40,925 bases of DNA from a virus. The position numbers and the translations under genes were made by a program. Shown here piece by piece: positions 1 to 40,925 of this stretch. Location of the stretch: IMG/VR virus record IMGVR_UViG_3300010883_000099, positions 1 through 40,925 of that record; one strand, given 5' to 3'. The notes under the pieces are model-generated. The model searched no databases. It was given only the letters and a program-made list of their open reading frames with translations, and was not told the DNA's origin. Within the stretch, counting starts at the first letter, position 1; each line of letters begins with the position of its first letter.

Positions 1-608
1 TACTGAATGAGTTGTACAGAATTATCAAGCCCGGCGGCTCATTCTTTTACAATCACAAAGTGAGATGGCAAAATGGCAAAATGGTTCATCCGATGGACTG
101 GTTGCGGAAATCAAGTTGGGTTATCCGTCAAGAGATTGTCTGGGACAGAATGATTGCCGGCAATCTGCGAGGCTGGAGGTTCTGGCAGGTTGAAGAACGC
201 ATTTATTGGCTATACAAGCCTCGCATGTCTAACGAGACAAATGAAATCAAATCGAGACATGCATACCTAAGTTCAATCTGGAGGTTCGCTCCAGAGCGAG
301 ACAATTCGCACCCTGCTGCATTCCCTTTGATGTTGCCATACAGAGCAATCTATTCGGTCATGGATGAGACAAAGGGCACAGTCATCGACCCGTATTCAGG
401 AAGTGGAACCACACTTGTTGCAGCACAAATCATGGGGCATGATTACATCGGGATTGATTGCTCATTGGATTACATACAACAAGCAGAAGAGCGGTTGCGG
501 CATCACCCGAAGGATTTATTGAGAGCAAATGAAGAACGCGCCAAGCACAAAGTAAACAAGCGCAACAAGGATAGCAGTACAGTCAAGTTTGATGAGTGGT
601 TCGAATGA
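1..608 (+). CDS. DNA methyltransferase (N6-adenine/N4-cytosine, beta-type order), 5' end outside window
   Basis: The reading frame is open to the left edge, so the gene is 5'-truncated. The first visible residues, LNELYRIIKPGGSFF, match the middle of an N6_N4_Mtase domain rather than a start. The SAM-binding motif I (DPYSGSGTT) lies in the C-terminal half at about nt 385-412, preceded by a HPAAFPL block comparable to the HPxQKP segment of motif X. This order, with the catalytic DPPY-type motif IV upstream, is that of beta-class enzymes; motif IV would lie outside the window. After a basic linker rich in Lys, Arg and Asn, the protein ends in STVKFDEWFE, a motif shared with the next gene. The stop overlaps the next start (ATGA). 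It probably modifies viral DNA, either against host restriction or as part of base hypermodification. The target base cannot be told from the visible part. Confidence 0.85.
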   Translation, partial: LNELYRIIKPGGSFFYNHKVRWQNGKMVHPMDWLRKSSWVIRQEIVWDRMIAGNLRGWRFWQVEERIYWLYKPRMSNETNEIKSRHAYLSSIWRFAPERDNSHPAAFPLMLPYRAIYSVMDETKGTVIDPYSGSGTTLVAAQIMGHDYIGIDCSLDYIQQAEERLRHHPKDLLRANEERAKHKVNKRNKDSSTVKFDEWFE

Positions 609-1267
609 TTATTGATTTGGTGTTAGTTGAGACATCACAACAACGATACATTGTCAAGGAGATTATCGAAGGCCATCACTCCTATGTCGCTAGTAATGAC
701 TCCGTTGGCCGCCGTGTGGATTGGTTGATACGTGTTGACAAACGCATTGTAGGGATGATTGGGTTAGGGTCGTCAGTATACCCGCCCCCGAAGGATTTGT
801 TGCGTGCCGTGCGCATGTCCAAGAATGAGTACAAGGATGCCTTCAACCAGTTCGCAAACAACTGGCGGTTCTGCCTCACGGAGAGTATCCCGAACCTCGG
901 GACACGAGTACTCAAATTGATGCGCAAGCAAGGACCGTATGAGTGGGCACGCCAGTACGGAGATGACCTCCATTGGATTTTGACATTTGTCGGTGATGGC
1001 AAACCGGGCACGGTCTACAAGGCTGATAATTGGCAATATGTTGGCCAGACTGCGGGATTGCCCCCGCACGCATCGTGTTCGATGAAGTGGGACACCAATG
1101 AAGCGCTCAAACAGAAGTTTGTCAAGCCGACTGGAGAGAACAGGAAAGACATTTACTTGAAGCAAGTCGAACCATCCGACTACAAACCCGATTGCAAGAC
1201 TGTGTCGTTTGACAAATGGTTTAGTCAGACATCTTTAAGTACTGTGGGACGCTCTGGTGAATCATGA
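605..1267 (+). CDS. DUF4338 / Mom-like (GNAT-related) protein
   Basis: I chose ATG 605, which overlaps the methyltransferase stop (ATGA), over GTG 596. The 220-residue product has features I associate with DUF4338 and related Mom-like proteins: a H-H-S-Y segment near residues 25-30, a strand IVGMIGLGSS, a central NLGTRVLKLMRKQ block, and WILTFVGDGKPGTVYKADNW followed by VGQTAG. The last part resembles the ETFVD...GTxYRAANW...GETAG signature of that family. Mom is a GNAT-fold enzyme that carbamoylmethylates adenines in phage Mu. DUF4338 also occurs in Druantia defence proteins. Its place directly after a methyltransferase favours a role in DNA modification. Near the C-terminus it carries KTVSFDKWF, nearly the same motif that ends the methyltransferase. 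The family call is made by eye; catalytic activity is inferred. Confidence 0.68.
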   Translation: MIIDLVLVETSQQRYIVKEIIEGHHSYVASNDSVGRRVDWLIRVDKRIVGMIGLGSSVYPPPKDLLRAVRMSKNEYKDAFNQFANNWRFCLTESIPNLGTRVLKLMRKQGPYEWARQYGDDLHWILTFVGDGKPGTVYKADNWQYVGQTAGLPPHASCSMKWDTNEALKQKFVKPTGENRKDIYLKQVEPSDYKPDCKTVSFDKWFSQTSLSTVGRSGES

Positions 1268-1419
1268 CAGAAGTCAAGAGCGAGGATGAAGTGGGCTGCA
1301 AGGACGGCGTCCGTGATGATGGCGAGCCATGCAACATTTGCATATTTTCCCGATTGCAACGCAATTTGAAGCCGGGTGAACCGTGCGAGGACATTGAGTG
1401 CCCGAGGGATGAGAGATGA
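1264..1419 (+). CDS. Small Cys-rich protein, possible zinc binder (51 aa)
   Basis: This short gene begins with ATG 1264, overlapping the previous stop by four bases, and its TGA overlaps the next ATG (1416), so translational coupling on both sides supports it. The product is acidic and has cysteines at residues 12, 23, 26, 41 and 46, including PCNIC and PCEDIEC pairs that could hold one zinc ion. No family is recognised. It lies between the DNA-modification pair and the head genes. Confidence 0.6.
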   Translation: MTEVKSEDEVGCKDGVRDDGEPCNICIFSRLQRNLKPGEPCEDIECPRDER

Positions 1420-1631
1420 GAGCAGCAAGCAAGAATCACGCGAAGTATGAGATTCTCAAACACATTCTCGAGGAGATTGAACTCGACCTGATTCGAGATG
1501 AGTTGGTTGATGATACGGTTAGCGCGAAGCGGTTTGCGGATGCGATGACCGACATCAAGCAAGACATCGAGAAGAAGTTGAACGGATGGCTTAAAGACCG
1601 TCTCCCTAAAGGACATCCAGACAAGGAGTGA
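1416..1631 (+). CDS. Small helical protein of unknown function (71 aa)
   Basis: The start is coupled (ATGA) to the small Cys-rich gene upstream. The sequence is highly charged and looks fully alpha-helical (KYEILKHILEEIELDLIRDEL, then an amphipathic stretch ending in KKLNGWLKDRL). It has no cysteines, signal peptide or membrane segment. I do not recognise a family. It could be a partner or regulator of a neighbour; nothing in the sequence decides this. Confidence 0.6.
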   Translation: MRAASKNHAKYEILKHILEEIELDLIRDELVDDTVSAKRFADAMTDIKQDIEKKLNGWLKDRLPKGHPDKE

Positions 1632-1635
1632 TAGT

Positions 1636-1959
1636 ATGTCGGATTATGGGACATACGCACCCACTTGTATGCACGTCTCCATCGAGGGACCGTTGCCGCT
1701 TTGTGGCTTCGACCCAGAGGACAAAAACTGGCAGAAGCAGTGGATGGATAGTAAAAAAGCCGACACTCTGCCTATTTGTTCGATGTGCTTGCTGAAGTAC
1801 AAGGATAGATTCGGCAGGGACTTCTCACTCAAGAAGTTAGTGCCTATGACTCGCAACGATGGGCCAACACCAGTAATGCCCGACATAATGCCCACCAGAG
1901 AAGGCCCTGAATGGTTGTGGAAGCCGGGTCTCACACTATCAAGAGTGCCGAATGCGTAA
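1636..1959 (+). CDS. Small Cys-containing hypothetical protein (107 aa)
   Basis: A ribosome-binding sequence (AAGGAG, about 1622-1627) precedes ATG 1636. Four cysteines, at about residues 11, 23, 48 and 51 (the last two in CSMC), suggest a zinc-binding site. The C-terminal part is rich in Pro and Trp. The 3' end overlaps the ATG used here for the portal gene. No homologue is recognised. Its position just ahead of the portal gene makes a packaging or head role possible, but this is only context. Confidence 0.58.
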   Translation: MSDYGTYAPTCMHVSIEGPLPLCGFDPEDKNWQKQWMDSKKADTLPICSMCLLKYKDRFGRDFSLKKLVPMTRNDGPTPVMPDIMPTREGPEWLWKPGLTLSRVPNA

Positions 1960-4148
1960 AGGACCACCACTTGTTGCGGTCAAGCGTGGCACAGCGCAGA
2001 CGCATCAGGGATTGGTTCAGGAACAGGCCTTCGCCAGAGGATGTCGAACAACTGAATGGCATGTTAAATCCTCGAGTCAACCGGGATGAGGACTTCGTCT
2101 GGGATGGGAAAGCACTAGCGAGTCTTAGCAAGTTAAACATCCAGACATCATCGGTTGGGAGTACCAATGCGGTCCCAACTGATGTCTCCTATTCTCTATT
2201 GCGTAAAATTGCGAACTCATCGGAGACGGTAAATGCAATTCTGCGGCGCACGGTTGATGACTGTCTCGGCAATGGCTACAAGTTCGTGCTGGCACCAAAT
2301 GTTGAGCAGGGGGATTTGAGCGAGTATGATAAGTTGCAGGCCTTTTTCAATAATCCAAATCCAGATGATGTCGGGGATGAGTGGCTAGAGTCTCTCATCT
2401 ATGACTTGCAATTATTCGGAGATGCATACATCGAGTTTAGCGGTTCAAGGGATGAAGAACACGAGGTAACAGCAGACGGCGTAACAATGACCGGGTGGAG
2501 TTATGGAGGCGAATTGCTAGCAATTTATCCCATATCAGCAGACACGATGAAGATTCTCCCATCCGAGTCAGGTAAACTCGCTGACCCTCCAGACTTTGCT
2601 TACTGTCAAACATACAACGGCAATAAGCGGTATTTCACAAAGGACAAGGTTGTGCACATCGCCAAGCACAAACAAGGCAGAGCATACGGCTCTAGTCCAC
2701 TCATTCCTCTGTTGGACATCATTGCCAGCCTGTTGAACCTCAAGGCATACATCGGAGAACTATTCACGGGCACTATCCCTAAGACAATCCTCAATGTGGG
2801 TGACATAAGCAATTCGGAGATGAAGGCTATGCTGGCTCTCATTGAACAACAACTCACAGGAGCAAAGACCCCGTTCGGTCTGATTGCGCTTAACGGTGGA
2901 ACTGGATTCACTATGCACCAGTTGATTGATTCATCCAGAGAGGGGCAGTTCCTCGACATGATGTACTTTTACAGAGAACAGATATGCGCTGTGTTCGGCA
3001 TTCCTCCGATGAAGTTAGGCTGGGTGCAGACCGGCAAGTTGTCTAATCCTGAACAGCAATTGGATGCATGGTATGACGTGATTGACTCATTTCATCGAAG
3101 GGTCGAGTCGCTCATCAATAACAACATCATTACTCTATTAGGAGTGTCCGACTGGAAGTTCGTGTTCAATTCGATACGCCCCAGCAGAGATAGAGAGCGT
3201 GCAGAGATTATCGCCAAACACGCACAGGCAGTGGCTGCTCTGCGTCAAGAGTCAGCAATTAGTATTAATGAAGCCAGAGACATGCTTGGCTTGGAGATGA
3301 TTGATGAAATGGAAGCAGCCGACCCGTTCTTTGTTAGCCCGAAGTTGTCCATCAATCAGTCGCAGGATGACGCACCTCCCAAAGCACCACAAGAGGAGTT
3401 GTATCCGGTCCCACCGCGCCCTCTGTTCATCGAGGAGACTCCTGATTTGACGGAACACACCAACACGAGGATTCAATTACACCGCAAGGATGTCGCTGAT
3501 GCCATCAAGACCACTACTACTAATCGAGTAGTCGCTGAATTAAACTCAATTCAACAGAACCTGGCGGAGGAGGTCTCCGGTCTGTTTGACGGTATCGGGG
3601 ACAATACCGGTGATGTGTTCCGTGTGGTTGATGCAACGATGCGCCGTTACAGGCAAGATATGGAGGATGCAATCATCAAAGTCATGGAGGACGCGTACAG
3701 AGATGTGCTTGCTCAAGTTGACCCAGAACTTGAGTTCACTCAATACGATTATGACATAATTCGCTATTGGGCAGTAAAGTGGGTGCATCCGTCTTTGATG
3801 AGAACCATGAGGTCGAGGCGCAACCAACTGATGAATGCCAAAGGTGAAGAGGATGCAATGTCCATTCTCGCTCCTGACGGTGACAAGTTCAGGTTCGGGT
3901 TCTTCAAACGGTTGAGCGATACCGAAGCATCACGAGCAGTCGAGCACGCATTGGTTGTTGGTTACAGACGGATAGGGGTTAAGACATTCATTCGCAACTC
4001 CATTGTGGACAATCGCACAGACGATGAGTTGTGTTTGCCGTTTGACAGTATGGAATACCCCGCTGATGAGGCAGGCAACGTTCTGCCGGCTCACCCATTT
4101 TGTAGGTGCACAATGGAGCCAGTAGGTGCACCTCTCGGAGATGAATGA
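1911..4148 (+). CDS. Portal protein fused to a MuF-type head morphogenesis domain
   Basis: The 745-residue product combines two head proteins. Residues ~70-480 look like an HK97-type portal: a helical stem region, GDAYIEFSG, YPISADTMKIL, KDKVVHIAKH, the GSSPLIPLLDII helix, and IPPMKLGW followed by NPEQQLDAWYDVI. The portal ring is the DNA channel at one capsid vertex. Residues ~600-745 look like a MuF/minor head protein domain, ending in the typical D..CLPFDSMEYP...HPFCRCTMEPVG, where the HPxCRC motif is diagnostic. Separate portal and MuF genes are usual; fusion occurs in some phages. ATG 1911 overlaps the upstream ORF by 49 bases. TTG 1971, preceded by TAAAGGA, and GTG 1986 are alternative starts that would trim 20-25 residues before the portal domain. 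No terminase gene is seen; it should lie upstream of the window. Confidence 0.85.
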   Translation: MVVEAGSHTIKSAECVKDHHLLRSSVAQRRRIRDWFRNRPSPEDVEQLNGMLNPRVNRDEDFVWDGKALASLSKLNIQTSSVGSTNAVPTDVSYSLLRKIANSSETVNAILRRTVDDCLGNGYKFVLAPNVEQGDLSEYDKLQAFFNNPNPDDVGDEWLESLIYDLQLFGDAYIEFSGSRDEEHEVTADGVTMTGWSYGGELLAIYPISADTMKILPSESGKLADPPDFAYCQTYNGNKRYFTKDKVVHIAKHKQGRAYGSSPLIPLLDIIASLLNLKAYIGELFTGTIPKTILNVGDISNSEMKAMLALIEQQLTGAKTPFGLIALNGGTGFTMHQLIDSSREGQFLDMMYFYREQICAVFGIPPMKLGWVQTGKLSNPEQQLDAWYDVIDSFHRRVESLINNNIITLLGVSDWKFVFNSIRPSRDRERAEIIAKHAQAVAALRQESAISINEARDMLGLEMIDEMEAADPFFVSPKLSINQSQDDAPPKAPQEELYPVPPRPLFIEETPDLTEHTNTRIQLHRKDVADAIKTTTTNRVVAELNSIQQNLAEEVSGLFDGIGDNTGDVFRVVDATMRRYRQDMEDAIIKVMEDAYRDVLAQVDPELEFTQYDYDIIRYWAVKWVHPSLMRTMRSRRNQLMNAKGEEDAMSILAPDGDKFRFGFFKRLSDTEASRAVEHALVVGYRRIGVKTFIRNSIVDNRTDDELCLPFDSMEYPADEAGNVLPAHPFCRCTMEPVGAPLGDE

Positions 4149-4559
4149 GTGGCAGGAACTACTTTTCCCGGCGCTAATAGAGCATTCAAAAAGGCAGCAA
4201 TGGCAATGGATTTGTTTGCTAGTGCACAGGACAAGGCGGCTGTGAAAGCGCAGCACGAAGTGATGAAAAAGGTCATTAAGACTGCGAGGAAGTTCGCCCC
4301 TGTTGATACTGGTGCACTTCGCCGTTCAGGCAAAATACGCAAACTCAAGTCGGGCTCAAAGGTCACATTCGGCGGTGCATCAACCCCTAAGAACGTCGAC
4401 TACGCACACATGGTTGAATACGGGACAATGTATTACTCTGGGAGATACTTCCTGCGCAAGGCGCTTAAGGCTCATCAAAAGGAGTTGCCAAAGGCTGTTG
4501 CAAAGGGAATAACGAAGCAGTGGAACATATACGCTAAGGTGGGCAGTACATACCGTTGA
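4149..4559 (+). CDS. HK97 gp10-like head-tail connection protein
   Basis: This 136-residue protein starts with GTG directly after the portal stop. It carries the hallmarks of the HK97-gp10_like family: ARKFAPVDTGALRRSGKI near residues 47-65, VDYAHMVEYGT near residues 81-92, then a YFLRKAL segment. These proteins act in head-tail joining or tail completion in siphoviruses. Its place between portal-MuF and protease is unusual; gp10-like genes generally follow the capsid and connector genes. Confidence 0.78.
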   Translation: MAGTTFPGANRAFKKAAMAMDLFASAQDKAAVKAQHEVMKKVIKTARKFAPVDTGALRRSGKIRKLKSGSKVTFGGASTPKNVDYAHMVEYGTMYYSGRYFLRKALKAHQKELPKAVAKGITKQWNIYAKVGSTYR

Positions 4560-4570
4560 GCACCGCACTG

Positions 4571-4586
4571 CTTAAAATAGCGGCTC
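4571..4586 (+). promoter_or_regulatory. Late-type promoter before protease/capsid operon (TTAAAATAGCGG class)
   Basis: TTAAAATAGCGGCTCT starts at 4572, exactly 31 nt before ATG 4603. The same 16-base word (one C/T difference) begins exactly 31 nt before the tail-tube ATG at 12654. TTAAAATA is a plausible archaeal TATA box about 27 nt from the start codon, which would give a leaderless transcript. No Shine-Dalgarno precedes the ATG, in agreement. Confidence 0.72.
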
Positions 4587-4602
4587 TTAACTCGCTTCAC
4601 TA

Positions 4603-6000
4603 ATGGGTCTAGTCATCGTCCCCGCGGAAGAGTGGGCAGATATTAGTTCGAACCGGGATTGGACCGAGGAAGTACACTTCCGGCTCAATGTTCCGTTTTA
4701 TGTAGATAGAGAGGCAGAGGACACCGAGTTTAACAAAGCGGCTGATGGCGACATTGTCGTGAGAGGCCCAGTCTATGTCGGCAATCAGGAGATGTTAGAC
4801 CGGCACGGTGAACTCGTTGACATGGGTGCAATAATGGACGCCTGGTCCGGTGAAAACGGATATGATGTCAACCCTGTTATTCTATACAATCACAGCAAGA
4901 CACATGGCGTTATCGGGATGATGACCGATGTTGAAATGGGTAAATGGGGAGACTTCGACTTCGATGTCCCGATTGGTCGCGCAGTGATTGACGGTGGAGA
5001 GAAGGACATTGTTCGCAAAATCCGCAAGGGTATGCTACGCTCATTCTCAATCGGGTTCATGGCAAAGGCTGCTGTGAAGGAGTGCATTGACGGTGATGAG
5101 GACAATTGCTACATGATATTCACGGACATTGAGTGGGTGGAGACATCAGTTGTGGACATCCCATCATCCAGAGAAGCGATATTCAAGGTCGAGAAGAGAC
5201 TGATAGTTGACGACTCTAGTGAGAAGGCAAGTATGAGCCGTGATGAGCACCCAGAGATGAACTTAGAGAATGATTGTGTAGATGGATGCAGTTGCAATCA
5301 GTGTACATTTGAGAATTGGGCACACGAATCACCTATTGAACACCCAGAGATTCCTGACAGTGGCGACATAAAAGCAGTTTGTACTTGTGGCTCACTCATC
5401 AAAGAACTTGCAGAACCAATTGAACCGACTACTGTAGATACTGATACTTTTATAGACCCCTTACCCTCATCGGCTAAATTAGAGGCGACCGATATGACGG
5501 ACGAGACAGAAGAGATACTGATTAAAGAAGTGATGGAGCACCCTGAAGGGCAAGATGTTTCAATGCCAAGCCCGACAGAAGCGTTAATGGCAGTTACTAC
5601 GGCTATAGGCGAATTGAGCGCACGGATGAATGATATTGAGTCACAGTTTAACAAGACGGTTACTCAAGACGAAGAGATTTCCGAACTTGAGGCGCAGAAC
5701 GCAACCTTAACTGAACTAGTTGGGGATTTGACAGCGGCGAAAGAAGTAGCCGATGAAGAAGCCAATATCGCAAATCAGGTAGCCGAGCGAGTTGCAGAAC
5801 TAGCAAAGAACTTTCCCCAAACGGTTGAAGTCACGGTCGAACCGACCCAGAAGTCAGTCAAGGGAACGGTCGAAGAGCCGACCACTCCAGATAGACGCGC
5901 TAACATTCACGACCCAAGCATTCATGTGAGTCCCGGTATGAAGGGATTGAGCGATTGGTTGGAACAGCAGTTGGTCTCCAGAGGTGGCCTGAACCGCTGA
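4603..6000 (+). CDS. Prohead protease (HK97/S78-type) with C-terminal scaffold region
   Basis: Residues ~45-200 form a prohead protease domain: DRHGELVDMGAI, then the catalytic histidine in VILYNHS (H97), the catalytic serine in LRSFSIGF (S149), and the closing ETSVVDIPSS block. The enzyme cuts capsid and scaffold proteins during head maturation. Residues ~340-420 are acidic and predicted coiled coil (ELSARMNDIESQF, then ISELEAQNATLTELV), as expected of an internal scaffold, so protease and scaffold are one polypeptide directly before the capsid gene. Between the two parts is a Cys-rich insert at residues ~225-262 (C225, C229, C231, C234, C260, C262), unusual for this family. The ATG fits a leaderless start from the TTAAAATAGCGG promoter. 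Confidence 0.88.
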   Translation: MGLVIVPAEEWADISSNRDWTEEVHFRLNVPFYVDREAEDTEFNKAADGDIVVRGPVYVGNQEMLDRHGELVDMGAIMDAWSGENGYDVNPVILYNHSKTHGVIGMMTDVEMGKWGDFDFDVPIGRAVIDGGEKDIVRKIRKGMLRSFSIGFMAKAAVKECIDGDEDNCYMIFTDIEWVETSVVDIPSSREAIFKVEKRLIVDDSSEKASMSRDEHPEMNLENDCVDGCSCNQCTFENWAHESPIEHPEIPDSGDIKAVCTCGSLIKELAEPIEPTTVDTDTFIDPLPSSAKLEATDMTDETEEILIKEVMEHPEGQDVSMPSPTEALMAVTTAIGELSARMNDIESQFNKTVTQDEEISELEAQNATLTELVGDLTAAKEVADEEANIANQVAERVAELAKNFPQTVEVTVEPTQKSVKGTVEEPTTPDRRANIHDPSIHVSPGMKGLSDWLEQQLVSRGGLNR

Positions 6001-6041
6001 AGTTAAAGTCCAAACGGATATACAAAAAGGAGATGACTAAA

Positions 6042-7097
6042 ATGAGCGAAGAGATACAATTCGAACAAATGGTTGAGAAGGTCAAGGCTGCATTGGCGGG
6101 CGCAGGAACGTCCTCCGGTGGCACGATGCTCCCAACCGAGACAATAGAAGAGATAATTCAACTGGTTTACAGCCGGAATTACATACGAGGTCTGGTTTCA
6201 GCCCTCCCAATGAGCCGACAAACAGTTGAAGTCCCCAAGTTGACAGGAAGCGTCTCCTATCACGGTATGAGTCTTTCATCCGTTGAATCAGGAACCGCTG
6301 CAACCGAGACTTCACAGACAACCGGACAAATCACAATGACGCTAAAGACCCTAATCGCTAACATCCCCATCGGTAACTACTTGGTGGCGTATGGTGTTGA
6401 AGGTCTACTCAATGTACTTCGTGATGACATCGCGACCAGACTCGCCTTCGTGGAGGAACAGATGTTCCTCAACGGTGACATCGTTATCACAACCGCATAC
6501 GCGGACAACCTGAACGGAGCCTACAACGCTAGTACAAATGTACTCGGCGTGAACGCAACAACCAATGATTACCTCCTTCAATTTGACGGCCTACTAAAGT
6601 CCGCCGGCGCAACCGCAGTTGACGGTGCTGGAGCAGTCCTAACACTCGCCAAAATCCGTGAGGCAATGGTGAACTTGGCGGTCTATGGTGACAACCGAGA
6701 CAGTCTAGCACTAATCGTTCCCCGCGTGGTTGAAGCCCAACTACTCGGAACAACCGAACTACAGACGGTGGACAAGTACGGACCCGGCGCAACTATTCTC
6801 AATGGTGAACTCGGACGCATTTACGGTATCAGGGTGTTCGCATCTAACGCTCTCCGAACTGACTTCAACGCAAGCGGCGTCTTTGACGGAACAACCACTA
6901 ACCTAACAGTGGCTCTTCTCTTCAATACCCGCTCCCCGCTGATTGGCAACCCAACGGTGGCGAGTCGCAGGTTCAGCATCGGATTCGAAGATGAGCCAAC
7001 AAAGGACAGATTCGTTCTCATCCCACGAGAAGACATCGCTTTTGGTGTTCGATACACTGAAGCAATTTGCAAAATATACAACTTGAGCACCGCTTGA
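6042..7097 (+). CDS. Major capsid protein, HK97 fold
   Basis: I chose ATG 6042 because a strong Shine-Dalgarno (AAAAAGGAG, 6024-6032) lies 9 nt upstream; ATG 6033 would touch it. The 351-residue protein has the course of Phage_capsid proteins: a short N-terminal helix, GGTMLPTETIEEIIQLV, ALPMSRQTVEVPKL, a long middle helix with GLLNVLRDDIATRLAFVEEQMFLNG, ALIVPRVVEAQLLG, LGRIYGIRVFASNAL, and a closing RDxx-type tail (FVLIPREDIAFGVRYTEAI). The N-terminus is short and lacks a long delta domain, consistent with the scaffold being in the protease gene. Position after the protease is canonical. Its strong ribosome-binding site, absent from most genes here, fits the most abundant virion protein. Confidence 0.88.
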   Translation: MSEEIQFEQMVEKVKAALAGAGTSSGGTMLPTETIEEIIQLVYSRNYIRGLVSALPMSRQTVEVPKLTGSVSYHGMSLSSVESGTAATETSQTTGQITMTLKTLIANIPIGNYLVAYGVEGLLNVLRDDIATRLAFVEEQMFLNGDIVITTAYADNLNGAYNASTNVLGVNATTNDYLLQFDGLLKSAGATAVDGAGAVLTLAKIREAMVNLAVYGDNRDSLALIVPRVVEAQLLGTTELQTVDKYGPGATILNGELGRIYGIRVFASNALRTDFNASGVFDGTTTNLTVALLFNTRSPLIGNPTVASRRFSIGFEDEPTKDRFVLIPREDIAFGVRYTEAICKIYNLSTA

Positions 7098-7159
7098 TTG
7101 GGTCTCATTTGGCTTTTGGTTCGGAGCCTGATGGCTCACACAACTGAAGGTGGCAATAA

Positions 7160-7801
7160 ATGGCGGCAATTGACTACGCAACTTTGGCAGAAGTCGAAGC
7201 GTATTCAGGTGTTGACTTCTCTTTAGGCATAGGTCCAACTGATGTACAAATTGGCACAATGATTACTAACGCTAGTCGCATAGTGGACACATACGCTCGC
7301 AAGACAATAGCGCATGATGTAGTCCCGACATTCACTGAACACTTTGATGTATACACAAACATGGCACACCTTGTCCTGAAGAACCGACCTGTTGTGTCCG
7401 TGACATCGTTAGTCGAAGTGGACGATGACGGGTCGGAGACAACATGGACCGAATCGAGACTCCGTTCAGGAACTACGGATACGTTCTGGATAGAGGATGG
7501 CGATGCTGGTATTGTACGATTCATGGATAAGTTCACTGGCAACATCAAGCAATTCCTGAAGTTCGTTTACGTCGCTGGCAGAACTACTCCGACAAGCGAG
7601 GCTAAAATGGCGACAATCCTACTAGTTGTTAGACAGGCTGGCAGAGCAGCCATGAATGACGACAACTGTACAGACCGAATCAAGGAGTTCTGGCGCAGAC
7701 TGATAGATGATTCGGCTAAAGAACTTAAGGACCAACTTGACTTAGTGAAGGGTGCAGCGGAGACAACCGCAGCAACATTTGGGATGAAAGGTGGCTATTG
7801 A
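7160..7801 (+). CDS. Head-tail connector (adaptor, gp6/gp15-like)
   Basis: This 213-residue protein follows the capsid gene after 62 bases and has a Shine-Dalgarno (GAAGGTGG, 7145-7152). It opens with YATLAEVEAYSGVDF, then a helix with IGTMITNASRIVDTYARK and a loop NRPVVSVTSLVEVDDDG. The remaining helices include ATILLVVRQAGRAAMN. This is the pattern of adaptor proteins that dock under the portal in HK97 and SPP1. The role rests on this pattern plus position; subfamily is uncertain. Confidence 0.75.
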   Translation: MAAIDYATLAEVEAYSGVDFSLGIGPTDVQIGTMITNASRIVDTYARKTIAHDVVPTFTEHFDVYTNMAHLVLKNRPVVSVTSLVEVDDDGSETTWTESRLRSGTTDTFWIEDGDAGIVRFMDKFTGNIKQFLKFVYVAGRTTPTSEAKMATILLVVRQAGRAAMNDDNCTDRIKEFWRRLIDDSAKELKDQLDLVKGAAETTAATFGMKGGY

Positions 7802-8319
7802 TGGTGATTAGTAACGCAGGTGTTCCCGCAACGGATGCATGGCAGGTGTTGAAGGATTTAATTGTCAACAATATGGCATCTCCGGACGGGGTTTGGTCCC
7901 CCGTTGTGAATGATGGTTGGTTAGAGTTCAAGAGACAAAAGCAGTTTCAAATCGTGCTCTCTCCAATTATCGGTTCATCCGAACACATCCAACTTGACAA
8001 TCCAAGTGTAACCTCTGCACAGCGGACAACTTTGTATGTCATGGTGACATTGTTTTCACCTACAAGGACTGGCAGATGGCAAATGTGGGAGAAGTTCAAA
8101 GAACTCCTCAACAATCAAACTTTGTGCGCTCCGACAGACGCAAGTACTGGGATGGCGGGGGTTGAGTCGACGGCGTGGCACTTCGTCAAATTGGAACGTT
8201 CCGAGCAATCGGTCGACATAAGGTTCTTAGATGATGTGTGCGGACCCGGTAAGCCAGAGGCTGGCAATTGCGAAGGGTACAGAGCAGAAGTGTCGGTAAT
8301 GGTTAGGTGCAATGAATGA
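7801..8319 (+). CDS. Tail completion / terminator candidate
   Basis: ATG 7801 overlaps the connector stop (TGATG) and is preferred to TTG 7798. The 172-residue product begins with a helix (TDAWQVLKDLIVNNM), has strands around WLEFKRQKQFQIVLSP, and then a central helix (MWEKFKELLNNQ) and a C-terminal strand pair (YRAEVSVMVRC). The size, alpha/beta make-up and position between connector and tail genes suit a tail terminator (gpU/gp17-like) or head-closure protein. No diagnostic motif is seen, so the role is inferred mainly from synteny. Confidence 0.55.
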   Translation: MVISNAGVPATDAWQVLKDLIVNNMASPDGVWSPVVNDGWLEFKRQKQFQIVLSPIIGSSEHIQLDNPSVTSAQRTTLYVMVTLFSPTRTGRWQMWEKFKELLNNQTLCAPTDASTGMAGVESTAWHFVKLERSEQSVDIRFLDDVCGPGKPEAGNCEGYRAEVSVMVRCNE

Positions 8320-8741
8320 CTGAATACGCTAAAATGAAAAAAACGGAACTTGTTGACTTGTTAGAACTGCGAGGATTGGATAGTGACGGGACAAAAGCCG
8401 TCCTCATCGCACGACTGCAAGAAGCACATGAAGAGGCGATTGAAGAGATGACTCCTGAAGAGGATGCAGTGATTGAAGAGCCAGCGACCCCCGAGGATAC
8501 TGGGATGACACGACCTGAAGTACTCAATGAATGGGAGTTACAAGTTGACGCAGTTTACTACTCGGTGTTGGGGCGCAAGGCAGACCCTCAAGGACTTTAT
8601 CATTATCACTGGGAACTCAAGACGGGGAACCGTTCTGCGGCAGACCTCGCAGTTATTCTGGCCAACTCCGATGAAGGCAAAGCGCTAAAGGACCTTGAAG
8701 CCAAATCAGCACATGACGGTGCTGGTAATGAAGAAGAGTGA
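8316..8741 (+). CDS. SAP domain fused to DUF4214-like domain
   Basis: The start overlaps the previous stop (ATGA). Residues ~5-37 (KKTELVDLLELRGLDSDGTKAVLIARLQ) are a good SAP motif, a helix-extended-helix unit that often binds nucleic acid. An acidic Glu/Pro linker follows. Residues ~76-120 (VDAVYYSVLGRKADPQGLYHYHW, then RSAADLAVILANSDEG) match DUF4214, a small helical repeat common in secreted or surface proteins and near glycosyltransferases. The fusion of a nucleic-acid-binding type motif with a surface-type domain is unusual. As part of the virion cluster it may decorate the head or serve the glycan genes that follow. Confidence 0.68.
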   Translation: MTEYAKMKKTELVDLLELRGLDSDGTKAVLIARLQEAHEEAIEEMTPEEDAVIEEPATPEDTGMTRPEVLNEWELQVDAVYYSVLGRKADPQGLYHYHWELKTGNRSAADLAVILANSDEGKALKDLEAKSAHDGAGNEEE

Positions 8742-9894
8742 AAACCGACTCCGCAGTATGCGGTGGCAGGCTCGCACGGTCAATGACTTTCACACCGGAC
8801 AGGATTATTCAGTTCGCTGGCCTTGGGCCATATCGGGAACAAACCCCACTCCATACTGGGCATCACCCGCATTATCCGCACTTGGTTTGTCGACTGTTGC
8901 CACTGCAACGACTCAAACTAAAATTGCATTCGGTGTGTGGTTCAAGACGCTGGGAGTGTGGACTCAAACGCTCCCGATATTCGACATCACTTGGGCGTCG
9001 AGTAGTGCAATCGAAGCAGTCTTGTCGGCTGCTGATACTATCACATTCTCCTATGCTGAACACATCCTCCCTTATTGGAGCGGTGGCACAACAATTAACA
9101 CAATGCAGTTTCCTGCTCCGTATAACTTGGATGATGGGAACTGGCATTTTGTCGGATTCGCAAAAAAGGGAGGTTCTGCGAGTACATCATGCAGAGAGGC
9201 AACTCTCATTGTGGACAATTGGTCTTATGACTTGATAGGGAGTCAAGATGCCTTAATGGCAATCGGCGGGAATCATACGCTAGAACTTGGCAAGGGCATC
9301 GGCAGTCACTATGCCCAGTACATGGAACTTGCCGAACCGTCTTTGTACTGGGCAGACCCAGATGGTGCAGTGATTCTTGAGAATGCAGACAACCTCAAGT
9401 TTCACTATCAGTTTGGACCAATTATGGCTGGCACGACAGATGACCCCTTCTCTGTATCGCCAACTTATCAGTATGTCGATTACTTAATCGCTCAATGGAC
9501 AAATGCTCCTGTTACTTCTATGCCTTCGGGAGTCTGGAAGTCTACAGCAACGAACATGGACATGACGTGGCAAGGAGCGTCTGGATTAGAGACGTTGGTG
9601 AAGGATAACTGGTATCGAGATGCGATTATCGGCAATTTGTTTCAAGACAAAATAGAGACAGCACAAATCCCCAAGTCGCAAGGTGGAGATATCGGCCACA
9701 GCATTGGCTTCACTGTGGTGGCCGGTCCAATGAGTTGGATTAACAATGTAATTACATCACTGCCAAACAAGTACTCATACATCATCTCAACTGGGACAGC
9801 ACTAGATATTCCTGCTGGACAAAAGCCGCCAATAACAGACAACACAAGTTTCCTCCGGACCACAAAACTATTAAAGAGGCACACCGGTCCTTAG
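8728..9894 (+). CDS. LamG/concanavalin A-like structural or adhesin protein
   Basis: Possible starts are ATG 8728 (14-base overlap with the previous gene) and ATG 8758; the extra ten residues look uninformative. Residues ~45-210 look like a jelly-roll lectin domain: TQTKIAFGVWFKTL, a middle of alternating strands, DDGNWHFVGFAKKG (the dgxWHxvaxt element of LamG domains), then ATLIVDNWSYDL and a HTLELGKG strand. The rest is rich in Trp, Tyr and Thr without a recognised domain. LamG folds bind glycans, so this may be a decoration or attachment protein on the virion. It stands next to sugar-modifying genes, in line with a role in surface recognition. Confidence 0.58.
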   Translation: MKKSENRLRSMRWQARTVNDFHTGQDYSVRWPWAISGTNPTPYWASPALSALGLSTVATATTQTKIAFGVWFKTLGVWTQTLPIFDITWASSSAIEAVLSAADTITFSYAEHILPYWSGGTTINTMQFPAPYNLDDGNWHFVGFAKKGGSASTSCREATLIVDNWSYDLIGSQDALMAIGGNHTLELGKGIGSHYAQYMELAEPSLYWADPDGAVILENADNLKFHYQFGPIMAGTTDDPFSVSPTYQYVDYLIAQWTNAPVTSMPSGVWKSTATNMDMTWQGASGLETLVKDNWYRDAIIGNLFQDKIETAQIPKSQGGDIGHSIGFTVVAGPMSWINNVITSLPNKYSYIISTGTALDIPAGQKPPITDNTSFLRTTKLLKRHTGP

Positions 9895-9900
9895 TGCACA

Positions 9901-10635
9901 GTGACCCCAGTCATAGTACATCGGCGCGACTCGACCAATATAGGTGACATGGCCACATGCCCAGCCAATTATTTCAGTTGGCTTGATGATGCAGAAGTCA
10001 TTGACATATATGATGTAGCAGAGCATGACTTGTCTGGCAGAGATGTGATTGTCGGCGGCGGCGGTCTCCTACACCCGCCATTTGAACCGTTCCTCCAGTA
10101 CATACTAGATTCGGACACGAGGCACCTTGTAATGTGGGGTGTAGGCAGGAATGCGCACAACATAGATGATGTTTTGATACGACCCAAAGCCGCAAGGGAA
10201 TTGATTGACAAAGCAGACCTAGTTGGCCTTCGAGACTCCGTGTTAGATGATGAATGGGTCCCATGCCCGTCTGTACATCATCCTGTGTTCAAACAGTACT
10301 GGGGGAATGGGCATGTACAACCAGAAGTTGAGATAGTAGTTCTTCTCCATGCACAAAGTGAACTGGAAGTCTGGCACAAGCCATACAAGAACTTGCACCT
10401 ACGTATGGATAAGGATATTGACACGACACTCCAGTTCATCCTCAAAGGAGCGACAGTTGTATCATCCTCCTATCATGGGTGCCTCTGGGCCAAGTGGTTA
10501 CAACGAGAAGTTATTGTGGCCAACTCATTCTCGCAGAAGTTCAAATGGGGTCTTGGTTCGACATTCGAGGATGCTTTCACTCGGTCAGATTTGTTCGCAT
10601 CAAGAGTCAAAGCGCTCCTCTATGAATCGCAATAA
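9901..10635 (+). CDS. Polysaccharide pyruvyl transferase-like protein
   Basis: The start is GTG, six bases after the upstream stop. The 244-residue product carries family signatures: STNIGDMATCPANYF at the N-terminus, DVIVGGGGLLHP near residue 47, LVGLRDSV near residue 107, and SSSYHGCLWAKWLQREVIVAN near the C-terminus, matching the S-x-YHG block. Characterised members add ketal-pyruvate to sugars or act as related glycan transferases with a GT-B-like fold. At 244 residues it is shorter than many members. With the glycosyltransferase at 11298 it suggests glycan modification of virion or host surface proteins. The true donor and acceptor cannot be read from the sequence. Confidence 0.75.
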   Translation: MTPVIVHRRDSTNIGDMATCPANYFSWLDDAEVIDIYDVAEHDLSGRDVIVGGGGLLHPPFEPFLQYILDSDTRHLVMWGVGRNAHNIDDVLIRPKAARELIDKADLVGLRDSVLDDEWVPCPSVHHPVFKQYWGNGHVQPEVEIVVLLHAQSELEVWHKPYKNLHLRMDKDIDTTLQFILKGATVVSSSYHGCLWAKWLQREVIVANSFSQKFKWGLGSTFEDAFTRSDLFASRVKALLYESQ

Positions 10636-10693
10636 CAGTAATGAGCAAGGGTTTGTGGGCAATTAGGCGCTCGCTCAAGGAGTTCGGGAAAGT

Positions 10694-10725
10694 AAGTAGT
10701 GCGAGGCTTCATATACAGGTGACTG
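10694..10725 (+). promoter_or_regulatory. TATA promoter, first copy of a 32-nt promoter repeat
   Basis: The segment carries TTCATATACAGG (10708-10719) and is 29/32 identical to 10954-10985. The TATA word begins 43 nt before ATG 10751. About 25 nt from TATA to the transcript start would leave a leader of some 12-15 nt containing AAGGTGA, a Shine-Dalgarno. The conserved bases before TATA could include a BRE. Confidence 0.75.
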
Positions 10726-10750
10726 CTCTGGTCAGGTTAAGGTGAATGAA

Positions 10751-10954
10751 ATGGGCAAAATAATTTTCAACGAGCGAGGACTGATTAGAACATACGAATG
10801 TACTTGTGGCGGCGACTGCGAACCCAGCGAGATGGGAGTCCGGTGTTACACATGTGGCGCTGGGGCAGAATGGCCACCAATGAGTGACGCATACAATGAC
10901 ATGTTCGACCAACTGGTAGCAGACATTGAAGAACGCAAGAACAACGAATCTTGA
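10751..10954 (+). CDS. Small zinc-ribbon-like protein (67 aa)
   Basis: ATG 10751 is preferred over GTG 10742 because AAGGTGA (10738-10744) then sits as a ribosome-binding site. Four or five cysteines arranged as YECTCGGDC...VRCYTCGAGAEW form a plausible zinc ribbon, followed by a helix (YNDMFDQLVADIEERK). No family is recognised. It has its own promoter, and the promoter of the next tiny gene starts at its stop codon. Such small zinc proteins are often regulators or inhibitors; here this is only a possibility. Confidence 0.65.
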   Translation: MGKIIFNERGLIRTYECTCGGDCEPSEMGVRCYTCGAGAEWPPMSDAYNDMFDQLVADIEERKNNES

Positions 10955-10985
10955 AGTAGTGCGACACTTCATATACTGGTGACTG
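10954..10985 (+). promoter_or_regulatory. TATA promoter, second copy of the 32-nt promoter repeat
   Basis: TTCATATACTGG lies at 10968-10979, 44 nt before ATG 11012. The repeat differs from the copy at 10694 at only three positions, and identity runs on both sides of TATA. The leader carries AAGGAGG (10998-11004). Confidence 0.78.
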
Positions 10986-11011
10986 TTAGGGTGACACAAG
11001 GAGGAACCAAA

Positions 11012-11260
11012 ATGAGTATGAAAATATATGTTGAAGCAAACAGCAGAGCGGCACTCAATCGCCGTCTCGCAGAAGGTGAAGTCATAGAGGGTCGTAACTA
11101 CTCGATGTTCGCTCCGGCAACTGGGCCGGACCGCGCGGGTATGCATACCCTTGACACTACACTCGCATCGGGAACGCTGATAGCCATTTACTCACAGATG
11201 AGCGGCGGCAACCCCGTCAGCAAGTCGTGGGGCACATGGAACGGCATCAACGCAGTTTGA
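11012..11260 (+). CDS. Small protein of unknown function (82 aa)
   Basis: ATG 11012 has a near-perfect Shine-Dalgarno (AAGGAGG, 10998-11004) and lies downstream of its own TATA promoter. ATG 11018 is an alternative. The N-terminus (KIYVEANSRAALNRRLAEGEVI) looks like a strand-helix-strand; the rest is rich in Gly, Ser and Thr. There are no cysteines, membrane segments or recognised motifs. Strong individual promoter and ribosome-binding site suggest high expression independent of the neighbouring structural operons. Confidence 0.65.
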   Translation: MSMKIYVEANSRAALNRRLAEGEVIEGRNYSMFAPATGPDRAGMHTLDTTLASGTLIAIYSQMSGGNPVSKSWGTWNGINAV

Positions 11261-11268
11261 GACCAACT

Positions 11269-11282
11269 CTTAAGAGCGTGGG
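11269..11282 (+). promoter_or_regulatory. CTTAAGAG-class promoter before the glycosyltransferase
   Basis: CTTAAGAGCGTGGG begins 29 nt before ATG 11298. The same word with one change (CTTAAGAGGGTGGG) begins 30 nt before the helicase ATG at 29462. The spacing places TTAAGA where a TATA box would give a leaderless transcript, and no Shine-Dalgarno is present. Confidence 0.5.
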
Positions 11283-11297
11283 CGTCTCCCGCAATCT

Positions 11298-12626
11298 ATG
11301 GGAGAGTCGCTAGACATTCTATGGGGGTCGGAGCAACCGACCCGGCACACTGGATATGGACGAGTCTCACGCGAATTAGCCAAGCGCTGGGTGGCCAACG
11401 GGCACACAGTCAATTGCATAGGGTGGGACTATACTGGAGAGCCGTTCGAGCATGTTGAAGGATGGACTATGCTGGACGCAGGACTCAAAGGATTCGGGAA
11501 CTGGCCAACGATGGGGGCAGAGTCCCCGACTGTTCTCGAGAAGCACTTGTTGAATATCAAACCAGATGTGTTCGGTTCGCTTATTGATATTTGGTTTACT
11601 GGACACATGATACAATCCACAAATGCTCTCGGCTGTCCATACATCAACTACGTGCCGATTGATGGAGTGCCATTTAGCGAACAGTGGAGCAACATGGCCC
11701 TGCAAAGTCACACGCTGACATTCATGTCCCAGTTCGGGCTAGATGTGTTCGACCAGCATGTTAAAACTCACAACGAGGCAGAACAACTGTTGCAACGTTT
11801 TGAGAACGACACACCTGTTTCAATCTATCATGGGGCAGACCTCGAGACGTTCCGTCCAGCGAAGGCGGGTGAGAAGGATGAGTTGAGAGAGAAGTGGGGC
11901 TTCCCGTGGGAGACAGTATTCCTCTCTGTTGCTCGCAATGTGAATCGCAAGCAGACCCCTCGATTACTTGAGGCATTACATCACCTTGTCTATGATGAAG
12001 GCGAGAAGGACGTCGGTTTAGTTATGCAATGCGGCGACCCGTTCGATACAACAAAGCAGGGGTGGAACTTACCTCAACTTGTGGCTCGGTATGGACTTCA
12101 GGGACATGTAGCATTCACGGACGACAATGATAATCCTCTTGTTGGGATGTCAACTGAACAAATGGCTGAACTGTACAGGGCATGCGATGTTCATGTTCTC
12201 GCGACCGGCGGTGAAGGGTTTGGAATCCCGACAGCAGAGGCATTCGCTAGTGAAATACCCGCAATATGTCCTGCGAACTCGACTGGGCCGGAACTTATCG
12301 GTGCGAATGAAATCGGCAAAGGAGATAGAGGCTGGCTTGCTGGATTGGATGGCAGAATTGTTGGCTCACAGTGGGGTGTTGAAATGGGTCTTGTTTCAGC
12401 CAAGCATTTGACTGATTGTATGAAGGATGCCACAGACGGGAAAGCAACGCACAAACTGGGTCAGACGGCACGGGAATGGGCTGTTGAAAACCTGAACTGG
12501 GACACTATTGCTGTGGAGTTTGAAGAACTATTTAGGTCAAGACTAGAAGAACCGCACCCACTGGGTGAACATGCGAATAAGGATAGATTACACGCCCTCT
12601 CACCGTTGTTGAGCCAACAGGGTTAA
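11298..12626 (+). CDS. GT4-type glycosyltransferase (GT-B fold)
   Basis: The 442-residue protein shows a GT-B pattern. The N-terminal half opens with DILWGSEQPTRHTGYGRVSRELAKRW, where the glycine turn and following helix are typical. The linker to the C-terminal domain reads VSIYHGADLETFRPA, followed by VFLSVARNVNRKQTPRLLEAL. The nucleotide-sugar site is marked by ACDVHVLATGGEGFGIPTAEAFAS, an E-x7-E type motif near residues 305-315. Members transfer sugars from nucleotide donors with retention. The gene follows a CTTAAGAG promoter and lacks a Shine-Dalgarno, so the first codon may be the transcript start. With the pyruvyl-transferase-like gene it forms a small glycan set within the virion genes, perhaps glycosylating capsid, tail or adhesin proteins. 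The substrate is unknown. Confidence 0.85.
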   Translation: MGESLDILWGSEQPTRHTGYGRVSRELAKRWVANGHTVNCIGWDYTGEPFEHVEGWTMLDAGLKGFGNWPTMGAESPTVLEKHLLNIKPDVFGSLIDIWFTGHMIQSTNALGCPYINYVPIDGVPFSEQWSNMALQSHTLTFMSQFGLDVFDQHVKTHNEAEQLLQRFENDTPVSIYHGADLETFRPAKAGEKDELREKWGFPWETVFLSVARNVNRKQTPRLLEALHHLVYDEGEKDVGLVMQCGDPFDTTKQGWNLPQLVARYGLQGHVAFTDDNDNPLVGMSTEQMAELYRACDVHVLATGGEGFGIPTAEAFASEIPAICPANSTGPELIGANEIGKGDRGWLAGLDGRIVGSQWGVEMGLVSAKHLTDCMKDATDGKATHKLGQTAREWAVENLNWDTIAVEFEELFRSRLEEPHPLGEHANKDRLHALSPLLSQQG

Positions 12627-12638
12627 AATAGCGGTTCT
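12622..12638 (+). promoter_or_regulatory. Late-type promoter before tail operon (TTAAAATAGCGG class)
   Basis: TTAAAATAGCGGTTCT starts at 12623, exactly 31 nt before ATG 12654, duplicating the arrangement at 4572/4603. It marks the start of the tail operon and implies a leaderless transcript. The TAA inside TTAAAATA is also the stop of the glycosyltransferase. Confidence 0.72.
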
Positions 12639-12653
12639 GGTCTCGGTCACACA

Positions 12654-13052
12654 ATGGCAGTACATGAGTTCACTGGCGTCACCGGTAAAATTACTGTAAA
12701 CGGCACTTTGGTGGCGTTTGTTTCAGGCGATGTGACGATGGCAATAGCAACAGGAAAATACACAGTACTTAACTCAAATGCGGCGAGTAATAACACTCGA
12801 GGAATCCGCACAGTGTCGGGTACACTTAAGCGAGCGTGGGGAGTCGCAGATACAACTCTTTACGATTTGATGATGAATGACACCGAGTTCGCTATTATGT
12901 TCGACAATGACGGAGCGACTGGCACGCATACTTACACAGCAAGCGGTTGCGTCATCACAGAACTATCGGTTGAAGGTCTTGAGGCTGGAAGCGAGAACGC
13001 GTTGATGATAAACGCATCATTTGAAGGACTCAACTTCGGTCGAGACGCCTGA
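12654..13052 (+). CDS. Major tail (tube) protein
   Basis: The 132-residue protein is mostly beta: KITVNGTLVAFVSGDVTMAIATGKY, RTVSGTLKRAWGVADTTLYDLM, CVITELSVEGLEAGSENALMINASFEG. This resembles small siphovirus tube proteins, in which the ITELSVEG...INASFEG end is a repeated theme. Position before the chaperone pair and tape measure agrees. It is the first gene of the tail operon, with a leaderless-type start. Confidence 0.75.
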   Translation: MAVHEFTGVTGKITVNGTLVAFVSGDVTMAIATGKYTVLNSNAASNNTRGIRTVSGTLKRAWGVADTTLYDLMMNDTEFAIMFDNDGATGTHTYTASGCVITELSVEGLEAGSENALMINASFEGLNFGRDA

Positions 13053-13074
13053 TGATTGAAGAGGATGTGACGGG

Positions 13075-13428
13075 ATGAGTTGGTTAAACAAAGCATTAGA
13101 GAAGGGACGACTCCCTATTGTGGTTGACGTCACTGATGTCGGCCTAGTGGATGATAACGATAATCCCGTCAATGAACTCACGGTTATTGCCCTATCAATG
13201 GGTGAGTATCAAGTTCTCAAGGCTGAACCAGAGATTGCGAAGTTGTCAGGACAAGACCGAGATGAACTTCTCGGCATCCGAATCACTTTTGAAATGTTAG
13301 CGAAGGCAGACCACTCGCTAAGGTGGTCGGAGTACAAACAACTCCCGATTGCTACACTTACAGGACTGGCAGGCAAAATTGCCGAAGTATTTGGAGGAGA
13401 GGCAGGTGGTGTCTTGGGGGAATCGTAA
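13075..13428 (+). CDS. Tail assembly chaperone, upstream (G-like) ORF
   Basis: The 117-residue protein between tail tube and tape measure has a beta N-terminus (LPIVVDVTDVGLVDDNDNP) and a helical C-terminus (YQVLKAEPEIAKLSGQDRDELLGIRITFEMLAKAD). In long-tailed phages this position holds the gpG/gpGT chaperone pair that binds the tape measure. A second open frame, -1 relative to this one, overlaps its end and continues to 13622. The call rests on position and on this architecture rather than on residue similarity. Confidence 0.65.
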   Translation: MSWLNKALEKGRLPIVVDVTDVGLVDDNDNPVNELTVIALSMGEYQVLKAEPEIAKLSGQDRDELLGIRITFEMLAKADHSLRWSEYKQLPIATLTGLAGKIAEVFGGEAGGVLGES

Positions 13429-13622
13429 CAGAGGCCCGCTCGGACTCCGCAATGTTTTTTCTCCAATTCTTAGCCTACATGGGCTGGACGCTCGAAGACT
13501 TTCGAGCATTGACTACGCTCGAAGCAACATGGTTTATGGAGGCGTTTAGCGAGTCCAACAGGAGGGAACGCGCTCAACATGATAAGGCACAATCAAGACG
13601 GCGACGTAAAAACATGAGGTGA
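13075..13622 (+). CDS. Predicted -1 frameshift fusion product (GT-like tail assembly chaperone)
   Basis: If ribosomes slip back one base at 13416-13422, translation passes from the first chaperone frame into the frame that ends at 13622. This gives about 182 residues: the first ORF to VLG, then GIVTEARSDSAM and the downstream part with FFLQFLAYMGWTLEDF and a basic tail (RRRRKNMR). Alternatively the downstream part may be translated alone from ATG 13452. The downstream frame is open back to 13323, so slippage is not blocked by a stop. Confidence 0.55.
13416..13422 (+). promoter_or_regulatory. Candidate -1 ribosomal frameshift site (GGGGGAA)
   Basis: In the upstream frame the codons read TTG GGG GAA TCG TAA. 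The G run lets the GGG codon re-pair perfectly after a one-base backward slip, and the Glu tRNA could re-pair on GGA with one G-U pair. The stop of the first frame follows two codons later. It is not one of the most common heptamers, so the site is a candidate only. Confidence 0.45.
13452..13622 (+). CDS. Tail assembly chaperone, downstream (T-like) ORF
   Basis: The 56-residue segment (from ATG 13452) holds FFLQFLAYMGWTLEDFRALTTLEATWFMEAF followed by a basic tail. An aromatic helical block like this is typical of the T part of tail chaperones, which binds the tape measure. It ends five bases before the tape-measure GTG. It is more likely made as a frameshift extension of the ORF at 13075 than alone, because no ribosome-binding site precedes the ATG. 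Confidence 0.6.
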   Translation: MFFLQFLAYMGWTLEDFRALTTLEATWFMEAFSESNRRERAQHDKAQSRRRRKNMR

Positions 13623-13626
13623 TATT

Positions 13627-15909
13627 GTGGCAGACATGAAAGTTACAATTGATACTCGAGTCAAAGGGAATGCTAAGAGACAGATTCAAGCAATTGGACG
13701 CGGCATGTCAGTCGCAGGTGGCAATGCCGCCAAACTGGGTCGAATGTCATACTTGTCATTTGCAGGAATTGCAGCCGCTGCAGCAGCAGCGGGAGTTATG
13801 GTTGTAGCGGCATTCGGACTTAAGTCAATCAAGGCCTTCATGGAGTTTGATGATAGCCTGAACAGAACGCGTGCCATTATGGCAATGACAACGGATGAGT
13901 TCAAAACTATTCGAGAGGAGGTCAGCCGACTTGGTGCTACAACTCGATTCACGGCACGACAGGTTGCAGAAGCCACACAGATTCTAGCAGTCGCTGGAAT
14001 CACAATGGATGAGATGGTGAGCGACAAGGCAATCCAGAACTTACTATACTTCGCACAAGCCGGCGGCGTGTCTATGGCAGATGCAACAAGCATCGGTGTT
14101 GCATCAGTCAAGGCATTCGGCAAAGAGATGAGCGAACTTGAGAATGTTGGCGATATACTAACTAAGACATTTACTTCATCGAACGTATCAATCAGCGACT
14201 TGGGTGAGACCCTGAAATTGGCTGCTCCCGGTATGCATGCGGCTGGCATCACACTAGAAGAAGTAGCAGCCGCCGCAGGCACTCTGGGCAATCGGGGTGT
14301 AAAGGGCACGATGGCTGGAACTGGTTTGCGAAGGGCGGTCACGCAACTGATTAAGCCATCGGACACAGCCAAGCGAATGCTGAATGAACTCGGGGTGTCA
14401 TTCTTCACTCTGTCTCCTGCAGGACAAGCAGCACAGAATGCGATTCTCGGAGTTCAAACTCAACTCAAGGCTGCTGAAGCCGATACTTCGAGACTGGAAG
14501 CACAGATGACTTCGCTGACTAATGCAATGACAGTGATGAACGTCGACCAGATGCGCAATGACTTGGCCATAATGCAGATTAAGCGAAGGGCAGAGAAGGA
14601 GGGGCGTTCACTCACAGAGTCGGAACTTGAACAGATTGACCGACTAGAAGGTGCTAACGCTGACTTACAAATCAGTCTGCAGGGTCTGCAGATTGAATCG
14701 ACATTGGCTAGACAGGAACAAGTCAAGGCAGTGGACATACAAAGAGACCTGCAATCACAGTTCACTACTCTTAACAATACTATCGGTGAGCAGACAACTG
14801 GTATCACCTCGCTAACAGATGTGATGAATCAACTGGGCGATGCATCAATCACTACAGCACAACTGATGGAGTTGTTCGGCATTCGTGGTGGAACTGCTAT
14901 GGCCGCACTGATTGGTGGTCGCGAGGACTTCGACATTTTGAGTGACAAAATAGCGAACTCCGCTGGCACGATGAAGGAGTTTGCTCTGGCACTTGAGACT
15001 ACTGCTGTGCACTCGGGAAAGATATTCACTTCACGGCTTGAGGCCATGATGATTCTGGTTGGTGAAAAGTTGACCCCAGTACTAGTGACATTGCTTGAGG
15101 CATTCACAAAAGAGGGAGGTCTCTTTGATGCAATGATTGGCACGGAGGATGCGGCTGGCCCCATCATTGTGTTGTTTGATGAATTGGCCAAAATCGGCCA
15201 AGACCAATTGGTCCCCATGATTATTCAACTGGTTGAAGTTCTAATCTCGGACATTATCCCCAACATGGGTATGTGGTTGAACATGGTAAGCGCACTGATT
15301 CAACTGTTCATTGCTTTGATACCGGTTATCAACTTAGTAGTCGGTCTCATGTTATCAATCATGGCTATTGTCACTCCTGTAATAACAGCCATTGCAGGAC
15401 TGGTTGCTGCTGTGGTTAGTCTTCTCACTCTTGACTTTGGTGGTGTCATGGATGGGCTGCAATTAGCGGCAGAGGGGATTGGCAACTTGTTGTTATCACC
15501 TATCAACGTCATGGCCGGTTTGAATGTAGCCGTTGGGCGAGAAGGTAATTTTGTGGATGTCAACAACTTTCCCGGTATCACGGACTCAAGTCATGGCACT
15601 TCAAGGCCGATGAGCGGAGATGGAGGAAGTCATCGAGGAGGAGTGTTCGAACATGGCGGCATAATTGGTGCGCCAACTCTTGCACTCATGGGTGAGGCTG
15701 GTCCAGAAGCGGTCATACCGTTGAAGGGTGGGTCCATCCCAGTCGAGTTTACAAAGGCTGTGCGTGGAGATGGAGCGCAACAAGTACTGAACATCACTAT
15801 TGAATCCTTCACTGCGATTGGGACTACTACAGACGAATTAGCCGACTTGATTATAGAGGAGTTACCAAAAAAGATATTTGAGGAGATGCACGAGTTCTTT
15901 ACAATTTAA
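13627..15909 (+). CDS. Tape measure protein (TP901 type)
   Basis: GAGGTGAT (13615-13622) precedes GTG 13627. The 760-residue protein matches TP901-type tape measures at residues ~75-260: FMEFDDSLNRTRAIMAMT, LGATTRFTARQVAEATQILAVAGI, VGDILTKTFTSSNVSISDLGETLKLAAPG, and GTGLRRAVTQLIKPS. An Ala-rich hydrophobic segment lies at residues ~45-67. A coiled coil follows at ~280-400. A long hydrophobic stretch at ~550-600 (LIQLFIALIPVINLVVGLM) may help pass the host membrane. Near the end is the common FEHGGIIGAP...MGEAGPEAVIPL motif. Tape measures set tail length at roughly 0.15 nm per residue, so this one would predict a tail near 110 nm. Confidence 0.87.
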   Translation: MADMKVTIDTRVKGNAKRQIQAIGRGMSVAGGNAAKLGRMSYLSFAGIAAAAAAAGVMVVAAFGLKSIKAFMEFDDSLNRTRAIMAMTTDEFKTIREEVSRLGATTRFTARQVAEATQILAVAGITMDEMVSDKAIQNLLYFAQAGGVSMADATSIGVASVKAFGKEMSELENVGDILTKTFTSSNVSISDLGETLKLAAPGMHAAGITLEEVAAAAGTLGNRGVKGTMAGTGLRRAVTQLIKPSDTAKRMLNELGVSFFTLSPAGQAAQNAILGVQTQLKAAEADTSRLEAQMTSLTNAMTVMNVDQMRNDLAIMQIKRRAEKEGRSLTESELEQIDRLEGANADLQISLQGLQIESTLARQEQVKAVDIQRDLQSQFTTLNNTIGEQTTGITSLTDVMNQLGDASITTAQLMELFGIRGGTAMAALIGGREDFDILSDKIANSAGTMKEFALALETTAVHSGKIFTSRLEAMMILVGEKLTPVLVTLLEAFTKEGGLFDAMIGTEDAAGPIIVLFDELAKIGQDQLVPMIIQLVEVLISDIIPNMGMWLNMVSALIQLFIALIPVINLVVGLMLSIMAIVTPVITAIAGLVAAVVSLLTLDFGGVMDGLQLAAEGIGNLLLSPINVMAGLNVAVGREGNFVDVNNFPGITDSSHGTSRPMSGDGGSHRGGVFEHGGIIGAPTLALMGEAGPEAVIPLKGGSIPVEFTKAVRGDGAQQVLNITIESFTAIGTTTDELADLIIEELPKKIFEEMHEFFTI

Positions 15910-15925
15910 GCGAGGCGGGTGAAAT

Positions 15926-18900
15926 ATGGAAATTAAACAAGAGTTCAAATACAACTACTCAATGCTCAAGAACGGGTTGCAGGAAAACCAGAGACAATGG
16001 CCAGTACTTGTCCGAGATGAAAAGTTAACTATTGACCCAGTACTGTATGGGAGCAACTTTGGTCCGAATAGTCCCGGTGCTGACTCCCTCGCTGAAAGTG
16101 TGGCCAATACGCCCGGTGTCCGTTTGGAGTACTTGCGAACAAACTCTGCGAAGGATGCATTGAATGCATTAGCAGAGGGAACTTGCACTCTACAAATATC
16201 CAACTCTGGAACGTTTAACGCTTATGCTACAATCACTTGGCCGGATGCGAGCACAACAAGAGTCAACCTTGTTGCTCCAAGCACAGAGGTTATGGGAGCA
16301 AACTGGCTAGAAGCAGGGCCAAGCGCTAACCTGTATCCGGGACAATGTCCCGGCCCATATCCGGTGTTCATGACCCTTCAAGAGTTGTGCGACACACTGG
16401 ACACATTCATCGTGGAGGGGAATGAAGTAGATGCGACTAGAACATACATTCAACCAAGCGGCTTTCAATGGCAAGCCGACAACATGCCCGGAACCAGTGG
16501 AGACAACTTTGACACCGTTCTTCTCAACTGGGGAGGTGCTGTGCCAGAGAGTAATTGGCAACTCGCTGTAACGATGTTTATGCCGATGGTGAAGAACCTC
16601 AATCAGTTGGGGTCAGATGTAACAAATGAAGAATCATGGTCGGACGCTTCAACTGATGCGCACATCACTAACCCATTCCTCCGCTACGACCACAATCCAA
16701 TTACTGGAGACTTGCCAGCAGGTGTCGGCAGATATGGGTTTAGAGGACACTCTGGCGACATGGTGAAAGCAACACGCTCTGCCGGGTATGGACATTACAA
16801 CTCGACACTCGCCAAGTTCGACAACGGCACTATTGGAATACAGTCAACACAGCAAGCAAATCATGGTGGCGCACCTAATCCTAAGTGGAGATTGCGAACA
16901 GCACTGGCATGCTTCCTCAAGGACGGGACATACACAATATCAGGTGGAGGAGCAATCATCCCCTACACCTATGACCCGGACAGGAACTTCGGTGGCTTCT
17001 CAACTGGTCAGTTGGGTGCTGACAAGTACTACTACGGGACATGGGATGGAGGAGCAGACATTGCAGCCGCAAACAGTGACGATGGGACGGGCATAGACGC
17101 ATCAGCGCAAGTCTATGGGGGATTCATTCAAGGACCGTTCTGTCCTGCCCCACAATCGCATAACATCAACGGCATTGTCAGCGCATACTACGAGTGGATT
17201 GGGTCTATACCACTGACGTCCGGGTATGATTGGTGGGGAGGTTGGGGGGAGCCATCAGGCCCACTTCGGGATGTGACTGGCTTCTTTCCTCGCAGTCCCG
17301 GTTATGGAATGTCAATTGTTAACCCAATGCCTCACTATGCGATGGCTGGAGACACAATGCAGCGAACTGGAACTGACCCATTTTACTTCACACTTGAGCC
17401 CGATGGGTCAAATACATTCGTTGGTCCTGTCGGAACTGGTATTGCAAACCTGCAAGTAATAGATATGGACTCAATAACTGACCCAGCCGCCCCAGTAACG
17501 GCCCGGATGCCCTCGTGCTTTGACGATGATGACATCCCGCTTTGGTTCGGGTCAGTTGGAGCGGTCTGGGGCGCTAATTCACAGGCTGGCTTCCTCTGGA
17601 GTCCCTGGAGTGTAGGACGAGCACAAGACACTCTCGCTTACACATGGCACATCGGCAAAAGAGTCGGCACGACAGCAGCAAGAGATGGATTAGAGTTCAT
17701 CACAGACCCATACTGGATTGTGAACTTGCAAGTTGACGCTACTCCTTTGGACTTGACTGCTGCGAACACGGATATTCAATTCAAGCAGGGTGTGAGGTGG
17801 GCACTGATGAAAGACGGGCTCAACACAGACAATGCTGATGGAGGCGCGTATGAGTCATTTTGGGGTGCTCTGTATCCAGACCGATACATGGTTGGAGAGA
17901 AGGGCTTTGGCATGGGTAAGAGTACTGCTCCAGTGGGCTACGGCAACATCATCGGCAGAATGCCCGACCGAGTACACGGCATTACTCCTGACGATGGGAG
18001 AATTGGCGACTGGTGGTTTGAGCCACAGTCAGGAGGAGCAGCGAAGTTCAATCGAGGCGGGGGATGCATTCGAGTCTCCCCAGCACGATTCGCCGGAGCA
18101 ATATCACGGAGTACTGGCGAGGCCTCTTCCTCCCCATTCCTGCCACTAGCGGTTCAATGGCAACACAATAGCCTTGAGATGTGGCTACTGTCTGACTATG
18201 AATCCGAGACTGGATACAATGCGTGGGCATCAGTTAAGCCGGGTTCAACTACGACAACTACGGGGTCGGGTTCACGAGCAGCCACTTCGTGGCCGATGGG
18301 CCGCAATCGCAACTGGCCGGGTCACACCCGAGCATGGGGGACCAAACTTGGGCATCAGCCGTCTTTGATGCCCGGTGCATTGGATGGAGACGTAACAGGG
18401 TATGGTGCGCCAACTGCTAAGACCAGTCTGACCGAGAACTCATGCTCACCGATGTTCATTGACATTGAACTACAAGCATACTTCCCGAAGGTGGATGGGC
18501 ACATGACTCGACTAGTGTTCGAGCAGGGAACATCGGACTTCGGCAGAGGAGAAGTCGGCGGCGCACAAAGCGGATTCTCGATTAGCGAACACTCAACTCC
18601 GTTCCAGACTGGAGGCAATCCTCTCATGTCGGCTCGCAATGGCTTTGGTGGCCATTATGTTGTCGGAGGTTCTCCCTTCACAAGTCCGATTCTGCTTCCT
18701 CAAGCGGACATTACCTCAATGGTCTCACCGGAGACACAGTCGCAATTCCCGTGTTCAATCCGCCCTGACAATCCTGCAGTCTGGCATGGGGGAGGGAACA
18801 AGATGCAAGCAAACACCGCTTGGCCAAGCGTGACTGGAGACAACGCGACAAGAGAGTTGCCTCCAAGCCTAGCAGGCGGTGCATGGGGTGCACTAGATGG

Positions 18901-20539
18901 AGCAGGGATGGGAACTCCGTTCTCTCAAGACGAGGGTTCTCACAAATGGAGGTGTGCGTTTGACGAGGGAGGAATGACATTTTATCTCGATGATGCAATA
19001 CAGGGCAAGTATGTCGGCGCTGGTTCTCCCGTGTACTCATTCAAGTTACAGGCATGCTCATTCAACCTCGACTCGACCTCCTCGGGCAACAATGACGACT
19101 CTCTGGAAAAAGTGACCGAGAAGCAACTATATGTTGATGAAATAACAGTTCGACAAGTTCCCTCGTTGGCTATGCTCCCGTTCACAATTGAGACAACAGT
19201 CATCAATGAGGACGCAGGAAAGTACAAAACGCTCACAGTCTTTGCTGACAATGTAATATCGGCAAACGACTACGACGTCAAAGTGAGTATTTGCACTCCT
19301 GGAGACACAACTGGAATATGGGCAGGGTATGGTCGCTCTCCCGGAACTCCGATTGCGGACTTTGAGTCTTTGGATTTGCAAATCGCAGGTGGTTATGGGA
19401 GTACCAACCTCACTGACCTCCCAGCCTCTGTTTATGTTGACGGATTCACTATTCGCTGGGAGTTTTGGGTCCCCAACGTCGGGAGTGAAAATGCACCCGT
19501 CAATTGGGATTCTCTGCCTGAAATATCCAATTGGAAAATCACTTTTGACAACATGCCAACGGCTACTTGCGCCGTTACTGGTAACACATTTAACAACGAC
19601 CTATCAAGTCCAATTACAACTGAAGTTGGACACATTGTAACATTTTACTCAACAGGGACTACAATTGACCCAGACAGACTGATGACACACGTGAAATATG
19701 ACTTCGGAGACGGGACAATCACGGACTGGATTGCCATTGCTGTTCCAGCCTTGACGGTCAATCACACAATCACACACGCCTATTCAGTCGCAGCAACAGC
19801 ACTTAACATGACTGCCATGTACAAGGATGACAACGAGAATGAAAGCGCAGCAACTACGGCGATTGTAGTTAACGTGAATGCCACAAATCCAGTCGCTGCT
19901 TTGAGAGCAAGCCCAATGATGGTTCGAGCAGGACAGACAGTGAGGCTTGACGGGTCAAAGTCCTATGATGTTGATAGCACGACACTAACCGACTTCACCT
20001 TCACTCCCGGAGATGGTTCAACTGCTATCGGACCTCAATACGCAAACTATGCTGACCACACCTATGCAGTAGCGGGTGAATACAGAGCAACGCTGACATG
20101 TGAGGATTCAACGGGCAACACCAGCAACATGGCAACGTGCATCATCAAGGTATTGCCCGCAAACCTTGTCATCCCTCTTACATTGAACACGATGCCATCG
20201 GAGTTCAGTCGAACACGGCAAGCGAAGTATCACTCAACACCAGTACTGGATGCAGCATTCCCTGAACTAAGAGACACAGGACAACGGAGCGACAAGTTTA
20301 GCCTGAGGGGTGAGTTCTTGACGGAGACAGCAGACGTGGACATCGCGTTCATGGAGGAACTACTGATGTCTGGAGCACTTGTCGAGTTTGAGTGGCAAGC
20401 CGTTAATTACATCGGGACACCGGACAGCAAGACATTTGTCGGTCGCATGACGGACTTCTCGTATGAGCGAGAGGGTGGCAAACACGGACAGACCCCGTAT
20501 ACTGCACAATTCACTCGAGAGGCCGCACTGGGGGTCTGA
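15926..20539 (+). CDS. Giant tail protein with two PKD-like domains and a distal-tail-like C-terminus
   Basis: The 1537-residue protein follows the tape measure. Residues 1-~1200 are rich in Gly, Asn, Trp, Tyr and Thr, alternate between strands and loops, and match no domain I recognise. Two PKD-like domains follow: ~1211-1316 (VKYDFGDGTITDW then ITHAYSVAAT) and ~1319-1411 (RLDGSKSYDVDSTTLTDF, then DHTYAVAGEYRATLTCED). PKD domains are common on archaeal cell surfaces. The last ~120 residues (DTGQRSDKFSLRGEFLTE, LVEFEWQAVNYIG, FVGRMTDFSYEREGG) look like a baseplate or distal tail protein that anchors to the tube. It is therefore probably an enlarged distal tail or fibre component. There is no signal peptide. 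The stop overlaps the next start (TGATG). Confidence 0.65.
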   Translation: MEIKQEFKYNYSMLKNGLQENQRQWPVLVRDEKLTIDPVLYGSNFGPNSPGADSLAESVANTPGVRLEYLRTNSAKDALNALAEGTCTLQISNSGTFNAYATITWPDASTTRVNLVAPSTEVMGANWLEAGPSANLYPGQCPGPYPVFMTLQELCDTLDTFIVEGNEVDATRTYIQPSGFQWQADNMPGTSGDNFDTVLLNWGGAVPESNWQLAVTMFMPMVKNLNQLGSDVTNEESWSDASTDAHITNPFLRYDHNPITGDLPAGVGRYGFRGHSGDMVKATRSAGYGHYNSTLAKFDNGTIGIQSTQQANHGGAPNPKWRLRTALACFLKDGTYTISGGGAIIPYTYDPDRNFGGFSTGQLGADKYYYGTWDGGADIAAANSDDGTGIDASAQVYGGFIQGPFCPAPQSHNINGIVSAYYEWIGSIPLTSGYDWWGGWGEPSGPLRDVTGFFPRSPGYGMSIVNPMPHYAMAGDTMQRTGTDPFYFTLEPDGSNTFVGPVGTGIANLQVIDMDSITDPAAPVTARMPSCFDDDDIPLWFGSVGAVWGANSQAGFLWSPWSVGRAQDTLAYTWHIGKRVGTTAARDGLEFITDPYWIVNLQVDATPLDLTAANTDIQFKQGVRWALMKDGLNTDNADGGAYESFWGALYPDRYMVGEKGFGMGKSTAPVGYGNIIGRMPDRVHGITPDDGRIGDWWFEPQSGGAAKFNRGGGCIRVSPARFAGAISRSTGEASSSPFLPLAVQWQHNSLEMWLLSDYESETGYNAWASVKPGSTTTTTGSGSRAATSWPMGRNRNWPGHTRAWGTKLGHQPSLMPGALDGDVTGYGAPTAKTSLTENSCSPMFIDIELQAYFPKVDGHMTRLVFEQGTSDFGRGEVGGAQSGFSISEHSTPFQTGGNPLMSARNGFGGHYVVGGSPFTSPILLPQADITSMVSPETQSQFPCSIRPDNPAVWHGGGNKMQANTAWPSVTGDNATRELPPSLAGGAWGALDGAGMGTPFSQDEGSHKWRCAFDEGGMTFYLDDAIQGKYVGAGSPVYSFKLQACSFNLDSTSSGNNDDSLEKVTEKQLYVDEITVRQVPSLAMLPFTIETTVINEDAGKYKTLTVFADNVISANDYDVKVSICTPGDTTGIWAGYGRSPGTPIADFESLDLQIAGGYGSTNLTDLPASVYVDGFTIRWEFWVPNVGSENAPVNWDSLPEISNWKITFDNMPTATCAVTGNTFNNDLSSPITTEVGHIVTFYSTGTTIDPDRLMTHVKYDFGDGTITDWIAIAVPALTVNHTITHAYSVAATALNMTAMYKDDNENESAATTAIVVNVNATNPVAALRASPMMVRAGQTVRLDGSKSYDVDSTTLTDFTFTPGDGSTAIGPQYANYADHTYAVAGEYRATLTCEDSTGNTSNMATCIIKVLPANLVIPLTLNTMPSEFSRTRQAKYHSTPVLDAAFPELRDTGQRSDKFSLRGEFLTETADVDIAFMEELLMSGALVEFEWQAVNYIGTPDSKTFVGRMTDFSYEREGGKHGQTPYTAQFTREAALGV

Positions 20540-23500
20540 TGATGGATGTCAACAAAACGAGAATGAAGCCGCCAACGGGGGCTGGTTCGGGTCTCCCGTT
20601 CACATGGCTGTTTGACCCATTAGGCAACTGGGCATATTCTCCACTAACGCCGACGTCAGCGTCTGGGACTCTCATACAACCAAGTGGAGTAAACTGGGCA
20701 CAAAAAGAACTGTCGAATCCGAAGGGCGCTTACTTCTCCTCTTCAGCACATAACGACATGGCACTCATCAACACACAAGCACCTCGTTTGAATATCGGCA
20801 ATGGCTACATGTACTTTGGACAAGGGATGGCTCAATCTAGCGCACCCTATAATGAGGACCCATTGGAGAAGGCCAACTATGTGTCTAACACAGCCGCGAC
20901 ATTCACATCACCGGGAAAGTTCACAGCGCACAGAGATAATGCAAGGCCAGCCGGTTCGGCCGAGAGTCCGGGCAACTATTCATATCACAATTGGATGCCA
21001 TCAGTTAGCACTCCAGTTGGCGATGTCAAGTTTAGGACAACTGATGCTCGCGTGGGTACACTGGGACATTGTGCAACAGTATGTACATATTCAGCCGCAG
21101 ACATTTCATCGGCGGGATGGGGTCGGTCTTGGGGAGATGCTCACGATACTGTTCACAATGTAAACATCGGAGCATCATTCATTACTCAAGCAGACGCAAC
21201 GGGATTGGGATATGGAACACAACGTACCCGCGTAGGTATTGCGGGCGATGGACTCCCTTTGTACTGGACTTTGAACTCGGACTCTAACACGCACTACTCC
21301 GACACAACATTGACTGGAGGCAATCCGAGTGCTGCTCTTGAAAGAACAGCGACTGGCGCAGTCTCCGGTGCGTCAAACACTCTCGCTCACTTCGCATTCA
21401 TGGATTTAGACGGAGGGGCATCAAGGTCAACTATGCCCATCGGTGCACCGCATCTCGGCAACACTGTGATTGCTGACAGTTGTGGCTTAGTTGGTTGGGA
21501 TGGCTTGTTTGTAGCAACTGCAACTTATGCAAACTCATCGGATGACAATGCGACATTGACTGGTGCTGCGGGTGAGTTTGGATATTGTTCAATCAACATC
21601 ATAGTACACACAGCAGAACCCGGTATTCGCTCACAAGACCAACTTGCCAAGTTCTCGGCCTCGAAGTTTATGATTCCTCACGGCGATATGATGGCTACAA
21701 ACTGTGGGATGCTGCAAGGTGCATCGAGGTCTGCAAATTGGGATAATGCAACAACACTGATGTCTGGCATTACAGTCCTGAACGCAACAGCAACTGGCTA
21801 CTTGGCCGGCAGGACTATCACAACACCCGGTGCATATACTGAAGGAGCATACTACACACAACGGAGTGCTGCTGCTAGTGAGCCGGGTGAGATTACCAGA
21901 ATTGTTGGCGAGGCAGGTGTGCAAAAAGGCACGGCTTGGGGAGGTTGTGCTTCGATTGACCTCATGTGGGCTGCTGACAAATATCCAACTCAAGTTCGGG
22001 TCGTCCCGTCACTATTGGGCAAGGATGCATCCGGTTCAGGTATTGTGGACTATCACGTACTAGTGAGTCTTGCCACATCCCCCGCACCGATAGTTGGCGG
22101 ACTAAATGCTGCATTTAGCGGAGACCCAGTTCAACGTAACAATCCAGCACCAAGCACCCTGCACCGCAATGTTGACATGAACGGGGAGAATTGTGAGATT
22201 TGGCATGGTGTGTTCCGAATCAATCCGACTTATGAGGCTGGTTCCAGCACTGGACTCAATGCTGGAGTATTGAAGCAGACAACGGCTTGGGGATTACATC
22301 AAGTGACCCCGTTCCGTCCACTGGCTAACGCTGGATGGGTCAATGTTCCTCAAATGTGTTCTGCTATTGAATCAGGAGGCCCGCATCAGCGAGGTGGCAT
22401 TGCCCATTTGTGGGATTCGGATGCATACAGTGGAGAGTTGTTTGTAGGCGCAGACATTGCCGTGCCCGGCGACATACACGCCGATTCACCGTCTGGGACT
22501 GATAGCAACGGATTCAACCTATTCGGTGCATTCGGGTCTGGACAGAATTACAACACTGGGATAGAAGCCGGCATAGGCATCCCCCGACAACAACAACTCA
22601 TGGTGTTCCGTTACAGCCCGAGAACTGACCCGTGGCATCCGGGCTCAAAACAAACAACTCCAACAACTAACAAACTCGGAGAGTGGCTTGCTGCAAATGC
22701 TCCTACTCTAACAGACAAGGATGCAGTATTCAACGCATCAGTGCATCATGTTGCTCATACAGTTACTGACATCAACCTGTTGGGGTCGCGAGGATGGGAG
22801 ATTCACGATTGGGTATTCCCATCTGGTGAGTTACTACCATACATGGGGACCGGATTGCCTACAATCCATTGTGCTTCTCTGCGAATCGTGGATGATGGCA
22901 GAATGTTGATGGCGACAATCCAAAGAGACTACGTGAAGGATGCGGGAACAATTCCTCAACTAGACATTGGATGGCCATACAATCCAGACATTATGTTCGA
23001 TGTTCTCCCTCCCGGATATTACACTGATGCATCTGGCGTAGTACAACCATTTGGAACAGGGTCGTCGTACAACAGAGATGATGGTGCAGGAAATGCATTT
23101 GTTCCTCAAGCGGGAACATACCTGACTGGTGCAACTACTCCATCATTGACGCAAGCAGACCCACTTTCATTTTCAGGAATGGACACGGTCTTTGGCTACA
23201 CACCCCCGTGGAACAAGACAAAGTCCGATACACATGCTCGCAGTCTGGTTCTTATGTTCACGGAGGCTAAGGCTCAACATGACGGGACATGTGCCAGAGG
23301 GAGAGCAATGTTCGACGTCGATTATATTCGTGAGGCCGGCGCATGGAATGTTATACAATCGTGGACTGGAGATGACACATGGTGGAGTGGGTCACAAATC
23401 GCGTACTGGTATCCTGAAAGCGGACAACGAGCAATCCCTATCACATACGGTTCATACCCCGAGTGCAGACTATCCTATGCTCACCTGCCTCGGTGTTTGC

Positions 23501-26430
23501 CATACTTGGACAATACTGGACAAATGCGCAATGGATTCCCTCTTCTCCAACCTATACTCGCAGTTGAACCCGGCTTCGACATGACAATAGAACAAACCAT
23601 GACGGGGACTGGGACAGGCTCCGGAGTTAATGATGTTCGCACTGATGGTTGGTGGAAAGACCACTGGGACTTCCTGACAATCAACCGCTTCGTAGCGACA
23701 ACAATTGGATTCACTGACTACGGGCCCGGTGCTAACCCGTGGCAGGAGTTTGGCTGGAGTGGCTGGTCCTTTCCAGCCGACTTGTATCAACCTCTATCGA
23801 CAGTGTTCTTGACATGCTTCAATGATGGTGATACGCTAAACCAACAGAATGCCCCGTGGGGCGCATTTGGCTGGGCCACTCGCTCTAGCCCAACTCTCTG
23901 GATGATTGGTCCACAGTCTGCACTCTCCCATCACGGGCCTCTTCATTGGGGTTTGTCGGAGAACACACACCCGTTCATCACAGACAGAGTGTGGAAGCAA
24001 GTCAACGCTGGTATGGGCTATGATGTCCCGTTGCATTTGTTGAAGCCCGGCGCAGTTAGAGTCCGTGCTAGACCGGGAGGACAGAACTCTTTGGACTTAG
24101 AGATGGAGACTCCATTTCACATCACTGATGTACAACACATCGCTGGGGTGCAAGAGTTCTATGACCGCAATTCACAATCATACGCGAAGGGAGTTGAGCC
24201 AAAGCCAGGAGCAGCAAGACCAGCACTTGGTCAGTTCTATTTGAGAACAAACTTGTGGTCGATGCCATCGGCAAGTACAAAATTGCCAGATGTGGGCAAT
24301 GACGAACTTCGAGGTCCTCGAATATCAGGGAGCGGGTTCATTGCTGAATCACTCGCTAGCGTTTGGAGCGACCACCCGACCGAGCACTTTCATGCTGGTG
24401 CTATGCCAGTACTGCCGGGTAGTGATATTGACTATGCCTACTTGACTACAAACCGTTATCCGATGCCACTGTTGGCAAAGTCAAACGAGATGAACCCACT
24501 TGATGCTATGGTTCAATCCGAGCAACTTCAATCGAGTGTTGATGTTCACGTCCAGAAGTCTGTCCTCCCCGTGTGGGATAGTGGAGGTATTGTGAGTGGA
24601 CGCAAGACAGGAGACTCCGATACACGAACTAACTATTACCGCAACTTCGCAAATGCAAACCCGATGAATATAGCAAGCCCAACTACAAACGACTACTGCC
24701 TTGATTCACAGGGAGTTGGCTATGGGCAACGCATTCTCCGAACACCTGACGGGACACTACACAGATTTGTGATTGAACAATCAGCGGGCTGGGAGAATCT
24801 CGCTGGTGATTGGGATTTGTGTATTCGCCACTACACGAAGCCCGTGTTCTCGGATTTGTTCTGGAACAGACGAGCAGTCACAGCATACTTGCCAGCAGCG
24901 CCAGTGAGGCTAAAAGACGAGATACCTCTCACTTACCTCAATAGTGCTGCTACAAAATTAGCAGGATTTGCAGCGACTTGTGATTCAACTGGACGCATTC
25001 ATTTAGCGATTGAGATTGAGGTGGGAGGAGTGAGGAACTGCTATCATGTATATGCTGACTCTCATCAAGAGTCATACAACCCTGAACCAGTATGGTCTTG
25101 GGATTGGTCGGGAACAATTGGTAAGCAACTCATGGCGGCGGGAAGTGGCACACTTTATTGTTCACAACCAGATATTGCGGTTGATTCAAACGACATACTG
25201 CACGCAACATTCATTTGGCAATTGAATTATTCAACAGGCGACCGGAACAATGTAGTATACTGCAACACTAGAAGCAGTAGTGCTACTTGGACATTTGACG
25301 GAACATTCGGGAACGAGAACCAACAAGTCAACAAGCACGGACTGTTCCCTAACCTGCCTGCTAACCCTGAACGCTGTCTATGGTGTCATGCTCCTCGATT
25401 GCATTTGACCAGTGACAATGTTCCTGTCATCGTGTGGGGTGGCTACGACCAAGAAGCAATAACAGACAGAGCAAACCACGCAGTCTGGGCTAACATGGCT
25501 ACTGTGACTCAATCACAATATACATTTAGCGAGGATGACGGTTGTGTCATTTTGGGTATGCAGGACACCTCATCAAATTGGACTCCCGTAGCAGGTTGGA
25601 AAGGGATTCAGTATTGGGATTCTATTATTGACAATAATGAGATGGTGCATGTTGTAGGTTCGATAAATTATGGACCGGCTGCAGCACCTCTCCCGAAAAT
25701 GGTAATTTATGAGGCACGAACTTTCAGGACAGATTCAACTCCCCGTTCACAGTTCAACATCAATTATGGAGTCGGGCCAAGTATCGTTATCATGGACTGG
25801 TATAGTGGTGCAAGCAGAACACCCGAGCCAAACTGGACACAAATATCCTTGACATGCGACCACAACAATACAATACACGCTGTCGTCTGCATGGAGCATT
25901 ATACAACAAGTCCCGACCAACAAGACACCGCATTTCAAGGTGCTACTGACAGAGCACAAGGACCCAATGACAAGACGGCATATCCATTGGACTATCCCGG
26001 AACTCCAAGCCCTGATGCAAACGCTTATGACAAGTCCGATGAATCGGAGAATGTCGGTTTGTTCGAGCCGTCATCTCCCGGCGCAATAAGCACAGTGCAG
26101 AGTTCACACCTCATCGAATTGTGGTGGCCAGCGTATGAGATTAGCACAACTGCAACAGGAGGAACTAGTGGAGTCCTCCGCTCGCTTAACATGAGGTGGT
26201 TATCAGTTCCCGGCTTGTCGTGGGATAAAGAGTCTGGATGGACGCCCGTGTCAAACGCAGACAGTGGGGCTGGAAGTGAGGATTTCCCGCACTTGTATCC
26301 TCAACTTCGATACCAGAAGCATCACGGCTACAGTTCGGACATGGACTTGACATGGCAAACTGACATGCTAGCAGTCTATCAAACGCAATATAGCGGCTCC
26401 GGTTTGTACTTTTGGAATGGAGGGATTTGA
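20539..26430 (+). CDS. Giant tail/fibre protein with probable C-terminal beta-propeller
   Basis: The 1963-residue protein is the longest gene of the window and is coupled to the previous one (ATG 20539 in TGATG; ATG 20542 also possible). Composition resembles the preceding giant: Gly, Asn, Trp and Tyr rich. Both share IQPSGxxW near their N-terminal parts, hinting at relationship. Between residues ~1405 and ~1785 a motif recurs: TPDGTLHRFV, CDSTGRIHLAI, VDSNDILHATF, LTSDNVPVIVW, IDNNEMVHVVG, CDHNNTIHAVV. Spacing is about 68-75 residues, the pattern of BNR/sialidase-like propeller blades. Such a domain at the tail tip could bind host glycans or S-layer proteins. No catalytic sialidase residues were identified. 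Role as receptor-binding protein is inferred. Confidence 0.65.
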   Translation: MMDVNKTRMKPPTGAGSGLPFTWLFDPLGNWAYSPLTPTSASGTLIQPSGVNWAQKELSNPKGAYFSSSAHNDMALINTQAPRLNIGNGYMYFGQGMAQSSAPYNEDPLEKANYVSNTAATFTSPGKFTAHRDNARPAGSAESPGNYSYHNWMPSVSTPVGDVKFRTTDARVGTLGHCATVCTYSAADISSAGWGRSWGDAHDTVHNVNIGASFITQADATGLGYGTQRTRVGIAGDGLPLYWTLNSDSNTHYSDTTLTGGNPSAALERTATGAVSGASNTLAHFAFMDLDGGASRSTMPIGAPHLGNTVIADSCGLVGWDGLFVATATYANSSDDNATLTGAAGEFGYCSINIIVHTAEPGIRSQDQLAKFSASKFMIPHGDMMATNCGMLQGASRSANWDNATTLMSGITVLNATATGYLAGRTITTPGAYTEGAYYTQRSAAASEPGEITRIVGEAGVQKGTAWGGCASIDLMWAADKYPTQVRVVPSLLGKDASGSGIVDYHVLVSLATSPAPIVGGLNAAFSGDPVQRNNPAPSTLHRNVDMNGENCEIWHGVFRINPTYEAGSSTGLNAGVLKQTTAWGLHQVTPFRPLANAGWVNVPQMCSAIESGGPHQRGGIAHLWDSDAYSGELFVGADIAVPGDIHADSPSGTDSNGFNLFGAFGSGQNYNTGIEAGIGIPRQQQLMVFRYSPRTDPWHPGSKQTTPTTNKLGEWLAANAPTLTDKDAVFNASVHHVAHTVTDINLLGSRGWEIHDWVFPSGELLPYMGTGLPTIHCASLRIVDDGRMLMATIQRDYVKDAGTIPQLDIGWPYNPDIMFDVLPPGYYTDASGVVQPFGTGSSYNRDDGAGNAFVPQAGTYLTGATTPSLTQADPLSFSGMDTVFGYTPPWNKTKSDTHARSLVLMFTEAKAQHDGTCARGRAMFDVDYIREAGAWNVIQSWTGDDTWWSGSQIAYWYPESGQRAIPITYGSYPECRLSYAHLPRCLPYLDNTGQMRNGFPLLQPILAVEPGFDMTIEQTMTGTGTGSGVNDVRTDGWWKDHWDFLTINRFVATTIGFTDYGPGANPWQEFGWSGWSFPADLYQPLSTVFLTCFNDGDTLNQQNAPWGAFGWATRSSPTLWMIGPQSALSHHGPLHWGLSENTHPFITDRVWKQVNAGMGYDVPLHLLKPGAVRVRARPGGQNSLDLEMETPFHITDVQHIAGVQEFYDRNSQSYAKGVEPKPGAARPALGQFYLRTNLWSMPSASTKLPDVGNDELRGPRISGSGFIAESLASVWSDHPTEHFHAGAMPVLPGSDIDYAYLTTNRYPMPLLAKSNEMNPLDAMVQSEQLQSSVDVHVQKSVLPVWDSGGIVSGRKTGDSDTRTNYYRNFANANPMNIASPTTNDYCLDSQGVGYGQRILRTPDGTLHRFVIEQSAGWENLAGDWDLCIRHYTKPVFSDLFWNRRAVTAYLPAAPVRLKDEIPLTYLNSAATKLAGFAATCDSTGRIHLAIEIEVGGVRNCYHVYADSHQESYNPEPVWSWDWSGTIGKQLMAAGSGTLYCSQPDIAVDSNDILHATFIWQLNYSTGDRNNVVYCNTRSSSATWTFDGTFGNENQQVNKHGLFPNLPANPERCLWCHAPRLHLTSDNVPVIVWGGYDQEAITDRANHAVWANMATVTQSQYTFSEDDGCVILGMQDTSSNWTPVAGWKGIQYWDSIIDNNEMVHVVGSINYGPAAAPLPKMVIYEARTFRTDSTPRSQFNINYGVGPSIVIMDWYSGASRTPEPNWTQISLTCDHNNTIHAVVCMEHYTTSPDQQDTAFQGATDRAQGPNDKTAYPLDYPGTPSPDANAYDKSDESENVGLFEPSSPGAISTVQSSHLIELWWPAYEISTTATGGTSGVLRSLNMRWLSVPGLSWDKESGWTPVSNADSGAGSEDFPHLYPQLRYQKHHGYSSDMDLTWQTDMLAVYQTQYSGSGLYFWNGGI

Positions 26431-27101
26431 TGAGTTACTCGAAGTCAAACCAGACGAAGTTGCGCGAGTTCCCCAACACATACACTCAACCGGCAGAGCC
26501 AGTTGCCCCAGACCCTACTACATTCACATTAGACCCCGAACAAGTAACTGTATACATTCTCCCGTACACTTTGACTGGCGGTGCTCCATCCGGAGGAACA
26601 TACAGTGGGGCTGGTGTTAGTGGTGGAACGTTCAGTCCTCTTGTGGCTGGGATTGGAGCACATGTTATTACATACACTGCCAACGGCGATGCTGCTACTG
26701 ACACATTGACAGTAACTATCGGGGGCATTATCCCTAATCATCTCGGCGTCACTTTTTGGCCGGGAGTAGCGAATGAGATTCCTCCTGATACAACAGAGAA
26801 TGGATGGCCAGGAGTCGCTGTTGGATTGTGGACTATCGCCGCGACTGGGGACCCCGGATATGCATTCGCTGAATATGCCGCTTACAGAGAGACTTCAATG
26901 TCATTAACCATGATTGTCTGTTCCGGTCCTAGTCCAGTAGACACCTCTTCACCTACACCCAACATGCTAGTGTTCTGCAGGAGTGTTAGCGACCCTACTG
27001 ACTTTGCCAGTTTGATGCTTGACCTCATCACTATTACTGGAGCCGCCTCGCCAATATACTACAACTGGAGTGACGCTGGCCAACAGTGGGAGTTGCAATA
27101 A
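26430..27101 (+). CDS. Ig-like tail-associated protein
   Basis: ATG 26430 overlaps the upstream stop (TGATG) and is preferred to the in-frame ATG 26412. The 223-residue product has an N-terminal linker rich in Pro and an Ig-like/bacterial surface repeat at residues ~45-100: LTGGAPSGGTYSGAGVSGGTFSP, then AGIGAHVITYTANG. This GG-x-P-x-GGTYSG...AGxGxHxITYT pattern is common in adhesin repeats of marine microbes. The rest is Gly/Pro/Trp rich with an unassigned fold. It may be an attachment protein at the tail tip, and horizontal exchange of the Ig-like repeat is plausible. Confidence 0.6.
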   Translation: MSYSKSNQTKLREFPNTYTQPAEPVAPDPTTFTLDPEQVTVYILPYTLTGGAPSGGTYSGAGVSGGTFSPLVAGIGAHVITYTANGDAATDTLTVTIGGIIPNHLGVTFWPGVANEIPPDTTENGWPGVAVGLWTIAATGDPGYAFAEYAAYRETSMSLTMIVCSGPSPVDTSSPTPNMLVFCRSVSDPTDFASLMLDLITITGAASPIYYNWSDAGQQWELQ

Positions 27102-28906
27102 TGACGGATGAGATAGAGCGGTATCATCGGCTGTTAAGAGCACCGCCAGAGGACATAAATGTCATTGAACTGCCAGACAAACTTAGGACTTACGCTGAAG
27201 AACTTGGACGCGACCCTCGCAGACCCAAGACCGCAATTGCGAGAATGGTGAGCCGTCTATGGCACAGAACGAGAATGGCGACAGCAGGTGATGATGGAGA
27301 CACGTTGGCTCTCAATGTTGATGACAAAGAGTATCTAATTCGGCCCAATTACTATCCCAGTGATTTTGGAATTGGGTTCGTCCCAACACCAGAAGAAGTT
27401 GGGGCAACAACGATGAATGACAACAGACTAATTCATATTGCGTGCTATACCTCTCTAAGTGTTCCCAGACCCTTCGACCCGCATTTTCACGGGAGCATCG
27501 GGGGAGTGTCTCAAGGATTTGGATTCAACTATGCGGACGAATCAATGTGGCCGGGCAAGAATGACATTATCCAACGGAGAGGCGGAGGCCCGAGAGGTGG
27601 GTTCGCATTCACTACTGGGCCGACAGAGGGGAACTATCCAACAGGTGTACTGCCACAGACGACTTTCAATCTCGGGGAACTTGGGTTCAGTAACGGTGGC
27701 TGGTATCCTGAGGGAATTACTTACACTAACCGACCGAGACAATTGCGCTTAACTGGTTTGCGCAATGGATGGCATCACAGAGTTATGTTCGCTAGAAGTC
27801 GCAAGGTCATGTTCAGGAACCTGTATGGACCAATTTCAACTGATAGCGCCACTCCCAAAAGCCCACTAGTGACAATCAATGGCAACAACTTAGTCGAAGG
27901 AGTAAAACAGATTTCACTTCATAGAAGGCTCAATTCACCTTCAAGGTGCACAGTTGAGATTTCATCATCATACGGCGAGAGGTCTGGGAGGTTCAAGCAA
28001 TTCGACACAGTACAGGTTCGATTGGCTCCTAAGAATTGGGCTGATTCGCCATTGGTGTTTACTGGATTCGTGAGTGACATTCAGGACACCGATTCGGCAA
28101 TTACACTTACCTGTTATGATACACTTCAATACCTTACGTATGAGACATTGACTACTGAACCAGTATATCCAGACGAGGATGCTGCTGCAACAATTCGAGC
28201 AATTGTTGGAGCATCAAACTATGCGATTCCAGTTTACAACATTTTGTCCTCCGCCAGAATGAAATTGCCGAGCACTCTGACCCTGAATGGTAAAACTCGA
28301 TTGGCCGCAATCCAAATCATACTTGAAATAATCAACGCATCTGCCAGACAAATGCGACTTCGTGTTGATGAAAACGGGCGACTTCAGTTAGAAGTATTCG
28401 AGGACACTGAAACAGCAGTCGCTCCAGTAATTGGAGGCTACTGGCCACGAGAGGACAAACCGACCGACATAATTGTGAAAAAAGTCACAGAAGCATCTGG
28501 CGGTCAGACACAATTCAACGTTGCTATTGTGAACAATGAAGGTGATGAGATTGTAGGACAATATCCTCTACTGACGGCATCCAATTATCCAAGTAAACCC
28601 ATCGTGAGGAAGTTCCTCGAAAAGGGTATAACAACCAAGCAAGACGCAGAGTTATTGGCCCATCAATACGTCAACTCTCAATACGACAATGAGCGCTCAT
28701 GGACAGTGAATGCACTCCCCAATAGATTCGACATTTATCCCGGTGATGTAGCAACCTTCTATACGCTGTCAGCAGGACTAAGTGGAAAGTTCAGGGTGTT
28801 TGACGTGAAGTATACCTACTCTGTTAGTTCGCTGACCGTGACCCTATCAATCGGCAAACCTCGCCGCAATTTGCTATCGGCGCTCAAATACACAACAAGT
28901 AACTAA
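27101..28906 (+). CDS. Baseplate hub-like tail protein
   Basis: ATG 27101 shares one base with the preceding stop (TAATG). The 601-residue protein has a poorly recognised N-terminal third. From residue ~255 onward it resembles hub proteins of the gp27/XkdQ/gpD type: a TVEISSSYGERSGRFKQFDTVQVRL barrel strand pair, LVFTGFVSDIQDTDSAITLTCYDTLQYL, a helical insertion with YPDEDAAATIRAIVG, and a second barrel with LLAHQYVNSQYDNERSWTVNALP and DIYPGDVATFYTLS. Such hubs form the closed end of the tail tube. It is the last gene of the 16-kb tail operon and is followed by a hairpin. Confidence 0.65.
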   Translation: MTDEIERYHRLLRAPPEDINVIELPDKLRTYAEELGRDPRRPKTAIARMVSRLWHRTRMATAGDDGDTLALNVDDKEYLIRPNYYPSDFGIGFVPTPEEVGATTMNDNRLIHIACYTSLSVPRPFDPHFHGSIGGVSQGFGFNYADESMWPGKNDIIQRRGGGPRGGFAFTTGPTEGNYPTGVLPQTTFNLGELGFSNGGWYPEGITYTNRPRQLRLTGLRNGWHHRVMFARSRKVMFRNLYGPISTDSATPKSPLVTINGNNLVEGVKQISLHRRLNSPSRCTVEISSSYGERSGRFKQFDTVQVRLAPKNWADSPLVFTGFVSDIQDTDSAITLTCYDTLQYLTYETLTTEPVYPDEDAAATIRAIVGASNYAIPVYNILSSARMKLPSTLTLNGKTRLAAIQIILEIINASARQMRLRVDENGRLQLEVFEDTETAVAPVIGGYWPREDKPTDIIVKKVTEASGGQTQFNVAIVNNEGDEIVGQYPLLTASNYPSKPIVRKFLEKGITTKQDAELLAHQYVNSQYDNERSWTVNALPNRFDIYPGDVATFYTLSAGLSGKFRVFDVKYTYSVSSLTVTLSIGKPRRNLLSALKYTTSN

Positions 28907-28933
28907 TCCTTCTGGTGTGGTCCTTAGGGAGAG

Positions 28934-28959
28934 ATACAGTTTGGGCGGGCAAACTGTGT
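28934..28959 (+). other. Inverted repeat / hairpin at the end of the tail operon
   Basis: ACAGTTTG (28936-28943) and CAAACTGT (28950-28957) form an 8-bp perfect stem, extendable to 10 bp with one G-U pair, around the 6-base loop GGCGGG. It lies 28 bases after the hub stop in the 156-base gap before the replication module. No U-rich run follows, so it is not a classical terminator; it may mark a transcript end, a processing site or a regulatory element. Confidence 0.5.
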
Positions 28960-29018
28960 GTGTGTTCGACAATCAACCGGCTACGTTAATTCAATAGGAT
29001 GACATAGTAGTCATAGTG

Positions 29019-29030
29019 TTCATATACTGG
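29019..29030 (+). promoter_or_regulatory. TATA promoter (TTCATATACTGG), start of the replication region
   Basis: TTCATATACTGG lies 44 nt before ATG 29063, the same distance as for the genes at 10751 and 11012. AGTAG upstream of TATA (29006-29010) also resembles those two promoters. A short leader with GGCGGAG (29053-29059) as a weak Shine-Dalgarno is implied. Confidence 0.75.
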
Positions 29031-29062
29031 AACCCTCTAAGGTAATACAGAGGCGGAGAAGA

Positions 29063-29428
29063 ATGACAGAACAGATAATTGAAGAGACAGGATACACACT
29101 GAAATACGGTGGCAAGGATGATGAATGGGACGGATGTTATCGTGGCTTTTACATCTTCTCCGATTGGACACAAACCGCAATTCACATGGGGAGCGGACGA
29201 CCAGATTCATGGGTTGGACTTGACGCTAAGGGCACAATCGGCGCAGAAGGTCATTGGTTTCACGGGTCAGAAAAGTGGAGTCAATCCGCCAAAATGTACG
29301 GACGTTTCATTGGCGACACAGAGCGACTAATCAAACAGATGGAATCCAACCTTGAAGAATCCGACTTGGATGATGAGACGAAAGCAACAGTCAAAGAGAT
29401 TTGGACAACGCGTGGTCAGTATCAGTGA
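29063..29428 (+). CDS. Hypothetical protein (121 aa)
   Basis: The gene has its own TATA promoter and a short leader with GGCGGAG. The first ~75 residues are aromatic and probably beta (YTLKYGGKDDEWDGCYRGFYIFSDW, TAIHMGSGRPDSWVGLD). The C-terminal ~50 are helical and acidic (RLIKQMESNLEESDLDDETK). I recognise no family. It stands first in the replication region, so it may be an early protein. Confidence 0.65.
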   Translation: MTEQIIEETGYTLKYGGKDDEWDGCYRGFYIFSDWTQTAIHMGSGRPDSWVGLDAKGTIGAEGHWFHGSEKWSQSAKMYGRFIGDTERLIKQMESNLEESDLDDETKATVKEIWTTRGQYQ

Positions 29429-29431
29429 ATC

Positions 29432-29445
29432 CTTAAGAGGGTGGG
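29432..29445 (+). promoter_or_regulatory. CTTAAGAG-class promoter before the XPD-like helicase
   Basis: CTTAAGAGGGTGGG begins 30 nt before ATG 29462 and matches 13 of 14 bases of the element before the glycosyltransferase (11269-11282). The placement indicates a leaderless start and argues against the in-frame GTG at 29441. Confidence 0.5.
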
Positions 29446-29461
29446 TCGCTGGGGTCTAGGC

Positions 29462-31186
29462 ATGGCGCTGGTGAGAATCAATATCCCATCACGTGCAACC
29501 TTGCCAGACTTGTGGGATGAAATAGAGGAGCATTTTCCTCATCCATCCCCCCGTCCGGGTCAACGCGAGGCGCTTAGCGTCATACGCTGGGGTCTGCAGA
29601 ATGATGAGTTCGACAACATTGTGATTCAGGCACCGACTGGAATCGGCAAATCCGCTATCGGCATGACACTCCAGTCCATGTTCAATGAGGCGTATGTTCT
29701 AACTCCAACACTGGGACTGACGGAGCAATACCGCAGGGACTTCGGACACATCATGGCTGAAGTGAAGGGCCGCTCAAACTTCCCGTGTTGGATTCAATCA
29801 GGAACTGCTGATGGTGCTCCGTGCTATCGCACAAAGGGTAACTGTGCGCATGTCAAAGAGGATGACCCGTGCCCATACTACGCACAGCGATATGAAGCCG
29901 AGAAGCATCGACTGGTCTTGTCTAATCCATCATACATGTTTAGGGTGCAACAGGGGAGCGAATGCTTCGGCCAACGAGATGTAGCAATCATTGACGAGGC
30001 TCACAAGGTTGAGACGTTTTTCCTCAACTTGATGGATATTGTCATCAGTACTGTGGACTGGCAACTGGTCAATGGTGGAGGCAGCAGTCTGCCATTTCAC
30101 TATCACCCACACGATTGGCCAGAGGACATCACTAAGTTGCACGATGGAGCAAAGCGAGGTTTGGAGTTGGCTGTTGATGATGACGACGACCGCAAAATCA
30201 AACAGTTCCGCACCTTAGCGTCTAAGACAGCGACTTTAGTTCAGTTGTTGCAAGACCCTGATAACTGTGTTTGTGAATCGAATGCAACTCAAGCACAATT
30301 CAAACCGATTCGCGTTAGCCAGTTTGTTCCAGATTACCTCGACTTGTTGGCTCGCAAGAGGGTGTTCATGTCTGCTACAATTCTCGATGTTGATACATTT
30401 GTGAAGAACATCGGGATTGAGGACCAGAATACTCTGTATGTCAACATCACTAAGTCCCCGTTCCCGCCGGACAATTTCAACGTGTACTACTCACCGTGTG
30501 GTCCGATGTCATACGGACGCAGGAAGCACACAATCCCGAAGCAAGTCACAGCAATTGCTGCCATCATCAATCACTACTCCGACAAGCGAGGCATCATTCT
30601 CCCTCACACGCATGCTATCAGGAGAGAGATTGTGCAAGGTCTGGAGGATGCAGGACTTGGTGATAGAATAATGACTCACGGCGAGGATTCAAGGAGTCGC
30701 ATGATTGCTGTTGAGAAGTTTTGCACTGAACTGCACAAACCCTGGGTCCTTGTCTCAACGTATGTTGGCGAGGGATTCGACTTCAAAGGTGATATGGCAG
30801 AGTTCCTCATCGTCTGCAAAATACCATACTTGTACACACCCGACCCTCAAATCCGGCAACGGATGGAACAGGATGAACACTCATGGAGAGACAAACACGA
30901 GGGAACTCCCGAGTGCCCGTATGAGCCGCCGAGCAAGTACACTAACGGGATGTGTGGCTCATTCATGTGCCCACAGCCGTGTCAAAGTTGGGCAAAACTC
31001 CAGACGACAACTAGGCTAGTCCAGATGATGGGGCGTATTGTGCGCACGCCGGATGATGTAGGCCACATGTTTATTCTTGATAGGGCATGGGACCGATTCT
31101 TGAAGAATCACGGGAGTCTTTTGCCCCTGTGGTTCAAGAACGGGCTCAAGGGTCCGCCGAATTGGTTGAAAAAGCATTTACCTTAA
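29462..31186 (+). CDS. XPD/Rad3-like superfamily 2 helicase with Fe-S type cysteines
   Basis: I chose ATG 29462 from promoter spacing. The 574-residue protein has all main SF2 motifs: Walker A APTGIGKSA (residues 57-65), Ia TPTLGLTEQY, DEAH box IIDEAH (~176-181), motif III MSATIL, motif V VSTYVGEGFDF, and motif VI QMMGRIVRTPDD (~521-532). Between Walker A and DEAH, cysteines C109, C121, C128 and C137 sit as in the 4Fe-4S domain of XPD/Rad3/DinG helicases, which unwind 5' to 3'. A second four-Cys group (C485, C498, C503, C507) lies between motifs V and VI, which is not usual in the family. Probable role: unwinding during viral DNA replication or repair. Confidence 0.87.
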   Translation: MALVRINIPSRATLPDLWDEIEEHFPHPSPRPGQREALSVIRWGLQNDEFDNIVIQAPTGIGKSAIGMTLQSMFNEAYVLTPTLGLTEQYRRDFGHIMAEVKGRSNFPCWIQSGTADGAPCYRTKGNCAHVKEDDPCPYYAQRYEAEKHRLVLSNPSYMFRVQQGSECFGQRDVAIIDEAHKVETFFLNLMDIVISTVDWQLVNGGGSSLPFHYHPHDWPEDITKLHDGAKRGLELAVDDDDDRKIKQFRTLASKTATLVQLLQDPDNCVCESNATQAQFKPIRVSQFVPDYLDLLARKRVFMSATILDVDTFVKNIGIEDQNTLYVNITKSPFPPDNFNVYYSPCGPMSYGRRKHTIPKQVTAIAAIINHYSDKRGIILPHTHAIRREIVQGLEDAGLGDRIMTHGEDSRSRMIAVEKFCTELHKPWVLVSTYVGEGFDFKGDMAEFLIVCKIPYLYTPDPQIRQRMEQDEHSWRDKHEGTPECPYEPPSKYTNGMCGSFMCPQPCQSWAKLQTTTRLVQMMGRIVRTPDDVGHMFILDRAWDRFLKNHGSLLPLWFKNGLKGPPNWLKKHLP

Positions 31187-31226
31187 AATGCACAACCACA
31201 CTATATCAGGTCGCCTATTAGGAGTG

Positions 31227-31247
31227 TTCATATACTGCGGCAGTATA
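31227..31247 (+). promoter_or_regulatory. TATA promoter overlapped by a perfect palindrome (candidate operator)
   Basis: TTCATATACTG (31227-31237) begins 30 nt before ATG 31257. TATACTGC (31231-31238) and GCAGTATA (31240-31247) form a perfect 8+1+8 inverted repeat that covers part of the TATA box. A dimeric repressor bound there would block TBP. The TATA box lies inside the longer ORF that could start at 31188, which is why ATG 31257 is the better start. Confidence 0.7.
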
Positions 31248-31256
31248 GGGTTAGTC

Positions 31257-32414
31257 ATGGCGAACCACCTAACGATACTGGCTAGGCAGTGGAAATCTGC
31301 AGACGAGAATGATGAATTACCCGAAGCGCTCTATGATGCGCTGGTCGGAGAGAACAACACCGCGTATGAACGCAGAGTCATTAAGGCTCTATCACGCGCA
31401 ACGAGAATAGTGAACAATGATGGCTCTATTCGGGACTTCTCCGAACTGGTCAAGGATTGGGAATACAGTCACTCCGTCTATGGGCATACTTCGGTATGTC
31501 AGGCCTGTGGCAAAAAGGACATCGTGCAGAACTGCTATCTCAAGAACAAAGAGGACGGCGTGACTGAACTAATCGTGGGCAGCACCTGCGTGTTCCGATA
31601 CATGGAGATAGTGATTGACGGTATACTACTCGAGGGTGAGGAAAAAGAGGAGTGGCTACGAGTTGAAATGAACGCGGCCAAGCGCGAGTTCCGCAGACAA
31701 ATGTTTTTGGCTAGATACCCGACAGTCATGGGTGACCTCGAACGATATGAACCACTCACGCACCACTACAGCAACTTCGGCGTCAAGAGGACTTACAGGT
31801 ATCGCTACAACCCCATAGGCAAACTCTTCAAGGCAATGGGTAAGAGAATGGTTAAGTTCGGTTATCCCGGACCTCAACTAGAGGATGATTGGGCCCGATT
31901 TATGAATAGCGCCGAAGACCGACTTACTGAACACAACGATTTCATGGAGGAGGCTAACAAGGAGCGCCTAATTCGAGAAGAGAACTCACGCCTACTTCAA
32001 ACCGAGCGAGAAGACCGCTGGACATTGGAGTTGGAGCGACAAACAGCAGAACGCGATGAGAAGGCAAGTGACTTCCTCACCCACACCGCACCACTAGAAG
32101 CGACAATGAACCAGTGGGAACAGAACGCTCGGCTACAAATCGCTGACAGACTCCGCAAGGGCACTCCACTACGAGGATACACGAACACGGTCAAGGAGTG
32201 GCAGAATCGCATCTCCGTCATGGACGGGGCAGAGGTGGAGCATCCGGTATTCAAACAACTAGAGGAACTTGACGAGTCCACACTCAACGACTGGGAGAAG
32301 AACTTCAGGCAATCAATCATGGCTCGCCTCGCAGGCGGTCGCGAATTGACTAAGAAGCAAGCGTCGGCCATCGCACGAATGATGAAAGGCAAGGCTGGCT
32401 CAATCGCAGAGTAA
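31257..32414 (+). CDS. Phage-type Cys-motif protein with coiled coil (385 aa)
   Basis: ATG 31257 fits a leaderless start 30 nt after TTCATATACTG. The N-terminal ~120 residues hold CQACGKKDIVQNCYLKNK, then LIVGSTCVFRYM, a CxxCG...GSxC pattern seen in many phage proteins of unknown function and probably zinc-binding. The middle (~200-280) is a long charged coiled coil (RLIREENSRLLQTEREDRWTLELERQTAERDEK). The end (FRQSIMARLAGGRELTKKQASAIARM) is a helical unit often found with the same Cys motif. Its place among replication genes suggests an accessory DNA-metabolism role. I do not recognise an enzymatic domain. Confidence 0.65.
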   Translation: MANHLTILARQWKSADENDELPEALYDALVGENNTAYERRVIKALSRATRIVNNDGSIRDFSELVKDWEYSHSVYGHTSVCQACGKKDIVQNCYLKNKEDGVTELIVGSTCVFRYMEIVIDGILLEGEEKEEWLRVEMNAAKREFRRQMFLARYPTVMGDLERYEPLTHHYSNFGVKRTYRYRYNPIGKLFKAMGKRMVKFGYPGPQLEDDWARFMNSAEDRLTEHNDFMEEANKERLIREENSRLLQTEREDRWTLELERQTAERDEKASDFLTHTAPLEATMNQWEQNARLQIADRLRKGTPLRGYTNTVKEWQNRISVMDGAEVEHPVFKQLEELDESTLNDWEKNFRQSIMARLAGGRELTKKQASAIARMMKGKAGSIAE

Positions 32415-32442
32415 TTCATATACTTGGGGGACCCACGTCCCC
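32415..32442 (+). promoter_or_regulatory. TATA promoter followed by an inverted repeat (candidate operator)
   Basis: TTCATATACT (32415-32424) begins 31 nt before ATG 32446, directly after the upstream stop. GGGGAC (32427-32432) and GTCCCC (32437-32442) form a perfect inverted repeat with a four-base spacer, between TATA and the expected transcript start. This is a classic repressor site position; if the transcript is leaderless the repeat acts as DNA, not RNA. Confidence 0.7.
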
Positions 32443-32445
32443 TTC

Positions 32446-34440
32446 ATGGCAGACATTGTGGTTCAGCAATCCACAGAATCATCCAGCGTGTACAATACAG
32501 AGGTTCAAGGTCACGATGTCAAACTTCAGTTCTTGAGCGCCAACAAAGGTCGACTCGAGTTCATGGTTAGTGTTGCTGGCAAGTCAGTCGGCAAGTTCAA
32601 CTTATTGAGCCAACATTCGATTCGAAGGATAGCGAAGCCGGGTGGCATTCCTGAAATCGAGATTGACCAGTTTGTGGCTGACATGGTTCAAGTCGGCGTC
32701 ATGCTCAAAGAGGGTAACTTCAAGCCAGCGGAGAAGCGCAACAAGAGTGAGGAGGGCAGTGACGACTACAAGGGCAAATCATCCTCAATGGGACCGATTG
32801 ACGAGGCAGTGTGTGACGACTTCCTGATGCAGCCAGACCTCATTCTCCGCATCTCCGACATCATGCATCATTCGAGACCTGAACCGTTCATCGGTGACGA
32901 GTCGAACTTAATTCTCACTTTTCTGGTCATGCTGTCATGCAAAACAGGCTTTCCGCTCAACCTTGAACTGATAGGTCAGTCTGCTTCTGGAAAGACGTAC
33001 ATGGCGCTCACTGCTCGCAACGCAATGCCCCCGTGGATGGTGTCTGTGTTAGCAGGTGCTAGCCGCGAGGCTCTTAAGTATGACTATGACGAAGTGGATG
33101 CCGAAGGCAACTTCATTTCATACGTTGACGGGAAATGCATCATCATTCTTGAGAAGGATGATTCACTAGCATTCATGCGAAGGATGAAGCCGTTAATGTC
33201 GGGTGACGATGATGAACTCATCTGGAAAACTCCACTACGTAACGAGTTGACTGGAGAGATTGAGACAAAGTCATTCATCATCAAGGGTCAGCCGTCATTC
33301 ATCACGCTGACATGCCGCAACCCGAAGGAGGAGGAGCAAGTAACGCGACAACTGTTGATGACTCCCGACACTAGACCAGAGAAGGTCAAGGCGGTTGTAG
33401 CGGGGTCCTTGATGGCTCGTGCCCGCCCTGAAGAGTTGGCTCTCCATGAGGACCTCGACTTGTGTCAAGCATCAATGGGGAGACTGGACAAGTATCAAGT
33501 CAGGAACATATTTGCTCCGCTACTGGTTGAGTTCTTTCCAGCGCGAAGTGCTCAACATCAACGCGATGTGAAAAAGGTTCTCTCGATTGTTGATTCACTC
33601 GCAGTGCTCCATCAAAAGCAACGACCAAACGAGGACATCAACGGTGAGATGTATGTACTTGCATCAATTGAGGACAATATCCTCGCACTGGCTCTGTCGG
33701 ATTTGGTTCTTAGGGCATCATTGAGCGGCGTCCCTGACGACACTTGGATGGTGTTCTTAGAGATGTGCAAAATGGAGGAAGCAGGTCGCTCGCTCACGGA
33801 GGACAGTATTCTCCAATGGCTTCACATTCACGCATTCAATTGCTCAAAGCAGATAATGAAGGAGAAGTACTTGAACACGCTCGCAGATGCTGGGTTGTTG
33901 GAGGTATCAAACAGAGGTGGGGGCAGAGGTGGAGCGCGCAAGACATGGCGCATTGTGCACACCAGACGGAACCTCATTGAAGCGTATGCACTAACCCCTC
34001 TCTTTGTTGCAGAGGTGAAAAAGTCATTACCGTCTGTGATGGCAGAGTTCAGCGATGTACTAGTGAGTGCAGAGCCCGCTGAATCACATGTTGGGATAAA
34101 TCGCAGACAGAAGAATCAGTTGAGCGATATGGGCATTACCGAGATGGATGTGGCGTGCTCACTTGTGTACTCACAATACCTGACATGGGATGGCAGAGGT
34201 TCAGTCATTCATTCAATGTTTTCCGGCACGAAGGCACAACAGCACTTGTTTACTCGAGAGCCAACTTGGATGAAGCCAGACAAAGACGAGACTGGATTGG
34301 AGGTTGGACTGGAGAAGCATAACGCTCTGCAACAACGACTCAAGGATGGGTCAACTGATATTGCTGCGGATGATGGCGATTACTGGGATTCACTACTTGA
34401 TGCACACGATGAGGGCTTCGATGGAGAAGTTGACAGTTGA
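32446..34440 (+). CDS. MCM-like / AAA+ ATPase, probable replicative helicase
   Basis: The 664-residue protein starts 31 nt after its TATA box. Residues ~120-400 hold an AAA+ core: Walker A LIGQSASGKTYMA (~175-187), ASREALKYDY after it, Walker B CIIILEKDD (~231-239), a sensor-like TLTCRNP, and a possible arginine finger in VTRQLLMTPDTRP. A helical domain and a winged-helix region (~475-515, KEKYLNTLADAGLLEV...RKTWRIV) follow. This resembles the helicase module of MCM-like proteins and of helicase-primases of mobile elements, where the motor is followed by a wHTH. Lack of a DnaB-type domain and the archaeal gene set favour the role of replicative helicase. Family assignment is tentative. Confidence 0.6.
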   Translation: MADIVVQQSTESSSVYNTEVQGHDVKLQFLSANKGRLEFMVSVAGKSVGKFNLLSQHSIRRIAKPGGIPEIEIDQFVADMVQVGVMLKEGNFKPAEKRNKSEEGSDDYKGKSSSMGPIDEAVCDDFLMQPDLILRISDIMHHSRPEPFIGDESNLILTFLVMLSCKTGFPLNLELIGQSASGKTYMALTARNAMPPWMVSVLAGASREALKYDYDEVDAEGNFISYVDGKCIIILEKDDSLAFMRRMKPLMSGDDDELIWKTPLRNELTGEIETKSFIIKGQPSFITLTCRNPKEEEQVTRQLLMTPDTRPEKVKAVVAGSLMARARPEELALHEDLDLCQASMGRLDKYQVRNIFAPLLVEFFPARSAQHQRDVKKVLSIVDSLAVLHQKQRPNEDINGEMYVLASIEDNILALALSDLVLRASLSGVPDDTWMVFLEMCKMEEAGRSLTEDSILQWLHIHAFNCSKQIMKEKYLNTLADAGLLEVSNRGGGRGGARKTWRIVHTRRNLIEAYALTPLFVAEVKKSLPSVMAEFSDVLVSAEPAESHVGINRRQKNQLSDMGITEMDVACSLVYSQYLTWDGRGSVIHSMFSGTKAQQHLFTREPTWMKPDKDETGLEVGLEKHNALQQRLKDGSTDIAADDGDYWDSLLDAHDEGFDGEVDS

Positions 34441-34449
34441 TATACGTGG
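34437..34449 (+). promoter_or_regulatory. Variant TATA promoter (TTGATATACGTGG) with leader and Shine-Dalgarno
   Basis: TTGATATACG overlaps the upstream stop codon and begins 46 nt before ATG 34483. GAAAGGAG (34471-34478) is a good Shine-Dalgarno, so this unit belongs to the leadered group, unlike the two preceding promoters. Confidence 0.6.
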
Positions 34450-34482
34450 GACGCAAGGGTGTGGATTACCGAAAGGAGTTAA

Positions 34483-35517
34483 ATGATAATGAGTAAATTG
34501 CCAAAATACGCAGAGAAGAAGTTGAAGCCGTACATCGACAAAGGTGTACGAGAAGGGCTATGGGAGGACAACAGTGTCGTGACAGACATGTTCTCAACAA
34601 AGGCCGATGAACTGTCAAGCACCCTCGATGAGATGGGTGGCATTGACAGTGAAATCGGACAAGCCTTCATTGTGGACGCGGTCACGATTGACCTGTCCGC
34701 TATCCTTCGACAGAAGAAGTACACAGCAGAAGTAGAAGTATGGGAGGTCACCCACGCAACAGTCGGACAAGCATCCGGCAACCCGCGTGACGCATGCTGG
34801 ATTTACGGACAAGCAACAGTAGAGGCCGGAGACGATGTAATGGACCCGGCCATGTTCCAGTTGAGTCTTTGGGGTTCGGATGTGAACATCGCTGACGATA
34901 TCGAACGAGATGGGACTTACAGAATCATCGTGTCTTGCCGCGACTTGAACAAGGATGTACTAGACTTACAAACACTCGCTGGGATGAGCAAGTTTGCTCC
35001 ATCAAAACACAAGCACAGCGACCGACTACAGATGATGAAGGACACATTCGAAGTGAGCGACATCGCTGACTTGATGGACGACACCAGTCGAGGCAGATTG
35101 GATTTCCGACTCATTGAAGGCACAGTCTCATACGCAGGCGTGCAGAACACTCGCAAGGGTGGACAGATGGGCAAAATGCTACTGAAGGATGAGTCCACAA
35201 CCACGCTTGAAGCAATCGAGACCGGTGAGACTCTTCTCCTATCATCCATTACCTCAACTGACATCGCCGGCAGATTCGGCAAGTACAGCAAGGTTCTGGT
35301 CCTCGCCACAGTTCGCAATGACGCACGATGGGGCCTTAGCGCCGATGTGAAGTGTTGCGAGGCAATCACTCTCGTAGCACCCCCAGCCCCACAGACGGCT
35401 GTCAGCGGTGACGACTCCGGCGACAACGCAGAGGACTACTTCAGTGAGACCGTCACGGATGGCAAAGACAAGAGCAAGGGCAAGGGCAAGGATGGCGACT
35501 GGGAGCAGTGGGAGTGA
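34483..35517 (+). CDS. OB-fold single-strand DNA-binding protein candidate (RPA/SSB-like)
   Basis: ATG 34483 and ATG 34489 both follow GAAAGGAG. The 344-residue protein has a helical N-terminus, then two regions with strand patterns of OB folds: ~70-155 (KKYTAEVEVWEVTHATV, FQLSLWGSDVNIADDIERDGTYRIIVSCR) and ~205-295 (FRLIEGTVSYAGVQNT, KMLLKDESTTTLEAIET, KVLVLATVRNDARW). The end is low-complexity and charged, closing in GDWEQWE, like the acidic C-terminal tail of SSB proteins that recruits partners. Good expression signals and a place before a RecA-like gene agree with a single-strand binding protein. There is no zinc finger as in some archaeal RPAs. Confidence 0.55.
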   Translation: MIMSKLPKYAEKKLKPYIDKGVREGLWEDNSVVTDMFSTKADELSSTLDEMGGIDSEIGQAFIVDAVTIDLSAILRQKKYTAEVEVWEVTHATVGQASGNPRDACWIYGQATVEAGDDVMDPAMFQLSLWGSDVNIADDIERDGTYRIIVSCRDLNKDVLDLQTLAGMSKFAPSKHKHSDRLQMMKDTFEVSDIADLMDDTSRGRLDFRLIEGTVSYAGVQNTRKGGQMGKMLLKDESTTTLEAIETGETLLLSSITSTDIAGRFGKYSKVLVLATVRNDARWGLSADVKCCEAITLVAPPAPQTAVSGDDSGDNAEDYFSETVTDGKDKSKGKGKDGDWEQWE

Positions 35518-36449
35518 TGGCGCGACCGATGAAGGCGCGACTATCCGACTCAAAGGTCGATGAACTTTTGAGCGCCTGCCAGACGGGCGACGAGATGATT
35601 CAGCGACAGTGGAGACACATGAAGTTGCAAGGATTCCCCTCTTCAGGAAAGAGTCACTTCGCTTTACAATTCTGGTCACATGTGGCCAAAGACCACAAGC
35701 CAGAGGAGTGCTTGTTGACAGTCATTGACTTTGATTGTGACGGGCAAGGTGAACTAGTCGCCAGAGACGACATCATACCGCCTGAATACCGCAGCAGAAT
35801 CATGCGCAAGGTTGTCCGCAACGTAGAGGAATTAGACCTCTATGTGGCTGCTTTCATCCGAGCACAAGCACGGCATGCACAAGAGTTCCCTGACAGCAAG
35901 GCACGAGTGATGCTCCTCGAGAATGAAGGTGCATTTTACCTATCCGTGAGAGACTTCTATTCGCTACAAGTTCACGGGATGAATGAGGGCGACTTGATGA
36001 TGGAGCGACAGCGTGAGGCAATCAGCACCGACAAGAAGACCCTGCCCACTTTCAAGGAGGGTCAGATGCACGCATACAAGGTCATCAACCGCAAGTTCAC
36101 TGACCCATTCCAGAAGTGCAAGGTCGCTGGTGAAGCAATCGGATTTCACTTCCTGTCGACAGTCCTACTGAAGAACCAGACTAAGGGCTACGGCACATCA
36201 CAAGAGGAACTAGTGGTTGTCGCTGACGGCCGCCCCAGTATCACAGACCCTCTGTTTGATTGGGTTCTTGAGTTCGACCAACAACAGAAGAGGGCGGGCA
36301 ATGACATCCTGACACGACATGCAGTCATCGTGCGCAAGACGCGCTCCTGCAAGCCGTTCCGCATGGTTAATCCTACTCAAACTGGATTCTGGTTGAAGGT
36401 GGCAGCACCCATAGAACTTCCAGACCAACAGCCAGATGAGGAAGAGTGA
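35517..36449 (+). CDS. RecA/Sak4-like ATPase
   Basis: ATG 35517 overlaps the previous stop (TGATG) and is preferred over GTG 35508. The 310-residue product has Walker A GFPSSGKS (residues 39-46), a strand with VIDFDCDGQGEL (~69-80), and a later strand ending in acidic residues (RVMLLENEGAF, ~130-140), the set-up of a RecA-type ATPase. Viral proteins of the Sak4 kind promote single-strand annealing and recombination with an SSB partner, and the upstream gene looks like such an SSB. It lacks the N-terminal helix-hairpin-helix domain of cellular RadA. Its C-terminus is acidic. Confidence 0.7.
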   Translation: MARPMKARLSDSKVDELLSACQTGDEMIQRQWRHMKLQGFPSSGKSHFALQFWSHVAKDHKPEECLLTVIDFDCDGQGELVARDDIIPPEYRSRIMRKVVRNVEELDLYVAAFIRAQARHAQEFPDSKARVMLLENEGAFYLSVRDFYSLQVHGMNEGDLMMERQREAISTDKKTLPTFKEGQMHAYKVINRKFTDPFQKCKVAGEAIGFHFLSTVLLKNQTKGYGTSQEELVVVADGRPSITDPLFDWVLEFDQQQKRAGNDILTRHAVIVRKTRSCKPFRMVNPTQTGFWLKVAAPIELPDQQPDEEE

Positions 36450-37618
36450 TGGTTAAAACACCTTACTTGAGCGCATCCAGACTTAAGTTGATGAAGGACT
36501 GCGAACTGTCCTACTGCCTCCGATACGACCCTCCTGATGCAGAGACCCGTGCCTTGCGTGACCTCGCAGGGCACCCATCGTCTATGCAAGCAGCCTTCAA
36601 TGGCACGAACGTCCACACAGCACTTGAGGATTGGGTGAATGAGGGCAGTGTTGCTATGGGCAGACTCATGGAGTTGTATGACCGAGCGTGCGCTAACAAC
36701 CCAGTGGACTTTGACTTCTATGAGGACGGTCAGCGCATGCTACGTCGCTGGTTCAATTCTCGAGGAATGTCAAGACCTCGCGTGATTGGGTGTGAGGTCC
36801 CGATGGGGGCACATGACAGCCCGTATATGACAGACAATAACGTCCCGATATTCGGTTACATTGACCTCATCATTGAGGAAAAAGACGGGACAATTCACCT
36901 GATAGATTACAAAACTCAAAGAGCGCCGATGAGCCAAGCCGAAGCAGACAACAGTGTGCAGGCAGGAATATACTTGGTGTGGGCACGGGAGAATTATCCT
37001 GACGCACCGCTCAAGTTTTCATTTGACTTGACCCGATACGGTGTAGTATCGACAGAGTGGAGCGACAAACGGATTGCTGACTTTGCTGGTTGGCTGAAGT
37101 TGCAGTTCCAGTATGTGAGTGACTTGGAGAACCCGAAGCCGACAATTGGCGAGGGGTGCAAGTGGTGCCCGTACATGGACATTTGCCCAGCAGCAAAGAG
37201 AATGACAAAGGATGGGGTGTGGGACCATGTCGTTCAGCCAGACTTGCCAGAGGAGCAAGGAGACATGATTGATGAACTCCAGAGAATTAAAGCAGTGAAT
37301 GCTATGATGAGTCGCAAGAAGCGAGCGATTGAACAACACCTCAAGGAGAATGTGTTCGGCTGGAACACACACCCTGACGATTGCAAACTAGAGACGGAGG
37401 ACTGGGATGTTCATTGGGCAGAGCAGGAACGCAGGGAGTACTCGATGCATGAATTGGTTGAGGCTCTGCCGCCAAAAGTGATTGCGACAATCGCTAAGGT
37501 GAGGAATGCGGACCTTGAACGGATAATACCCATTTTGACTAATGAACAGGCCGATGCGGTGCAACGCGCCCTAATCGTTAAACCACAGCGAGCACTGCGA
37601 GTTAAGCGACGTACATGA
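36449..37618 (+). CDS. Cas4/RecB-like PD-(D/E)XK nuclease with Fe-S type cysteines
   Basis: ATG 36449 overlaps the previous stop (TGATG). The 389-residue protein opens with LSASRLKLMKDCELSYCLRY, a standard start for PDDEXK_1 nucleases. Core residues are H56, D139 in GYIDLI, D153 and K155 in LIDYKT, and Q171 in the QAGIYL helix. C237, C240 and C246 (CKWCPYMDIC) with C18 or C23 make the four-Cys set of an iron-sulfur cluster as in Cas4 and AddB. An additional helical C-terminus (~260-389) is not explained by Cas4. Together with the SSB and Sak4-like genes it would form a resection and recombination set. Confidence 0.82.
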   Translation: MVKTPYLSASRLKLMKDCELSYCLRYDPPDAETRALRDLAGHPSSMQAAFNGTNVHTALEDWVNEGSVAMGRLMELYDRACANNPVDFDFYEDGQRMLRRWFNSRGMSRPRVIGCEVPMGAHDSPYMTDNNVPIFGYIDLIIEEKDGTIHLIDYKTQRAPMSQAEADNSVQAGIYLVWARENYPDAPLKFSFDLTRYGVVSTEWSDKRIADFAGWLKLQFQYVSDLENPKPTIGEGCKWCPYMDICPAAKRMTKDGVWDHVVQPDLPEEQGDMIDELQRIKAVNAMMSRKKRAIEQHLKENVFGWNTHPDDCKLETEDWDVHWAEQERREYSMHELVEALPPKVIATIAKVRNADLERIIPILTNEQADAVQRALIVKPQRALRVKRRT

Positions 37619-37875
37619 AATCCCCGTCGAGACGAGTCAAGCGGCTATGGCAAACAATGGTCGATGCAGGCTGTTGCACGGATGAAGGCAACAGTATGTC
37701 CACGAGAGAGATACTCGCTTTGCCCGGACAACCGTTCACAATGAATCAACTGTCGAATCATCTAGCAGGAAAGCCTCGAATGTTTGAGCGAACTGGAAAT
37801 GTTAGAGTGCAACAAGTCACGGGTGAGGCGACATATCCGATGGCAACATGGTTAGCAATCAATGGCGCATTGTGA
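37615..37875 (+). CDS. Small protein, possible helix-turn-helix DNA binder (86 aa)
   Basis: The start overlaps the nuclease stop (ATGA). The product is basic at the N-terminus (KSPSRRVKRLW), and the middle STREILALPGQPFTMNQLSNHL could form a helix-turn-helix, followed by a possible wing (RTGNVRVQQVT). Small DNA binders often control early genes, and two possible operators lie in this region. The fold is a guess from pattern only. The PCNA promoter begins just after its stop. Confidence 0.55.
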   Translation: MKSPSRRVKRLWQTMVDAGCCTDEGNSMSTREILALPGQPFTMNQLSNHLAGKPRMFERTGNVRVQQVTGEATYPMATWLAINGAL

Positions 37876-37879
37876 GCAA

Positions 37880-37890
37880 TTCATATACTT
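37880..37890 (+). promoter_or_regulatory. TATA promoter (TTCATATACTT) before PCNA
   Basis: The word begins 31 nt before ATG 37911, matching the leaderless promoter at 32415 exactly in spacing and in the TTCATATACTTGGG extension. This spacing decides the start codon of the PCNA gene. Confidence 0.75.
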
Positions 37891-37910
37891 GGGATTGTGA
37901 CGATGAGAAT

Positions 37911-38726
37911 ATGAACACCCCGAACCAGAACTATGAAGCAGAATTAGATGTCCGCGTGGATTCAACCTCGCTGGCAGAAGCACTTGACGTCGTTGCTTTG
38001 GACTCACCCGCTGTTCCAGTGAAGTGCGTCTTTGACAATGACGGGATGACTGTGTGGACACATGACTCCGCACGAACTATTCAGGTGTGCGTGGACACAT
38101 TCCCCCTGAAGGACTACAGGACCGTCAAGGGCAATTGTGCCGTTGTTGTGAATCCTGACACGATGAGTACTCTACTCAAGTCTAAGTTCACCGGAACAGT
38201 TGAGTTGAGCGCAGAGGACTCAAAGGTGAACATCAGGTCGAAGGGCGGCAGTCGCGTGTCTTACTTTGCCGCAGACGAGGATGAGTGTAACACAATCCCA
38301 GACCACTGGCGTCTCGGGGCTGATGACGGATGGGTGACATTTCCGATGTTAGATAACAAGAGAGCAACAACCAGAGCAATGGTGTCCGTTGATGAATTGA
38401 GTGCTGGTCTAGTTGATATGAAGGTCAGTGGTGCTCCCTATGTTGTGTTCACCCTGAATCCGGGTGACAGTCCATCCTTCTGCCGTTCAGGCCACTGGGG
38501 TGCTAAGTCCACAGATTCACTAACCATTGTTGAGGCTGATGTTGAAGGCGAGACTATTGAGGTGTGTTTCACAACTGCCCTTCAGTCTGTACTACAGAGA
38601 TTTCCAGGTTCCTCAAAAGTAATGATACAGAAGCATGAGGACGCCCCATTCTTTGTGATGCACAGTCTGCCGGGCTCCGATGGTGACATACAAGTAGTTG
38701 CAACAGAAGCGGTACGTGAGGCTTGA
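37911..38726 (+). CDS. PCNA-like DNA sliding clamp
   Basis: Promoter spacing picks ATG 37911 over the upstream start at 37848. The 271-residue protein has the size and double-domain course of PCNA: an N-terminal helix STSLAEALDVVALDS, strands with VKCVFDNDGMTVWTHDSART, FPLKDYRTVKGNCAVVVNPDTMSTLLK, an interdomain connector near ~125-150, and a second half with MVSVDELSAGLVDMK, VEGETIEVCFTTALQSVLQRFPGSSKVMIQKHEDAPFFVMHSL, where the final pattern corresponds to the strand-helix-strand of domain 2. As a trimer it would tether polymerase and other enzymes. Two window proteins end in PIP-like motifs that could bind it. The call is by fold pattern; residue identity to cellular PCNA looks low. Confidence 0.7.
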   Translation: MNTPNQNYEAELDVRVDSTSLAEALDVVALDSPAVPVKCVFDNDGMTVWTHDSARTIQVCVDTFPLKDYRTVKGNCAVVVNPDTMSTLLKSKFTGTVELSAEDSKVNIRSKGGSRVSYFAADEDECNTIPDHWRLGADDGWVTFPMLDNKRATTRAMVSVDELSAGLVDMKVSGAPYVVFTLNPGDSPSFCRSGHWGAKSTDSLTIVEADVEGETIEVCFTTALQSVLQRFPGSSKVMIQKHEDAPFFVMHSLPGSDGDIQVVATEAVREA

Positions 38727-38971
38727 TGATAATGTGGGACCCCAACTCGGACCGATTCGATGTCAAGCAAGCAGAGGACCTCCTCGACATGACAGACTTT
38801 GAGCGCATGGTTGTGCGCAATGCGGCCATGTTGGACTTACTATTGGCTAAGGGTGACATTACAGAAGACCAAATTAACTTGGCCTACGAACAGCGACTGC
38901 GTCAACAACTGCGAGAGGCTCGGGATAACCTGAACCGTCTCGTGGGTGATGATGAGAATGTTGTTGAGTGA
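38726..38971 (+). CDS. Small acidic helical protein of unknown function (81 aa)
   Basis: ATG 38726 overlaps the PCNA stop (TGATG); ATG 38732 is also possible. The protein is acidic and helical (KQAEDLLDMTDFERMVVRNAAMLDLLLAKGDITEDQ, then a charged helix YEQRLRQQLREARDNLNRL). The gene is sandwiched between PCNA and primase, so it may be a small replication accessory factor. No motif is recognised. Confidence 0.62.
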   Translation: MIMWDPNSDRFDVKQAEDLLDMTDFERMVVRNAAMLDLLLAKGDITEDQINLAYEQRLRQQLREARDNLNRLVGDDENVVE

Positions 38972-40127
38972 TGACCCAGAATTGTTGGACGCAGTCCTGA
39001 CGCATTTCAACCTCAACTACTTTCCTCGCTCCATTGGCAATCCTCGACAGAAGTTTGTCTATGCATCGGAGGAGGTCTGGCAAGCACTTCAGCATTGGGA
39101 GGGCGACTCCTGCTTCATCAGCACATGTGGCTACGATGATTTCACTAGAGAGAACGGCAAGACCATACCTCGCAAAGTTGTACACTCCTCAACATTCCTC
39201 GACTTCGACCACAAGACCAAGCCAGAGAATGCTCTAGCAGATTCCCAGAGGGTGTCGCAGTTCTTGCGACAACACAACATCGCACACTGGGTTCAGTTCA
39301 GTGGGTCTAAGGGGTATCATGTACACATCATGCACAAGCCAGTCACATTCAGGTTTCATTGGAGCGACGGGAGTGCTGATGCACTGAAGGCCATGATATA
39401 TCAGTTTCAAGACCACTTGCGACAGACACTGGGTCTGAACACAATGGATGAGTCCACGATGGGAGATGCAAAGCGTCTATGCAGAATCCCCTTCACACTC
39501 CACCCGAAAACTGGACTATTCGCTACACCGATTGACCCTGAACTTCTCGATGGAGCAGAACATTCGGTGGTGGCGGGACTTGCACGAACAGCAGAAGTCG
39601 AATTGCCAGTAATACGAGGTGAGTTGTTGACATTGCCCGAGACTATCGGCAAAATCGGTATGATTCTCGAACGCCCGGAGGCTAAAATCCGTCCAATTAT
39701 CGACCAAGAGGTGTCGCTCAACTCTGCATCAGCAAAACGATTCATTGCTTCTCTCGGGTTGAACTGTCCCGGTGTTGTCAATGAACTCAAGCGGCGCAAT
39801 CCCGGACACAAAGCACGCGTCTATGCGGCTATACACGCAAAGTTGATGGGTTACTCTGTCAATGCCTTAGAGGCTGTATGGTTGCAATTGGCGGCAAGTT
39901 GTGGGTATGTTGACGCATCCAACACAGAACACAGGTTGTACCAGATGGGGTCAATCATTAACAACCCTTCAATTGAGATGTTCCCCACTTGTACAACACT
40001 GAAAGCCAATGGCTGTTGCATAGGAGATACATGTCCGAAGTATGTCGACATGGATAATGGTTATACCCCTCGCACGGTGAAGCGCCAGTGGAGGCGAAAG
40101 AGTGCTAACGGAGAAGGAGTTGGCTGA
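38949..40127 (+). CDS. Archaeo-eukaryotic primase: PriS catalytic domain fused to PriL-like Fe-S domain
   Basis: Starts at 38949, 38952 or 38958 are all possible and overlap the previous gene. The catalytic part has the AEP signatures: FLDFDHK with the two metal-binding aspartates (~residues 84-89), FSGSKGYHVHI (~117-127), and GDAKRLCRIPFTLHPKTGL (~172-190), typical of PriS. The C-terminal ~125 residues look like the PriL Fe-S domain: LNCPGVVNELKRRNPGHKARVYAAIHAKLMGYS, then FPTCTTLKANGCCIGDTCPKY, with Cys at ~273, 348, 356/357 and 362 for a 4Fe-4S cluster. Cellular archaea encode PriS and PriL separately; fused forms occur in mobile elements. The enzyme would make primers at the viral fork. 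Confidence 0.82.
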   Translation: MMRMLLSDDPELLDAVLTHFNLNYFPRSIGNPRQKFVYASEEVWQALQHWEGDSCFISTCGYDDFTRENGKTIPRKVVHSSTFLDFDHKTKPENALADSQRVSQFLRQHNIAHWVQFSGSKGYHVHIMHKPVTFRFHWSDGSADALKAMIYQFQDHLRQTLGLNTMDESTMGDAKRLCRIPFTLHPKTGLFATPIDPELLDGAEHSVVAGLARTAEVELPVIRGELLTLPETIGKIGMILERPEAKIRPIIDQEVSLNSASAKRFIASLGLNCPGVVNELKRRNPGHKARVYAAIHAKLMGYSVNALEAVWLQLAASCGYVDASNTEHRLYQMGSIINNPSIEMFPTCTTLKANGCCIGDTCPKYVDMDNGYTPRTVKRQWRRKSANGEGVG

Positions 40128-40869
40128 CTTCCTCAAGACTGCGAAGTTAGGTGAGTTACTCGCACGCATCCGTGAGATGAAGGACGAGAATGCCGATGAT
40201 ACGCAATTAGAGGCAATCAAGGACCGCATTGTCAATGTGATGTTGGAACGCAACCTCCAAGCAGACCATCGAGAGTACTGGGTGATGCTTGACTACATTC
40301 AAGAGGTCGGGTTTGAGGTTACTCACCTTGATACTGGAAGCGGGGACTATTCAAGCACAAAAGTGTCCATTGAGCGCAAAGCAGCCGACTTAGTCGGGTC
40401 GGTATGGGATGAGAGACTGTACAGACAATTGAGTATGATGACCGAGATGTCGGAGTACTCCTATGTTATCGTCACGAGGGATTATGCCAAACTCAAGTAT
40501 GACCTCTCCAAGCGAGGGGTGAATCCACAAGTGTTGCTCGGGTTCATTGCATCAATGTGTGCAATGGGCTATCCTCCCCTATTCATCCCAGACGAGTATG
40601 ATGCATCAGCACTCATTGCAAAACTGATTCACAAGCACGAGGACGACCACAACAGATTGTACTCGCCTCGACCAAAGAAGGCCACTCCTGAAGCATACAG
40701 GAATGCCATCATTGAATCGCTACCGGGTGTGGGTTACAAACTGCGAAGGAGACTTACAAAACTATTCCCGACAATAGAGTCACTAGTGGCCGCTCCAGTT
40801 TCCGAGTTGGTTAAAGTTGACGGTATCGGCGCTAAAATGGCAGATAGGATATTCTCTGCACTACATTGA
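40102..40869 (+). CDS. XPF/ERCC4-type nuclease with helix-hairpin-helix domain
   Basis: GTG 40102 overlaps the primase by 26 bases. The 255-residue protein has a helical N-terminus of ~55 residues. The ERCC4 nuclease core follows at ~60-170: TGSGDYSSTKVSIERKAADLVGS, with the GDY and ERKxxD signature (~81-96), and YSYVIVTRDY. A tandem helix-hairpin-helix ends the protein (LPGVGYKLRRRLTKLF, then VDGIGAKMADRIFSALH). This is the organisation of archaeal XPF/Hef nucleases without the helicase part. They cut branched DNA, and in archaea they bind PCNA. A role in processing viral replication or recombination intermediates is likely. Confidence 0.87.
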   Translation: MLTEKELADFLKTAKLGELLARIREMKDENADDTQLEAIKDRIVNVMLERNLQADHREYWVMLDYIQEVGFEVTHLDTGSGDYSSTKVSIERKAADLVGSVWDERLYRQLSMMTEMSEYSYVIVTRDYAKLKYDLSKRGVNPQVLLGFIASMCAMGYPPLFIPDEYDASALIAKLIHKHEDDHNRLYSPRPKKATPEAYRNAIIESLPGVGYKLRRRLTKLFPTIESLVAAPVSELVKVDGIGAKMADRIFSALH

Positions 40870-40880
40870 TAGTCAGACAA

Positions 40881-40892
40881 CTTAATATACTG
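40881..40892 (+). promoter_or_regulatory. TATA promoter (TTAATATACTG) of the next gene
   Basis: TTAATATACTG (40882-40892) begins 30 nt before ATG 40912. It differs by one base from TTCATATACTG at 31227 and has the leaderless spacing. Confidence 0.65.
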
Positions 40893-40911
40893 CATACCCC
40901 CACGACCAAAT

Positions 40912-40925
40912 ATGGGTTTTATTAA
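40912..40925 (+). CDS. First codons of a further gene, cut by the window end
   Basis: Only ATGGGTTTTATT and two more bases are visible (M-G-F-I). The gene is called from its promoter: TATA-to-ATG distance equals that of other leaderless genes here. Its product cannot be known from this window. The replication set lacks a DNA polymerase and a clamp loader, so either could lie further on. Confidence 0.45.

Follow-up and report, generated by a model that had tools for sequence, protein, structure and literature searches.

A candidate late promoter word before two virion operons of an uncultured archaeal tailed virus, and two promoter classes in its relatives

How does this virus tell its virion genes from its replication genes? 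In the window, i.e. the whole stretch of 40,925 bp that we analysed, the word TTAAAATAGCGG(C/T)TCT stands before two structural genes. What is known of gene timing in archaeal tailed viruses comes from a handful of cultured systems, and the DNA signals behind the two classes, early and late, have hardly been described. The first copy, TTAAAATAGCGGCTCT (4572..4587, + strand), leads the gene of a prohead protease/scaffold (4603..6000, +), whose product matches PF04586 at 24.3 bits (cut-off 21) and the phrog_80 head maturation protease at 31 bits. The second, TTAAAATAGCGGTTCT (12623..12638, +), overlaps the stop codon of a glycosyltransferase gene and leads the tail tube gene (12654..13052, +), which is conserved and lies near the tape-measure gene; its product matches PF18906 at 23.3 bits, below the cut-off of 27, and the phrog_290 minor tail protein at 24.6 bits. 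The initial annotation placed both copies 31 nt from a start codon and saw the word nowhere else. Both points hold: the distances run to ATG 4603 and ATG 12654, and TTAAAATAGCGGYTCT has two exact matches in the 40,925 bp, both on the + strand. Allowing up to three mismatches adds one match in the window (31528, − strand) where 0.26 are expected, and the 12-mer, even TTAAAATA, is confined there to the two copies. Contrary to what had been claimed, the protease gene does not open the structural genes of its block; the portal gene (1911) and an ORF (4149) come earlier. The 16-mer, predicted to recur in the missing part of the genome, does not occur in the 24 kb of this virus recovered on another contig, and the terminase large subunit was not found in the 65 kb recovered of this virus. 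Neither start 4603 nor start 12654 has a Shine-Dalgarno-like sequence. The major capsid protein gene (6033..7097, +; PF05065, 62.9 bits) is operon-internal, with a AAAAGGAG leader and no promoter word in register.

The virus is, judging from its genes, an uncultured tailed virus of archaea: it encodes an RFC small subunit (293.5 bits) and PriS- and ERCC4-type domains. The late word is best read as a TATA region belonging to a leaderless archaeal promoter, and it shares its register with the early word TTCATATACT. Such a promoter should carry an AT-rich element about 26-31 nt from the start, and one lies at 31 nt in both copies and, across the family, at 28-32 nt in the majority of 223 genes. 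Archaeal promoters also have a BRE, a purine-rich element upstream of the TATA box, and the two copies have no common purine-rich element there. The BRE consensus that we used comes in part from the available portion of PMC11065993.

The early word occurs in the window, as TTCATATAC, six times. Three copies lie close to the register of the late word: TTCATATACT at 31227..31236 (+; 30 nt 5' of ATG 31257), at 32415..32424 (+; followed by TGGGG, 31 nt 5' of ATG 32446, E-type at 15.3 bits) and at 37880..37889 (+; followed by TGGGA, 31 nt 5' of ATG 37911, E-type at 14.5 bits). We read gene 37911 as PCNA-like, a label that found no family or PDB support; recA, g31257 and similar gene labels are working names. 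Another copy, TTCATATAC(A) at 10708..10716 (+), is 34 nt 5' of GTG 10742. The last two TTCATATACT copies, at 10968..10977 and 29019..29028 (both +), each lie 44 nt 5' of an ATG (11012 and 29063) with a Shine-Dalgarno-like leader between, AAGGAGG and GGCGGAG respectively. An early-type promoter, TTAAGAGGGTGGG (29433..29445, +), is also found 29 nt 5' of ATG 29462, the start of an XPD/DinG-like helicase gene (E-type posterior 0.99).

The relatives of this virus have two promoter classes. An unsupervised EM search of 2,624 upstream sequences from 14 related records and the window (5 duplicates had been removed from 2,629) yielded two motifs about 30 nt 5' of start codons, an early T.ATAAAGGTGGG and a late T.AA.AACC; among the best 8 of 24 seed runs, the early motif was found in all 8 and both motifs in 2. 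The early motif lies 28-31 nt from the start in 112 of 119 genes, and the late one 29-32 nt in 95 of 104. The conserved 3' elements across records are GGTGGG (early) and CC (late), the early one being the better conserved, and the bases upstream of the family late motif read C-R-M-N-W-C-M-S. The classes split by gene function (Fisher exact test, 1e-22): the early motif precedes 47 replication and no structural genes, the late one 41 structural and 3 replication genes. Promoter type and function thus agree in 88 of the 91 genes labelled by function, out of 224 carrying a promoter (133 were left unlabelled), and none of 20,000 within-record shuffles of the labels matched this. In held-out records the early class counts 47 replication and 0 structural genes, and the late class 30 structural and 2 replication genes; one late matrix was built without L003 (the near-identical record of this virus) and the window. 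Late calls fall on portal (7), protease (7), head-tail adaptor (9), tube (7) and terminase (5) genes, the terminase being preceded by the late motif in 5 of 11 related records; early calls fall on helicase (9), g32446 (9), PCNA-like (9), RFC-S (7) and PolB (6) genes. At the same distance, relatives have a late-type motif at 30 of 44 protease, 17 of 21 tail tube, 15 of 49 major capsid protein and 23 of 46 head-tail adaptor loci, counts that omit loci cut at the 5' side or lacking a usable start. The late motif is weak: shuffling the 2,624 upstream sequences still gives 18 late calls, against 93 held-out calls in register. Shine-Dalgarno-like sequences precede 46 of 223 promoter-led genes and 58 of the 150 labelled genes that had no call (p = 0.0002), which is a difference and not an absence.

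The exact word of this virus is another matter. It occurs in 41 viral contigs, where the sole kin is the near-identical record of the same virus; adding the spaced ATGG gives 43 loci, again with the same virus as the only kin (L003/L093, 100% identical capsid). Since exact-word searches find kin only in the same virus, we rejected the 16-mer as a signal of the family; 40 of the 41 loci that carry it are unrelated. The proposal of a late-gene promoter distinct from the early one is therefore upheld at the level of the class, as relatives have a late-type motif before their structural genes, and not at the level of the 16-mer, which is unconserved. The word's presence before late operons of relatives, on which the initial annotation had staked its reading, divides in the same way: the 16-mer is missing there and the class motif is present. 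In this virus TTAAAATAGCGG lacks the family's CC at the 3' edge, and its two copies score −0.2 and 0.2 bits with the early family model and −0.2 and −0.9 with the late one. By score, then, the late word belongs to neither class. What places it in the late class is its position, about 30 nt 5' of late genes as for the family motif, and the genes that follow. A gene of this virus that we read as terminase-small-subunit-like, without family match, has TTAAAGTAG at −32. The deep relative L081 has a word of its own, TGAAGT[AC]TGACC, common to portal and protease. The late-promoter reading is well supported, and the recurrence of one altered word at both operons suggests, without proving it, a sequence-specific reader.

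We think that the two copies are probably core promoters of late, virion-building operons, and that a factor acting at the 3' edge of the TATA box separates early from late. TTAAAATA would be the TATA box, 31 to 24 nt 5' of the ATG, a position from which transcription would begin at the start codon or close to it, so that the protease and tail-tube mRNAs would be leaderless; most downstream genes of each late operon would use Shine-Dalgarno leaders. Replication genes have another element in the same register (T.ATAAAGGTGGG in the family, TTCATATACTtGGG in this virus), and the family late element T.AA.AACC is replaced by TTAAAATAGCGG at both operons here. As both words are TATA-type and in one register, the difference lies in the bases in and just after the TATA box, and not in two unrelated promoter types. 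Host TBP, TFB and RNA polymerase most likely serve both, and a sequence-specific factor would favour early promoters first and late ones afterwards. We infer here the transcription starts, the timing, the factor and any viral origin that it may have. Relatives in the family share this two-signal layout, which therefore has the look of a built-in timer for early and late genes.

Several other explanations have to be weighed against this one. Chance resemblance between two AT-rich stretches could draw on the public contigs, in which 40 of 41 loci match the 16-mer without being related, but the exact register occurs twice and the pattern is family-wide. Moreover, four pairs of 16-mers with at most one mismatch lie at equal distance from a start, a count that takes start codons in register, counts adjacent offsets separately and includes early pairs; 2,000 resampled sets gave none, and this makes chance very unlikely indeed. 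One promoter may instead have been copied recently to the other operon, in which case the likeness would say nothing of its reader. The identity of 15 of 16 bases is in fact the highest among 13 loci with both promoters (8-13 in the others). However, it stops sharply at the word, with 2 of 8 bases identical upstream and, downstream, nothing clearly alike beyond CTCG and ATGG, and relatives keep the class motif at the protease and tube positions independently, which leaves recent copying quite improbable.

If the two words were ordinary host-type TATA boxes whose downstream bases tune nothing but strength, late genes would simply rise with genome copies. Both words are TATA-like and in one register, and no TBP or TFB family member is encoded in the 15 records searched, several of them fragments; tuning alone, however, predicts neither the 88/91 split by function nor two distinct conserved 3' elements, and we consider it unlikely. 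Some archaea have multiple TFBs, and host TFB/TBP paralogues could each read one word, making a viral factor unnecessary. The same lack of viral TFB and TBP agrees with this, but the private late words here and in L081 would each require a host factor of matching specificity, and we judge it about as unlikely as strength tuning. Somewhat less improbable, and still doubtful, is that a repressor, viral or from the host, uses GGTGGG after the early TATA box as its operator and so shuts early genes, late promoters being the default. The better conservation of the early element fits this, and characterised archaeal-virus regulators are, in the available part of PMC5569661, mostly repressors acting at promoters; repression nevertheless leaves unexplained both the AACC common to late promoters and the identical new word at both late operons here.

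Returning to a factor at the TATA 3' edge, a conserved winged-helix protein, A3, is a candidate regulator. Its model (pLDDT 83.8) has a best PDB match at E 0.038, Pfam HTH_20 is found in 2 of 8 members (best E 0.0034), and the promoter calls of its gene are mixed (1 E, 1 L among 8). The model of A2 (pLDDT 78.9) best matches a plant methyltransferase (E 0.019). As regulators, both predicted folds are suggestive. A more specific proposal, which we hold tentatively and consider somewhat unlikely, is a two-letter promoter code at the downstream edge of the TATA box, in a BREd-like position, read by a virus-encoded protein other than TBP or TFB that co-evolves with lineage-specific late words. Such co-evolution would give each deep lineage its own late word, as may be the case with TTAAAATAGCGG here, TGAAGTNTGACC in L081 and T.AA.AACC in the rest. 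The candidate reader would be the conserved winged-helix protein at L244:11875-12396, which in its C-terminal half resembles a ribbon-helix-helix. If true, archaeal viruses would have here an equivalent of the late-transcription switches of phages. T4-type late promoters also place a short late word, distinct from early promoters, near the starts of structural operons, but they belong to a system of bacterial RNA polymerase and sigma factors.

Temporal promoters are already known from archaeal viruses. According to the available part of PMC5569661, promoters of SIRV1 and SIRV2 have a virus-specific GTC motif downstream of the TATA box, which resembles our case in joining a host-type TATA box to a virus-specific element just downstream in an archaeal virus. 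There, however, one element occurs in the majority of promoters, whereas here two elements split the genes by function, and SIRV1/SIRV2 are rod-shaped crenarchaeal viruses unrelated to this one. The accessible text of PMC11065993 describes in SIRV2 and other archaeal viruses an early regulatory sequence, TTTAWATA plus BRE, at early anti-defence genes, and proposes different viral regulators for such genome-specific sequences. As here, these surround the TATA box, are shared by a temporal class and vary between viruses; the likeness in our viruses lies in the TATA box and its downstream edge, and a late class is included. The tailed Haloferax virus HFTV1 has a mapped temporal transcription, with replication genes early and portal, protease, capsid and tail tube later, and the portion of that account at hand names no promoter motif (PMC12542753). 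Judged by eye, the two elements are absent from HFTV1 start regions. Aoguangviridae (Magrovirales, viruses of marine group II archaea) encode a TFB (PMC10768690), unlike the 15 partly fragmentary records here; as far as we read, an encoded TFB is not a defining feature of Magrovirales. The capsid, portal and g32446 had no close match in 50,697 GenBank phage records, a set without magrovirus ON649702, and aligning the capsid to 84,980 species genomes gave no host match; a 26% RFC-S match in an Arcobacter MAG was taken as unrelated.

A two-class code readable from sequence would allow timing predictions across a whole uncultured family and let each of its unknown genes be assigned to the early or the late class; with cloned promoters, it also becomes directly testable whether a viral factor drives late transcription in archaea. 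Some genes depart from the general split. Three late calls sit 5' of replication-block genes, and glycosyltransferase genes are mixed (3 E, 2 L). In the window, the glycosyltransferase gene at 11298 lies within the structural block, yet has an E-type promoter, TTAAGAGCGTGGG (11270..11282, +; 28 nt 5' of ATG 11298; posterior 0.90). On the continuation contig, an early-region gene has TTAAAATAGGGT at −30, two bases off the late word over 12.

The initial annotation had described a 16-mer at two positions of the window, each copy 31 nt ahead of a start codon, and nowhere else. An exact scan of both strands agrees. One copy (TTAAAATAGCGGCTCT) starts at 4572, 31 nt upstream of the ATG of the prohead protease/scaffold gene (PF04586, phrog_80), which is followed by the gene of an HK97-type capsid protein (PF05065). 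The other (TTAAAATAGCGGTTCT) starts at 12623, at the same distance from the ATG of the tail tube gene (phrog_290, PF18906 below cut-off), near the tape-measure gene (PF10145). A near-identical 16-mer pair at equal distance from start codons was found in 0 of 2,000 resampled sets, and is thus not expected by chance.

In this late word, TTAAAATA occupies positions 31 to 24 nt upstream of the start codon, the distance at which an archaeal TATA box is found when transcription begins at the ATG itself. The early word, TTCATATACT, takes the same position before 31257, 32446 and 37911. Two other copies, at 10968 and 29019, stand farther from their ATG (44 nt), with a short Shine-Dalgarno-like leader making up the difference. 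Because of this common register, and of the leader in the 44-nt cases, both words look like TATA-type elements setting the start site. Shine-Dalgarno-like sequences are depleted, not absent, in promoter-led genes (46/223 versus 58/150 comparison genes). The glycosyltransferase gene in the structural block (11270-12626) has its own early-type promoter, like a separately transcribed insert.

Replication genes lie in the right half of the window: an XPD/DinG-like helicase, a PD-(D/E)XK nuclease, an archaeal-type primase small subunit (slightly under cut-off) and an ERCC4-HhH nuclease. The virus record is not flagged for end repeats, and its final 123 bases (40803-40925) are identical (123/123) to the terminal bases of a record of 24,256 bases (IMGVR_UViG_3300010883_012539; L164 and L244 in our set), which extends the virus by 24 kb. 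This continuation encodes a family B polymerase (PolB) and an archaeal-type RFC small subunit (RFC-S; 293.5 bits against a cut-off of 303, with RFC small subunits as its best PDB matches). We infer that the host is an archaeon; comparing the capsid protein and RFC-S with species genomes found no particular one. The continuation also encodes a weakly CobS-like ATPase, and two adjoining giant genes (15926-26427; 1,537 and 1,963 aa) separate the tape measure from a YQBQ-like gene in the window.

A capsid protein search of public viral contigs gathered 80 related loci. In most of them, the protease and tail tube genes are preceded by a T.AA.AACC-type element at 29-32 nt from the start. The related records are not mutually independent. 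A late-type element is in register at 30/44 protease, 17/21 tail tube, 15/49 capsid, 23/46 head-tail adaptor, 5/10 g8316 (genes without a name are designated by start position) and 3/18 portal loci, and at none of 15 tape-measure loci. There were no early-type calls in these seven sets. An EM motif search of 2,624 upstream sequences, including 14 longer related records taken in pieces, returned an early motif, T.ATAAAGGTGGG, and the late T.AA.AACC. Among the best 8 of 24 random-seed runs, the early motif was recovered in 8/8 and both in 2/8. The higher-scoring of these runs join the early motif with a diffuse component, which makes the late motif the less secure of the two finds.

The two classes split by gene function. 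Genes were assigned to replication or structure by their similarity to window genes of either kind; early-type calls fell on 47 replication and 0 structural genes, and late-type calls on 41 structural and 3 replication genes. This concordance (88/91 labelled calls) compares with a maximum of 70 in 20,000 within-record shuffles. When half of the records served for training and the other half were scored, the split was 47/0 for early and 30/2 for late calls. Shuffled upstream sequences gave 3 early and 18 late calls among 2,624; held-out calls in register numbered 120 and 93. The early calls include helicase, g32446, g34483 and the PCNA-like gene (9 each), g35508 and RFC-S (7 each) and PolB (6); the late ones include head-tail adaptor (9), g8316 (8), and portal, protease and tube (7 each). 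A late promoter had also been predicted before terminase, and this is borne out in relatives, where the gene (PF05876, 28.2 bits, cut-off 25.6) has the late-type motif in 5/11 records. We infer the early and late timing of the two classes from gene function.

The exact 16-mer is not a signal common to related viruses: among kin, its sole other carrier is a second record of this virus. The CC of the family form is missing from it, and its score is close to zero under both motif models. In a midpoint-rooted capsid tree the window lies outside 77 other rows, and L080 and L081 are outermost. L080 has CTATGAACC ahead of its protease gene; in L081, a deep relative, a late word of its own, TGAAGT[AC]TGACC, stands before portal and protease (in longer form TGAAGT[AC]TGACC[AT]A, about 2199-2229 and 4587-4615). 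With the root placed there, the CC form is older, and the window virus switched both operons to one new word. Another of its late-class genes, which in our reading resembles terminase small subunits (no family match in profile searches), has TTAAAGTAG at -32.

If a sequence-specific reader is at work, separate operons would have to change together, as they seem to have done here. The main alternative is that one promoter was copied to the other operon; it is weakened by how sharply the likeness between the two copies ends on either side of the word. As for a reader that would enforce the joint change, no TBP or TFB genes were found in the 15 records searched. A winged-helix protein is conserved in 8 records, including the window virus; its model is of fair confidence (pLDDT 83.8) and matches known folds only weakly, and its C-terminal half looks to us like a ribbon-helix-helix. 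A second small winged-helix-like protein (37615-37872) occurs in 10 records, in the replication operon between the nuclease and the PCNA-like gene. Both are candidate regulators only.

Related observations on archaeal viruses have been published: a virus-specific GTC motif downstream of TATA in SIRV (PMC5569661), genome-specific early regulatory sequences (PMC11065993) and temporal expression, measured in halovirus His2 (PMC7221443) and in HFTV1, where replication genes are transcribed early and structural genes late (PMC12542753). The accessible text of the HFTV1 study gives this timing without a promoter motif. A search of the open-access literature (titles and abstract openings) found no report of a promoter code with one early and one late word in tailed viruses of archaea. 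By eye, several structural start regions of HFTV1 (gp14, gp29, gp35, gp38, gp42) share an AAACG.TTA-like stretch about 30 nt upstream, possibly a late word in that virus. Finally, on the reverse strand of the continuation (L244, about 8.8-13.6 kb), many AGTAGTGCGAGTG-TTCATATACTGG copies precede very small genes, and additional TTCATATAC words lie on the opposite strand. The upstream half of the copies before the small genes is common too, and may belong to an extended promoter that serves small early proteins.

Follow-up and report, generated by a model that had tools for sequence, protein, structure and literature searches.

The class I and class II intergenic repeats of halovirus HF2, an archaeal tailed virus, are near-identical promoters that carry a TATA-like motif and are unique to viral intergenic regions; their position is conserved across the genus, and promoter activity was detected by reporter (PMC8707807). 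In SIRV2, one consensus regulatory sequence, composed of a purine-rich upstream BRE plus TTTAWATA, precedes many viral genes and marks early, mostly small ones (PMC11065993). The late promoters of KSHV are read by a viral pre-initiation complex and combine a TATA variant with a second motif, placed where the downstream TFIIB element would lie (PMC6541308). Magrovirales, the archaeal tailed viruses of Poseidoniales, encode PolB, an AEP primase, a clamp, a clamp loader and an ERCC4 nuclease.

Here we analyze the window, a viral DNA record of 40,925 nt. Like HF2, this virus has repeated, near-identical intergenic promoters with a TATA-like motif: five exact copies of TTCATATACT each stand before a gene start, with none elsewhere on either strand. 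The HF2 repeats, however, are 58 and 29 bp long with the sequences TCTTTAAGTC and CGTCTNNTAGAG (PMC8707807), whereas the motif described here has a 14-nt core in which the TATA part runs straight into GGTGGG, lies 30–31 nt from the ATG, and spans viruses that are merely ~55% identical in protein. Comparison by eye of the present motif with the HF2 sequences quoted in PMC8707807 (beta/gamma motifs) revealed no resemblance.

A repeated word and its sites in the window

A scan of both strands of the window located TTCATATACT at 10968, 29019, 31227, 32415 and 37880, always on the plus (coding) strand and never on the minus strand. A second-order Markov model predicts 0.038 copies (Poisson P ~6e-10), and no other 10-mer in the window is enriched to such a degree, which bears out the proposal of a repeated viral promoter word. 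The frequency of the word inside genes had been named as a check on that proposal, and the outcome favors it: intergenic DNA amounts to 876 bp (2.1%) of the window yet holds 4 of the 5 exact copies. The fifth, at 31227, is intergenic too if its gene starts at ATG 31257, as is supported by orthologues, which begin near 31257 and not at 31188.

All eight positions listed by the sequence-only reading hold the word or a variant of it, with one mismatch at 10708 (TTCATATACA) and 40882 (TTAATATACT) and two at 34437 (TTGATATACG). At up to two mismatches the word is not enriched in the window (31 found against 27.3 ± 5.3 in shuffles); therefore, the case for 34437 comes entirely from the family profile described below (13.7 bits). 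For the two loosest sites, 34437 and 40882, the word by itself is not sufficient evidence, and 40882 stays unproven because just 14 bases of the record are left from its ATG onward.

The two spacing groups that had been reported were reproduced. Four sites have their first T 30, 31, 31 and 30 nt before the ATG and are classed as leaderless: TTCATATACT (31227..31256, ATG 31257; 385 aa, no assigned function), the class 1-like TTCATATACTTGGGG (32415..32445, ATG 32446), whose orthologous sites read TTCATAAGGGTGGGG and similar, the class 1-like TTCATATACTTGGGA (37880..37910, ATG 37911), and the possible promoter TTAATATACT (40882..40911, ATG 40912). In each, C or T precedes the ATG. At the four leadered sites the distances are 43, 44, 44 and 46 nt, A precedes the ATG, and a Shine-Dalgarno-like sequence is present. 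The promoter TTCATATACA with upstream GTAGTGCGAGGC (10708..10750; gene 10751–10954) has a T-A step at offset 31, with a predicted start at A10739 and a 12-nt leader, AAGGTGAATGAA. TTCATATACT with upstream GTAGTGCGACAC (10968..11011; gene 11012–11260) shares 11 nt upstream with that site, and its predicted start is A10998, with the 14-nt leader AAGGAGGAACCAAA. TTCATATACT with upstream AGTAGTCATAGTG (29019..29062) precedes a gene of 121 aa with no assigned function (29063–29428) and has a predicted start at A29049 and the leader AGAGGCGGAGAAGA. The class 1 promoter TTGATATACGTGGG (34437..34482; gene 34483) has a predicted start at A34468 and a 15-nt leader with AAAGGAG. All of these sites are on the plus strand.

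Two clear members, also on the plus strand, had been overlooked. The class 1 promoter CTTAAGAGGGTGGG (29432..29461), the best in the window at 17.0 bits, lies 30 nt before ATG 29462, the start of an XPD/DinG-like helicase (identified by sequence search) whose orthologues begin at the same Met. On sequence grounds, GTG 29441 is part of this predicted promoter, not the helicase start. In SIRV2, likewise, a promoter can sit inside an overlong predicted ORF whose true start is downstream (PMC11065993). The class 1 promoter CTTAAGAGCGTGGG (11269..11297; 11.6 bits) lies 29 nt before ATG 11298 of a glycosyltransferase gene (Pfam Glycos_transf_1). Weaker plus-strand candidates are CTTAAAATAGCGG (4571..4602), 32 nt before ATG 4603 of the prohead protease, and GTTAAAATAGCGG (12622..12653), 32 nt before ATG 12654; an identical 12-mer, KTTAAAATAGCGG, occurs at both 4571 and 12622.

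A family-wide motif and two probable promoter classes

About 80 IMG/VR contigs carry a helicase at 52–58% identity to that of the window. A motif search in these relatives had been suggested, and it revealed a shared motif upstream of the same genes, TTNATAANGGTGGG, usually 30–31 nt before the ATG. The exact TTCATATACT gave sporadic matches only, and the word itself is therefore not the conserved unit. Random-start EM on orthologue upstream regions recovered TTNATAANGGTGGG in 97 of 105, of which 91 start within 4 nt of one another. A degenerate form of the motif has 125 sites, 98 of them with an ATG at exactly 30 or 31 nt, and the reversed pattern has none; at 13 bits the family profile finds 349 sites, against 6–21 with shuffled columns. 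Conservation beyond what a TATA box needs was upheld, since GGTGGG is a near-invariant 6-mer in the relatives' upstream regions, conserved more than the TATA part. The family-wide constant is this GGTGGG, directly after the TATA-like part, and it replaces the earlier consensus CATATACT(G/T)G. In the window the box reads TGGG, GTGGG or a degraded form, and little or none of it is seen at 10708, 10968, 29019, 31227 and 40882; thus, the G-rich box is not essential at every site. With genes held fixed, promoter words from one virus resemble each other more (0.471) than words from different viruses do (0.379; 0 of 2000 permutations), a pattern that recognition by a single factor would predict.

What had been supposed a single repeated word is a set of local forms, probably belonging to two promoter classes. 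Class 2 in relatives consists of an upstream TTGATATT repeat plus the A-rich element CRAAGCA just before TTGATAWR, without GGTGGG, and stands before small ORFs. Class 1 lacks the base composition of an upstream BRE, with A at merely 12–25% at positions −5 to −2, whereas in class 2 A reaches 98% and 85%; these class 2 promoters probably function by way of an ordinary upstream BRE. Class 1 departs from the SIRV2 plan in that the upstream BRE is missing, a G box follows the TATA part and the marked genes are those of replication; class 2 is the closer of the two to SIRV2.

The genes behind these promoters agree with the proposed association with replication. Besides the helicase, the 34483 product is SSB/RPA-like by fold match and the 37911 product is a PCNA-like sliding clamp (fold match to PCNA, E 4e-12), both from structure prediction; RFC is among the promoted genes in a relative. 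The 32446 product (664 aa) has a Walker A-like motif and is a putative replicative ATPase. Sequence searches of PDB and Pfam gave no convincing match for the 32446 and 34483 products, the latter being resolved by structure prediction. That the word-marked genes are transcribed early is a guess, and the set transcribed first is better sought behind the class 2 promoters of small ORFs.

Proposed promoter architecture and competing readings

The TATA-like element, TTNATAAN or TTCATATA, begins 30–31 nt before the ATG. If transcription starts there, this fits an archaeal TBP/TFB core promoter, in which an AT-rich TATA-like element lies ~26 bp before the start. Of 137 ORF starts that have the motif, 135 carry a pyrimidine directly before the ATG, compared with 52% of those that lack it; such a bias would follow from initiation at the ATG itself. 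Among 213 non-redundant family sites, 146 are followed at 29–33 nt by an ATG that opens an ORF of 60 aa or more, and C or T precedes 95% of these ATGs. Both gene groups thus exist, although not in balance: the leaderless arrangement dominates the family, and the scan counted only 12 leadered sites with a Shine-Dalgarno, a small sample in which the pyrimidine-purine step is weak. The idea that leaderless and leadered genes are driven by the same promoter also held, as one TATA-to-start geometry serves both.

We propose that transcription begins at the purine after a pyrimidine, 30–31 nt downstream of the first base of the TATA-like element, which at most sites is directly followed by the G-rich box. 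Where that purine is the A of the ATG, the mRNA would be leaderless; where the ATG lies 12–15 nt further on, a minimal leader with a Shine-Dalgarno would result. The TATA-like part is most likely bound by TBP of the host. For the box, a contact with TFB downstream of the TATA part, or with a factor that the virus encodes or recruits, seems most likely; it would substitute for the missing upstream BRE and mark viral replication genes. The reason for this view is position: the box would sit at about −22 to −17 if the start is the ATG, as does the eukaryotic TFIIB downstream element (about −23 to −17). KSHV also pairs a virus-specific TATA variant with a downstream motif, needed there for viral promoter recognition, but KSHV is a virus of eukaryotes that has a TBP mimic of its own, and its 5-bp motif, RVNYS, is loose (PMC6541308). 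Here the box is nearly invariant. No TFB or TBP homologue was found in 19–20 family records; therefore, there is no sign of a general factor of viral origin, and a virus-encoded TFB or TBP was rejected as the reader of GGTGGG. The eukaryotic BREd has a GT-rich consensus. It too is placed directly after the TATA box, but it is poorly conserved, and its sequence-specific use in archaea is not established in the literature consulted. Overall, we consider it likely that the window sites represent, in a form peculiar to this virus, a viral core promoter common to the family and made of a TATA element, a G box and a fixed start distance. A further reading, in our judgment less likely than not, is that GGTGGG replaces the upstream BRE in class 1 while class 2 keeps it; infection would then be timed by a switch in which side of the TATA element is read, be it by the TFB complex or by a partner of viral origin.

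Could the motif simply be the host's ordinary TATA/BRE/initiator promoter, with the G-rich box as a general host consensus? A TATA-like element at this spacing and a start at a pyrimidine-purine step are usual in archaea (PMC7289017), but class 1 has no A-rich upstream BRE. Moreover, a search of 84,980 GTDB genomes for TTCATAANGGTGGGN{16,17}ATG gave scattered, mostly bacterial matches with no Poseidoniales among the 80 listed, 44 Nitrososphaerales genomes gave 6, and IMG/VR-wide matches are concentrated in contigs of this one virus family (61 of 75). We judge this explanation unlikely. Somewhat more credible, though still short of even chances, is that an activator or repressor encoded by the virus binds GGTGGG, at a site overlapping an otherwise ordinary promoter, and gives class-specific timing. 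A 6-mer conserved more than its TATA part and words homogenized within each virus would suit such a regulator, and a repressor of the repeated early promoters has been proposed for SIRV2 (PMC11065993); no candidate DNA-binding protein was identified, however, and the fixed position of GGTGGG against the TATA-like part favors a core-promoter contact.

A sigma-70-type phage promoter is highly improbable. TATACT resembles a −10 hexamer, and AEP primases and DinG-like helicases occur in some phages, but there is no conserved −35 hexamer ~17 bp upstream (no information content in 79 and 105 aligned sites), and the PCNA-like clamp, RFC and halovirus-like PolB speak against it. A −35/−10 reading was rejected on spacing, the TATA-like element beginning 30–31 nt before the ATG. 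We give equally little credence to a translation signal in an mRNA leader: GGTGGG is G-rich and loosely Shine-Dalgarno-like, but at 16–17 nt from the ATG it is too far to act as one, and that reading was rejected. Where genes are leadered, in the window as in relatives, a separate Shine-Dalgarno-like sequence stands close to the ATG.

Virus family, host and implications

The setting is probably archaeal, given a PCNA-like clamp, an AEP primase and ERCC4 (the last two by Pfam), and best-covering PolB matches in haloarchaeal tailed viruses. A place in Magrovirales is a possibility: relatives have PolB and RFC, and the window has the clamp, the primase and ERCC4. Family records reach at most ~83 kb and are possibly incomplete, versus 90–110 kb for Magrovirales. 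A host search for relatives of the helicase among GTDB genomes found none. These are probably uncultured marine archaeal viruses, and the host is probably a marine archaeon.

No promoters are described for these viruses in the literature searched, in which nothing joined magroviruses or Poseidoniales with a promoter, and the data include no cultivated host. The motif predicts, to the nucleotide, where the transcripts of well over 100 genes begin. It also corrects gene starts such as that of the helicase, and provides a near-diagnostic DNA signature of the virus family. Sorting genes into two promoter classes gives a handle on infection timing without culture. Archaeal use of a TFB-side element downstream of the TATA box, and the takeover of host transcription by these viruses, thereby become testable.

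The promoter word and its family form

The window record is linear (40,925 bases) and contains five exact copies of TTCATATACT, every one on the coding strand, against an expectation of 0.038 under a second-order Markov model; no other 10-mer of the window is comparably enriched. On re-examination, the eight positions, variants and distances to start codons listed in the sequence-only reading (10708, 10968, 29019, 31227, 32415, 34437, 37880 and 40882) were all correct. Allowing up to two mismatches gave 31 matches versus 27.3 expected; such loose matching is uninformative, and site 34437 therefore needs other evidence. Site 40882, at the record edge, is a possible promoter.

A helicase query (ORF 29441–31186) identified ~80 relatives in IMG/VR with 52–58% identity, and gene order across the replication region is kept in helicase-bearing relatives. 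The exact window word is sporadic among them, and each lineage has its own set of repeated intergenic words. Upstream of orthologous ATGs, a common form is found at 30–31 nt (TTCATAAGGGTGGGG, TTGATAACGGTGGGG, TTCAAGACGGTGGGG, TTCATATAGGTGGGG and others), with which TTCATATACTTGGGG (32415), TTCATATACTTGGGA (37880) and TTGATATACGTGGG (34437) of the window align. The degenerate family pattern matched 125 sites in ~1.55 Mb, and in 98 of these the ATG follows at a distance of exactly 30 or 31 nt; when reversed, the pattern matched nothing. Expectation maximization (EM) from random starts recovered TTNATAANGGTGGG in 97 of 105 non-redundant orthologue upstream regions, with 91 motif starts lying within four positions of each other. 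The family profile found 349 sites above 13 bits versus 6–21 with shuffled columns, and 146 of 213 non-redundant profile sites are followed at 29–33 nt by the ATG of an ORF that spans 60 aa or more. Across all IMG/VR, TTCATAANGGTGGGN{16,17}ATG matched 75 stretches: helicase-bearing contigs account for 49, and contigs encoding other proteins of the family for a further 12. The 80 GTDB matches listed were scattered, came mostly from bacteria and included no Poseidoniales; 44 Nitrososphaerales genomes held six matches.

Transcription and gene starts

C or T precedes the ATG in 135 of 137 motif-bearing ORF starts versus 52% of motif-less ones. Because transcription in archaea tends to start at a purine preceded by a pyrimidine (PMC7289017), the A of the ATG is most likely the transcription start at motif-bearing ORFs. 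In the window, C or T stands before the ATG at all four leaderless sites, and A, together with a Shine-Dalgarno-like sequence, at all four leadered ones. At the leadered sites, a pyrimidine is followed by A 30 or 31 nt past the first T (10739, 10998, 29049 and 34468), so that a single TATA-to-start distance accounts for both groups, bearing out the earlier proposal that the same promoter drives leaderless and leadered genes. Relatives also have leadered sites (12 with a Shine-Dalgarno in a first-ATG scan), where the pyrimidine-purine step is only weakly visible.

The profile revealed further plus-strand sites of this family promoter (class 1; a TATA-like part followed by GGTGGG). Given CTTAAGAGGGTGGG at 29432 (17.0 bits) and orthologues that start at the same place, we assign the helicase start to ATG 29462, which puts GTG 29441 within the promoter (29441–29461). 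Automatic annotation overextends the helicase ORF to this GTG, likewise in many relatives. Orthologues also support starts 31257 and 37911. CTTAAGAGCGTGGG at 11269 precedes ATG 11298 of a glycosyltransferase gene (11298–12626), located between the head and the tail genes and equipped with a class 1 promoter of its own; two relatives, G010 and G015, encode glycosyltransferases too. A weaker plus-strand candidate pair, KTTAAAATAGCGG at 4571–4602 and 12622–12653, lies upstream of the prohead protease gene (ATG 4603) and of the gene starting at ATG 12654; the 12-mer TTAAAATAGCGG, common to both and 31–32 nt before the ATGs, is possibly a structural-gene promoter variant. The portal protein on an 8.6-kb IMG/VR contig, L031, is 100% identical to that of the window, indicating that this virus has been assembled at least twice.

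Genes served by the two promoter classes

Class 1 promoters precede the helicase gene, the 32446 gene (664-aa product with an invariant Walker A-like motif) and, in one relative, RFC. Two further class 1 promoters precede genes whose products have no Pfam hit. The product of 34483–35517, with an acidic tail (AlphaFold pLDDT 80), matches SSB and RPA in Foldseek (E 6e-7); the whole-chain TM is low, so the match holds at the level of OB-fold domains, and structure prediction suggests an SSB/RPA-like protein. That of 37911–38726 (pLDDT 91; PCNA match, E 4e-12) is a predicted PCNA-like sliding clamp. In G010, the single relative inspected closely, the portal-to-tail block contains no class 1 site. 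The same relative encodes an AAA (CbbQ/MoxR-like) ATPase and a CobT-like VWA protein close together (L054:17710-19002, L055:183-2411).

TATA-like sites without GGTGGG in relatives likewise peak at 29–32 nt from the ATG. Forty-one such sites have an upstream TTGAT repeat ~16 nt off and C(A/G)AAGCA directly before TTGATAWR, giving the class 2 consensus ATTGATATTnC(R)AAGCA-TTGATAWR with a 16-nt repeat (contigs L052-L055, L032-L039, L047 and others). A pyrimidine precedes the ATG in 41/41, and the ORFs are small (median 117 aa versus 342 aa in class 1, P = 1.6e-10); we regard class 2 as leaderless, candidate early promoters. By sequence, its A-rich element matches the expected look of an upstream BRE. 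Class 1 lacks this element (A, 12–25% at the corresponding positions). Window sites 10708 and 10968, where the word follows GTGCGAGGC/GTGCGACAC, look similar to class 2 on visual inspection.

A possible reader of the downstream box

In class 1, TATA is accompanied by a box that hardly varies and spans roughly −22 to −17. Eukaryotic TFIIB has a downstream recognition element (PMC8461331), TFB touches DNA on both TATA flanks (PMC4041446), and KSHV late promoters pair a virus-specific TATA variant with a motif at the class 1 box position that the viral pre-initiation complex needs (PMC6541308). Based on these precedents, we favor a model in which the box would be a downstream TFB-side contact, or the site of a viral partner of that contact. 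A search of 19–20 family records turned up no viral TFB or TBP. With genes held fixed, promoter words from a single virus resemble one another more closely (0.471) than do words from different viruses (0.379; 0/2000 permutations), which is compatible with one shared reader, although base composition could contribute.

Repeated viral promoters are already known in archaeal viruses, including HF2 (PMC8707807) and SIRV2 and others (PMC11065993). What is new here is the fixed-geometry downstream box, a class 1 promoter without an upstream BRE, the presence of two promoter classes, and the virus family itself.
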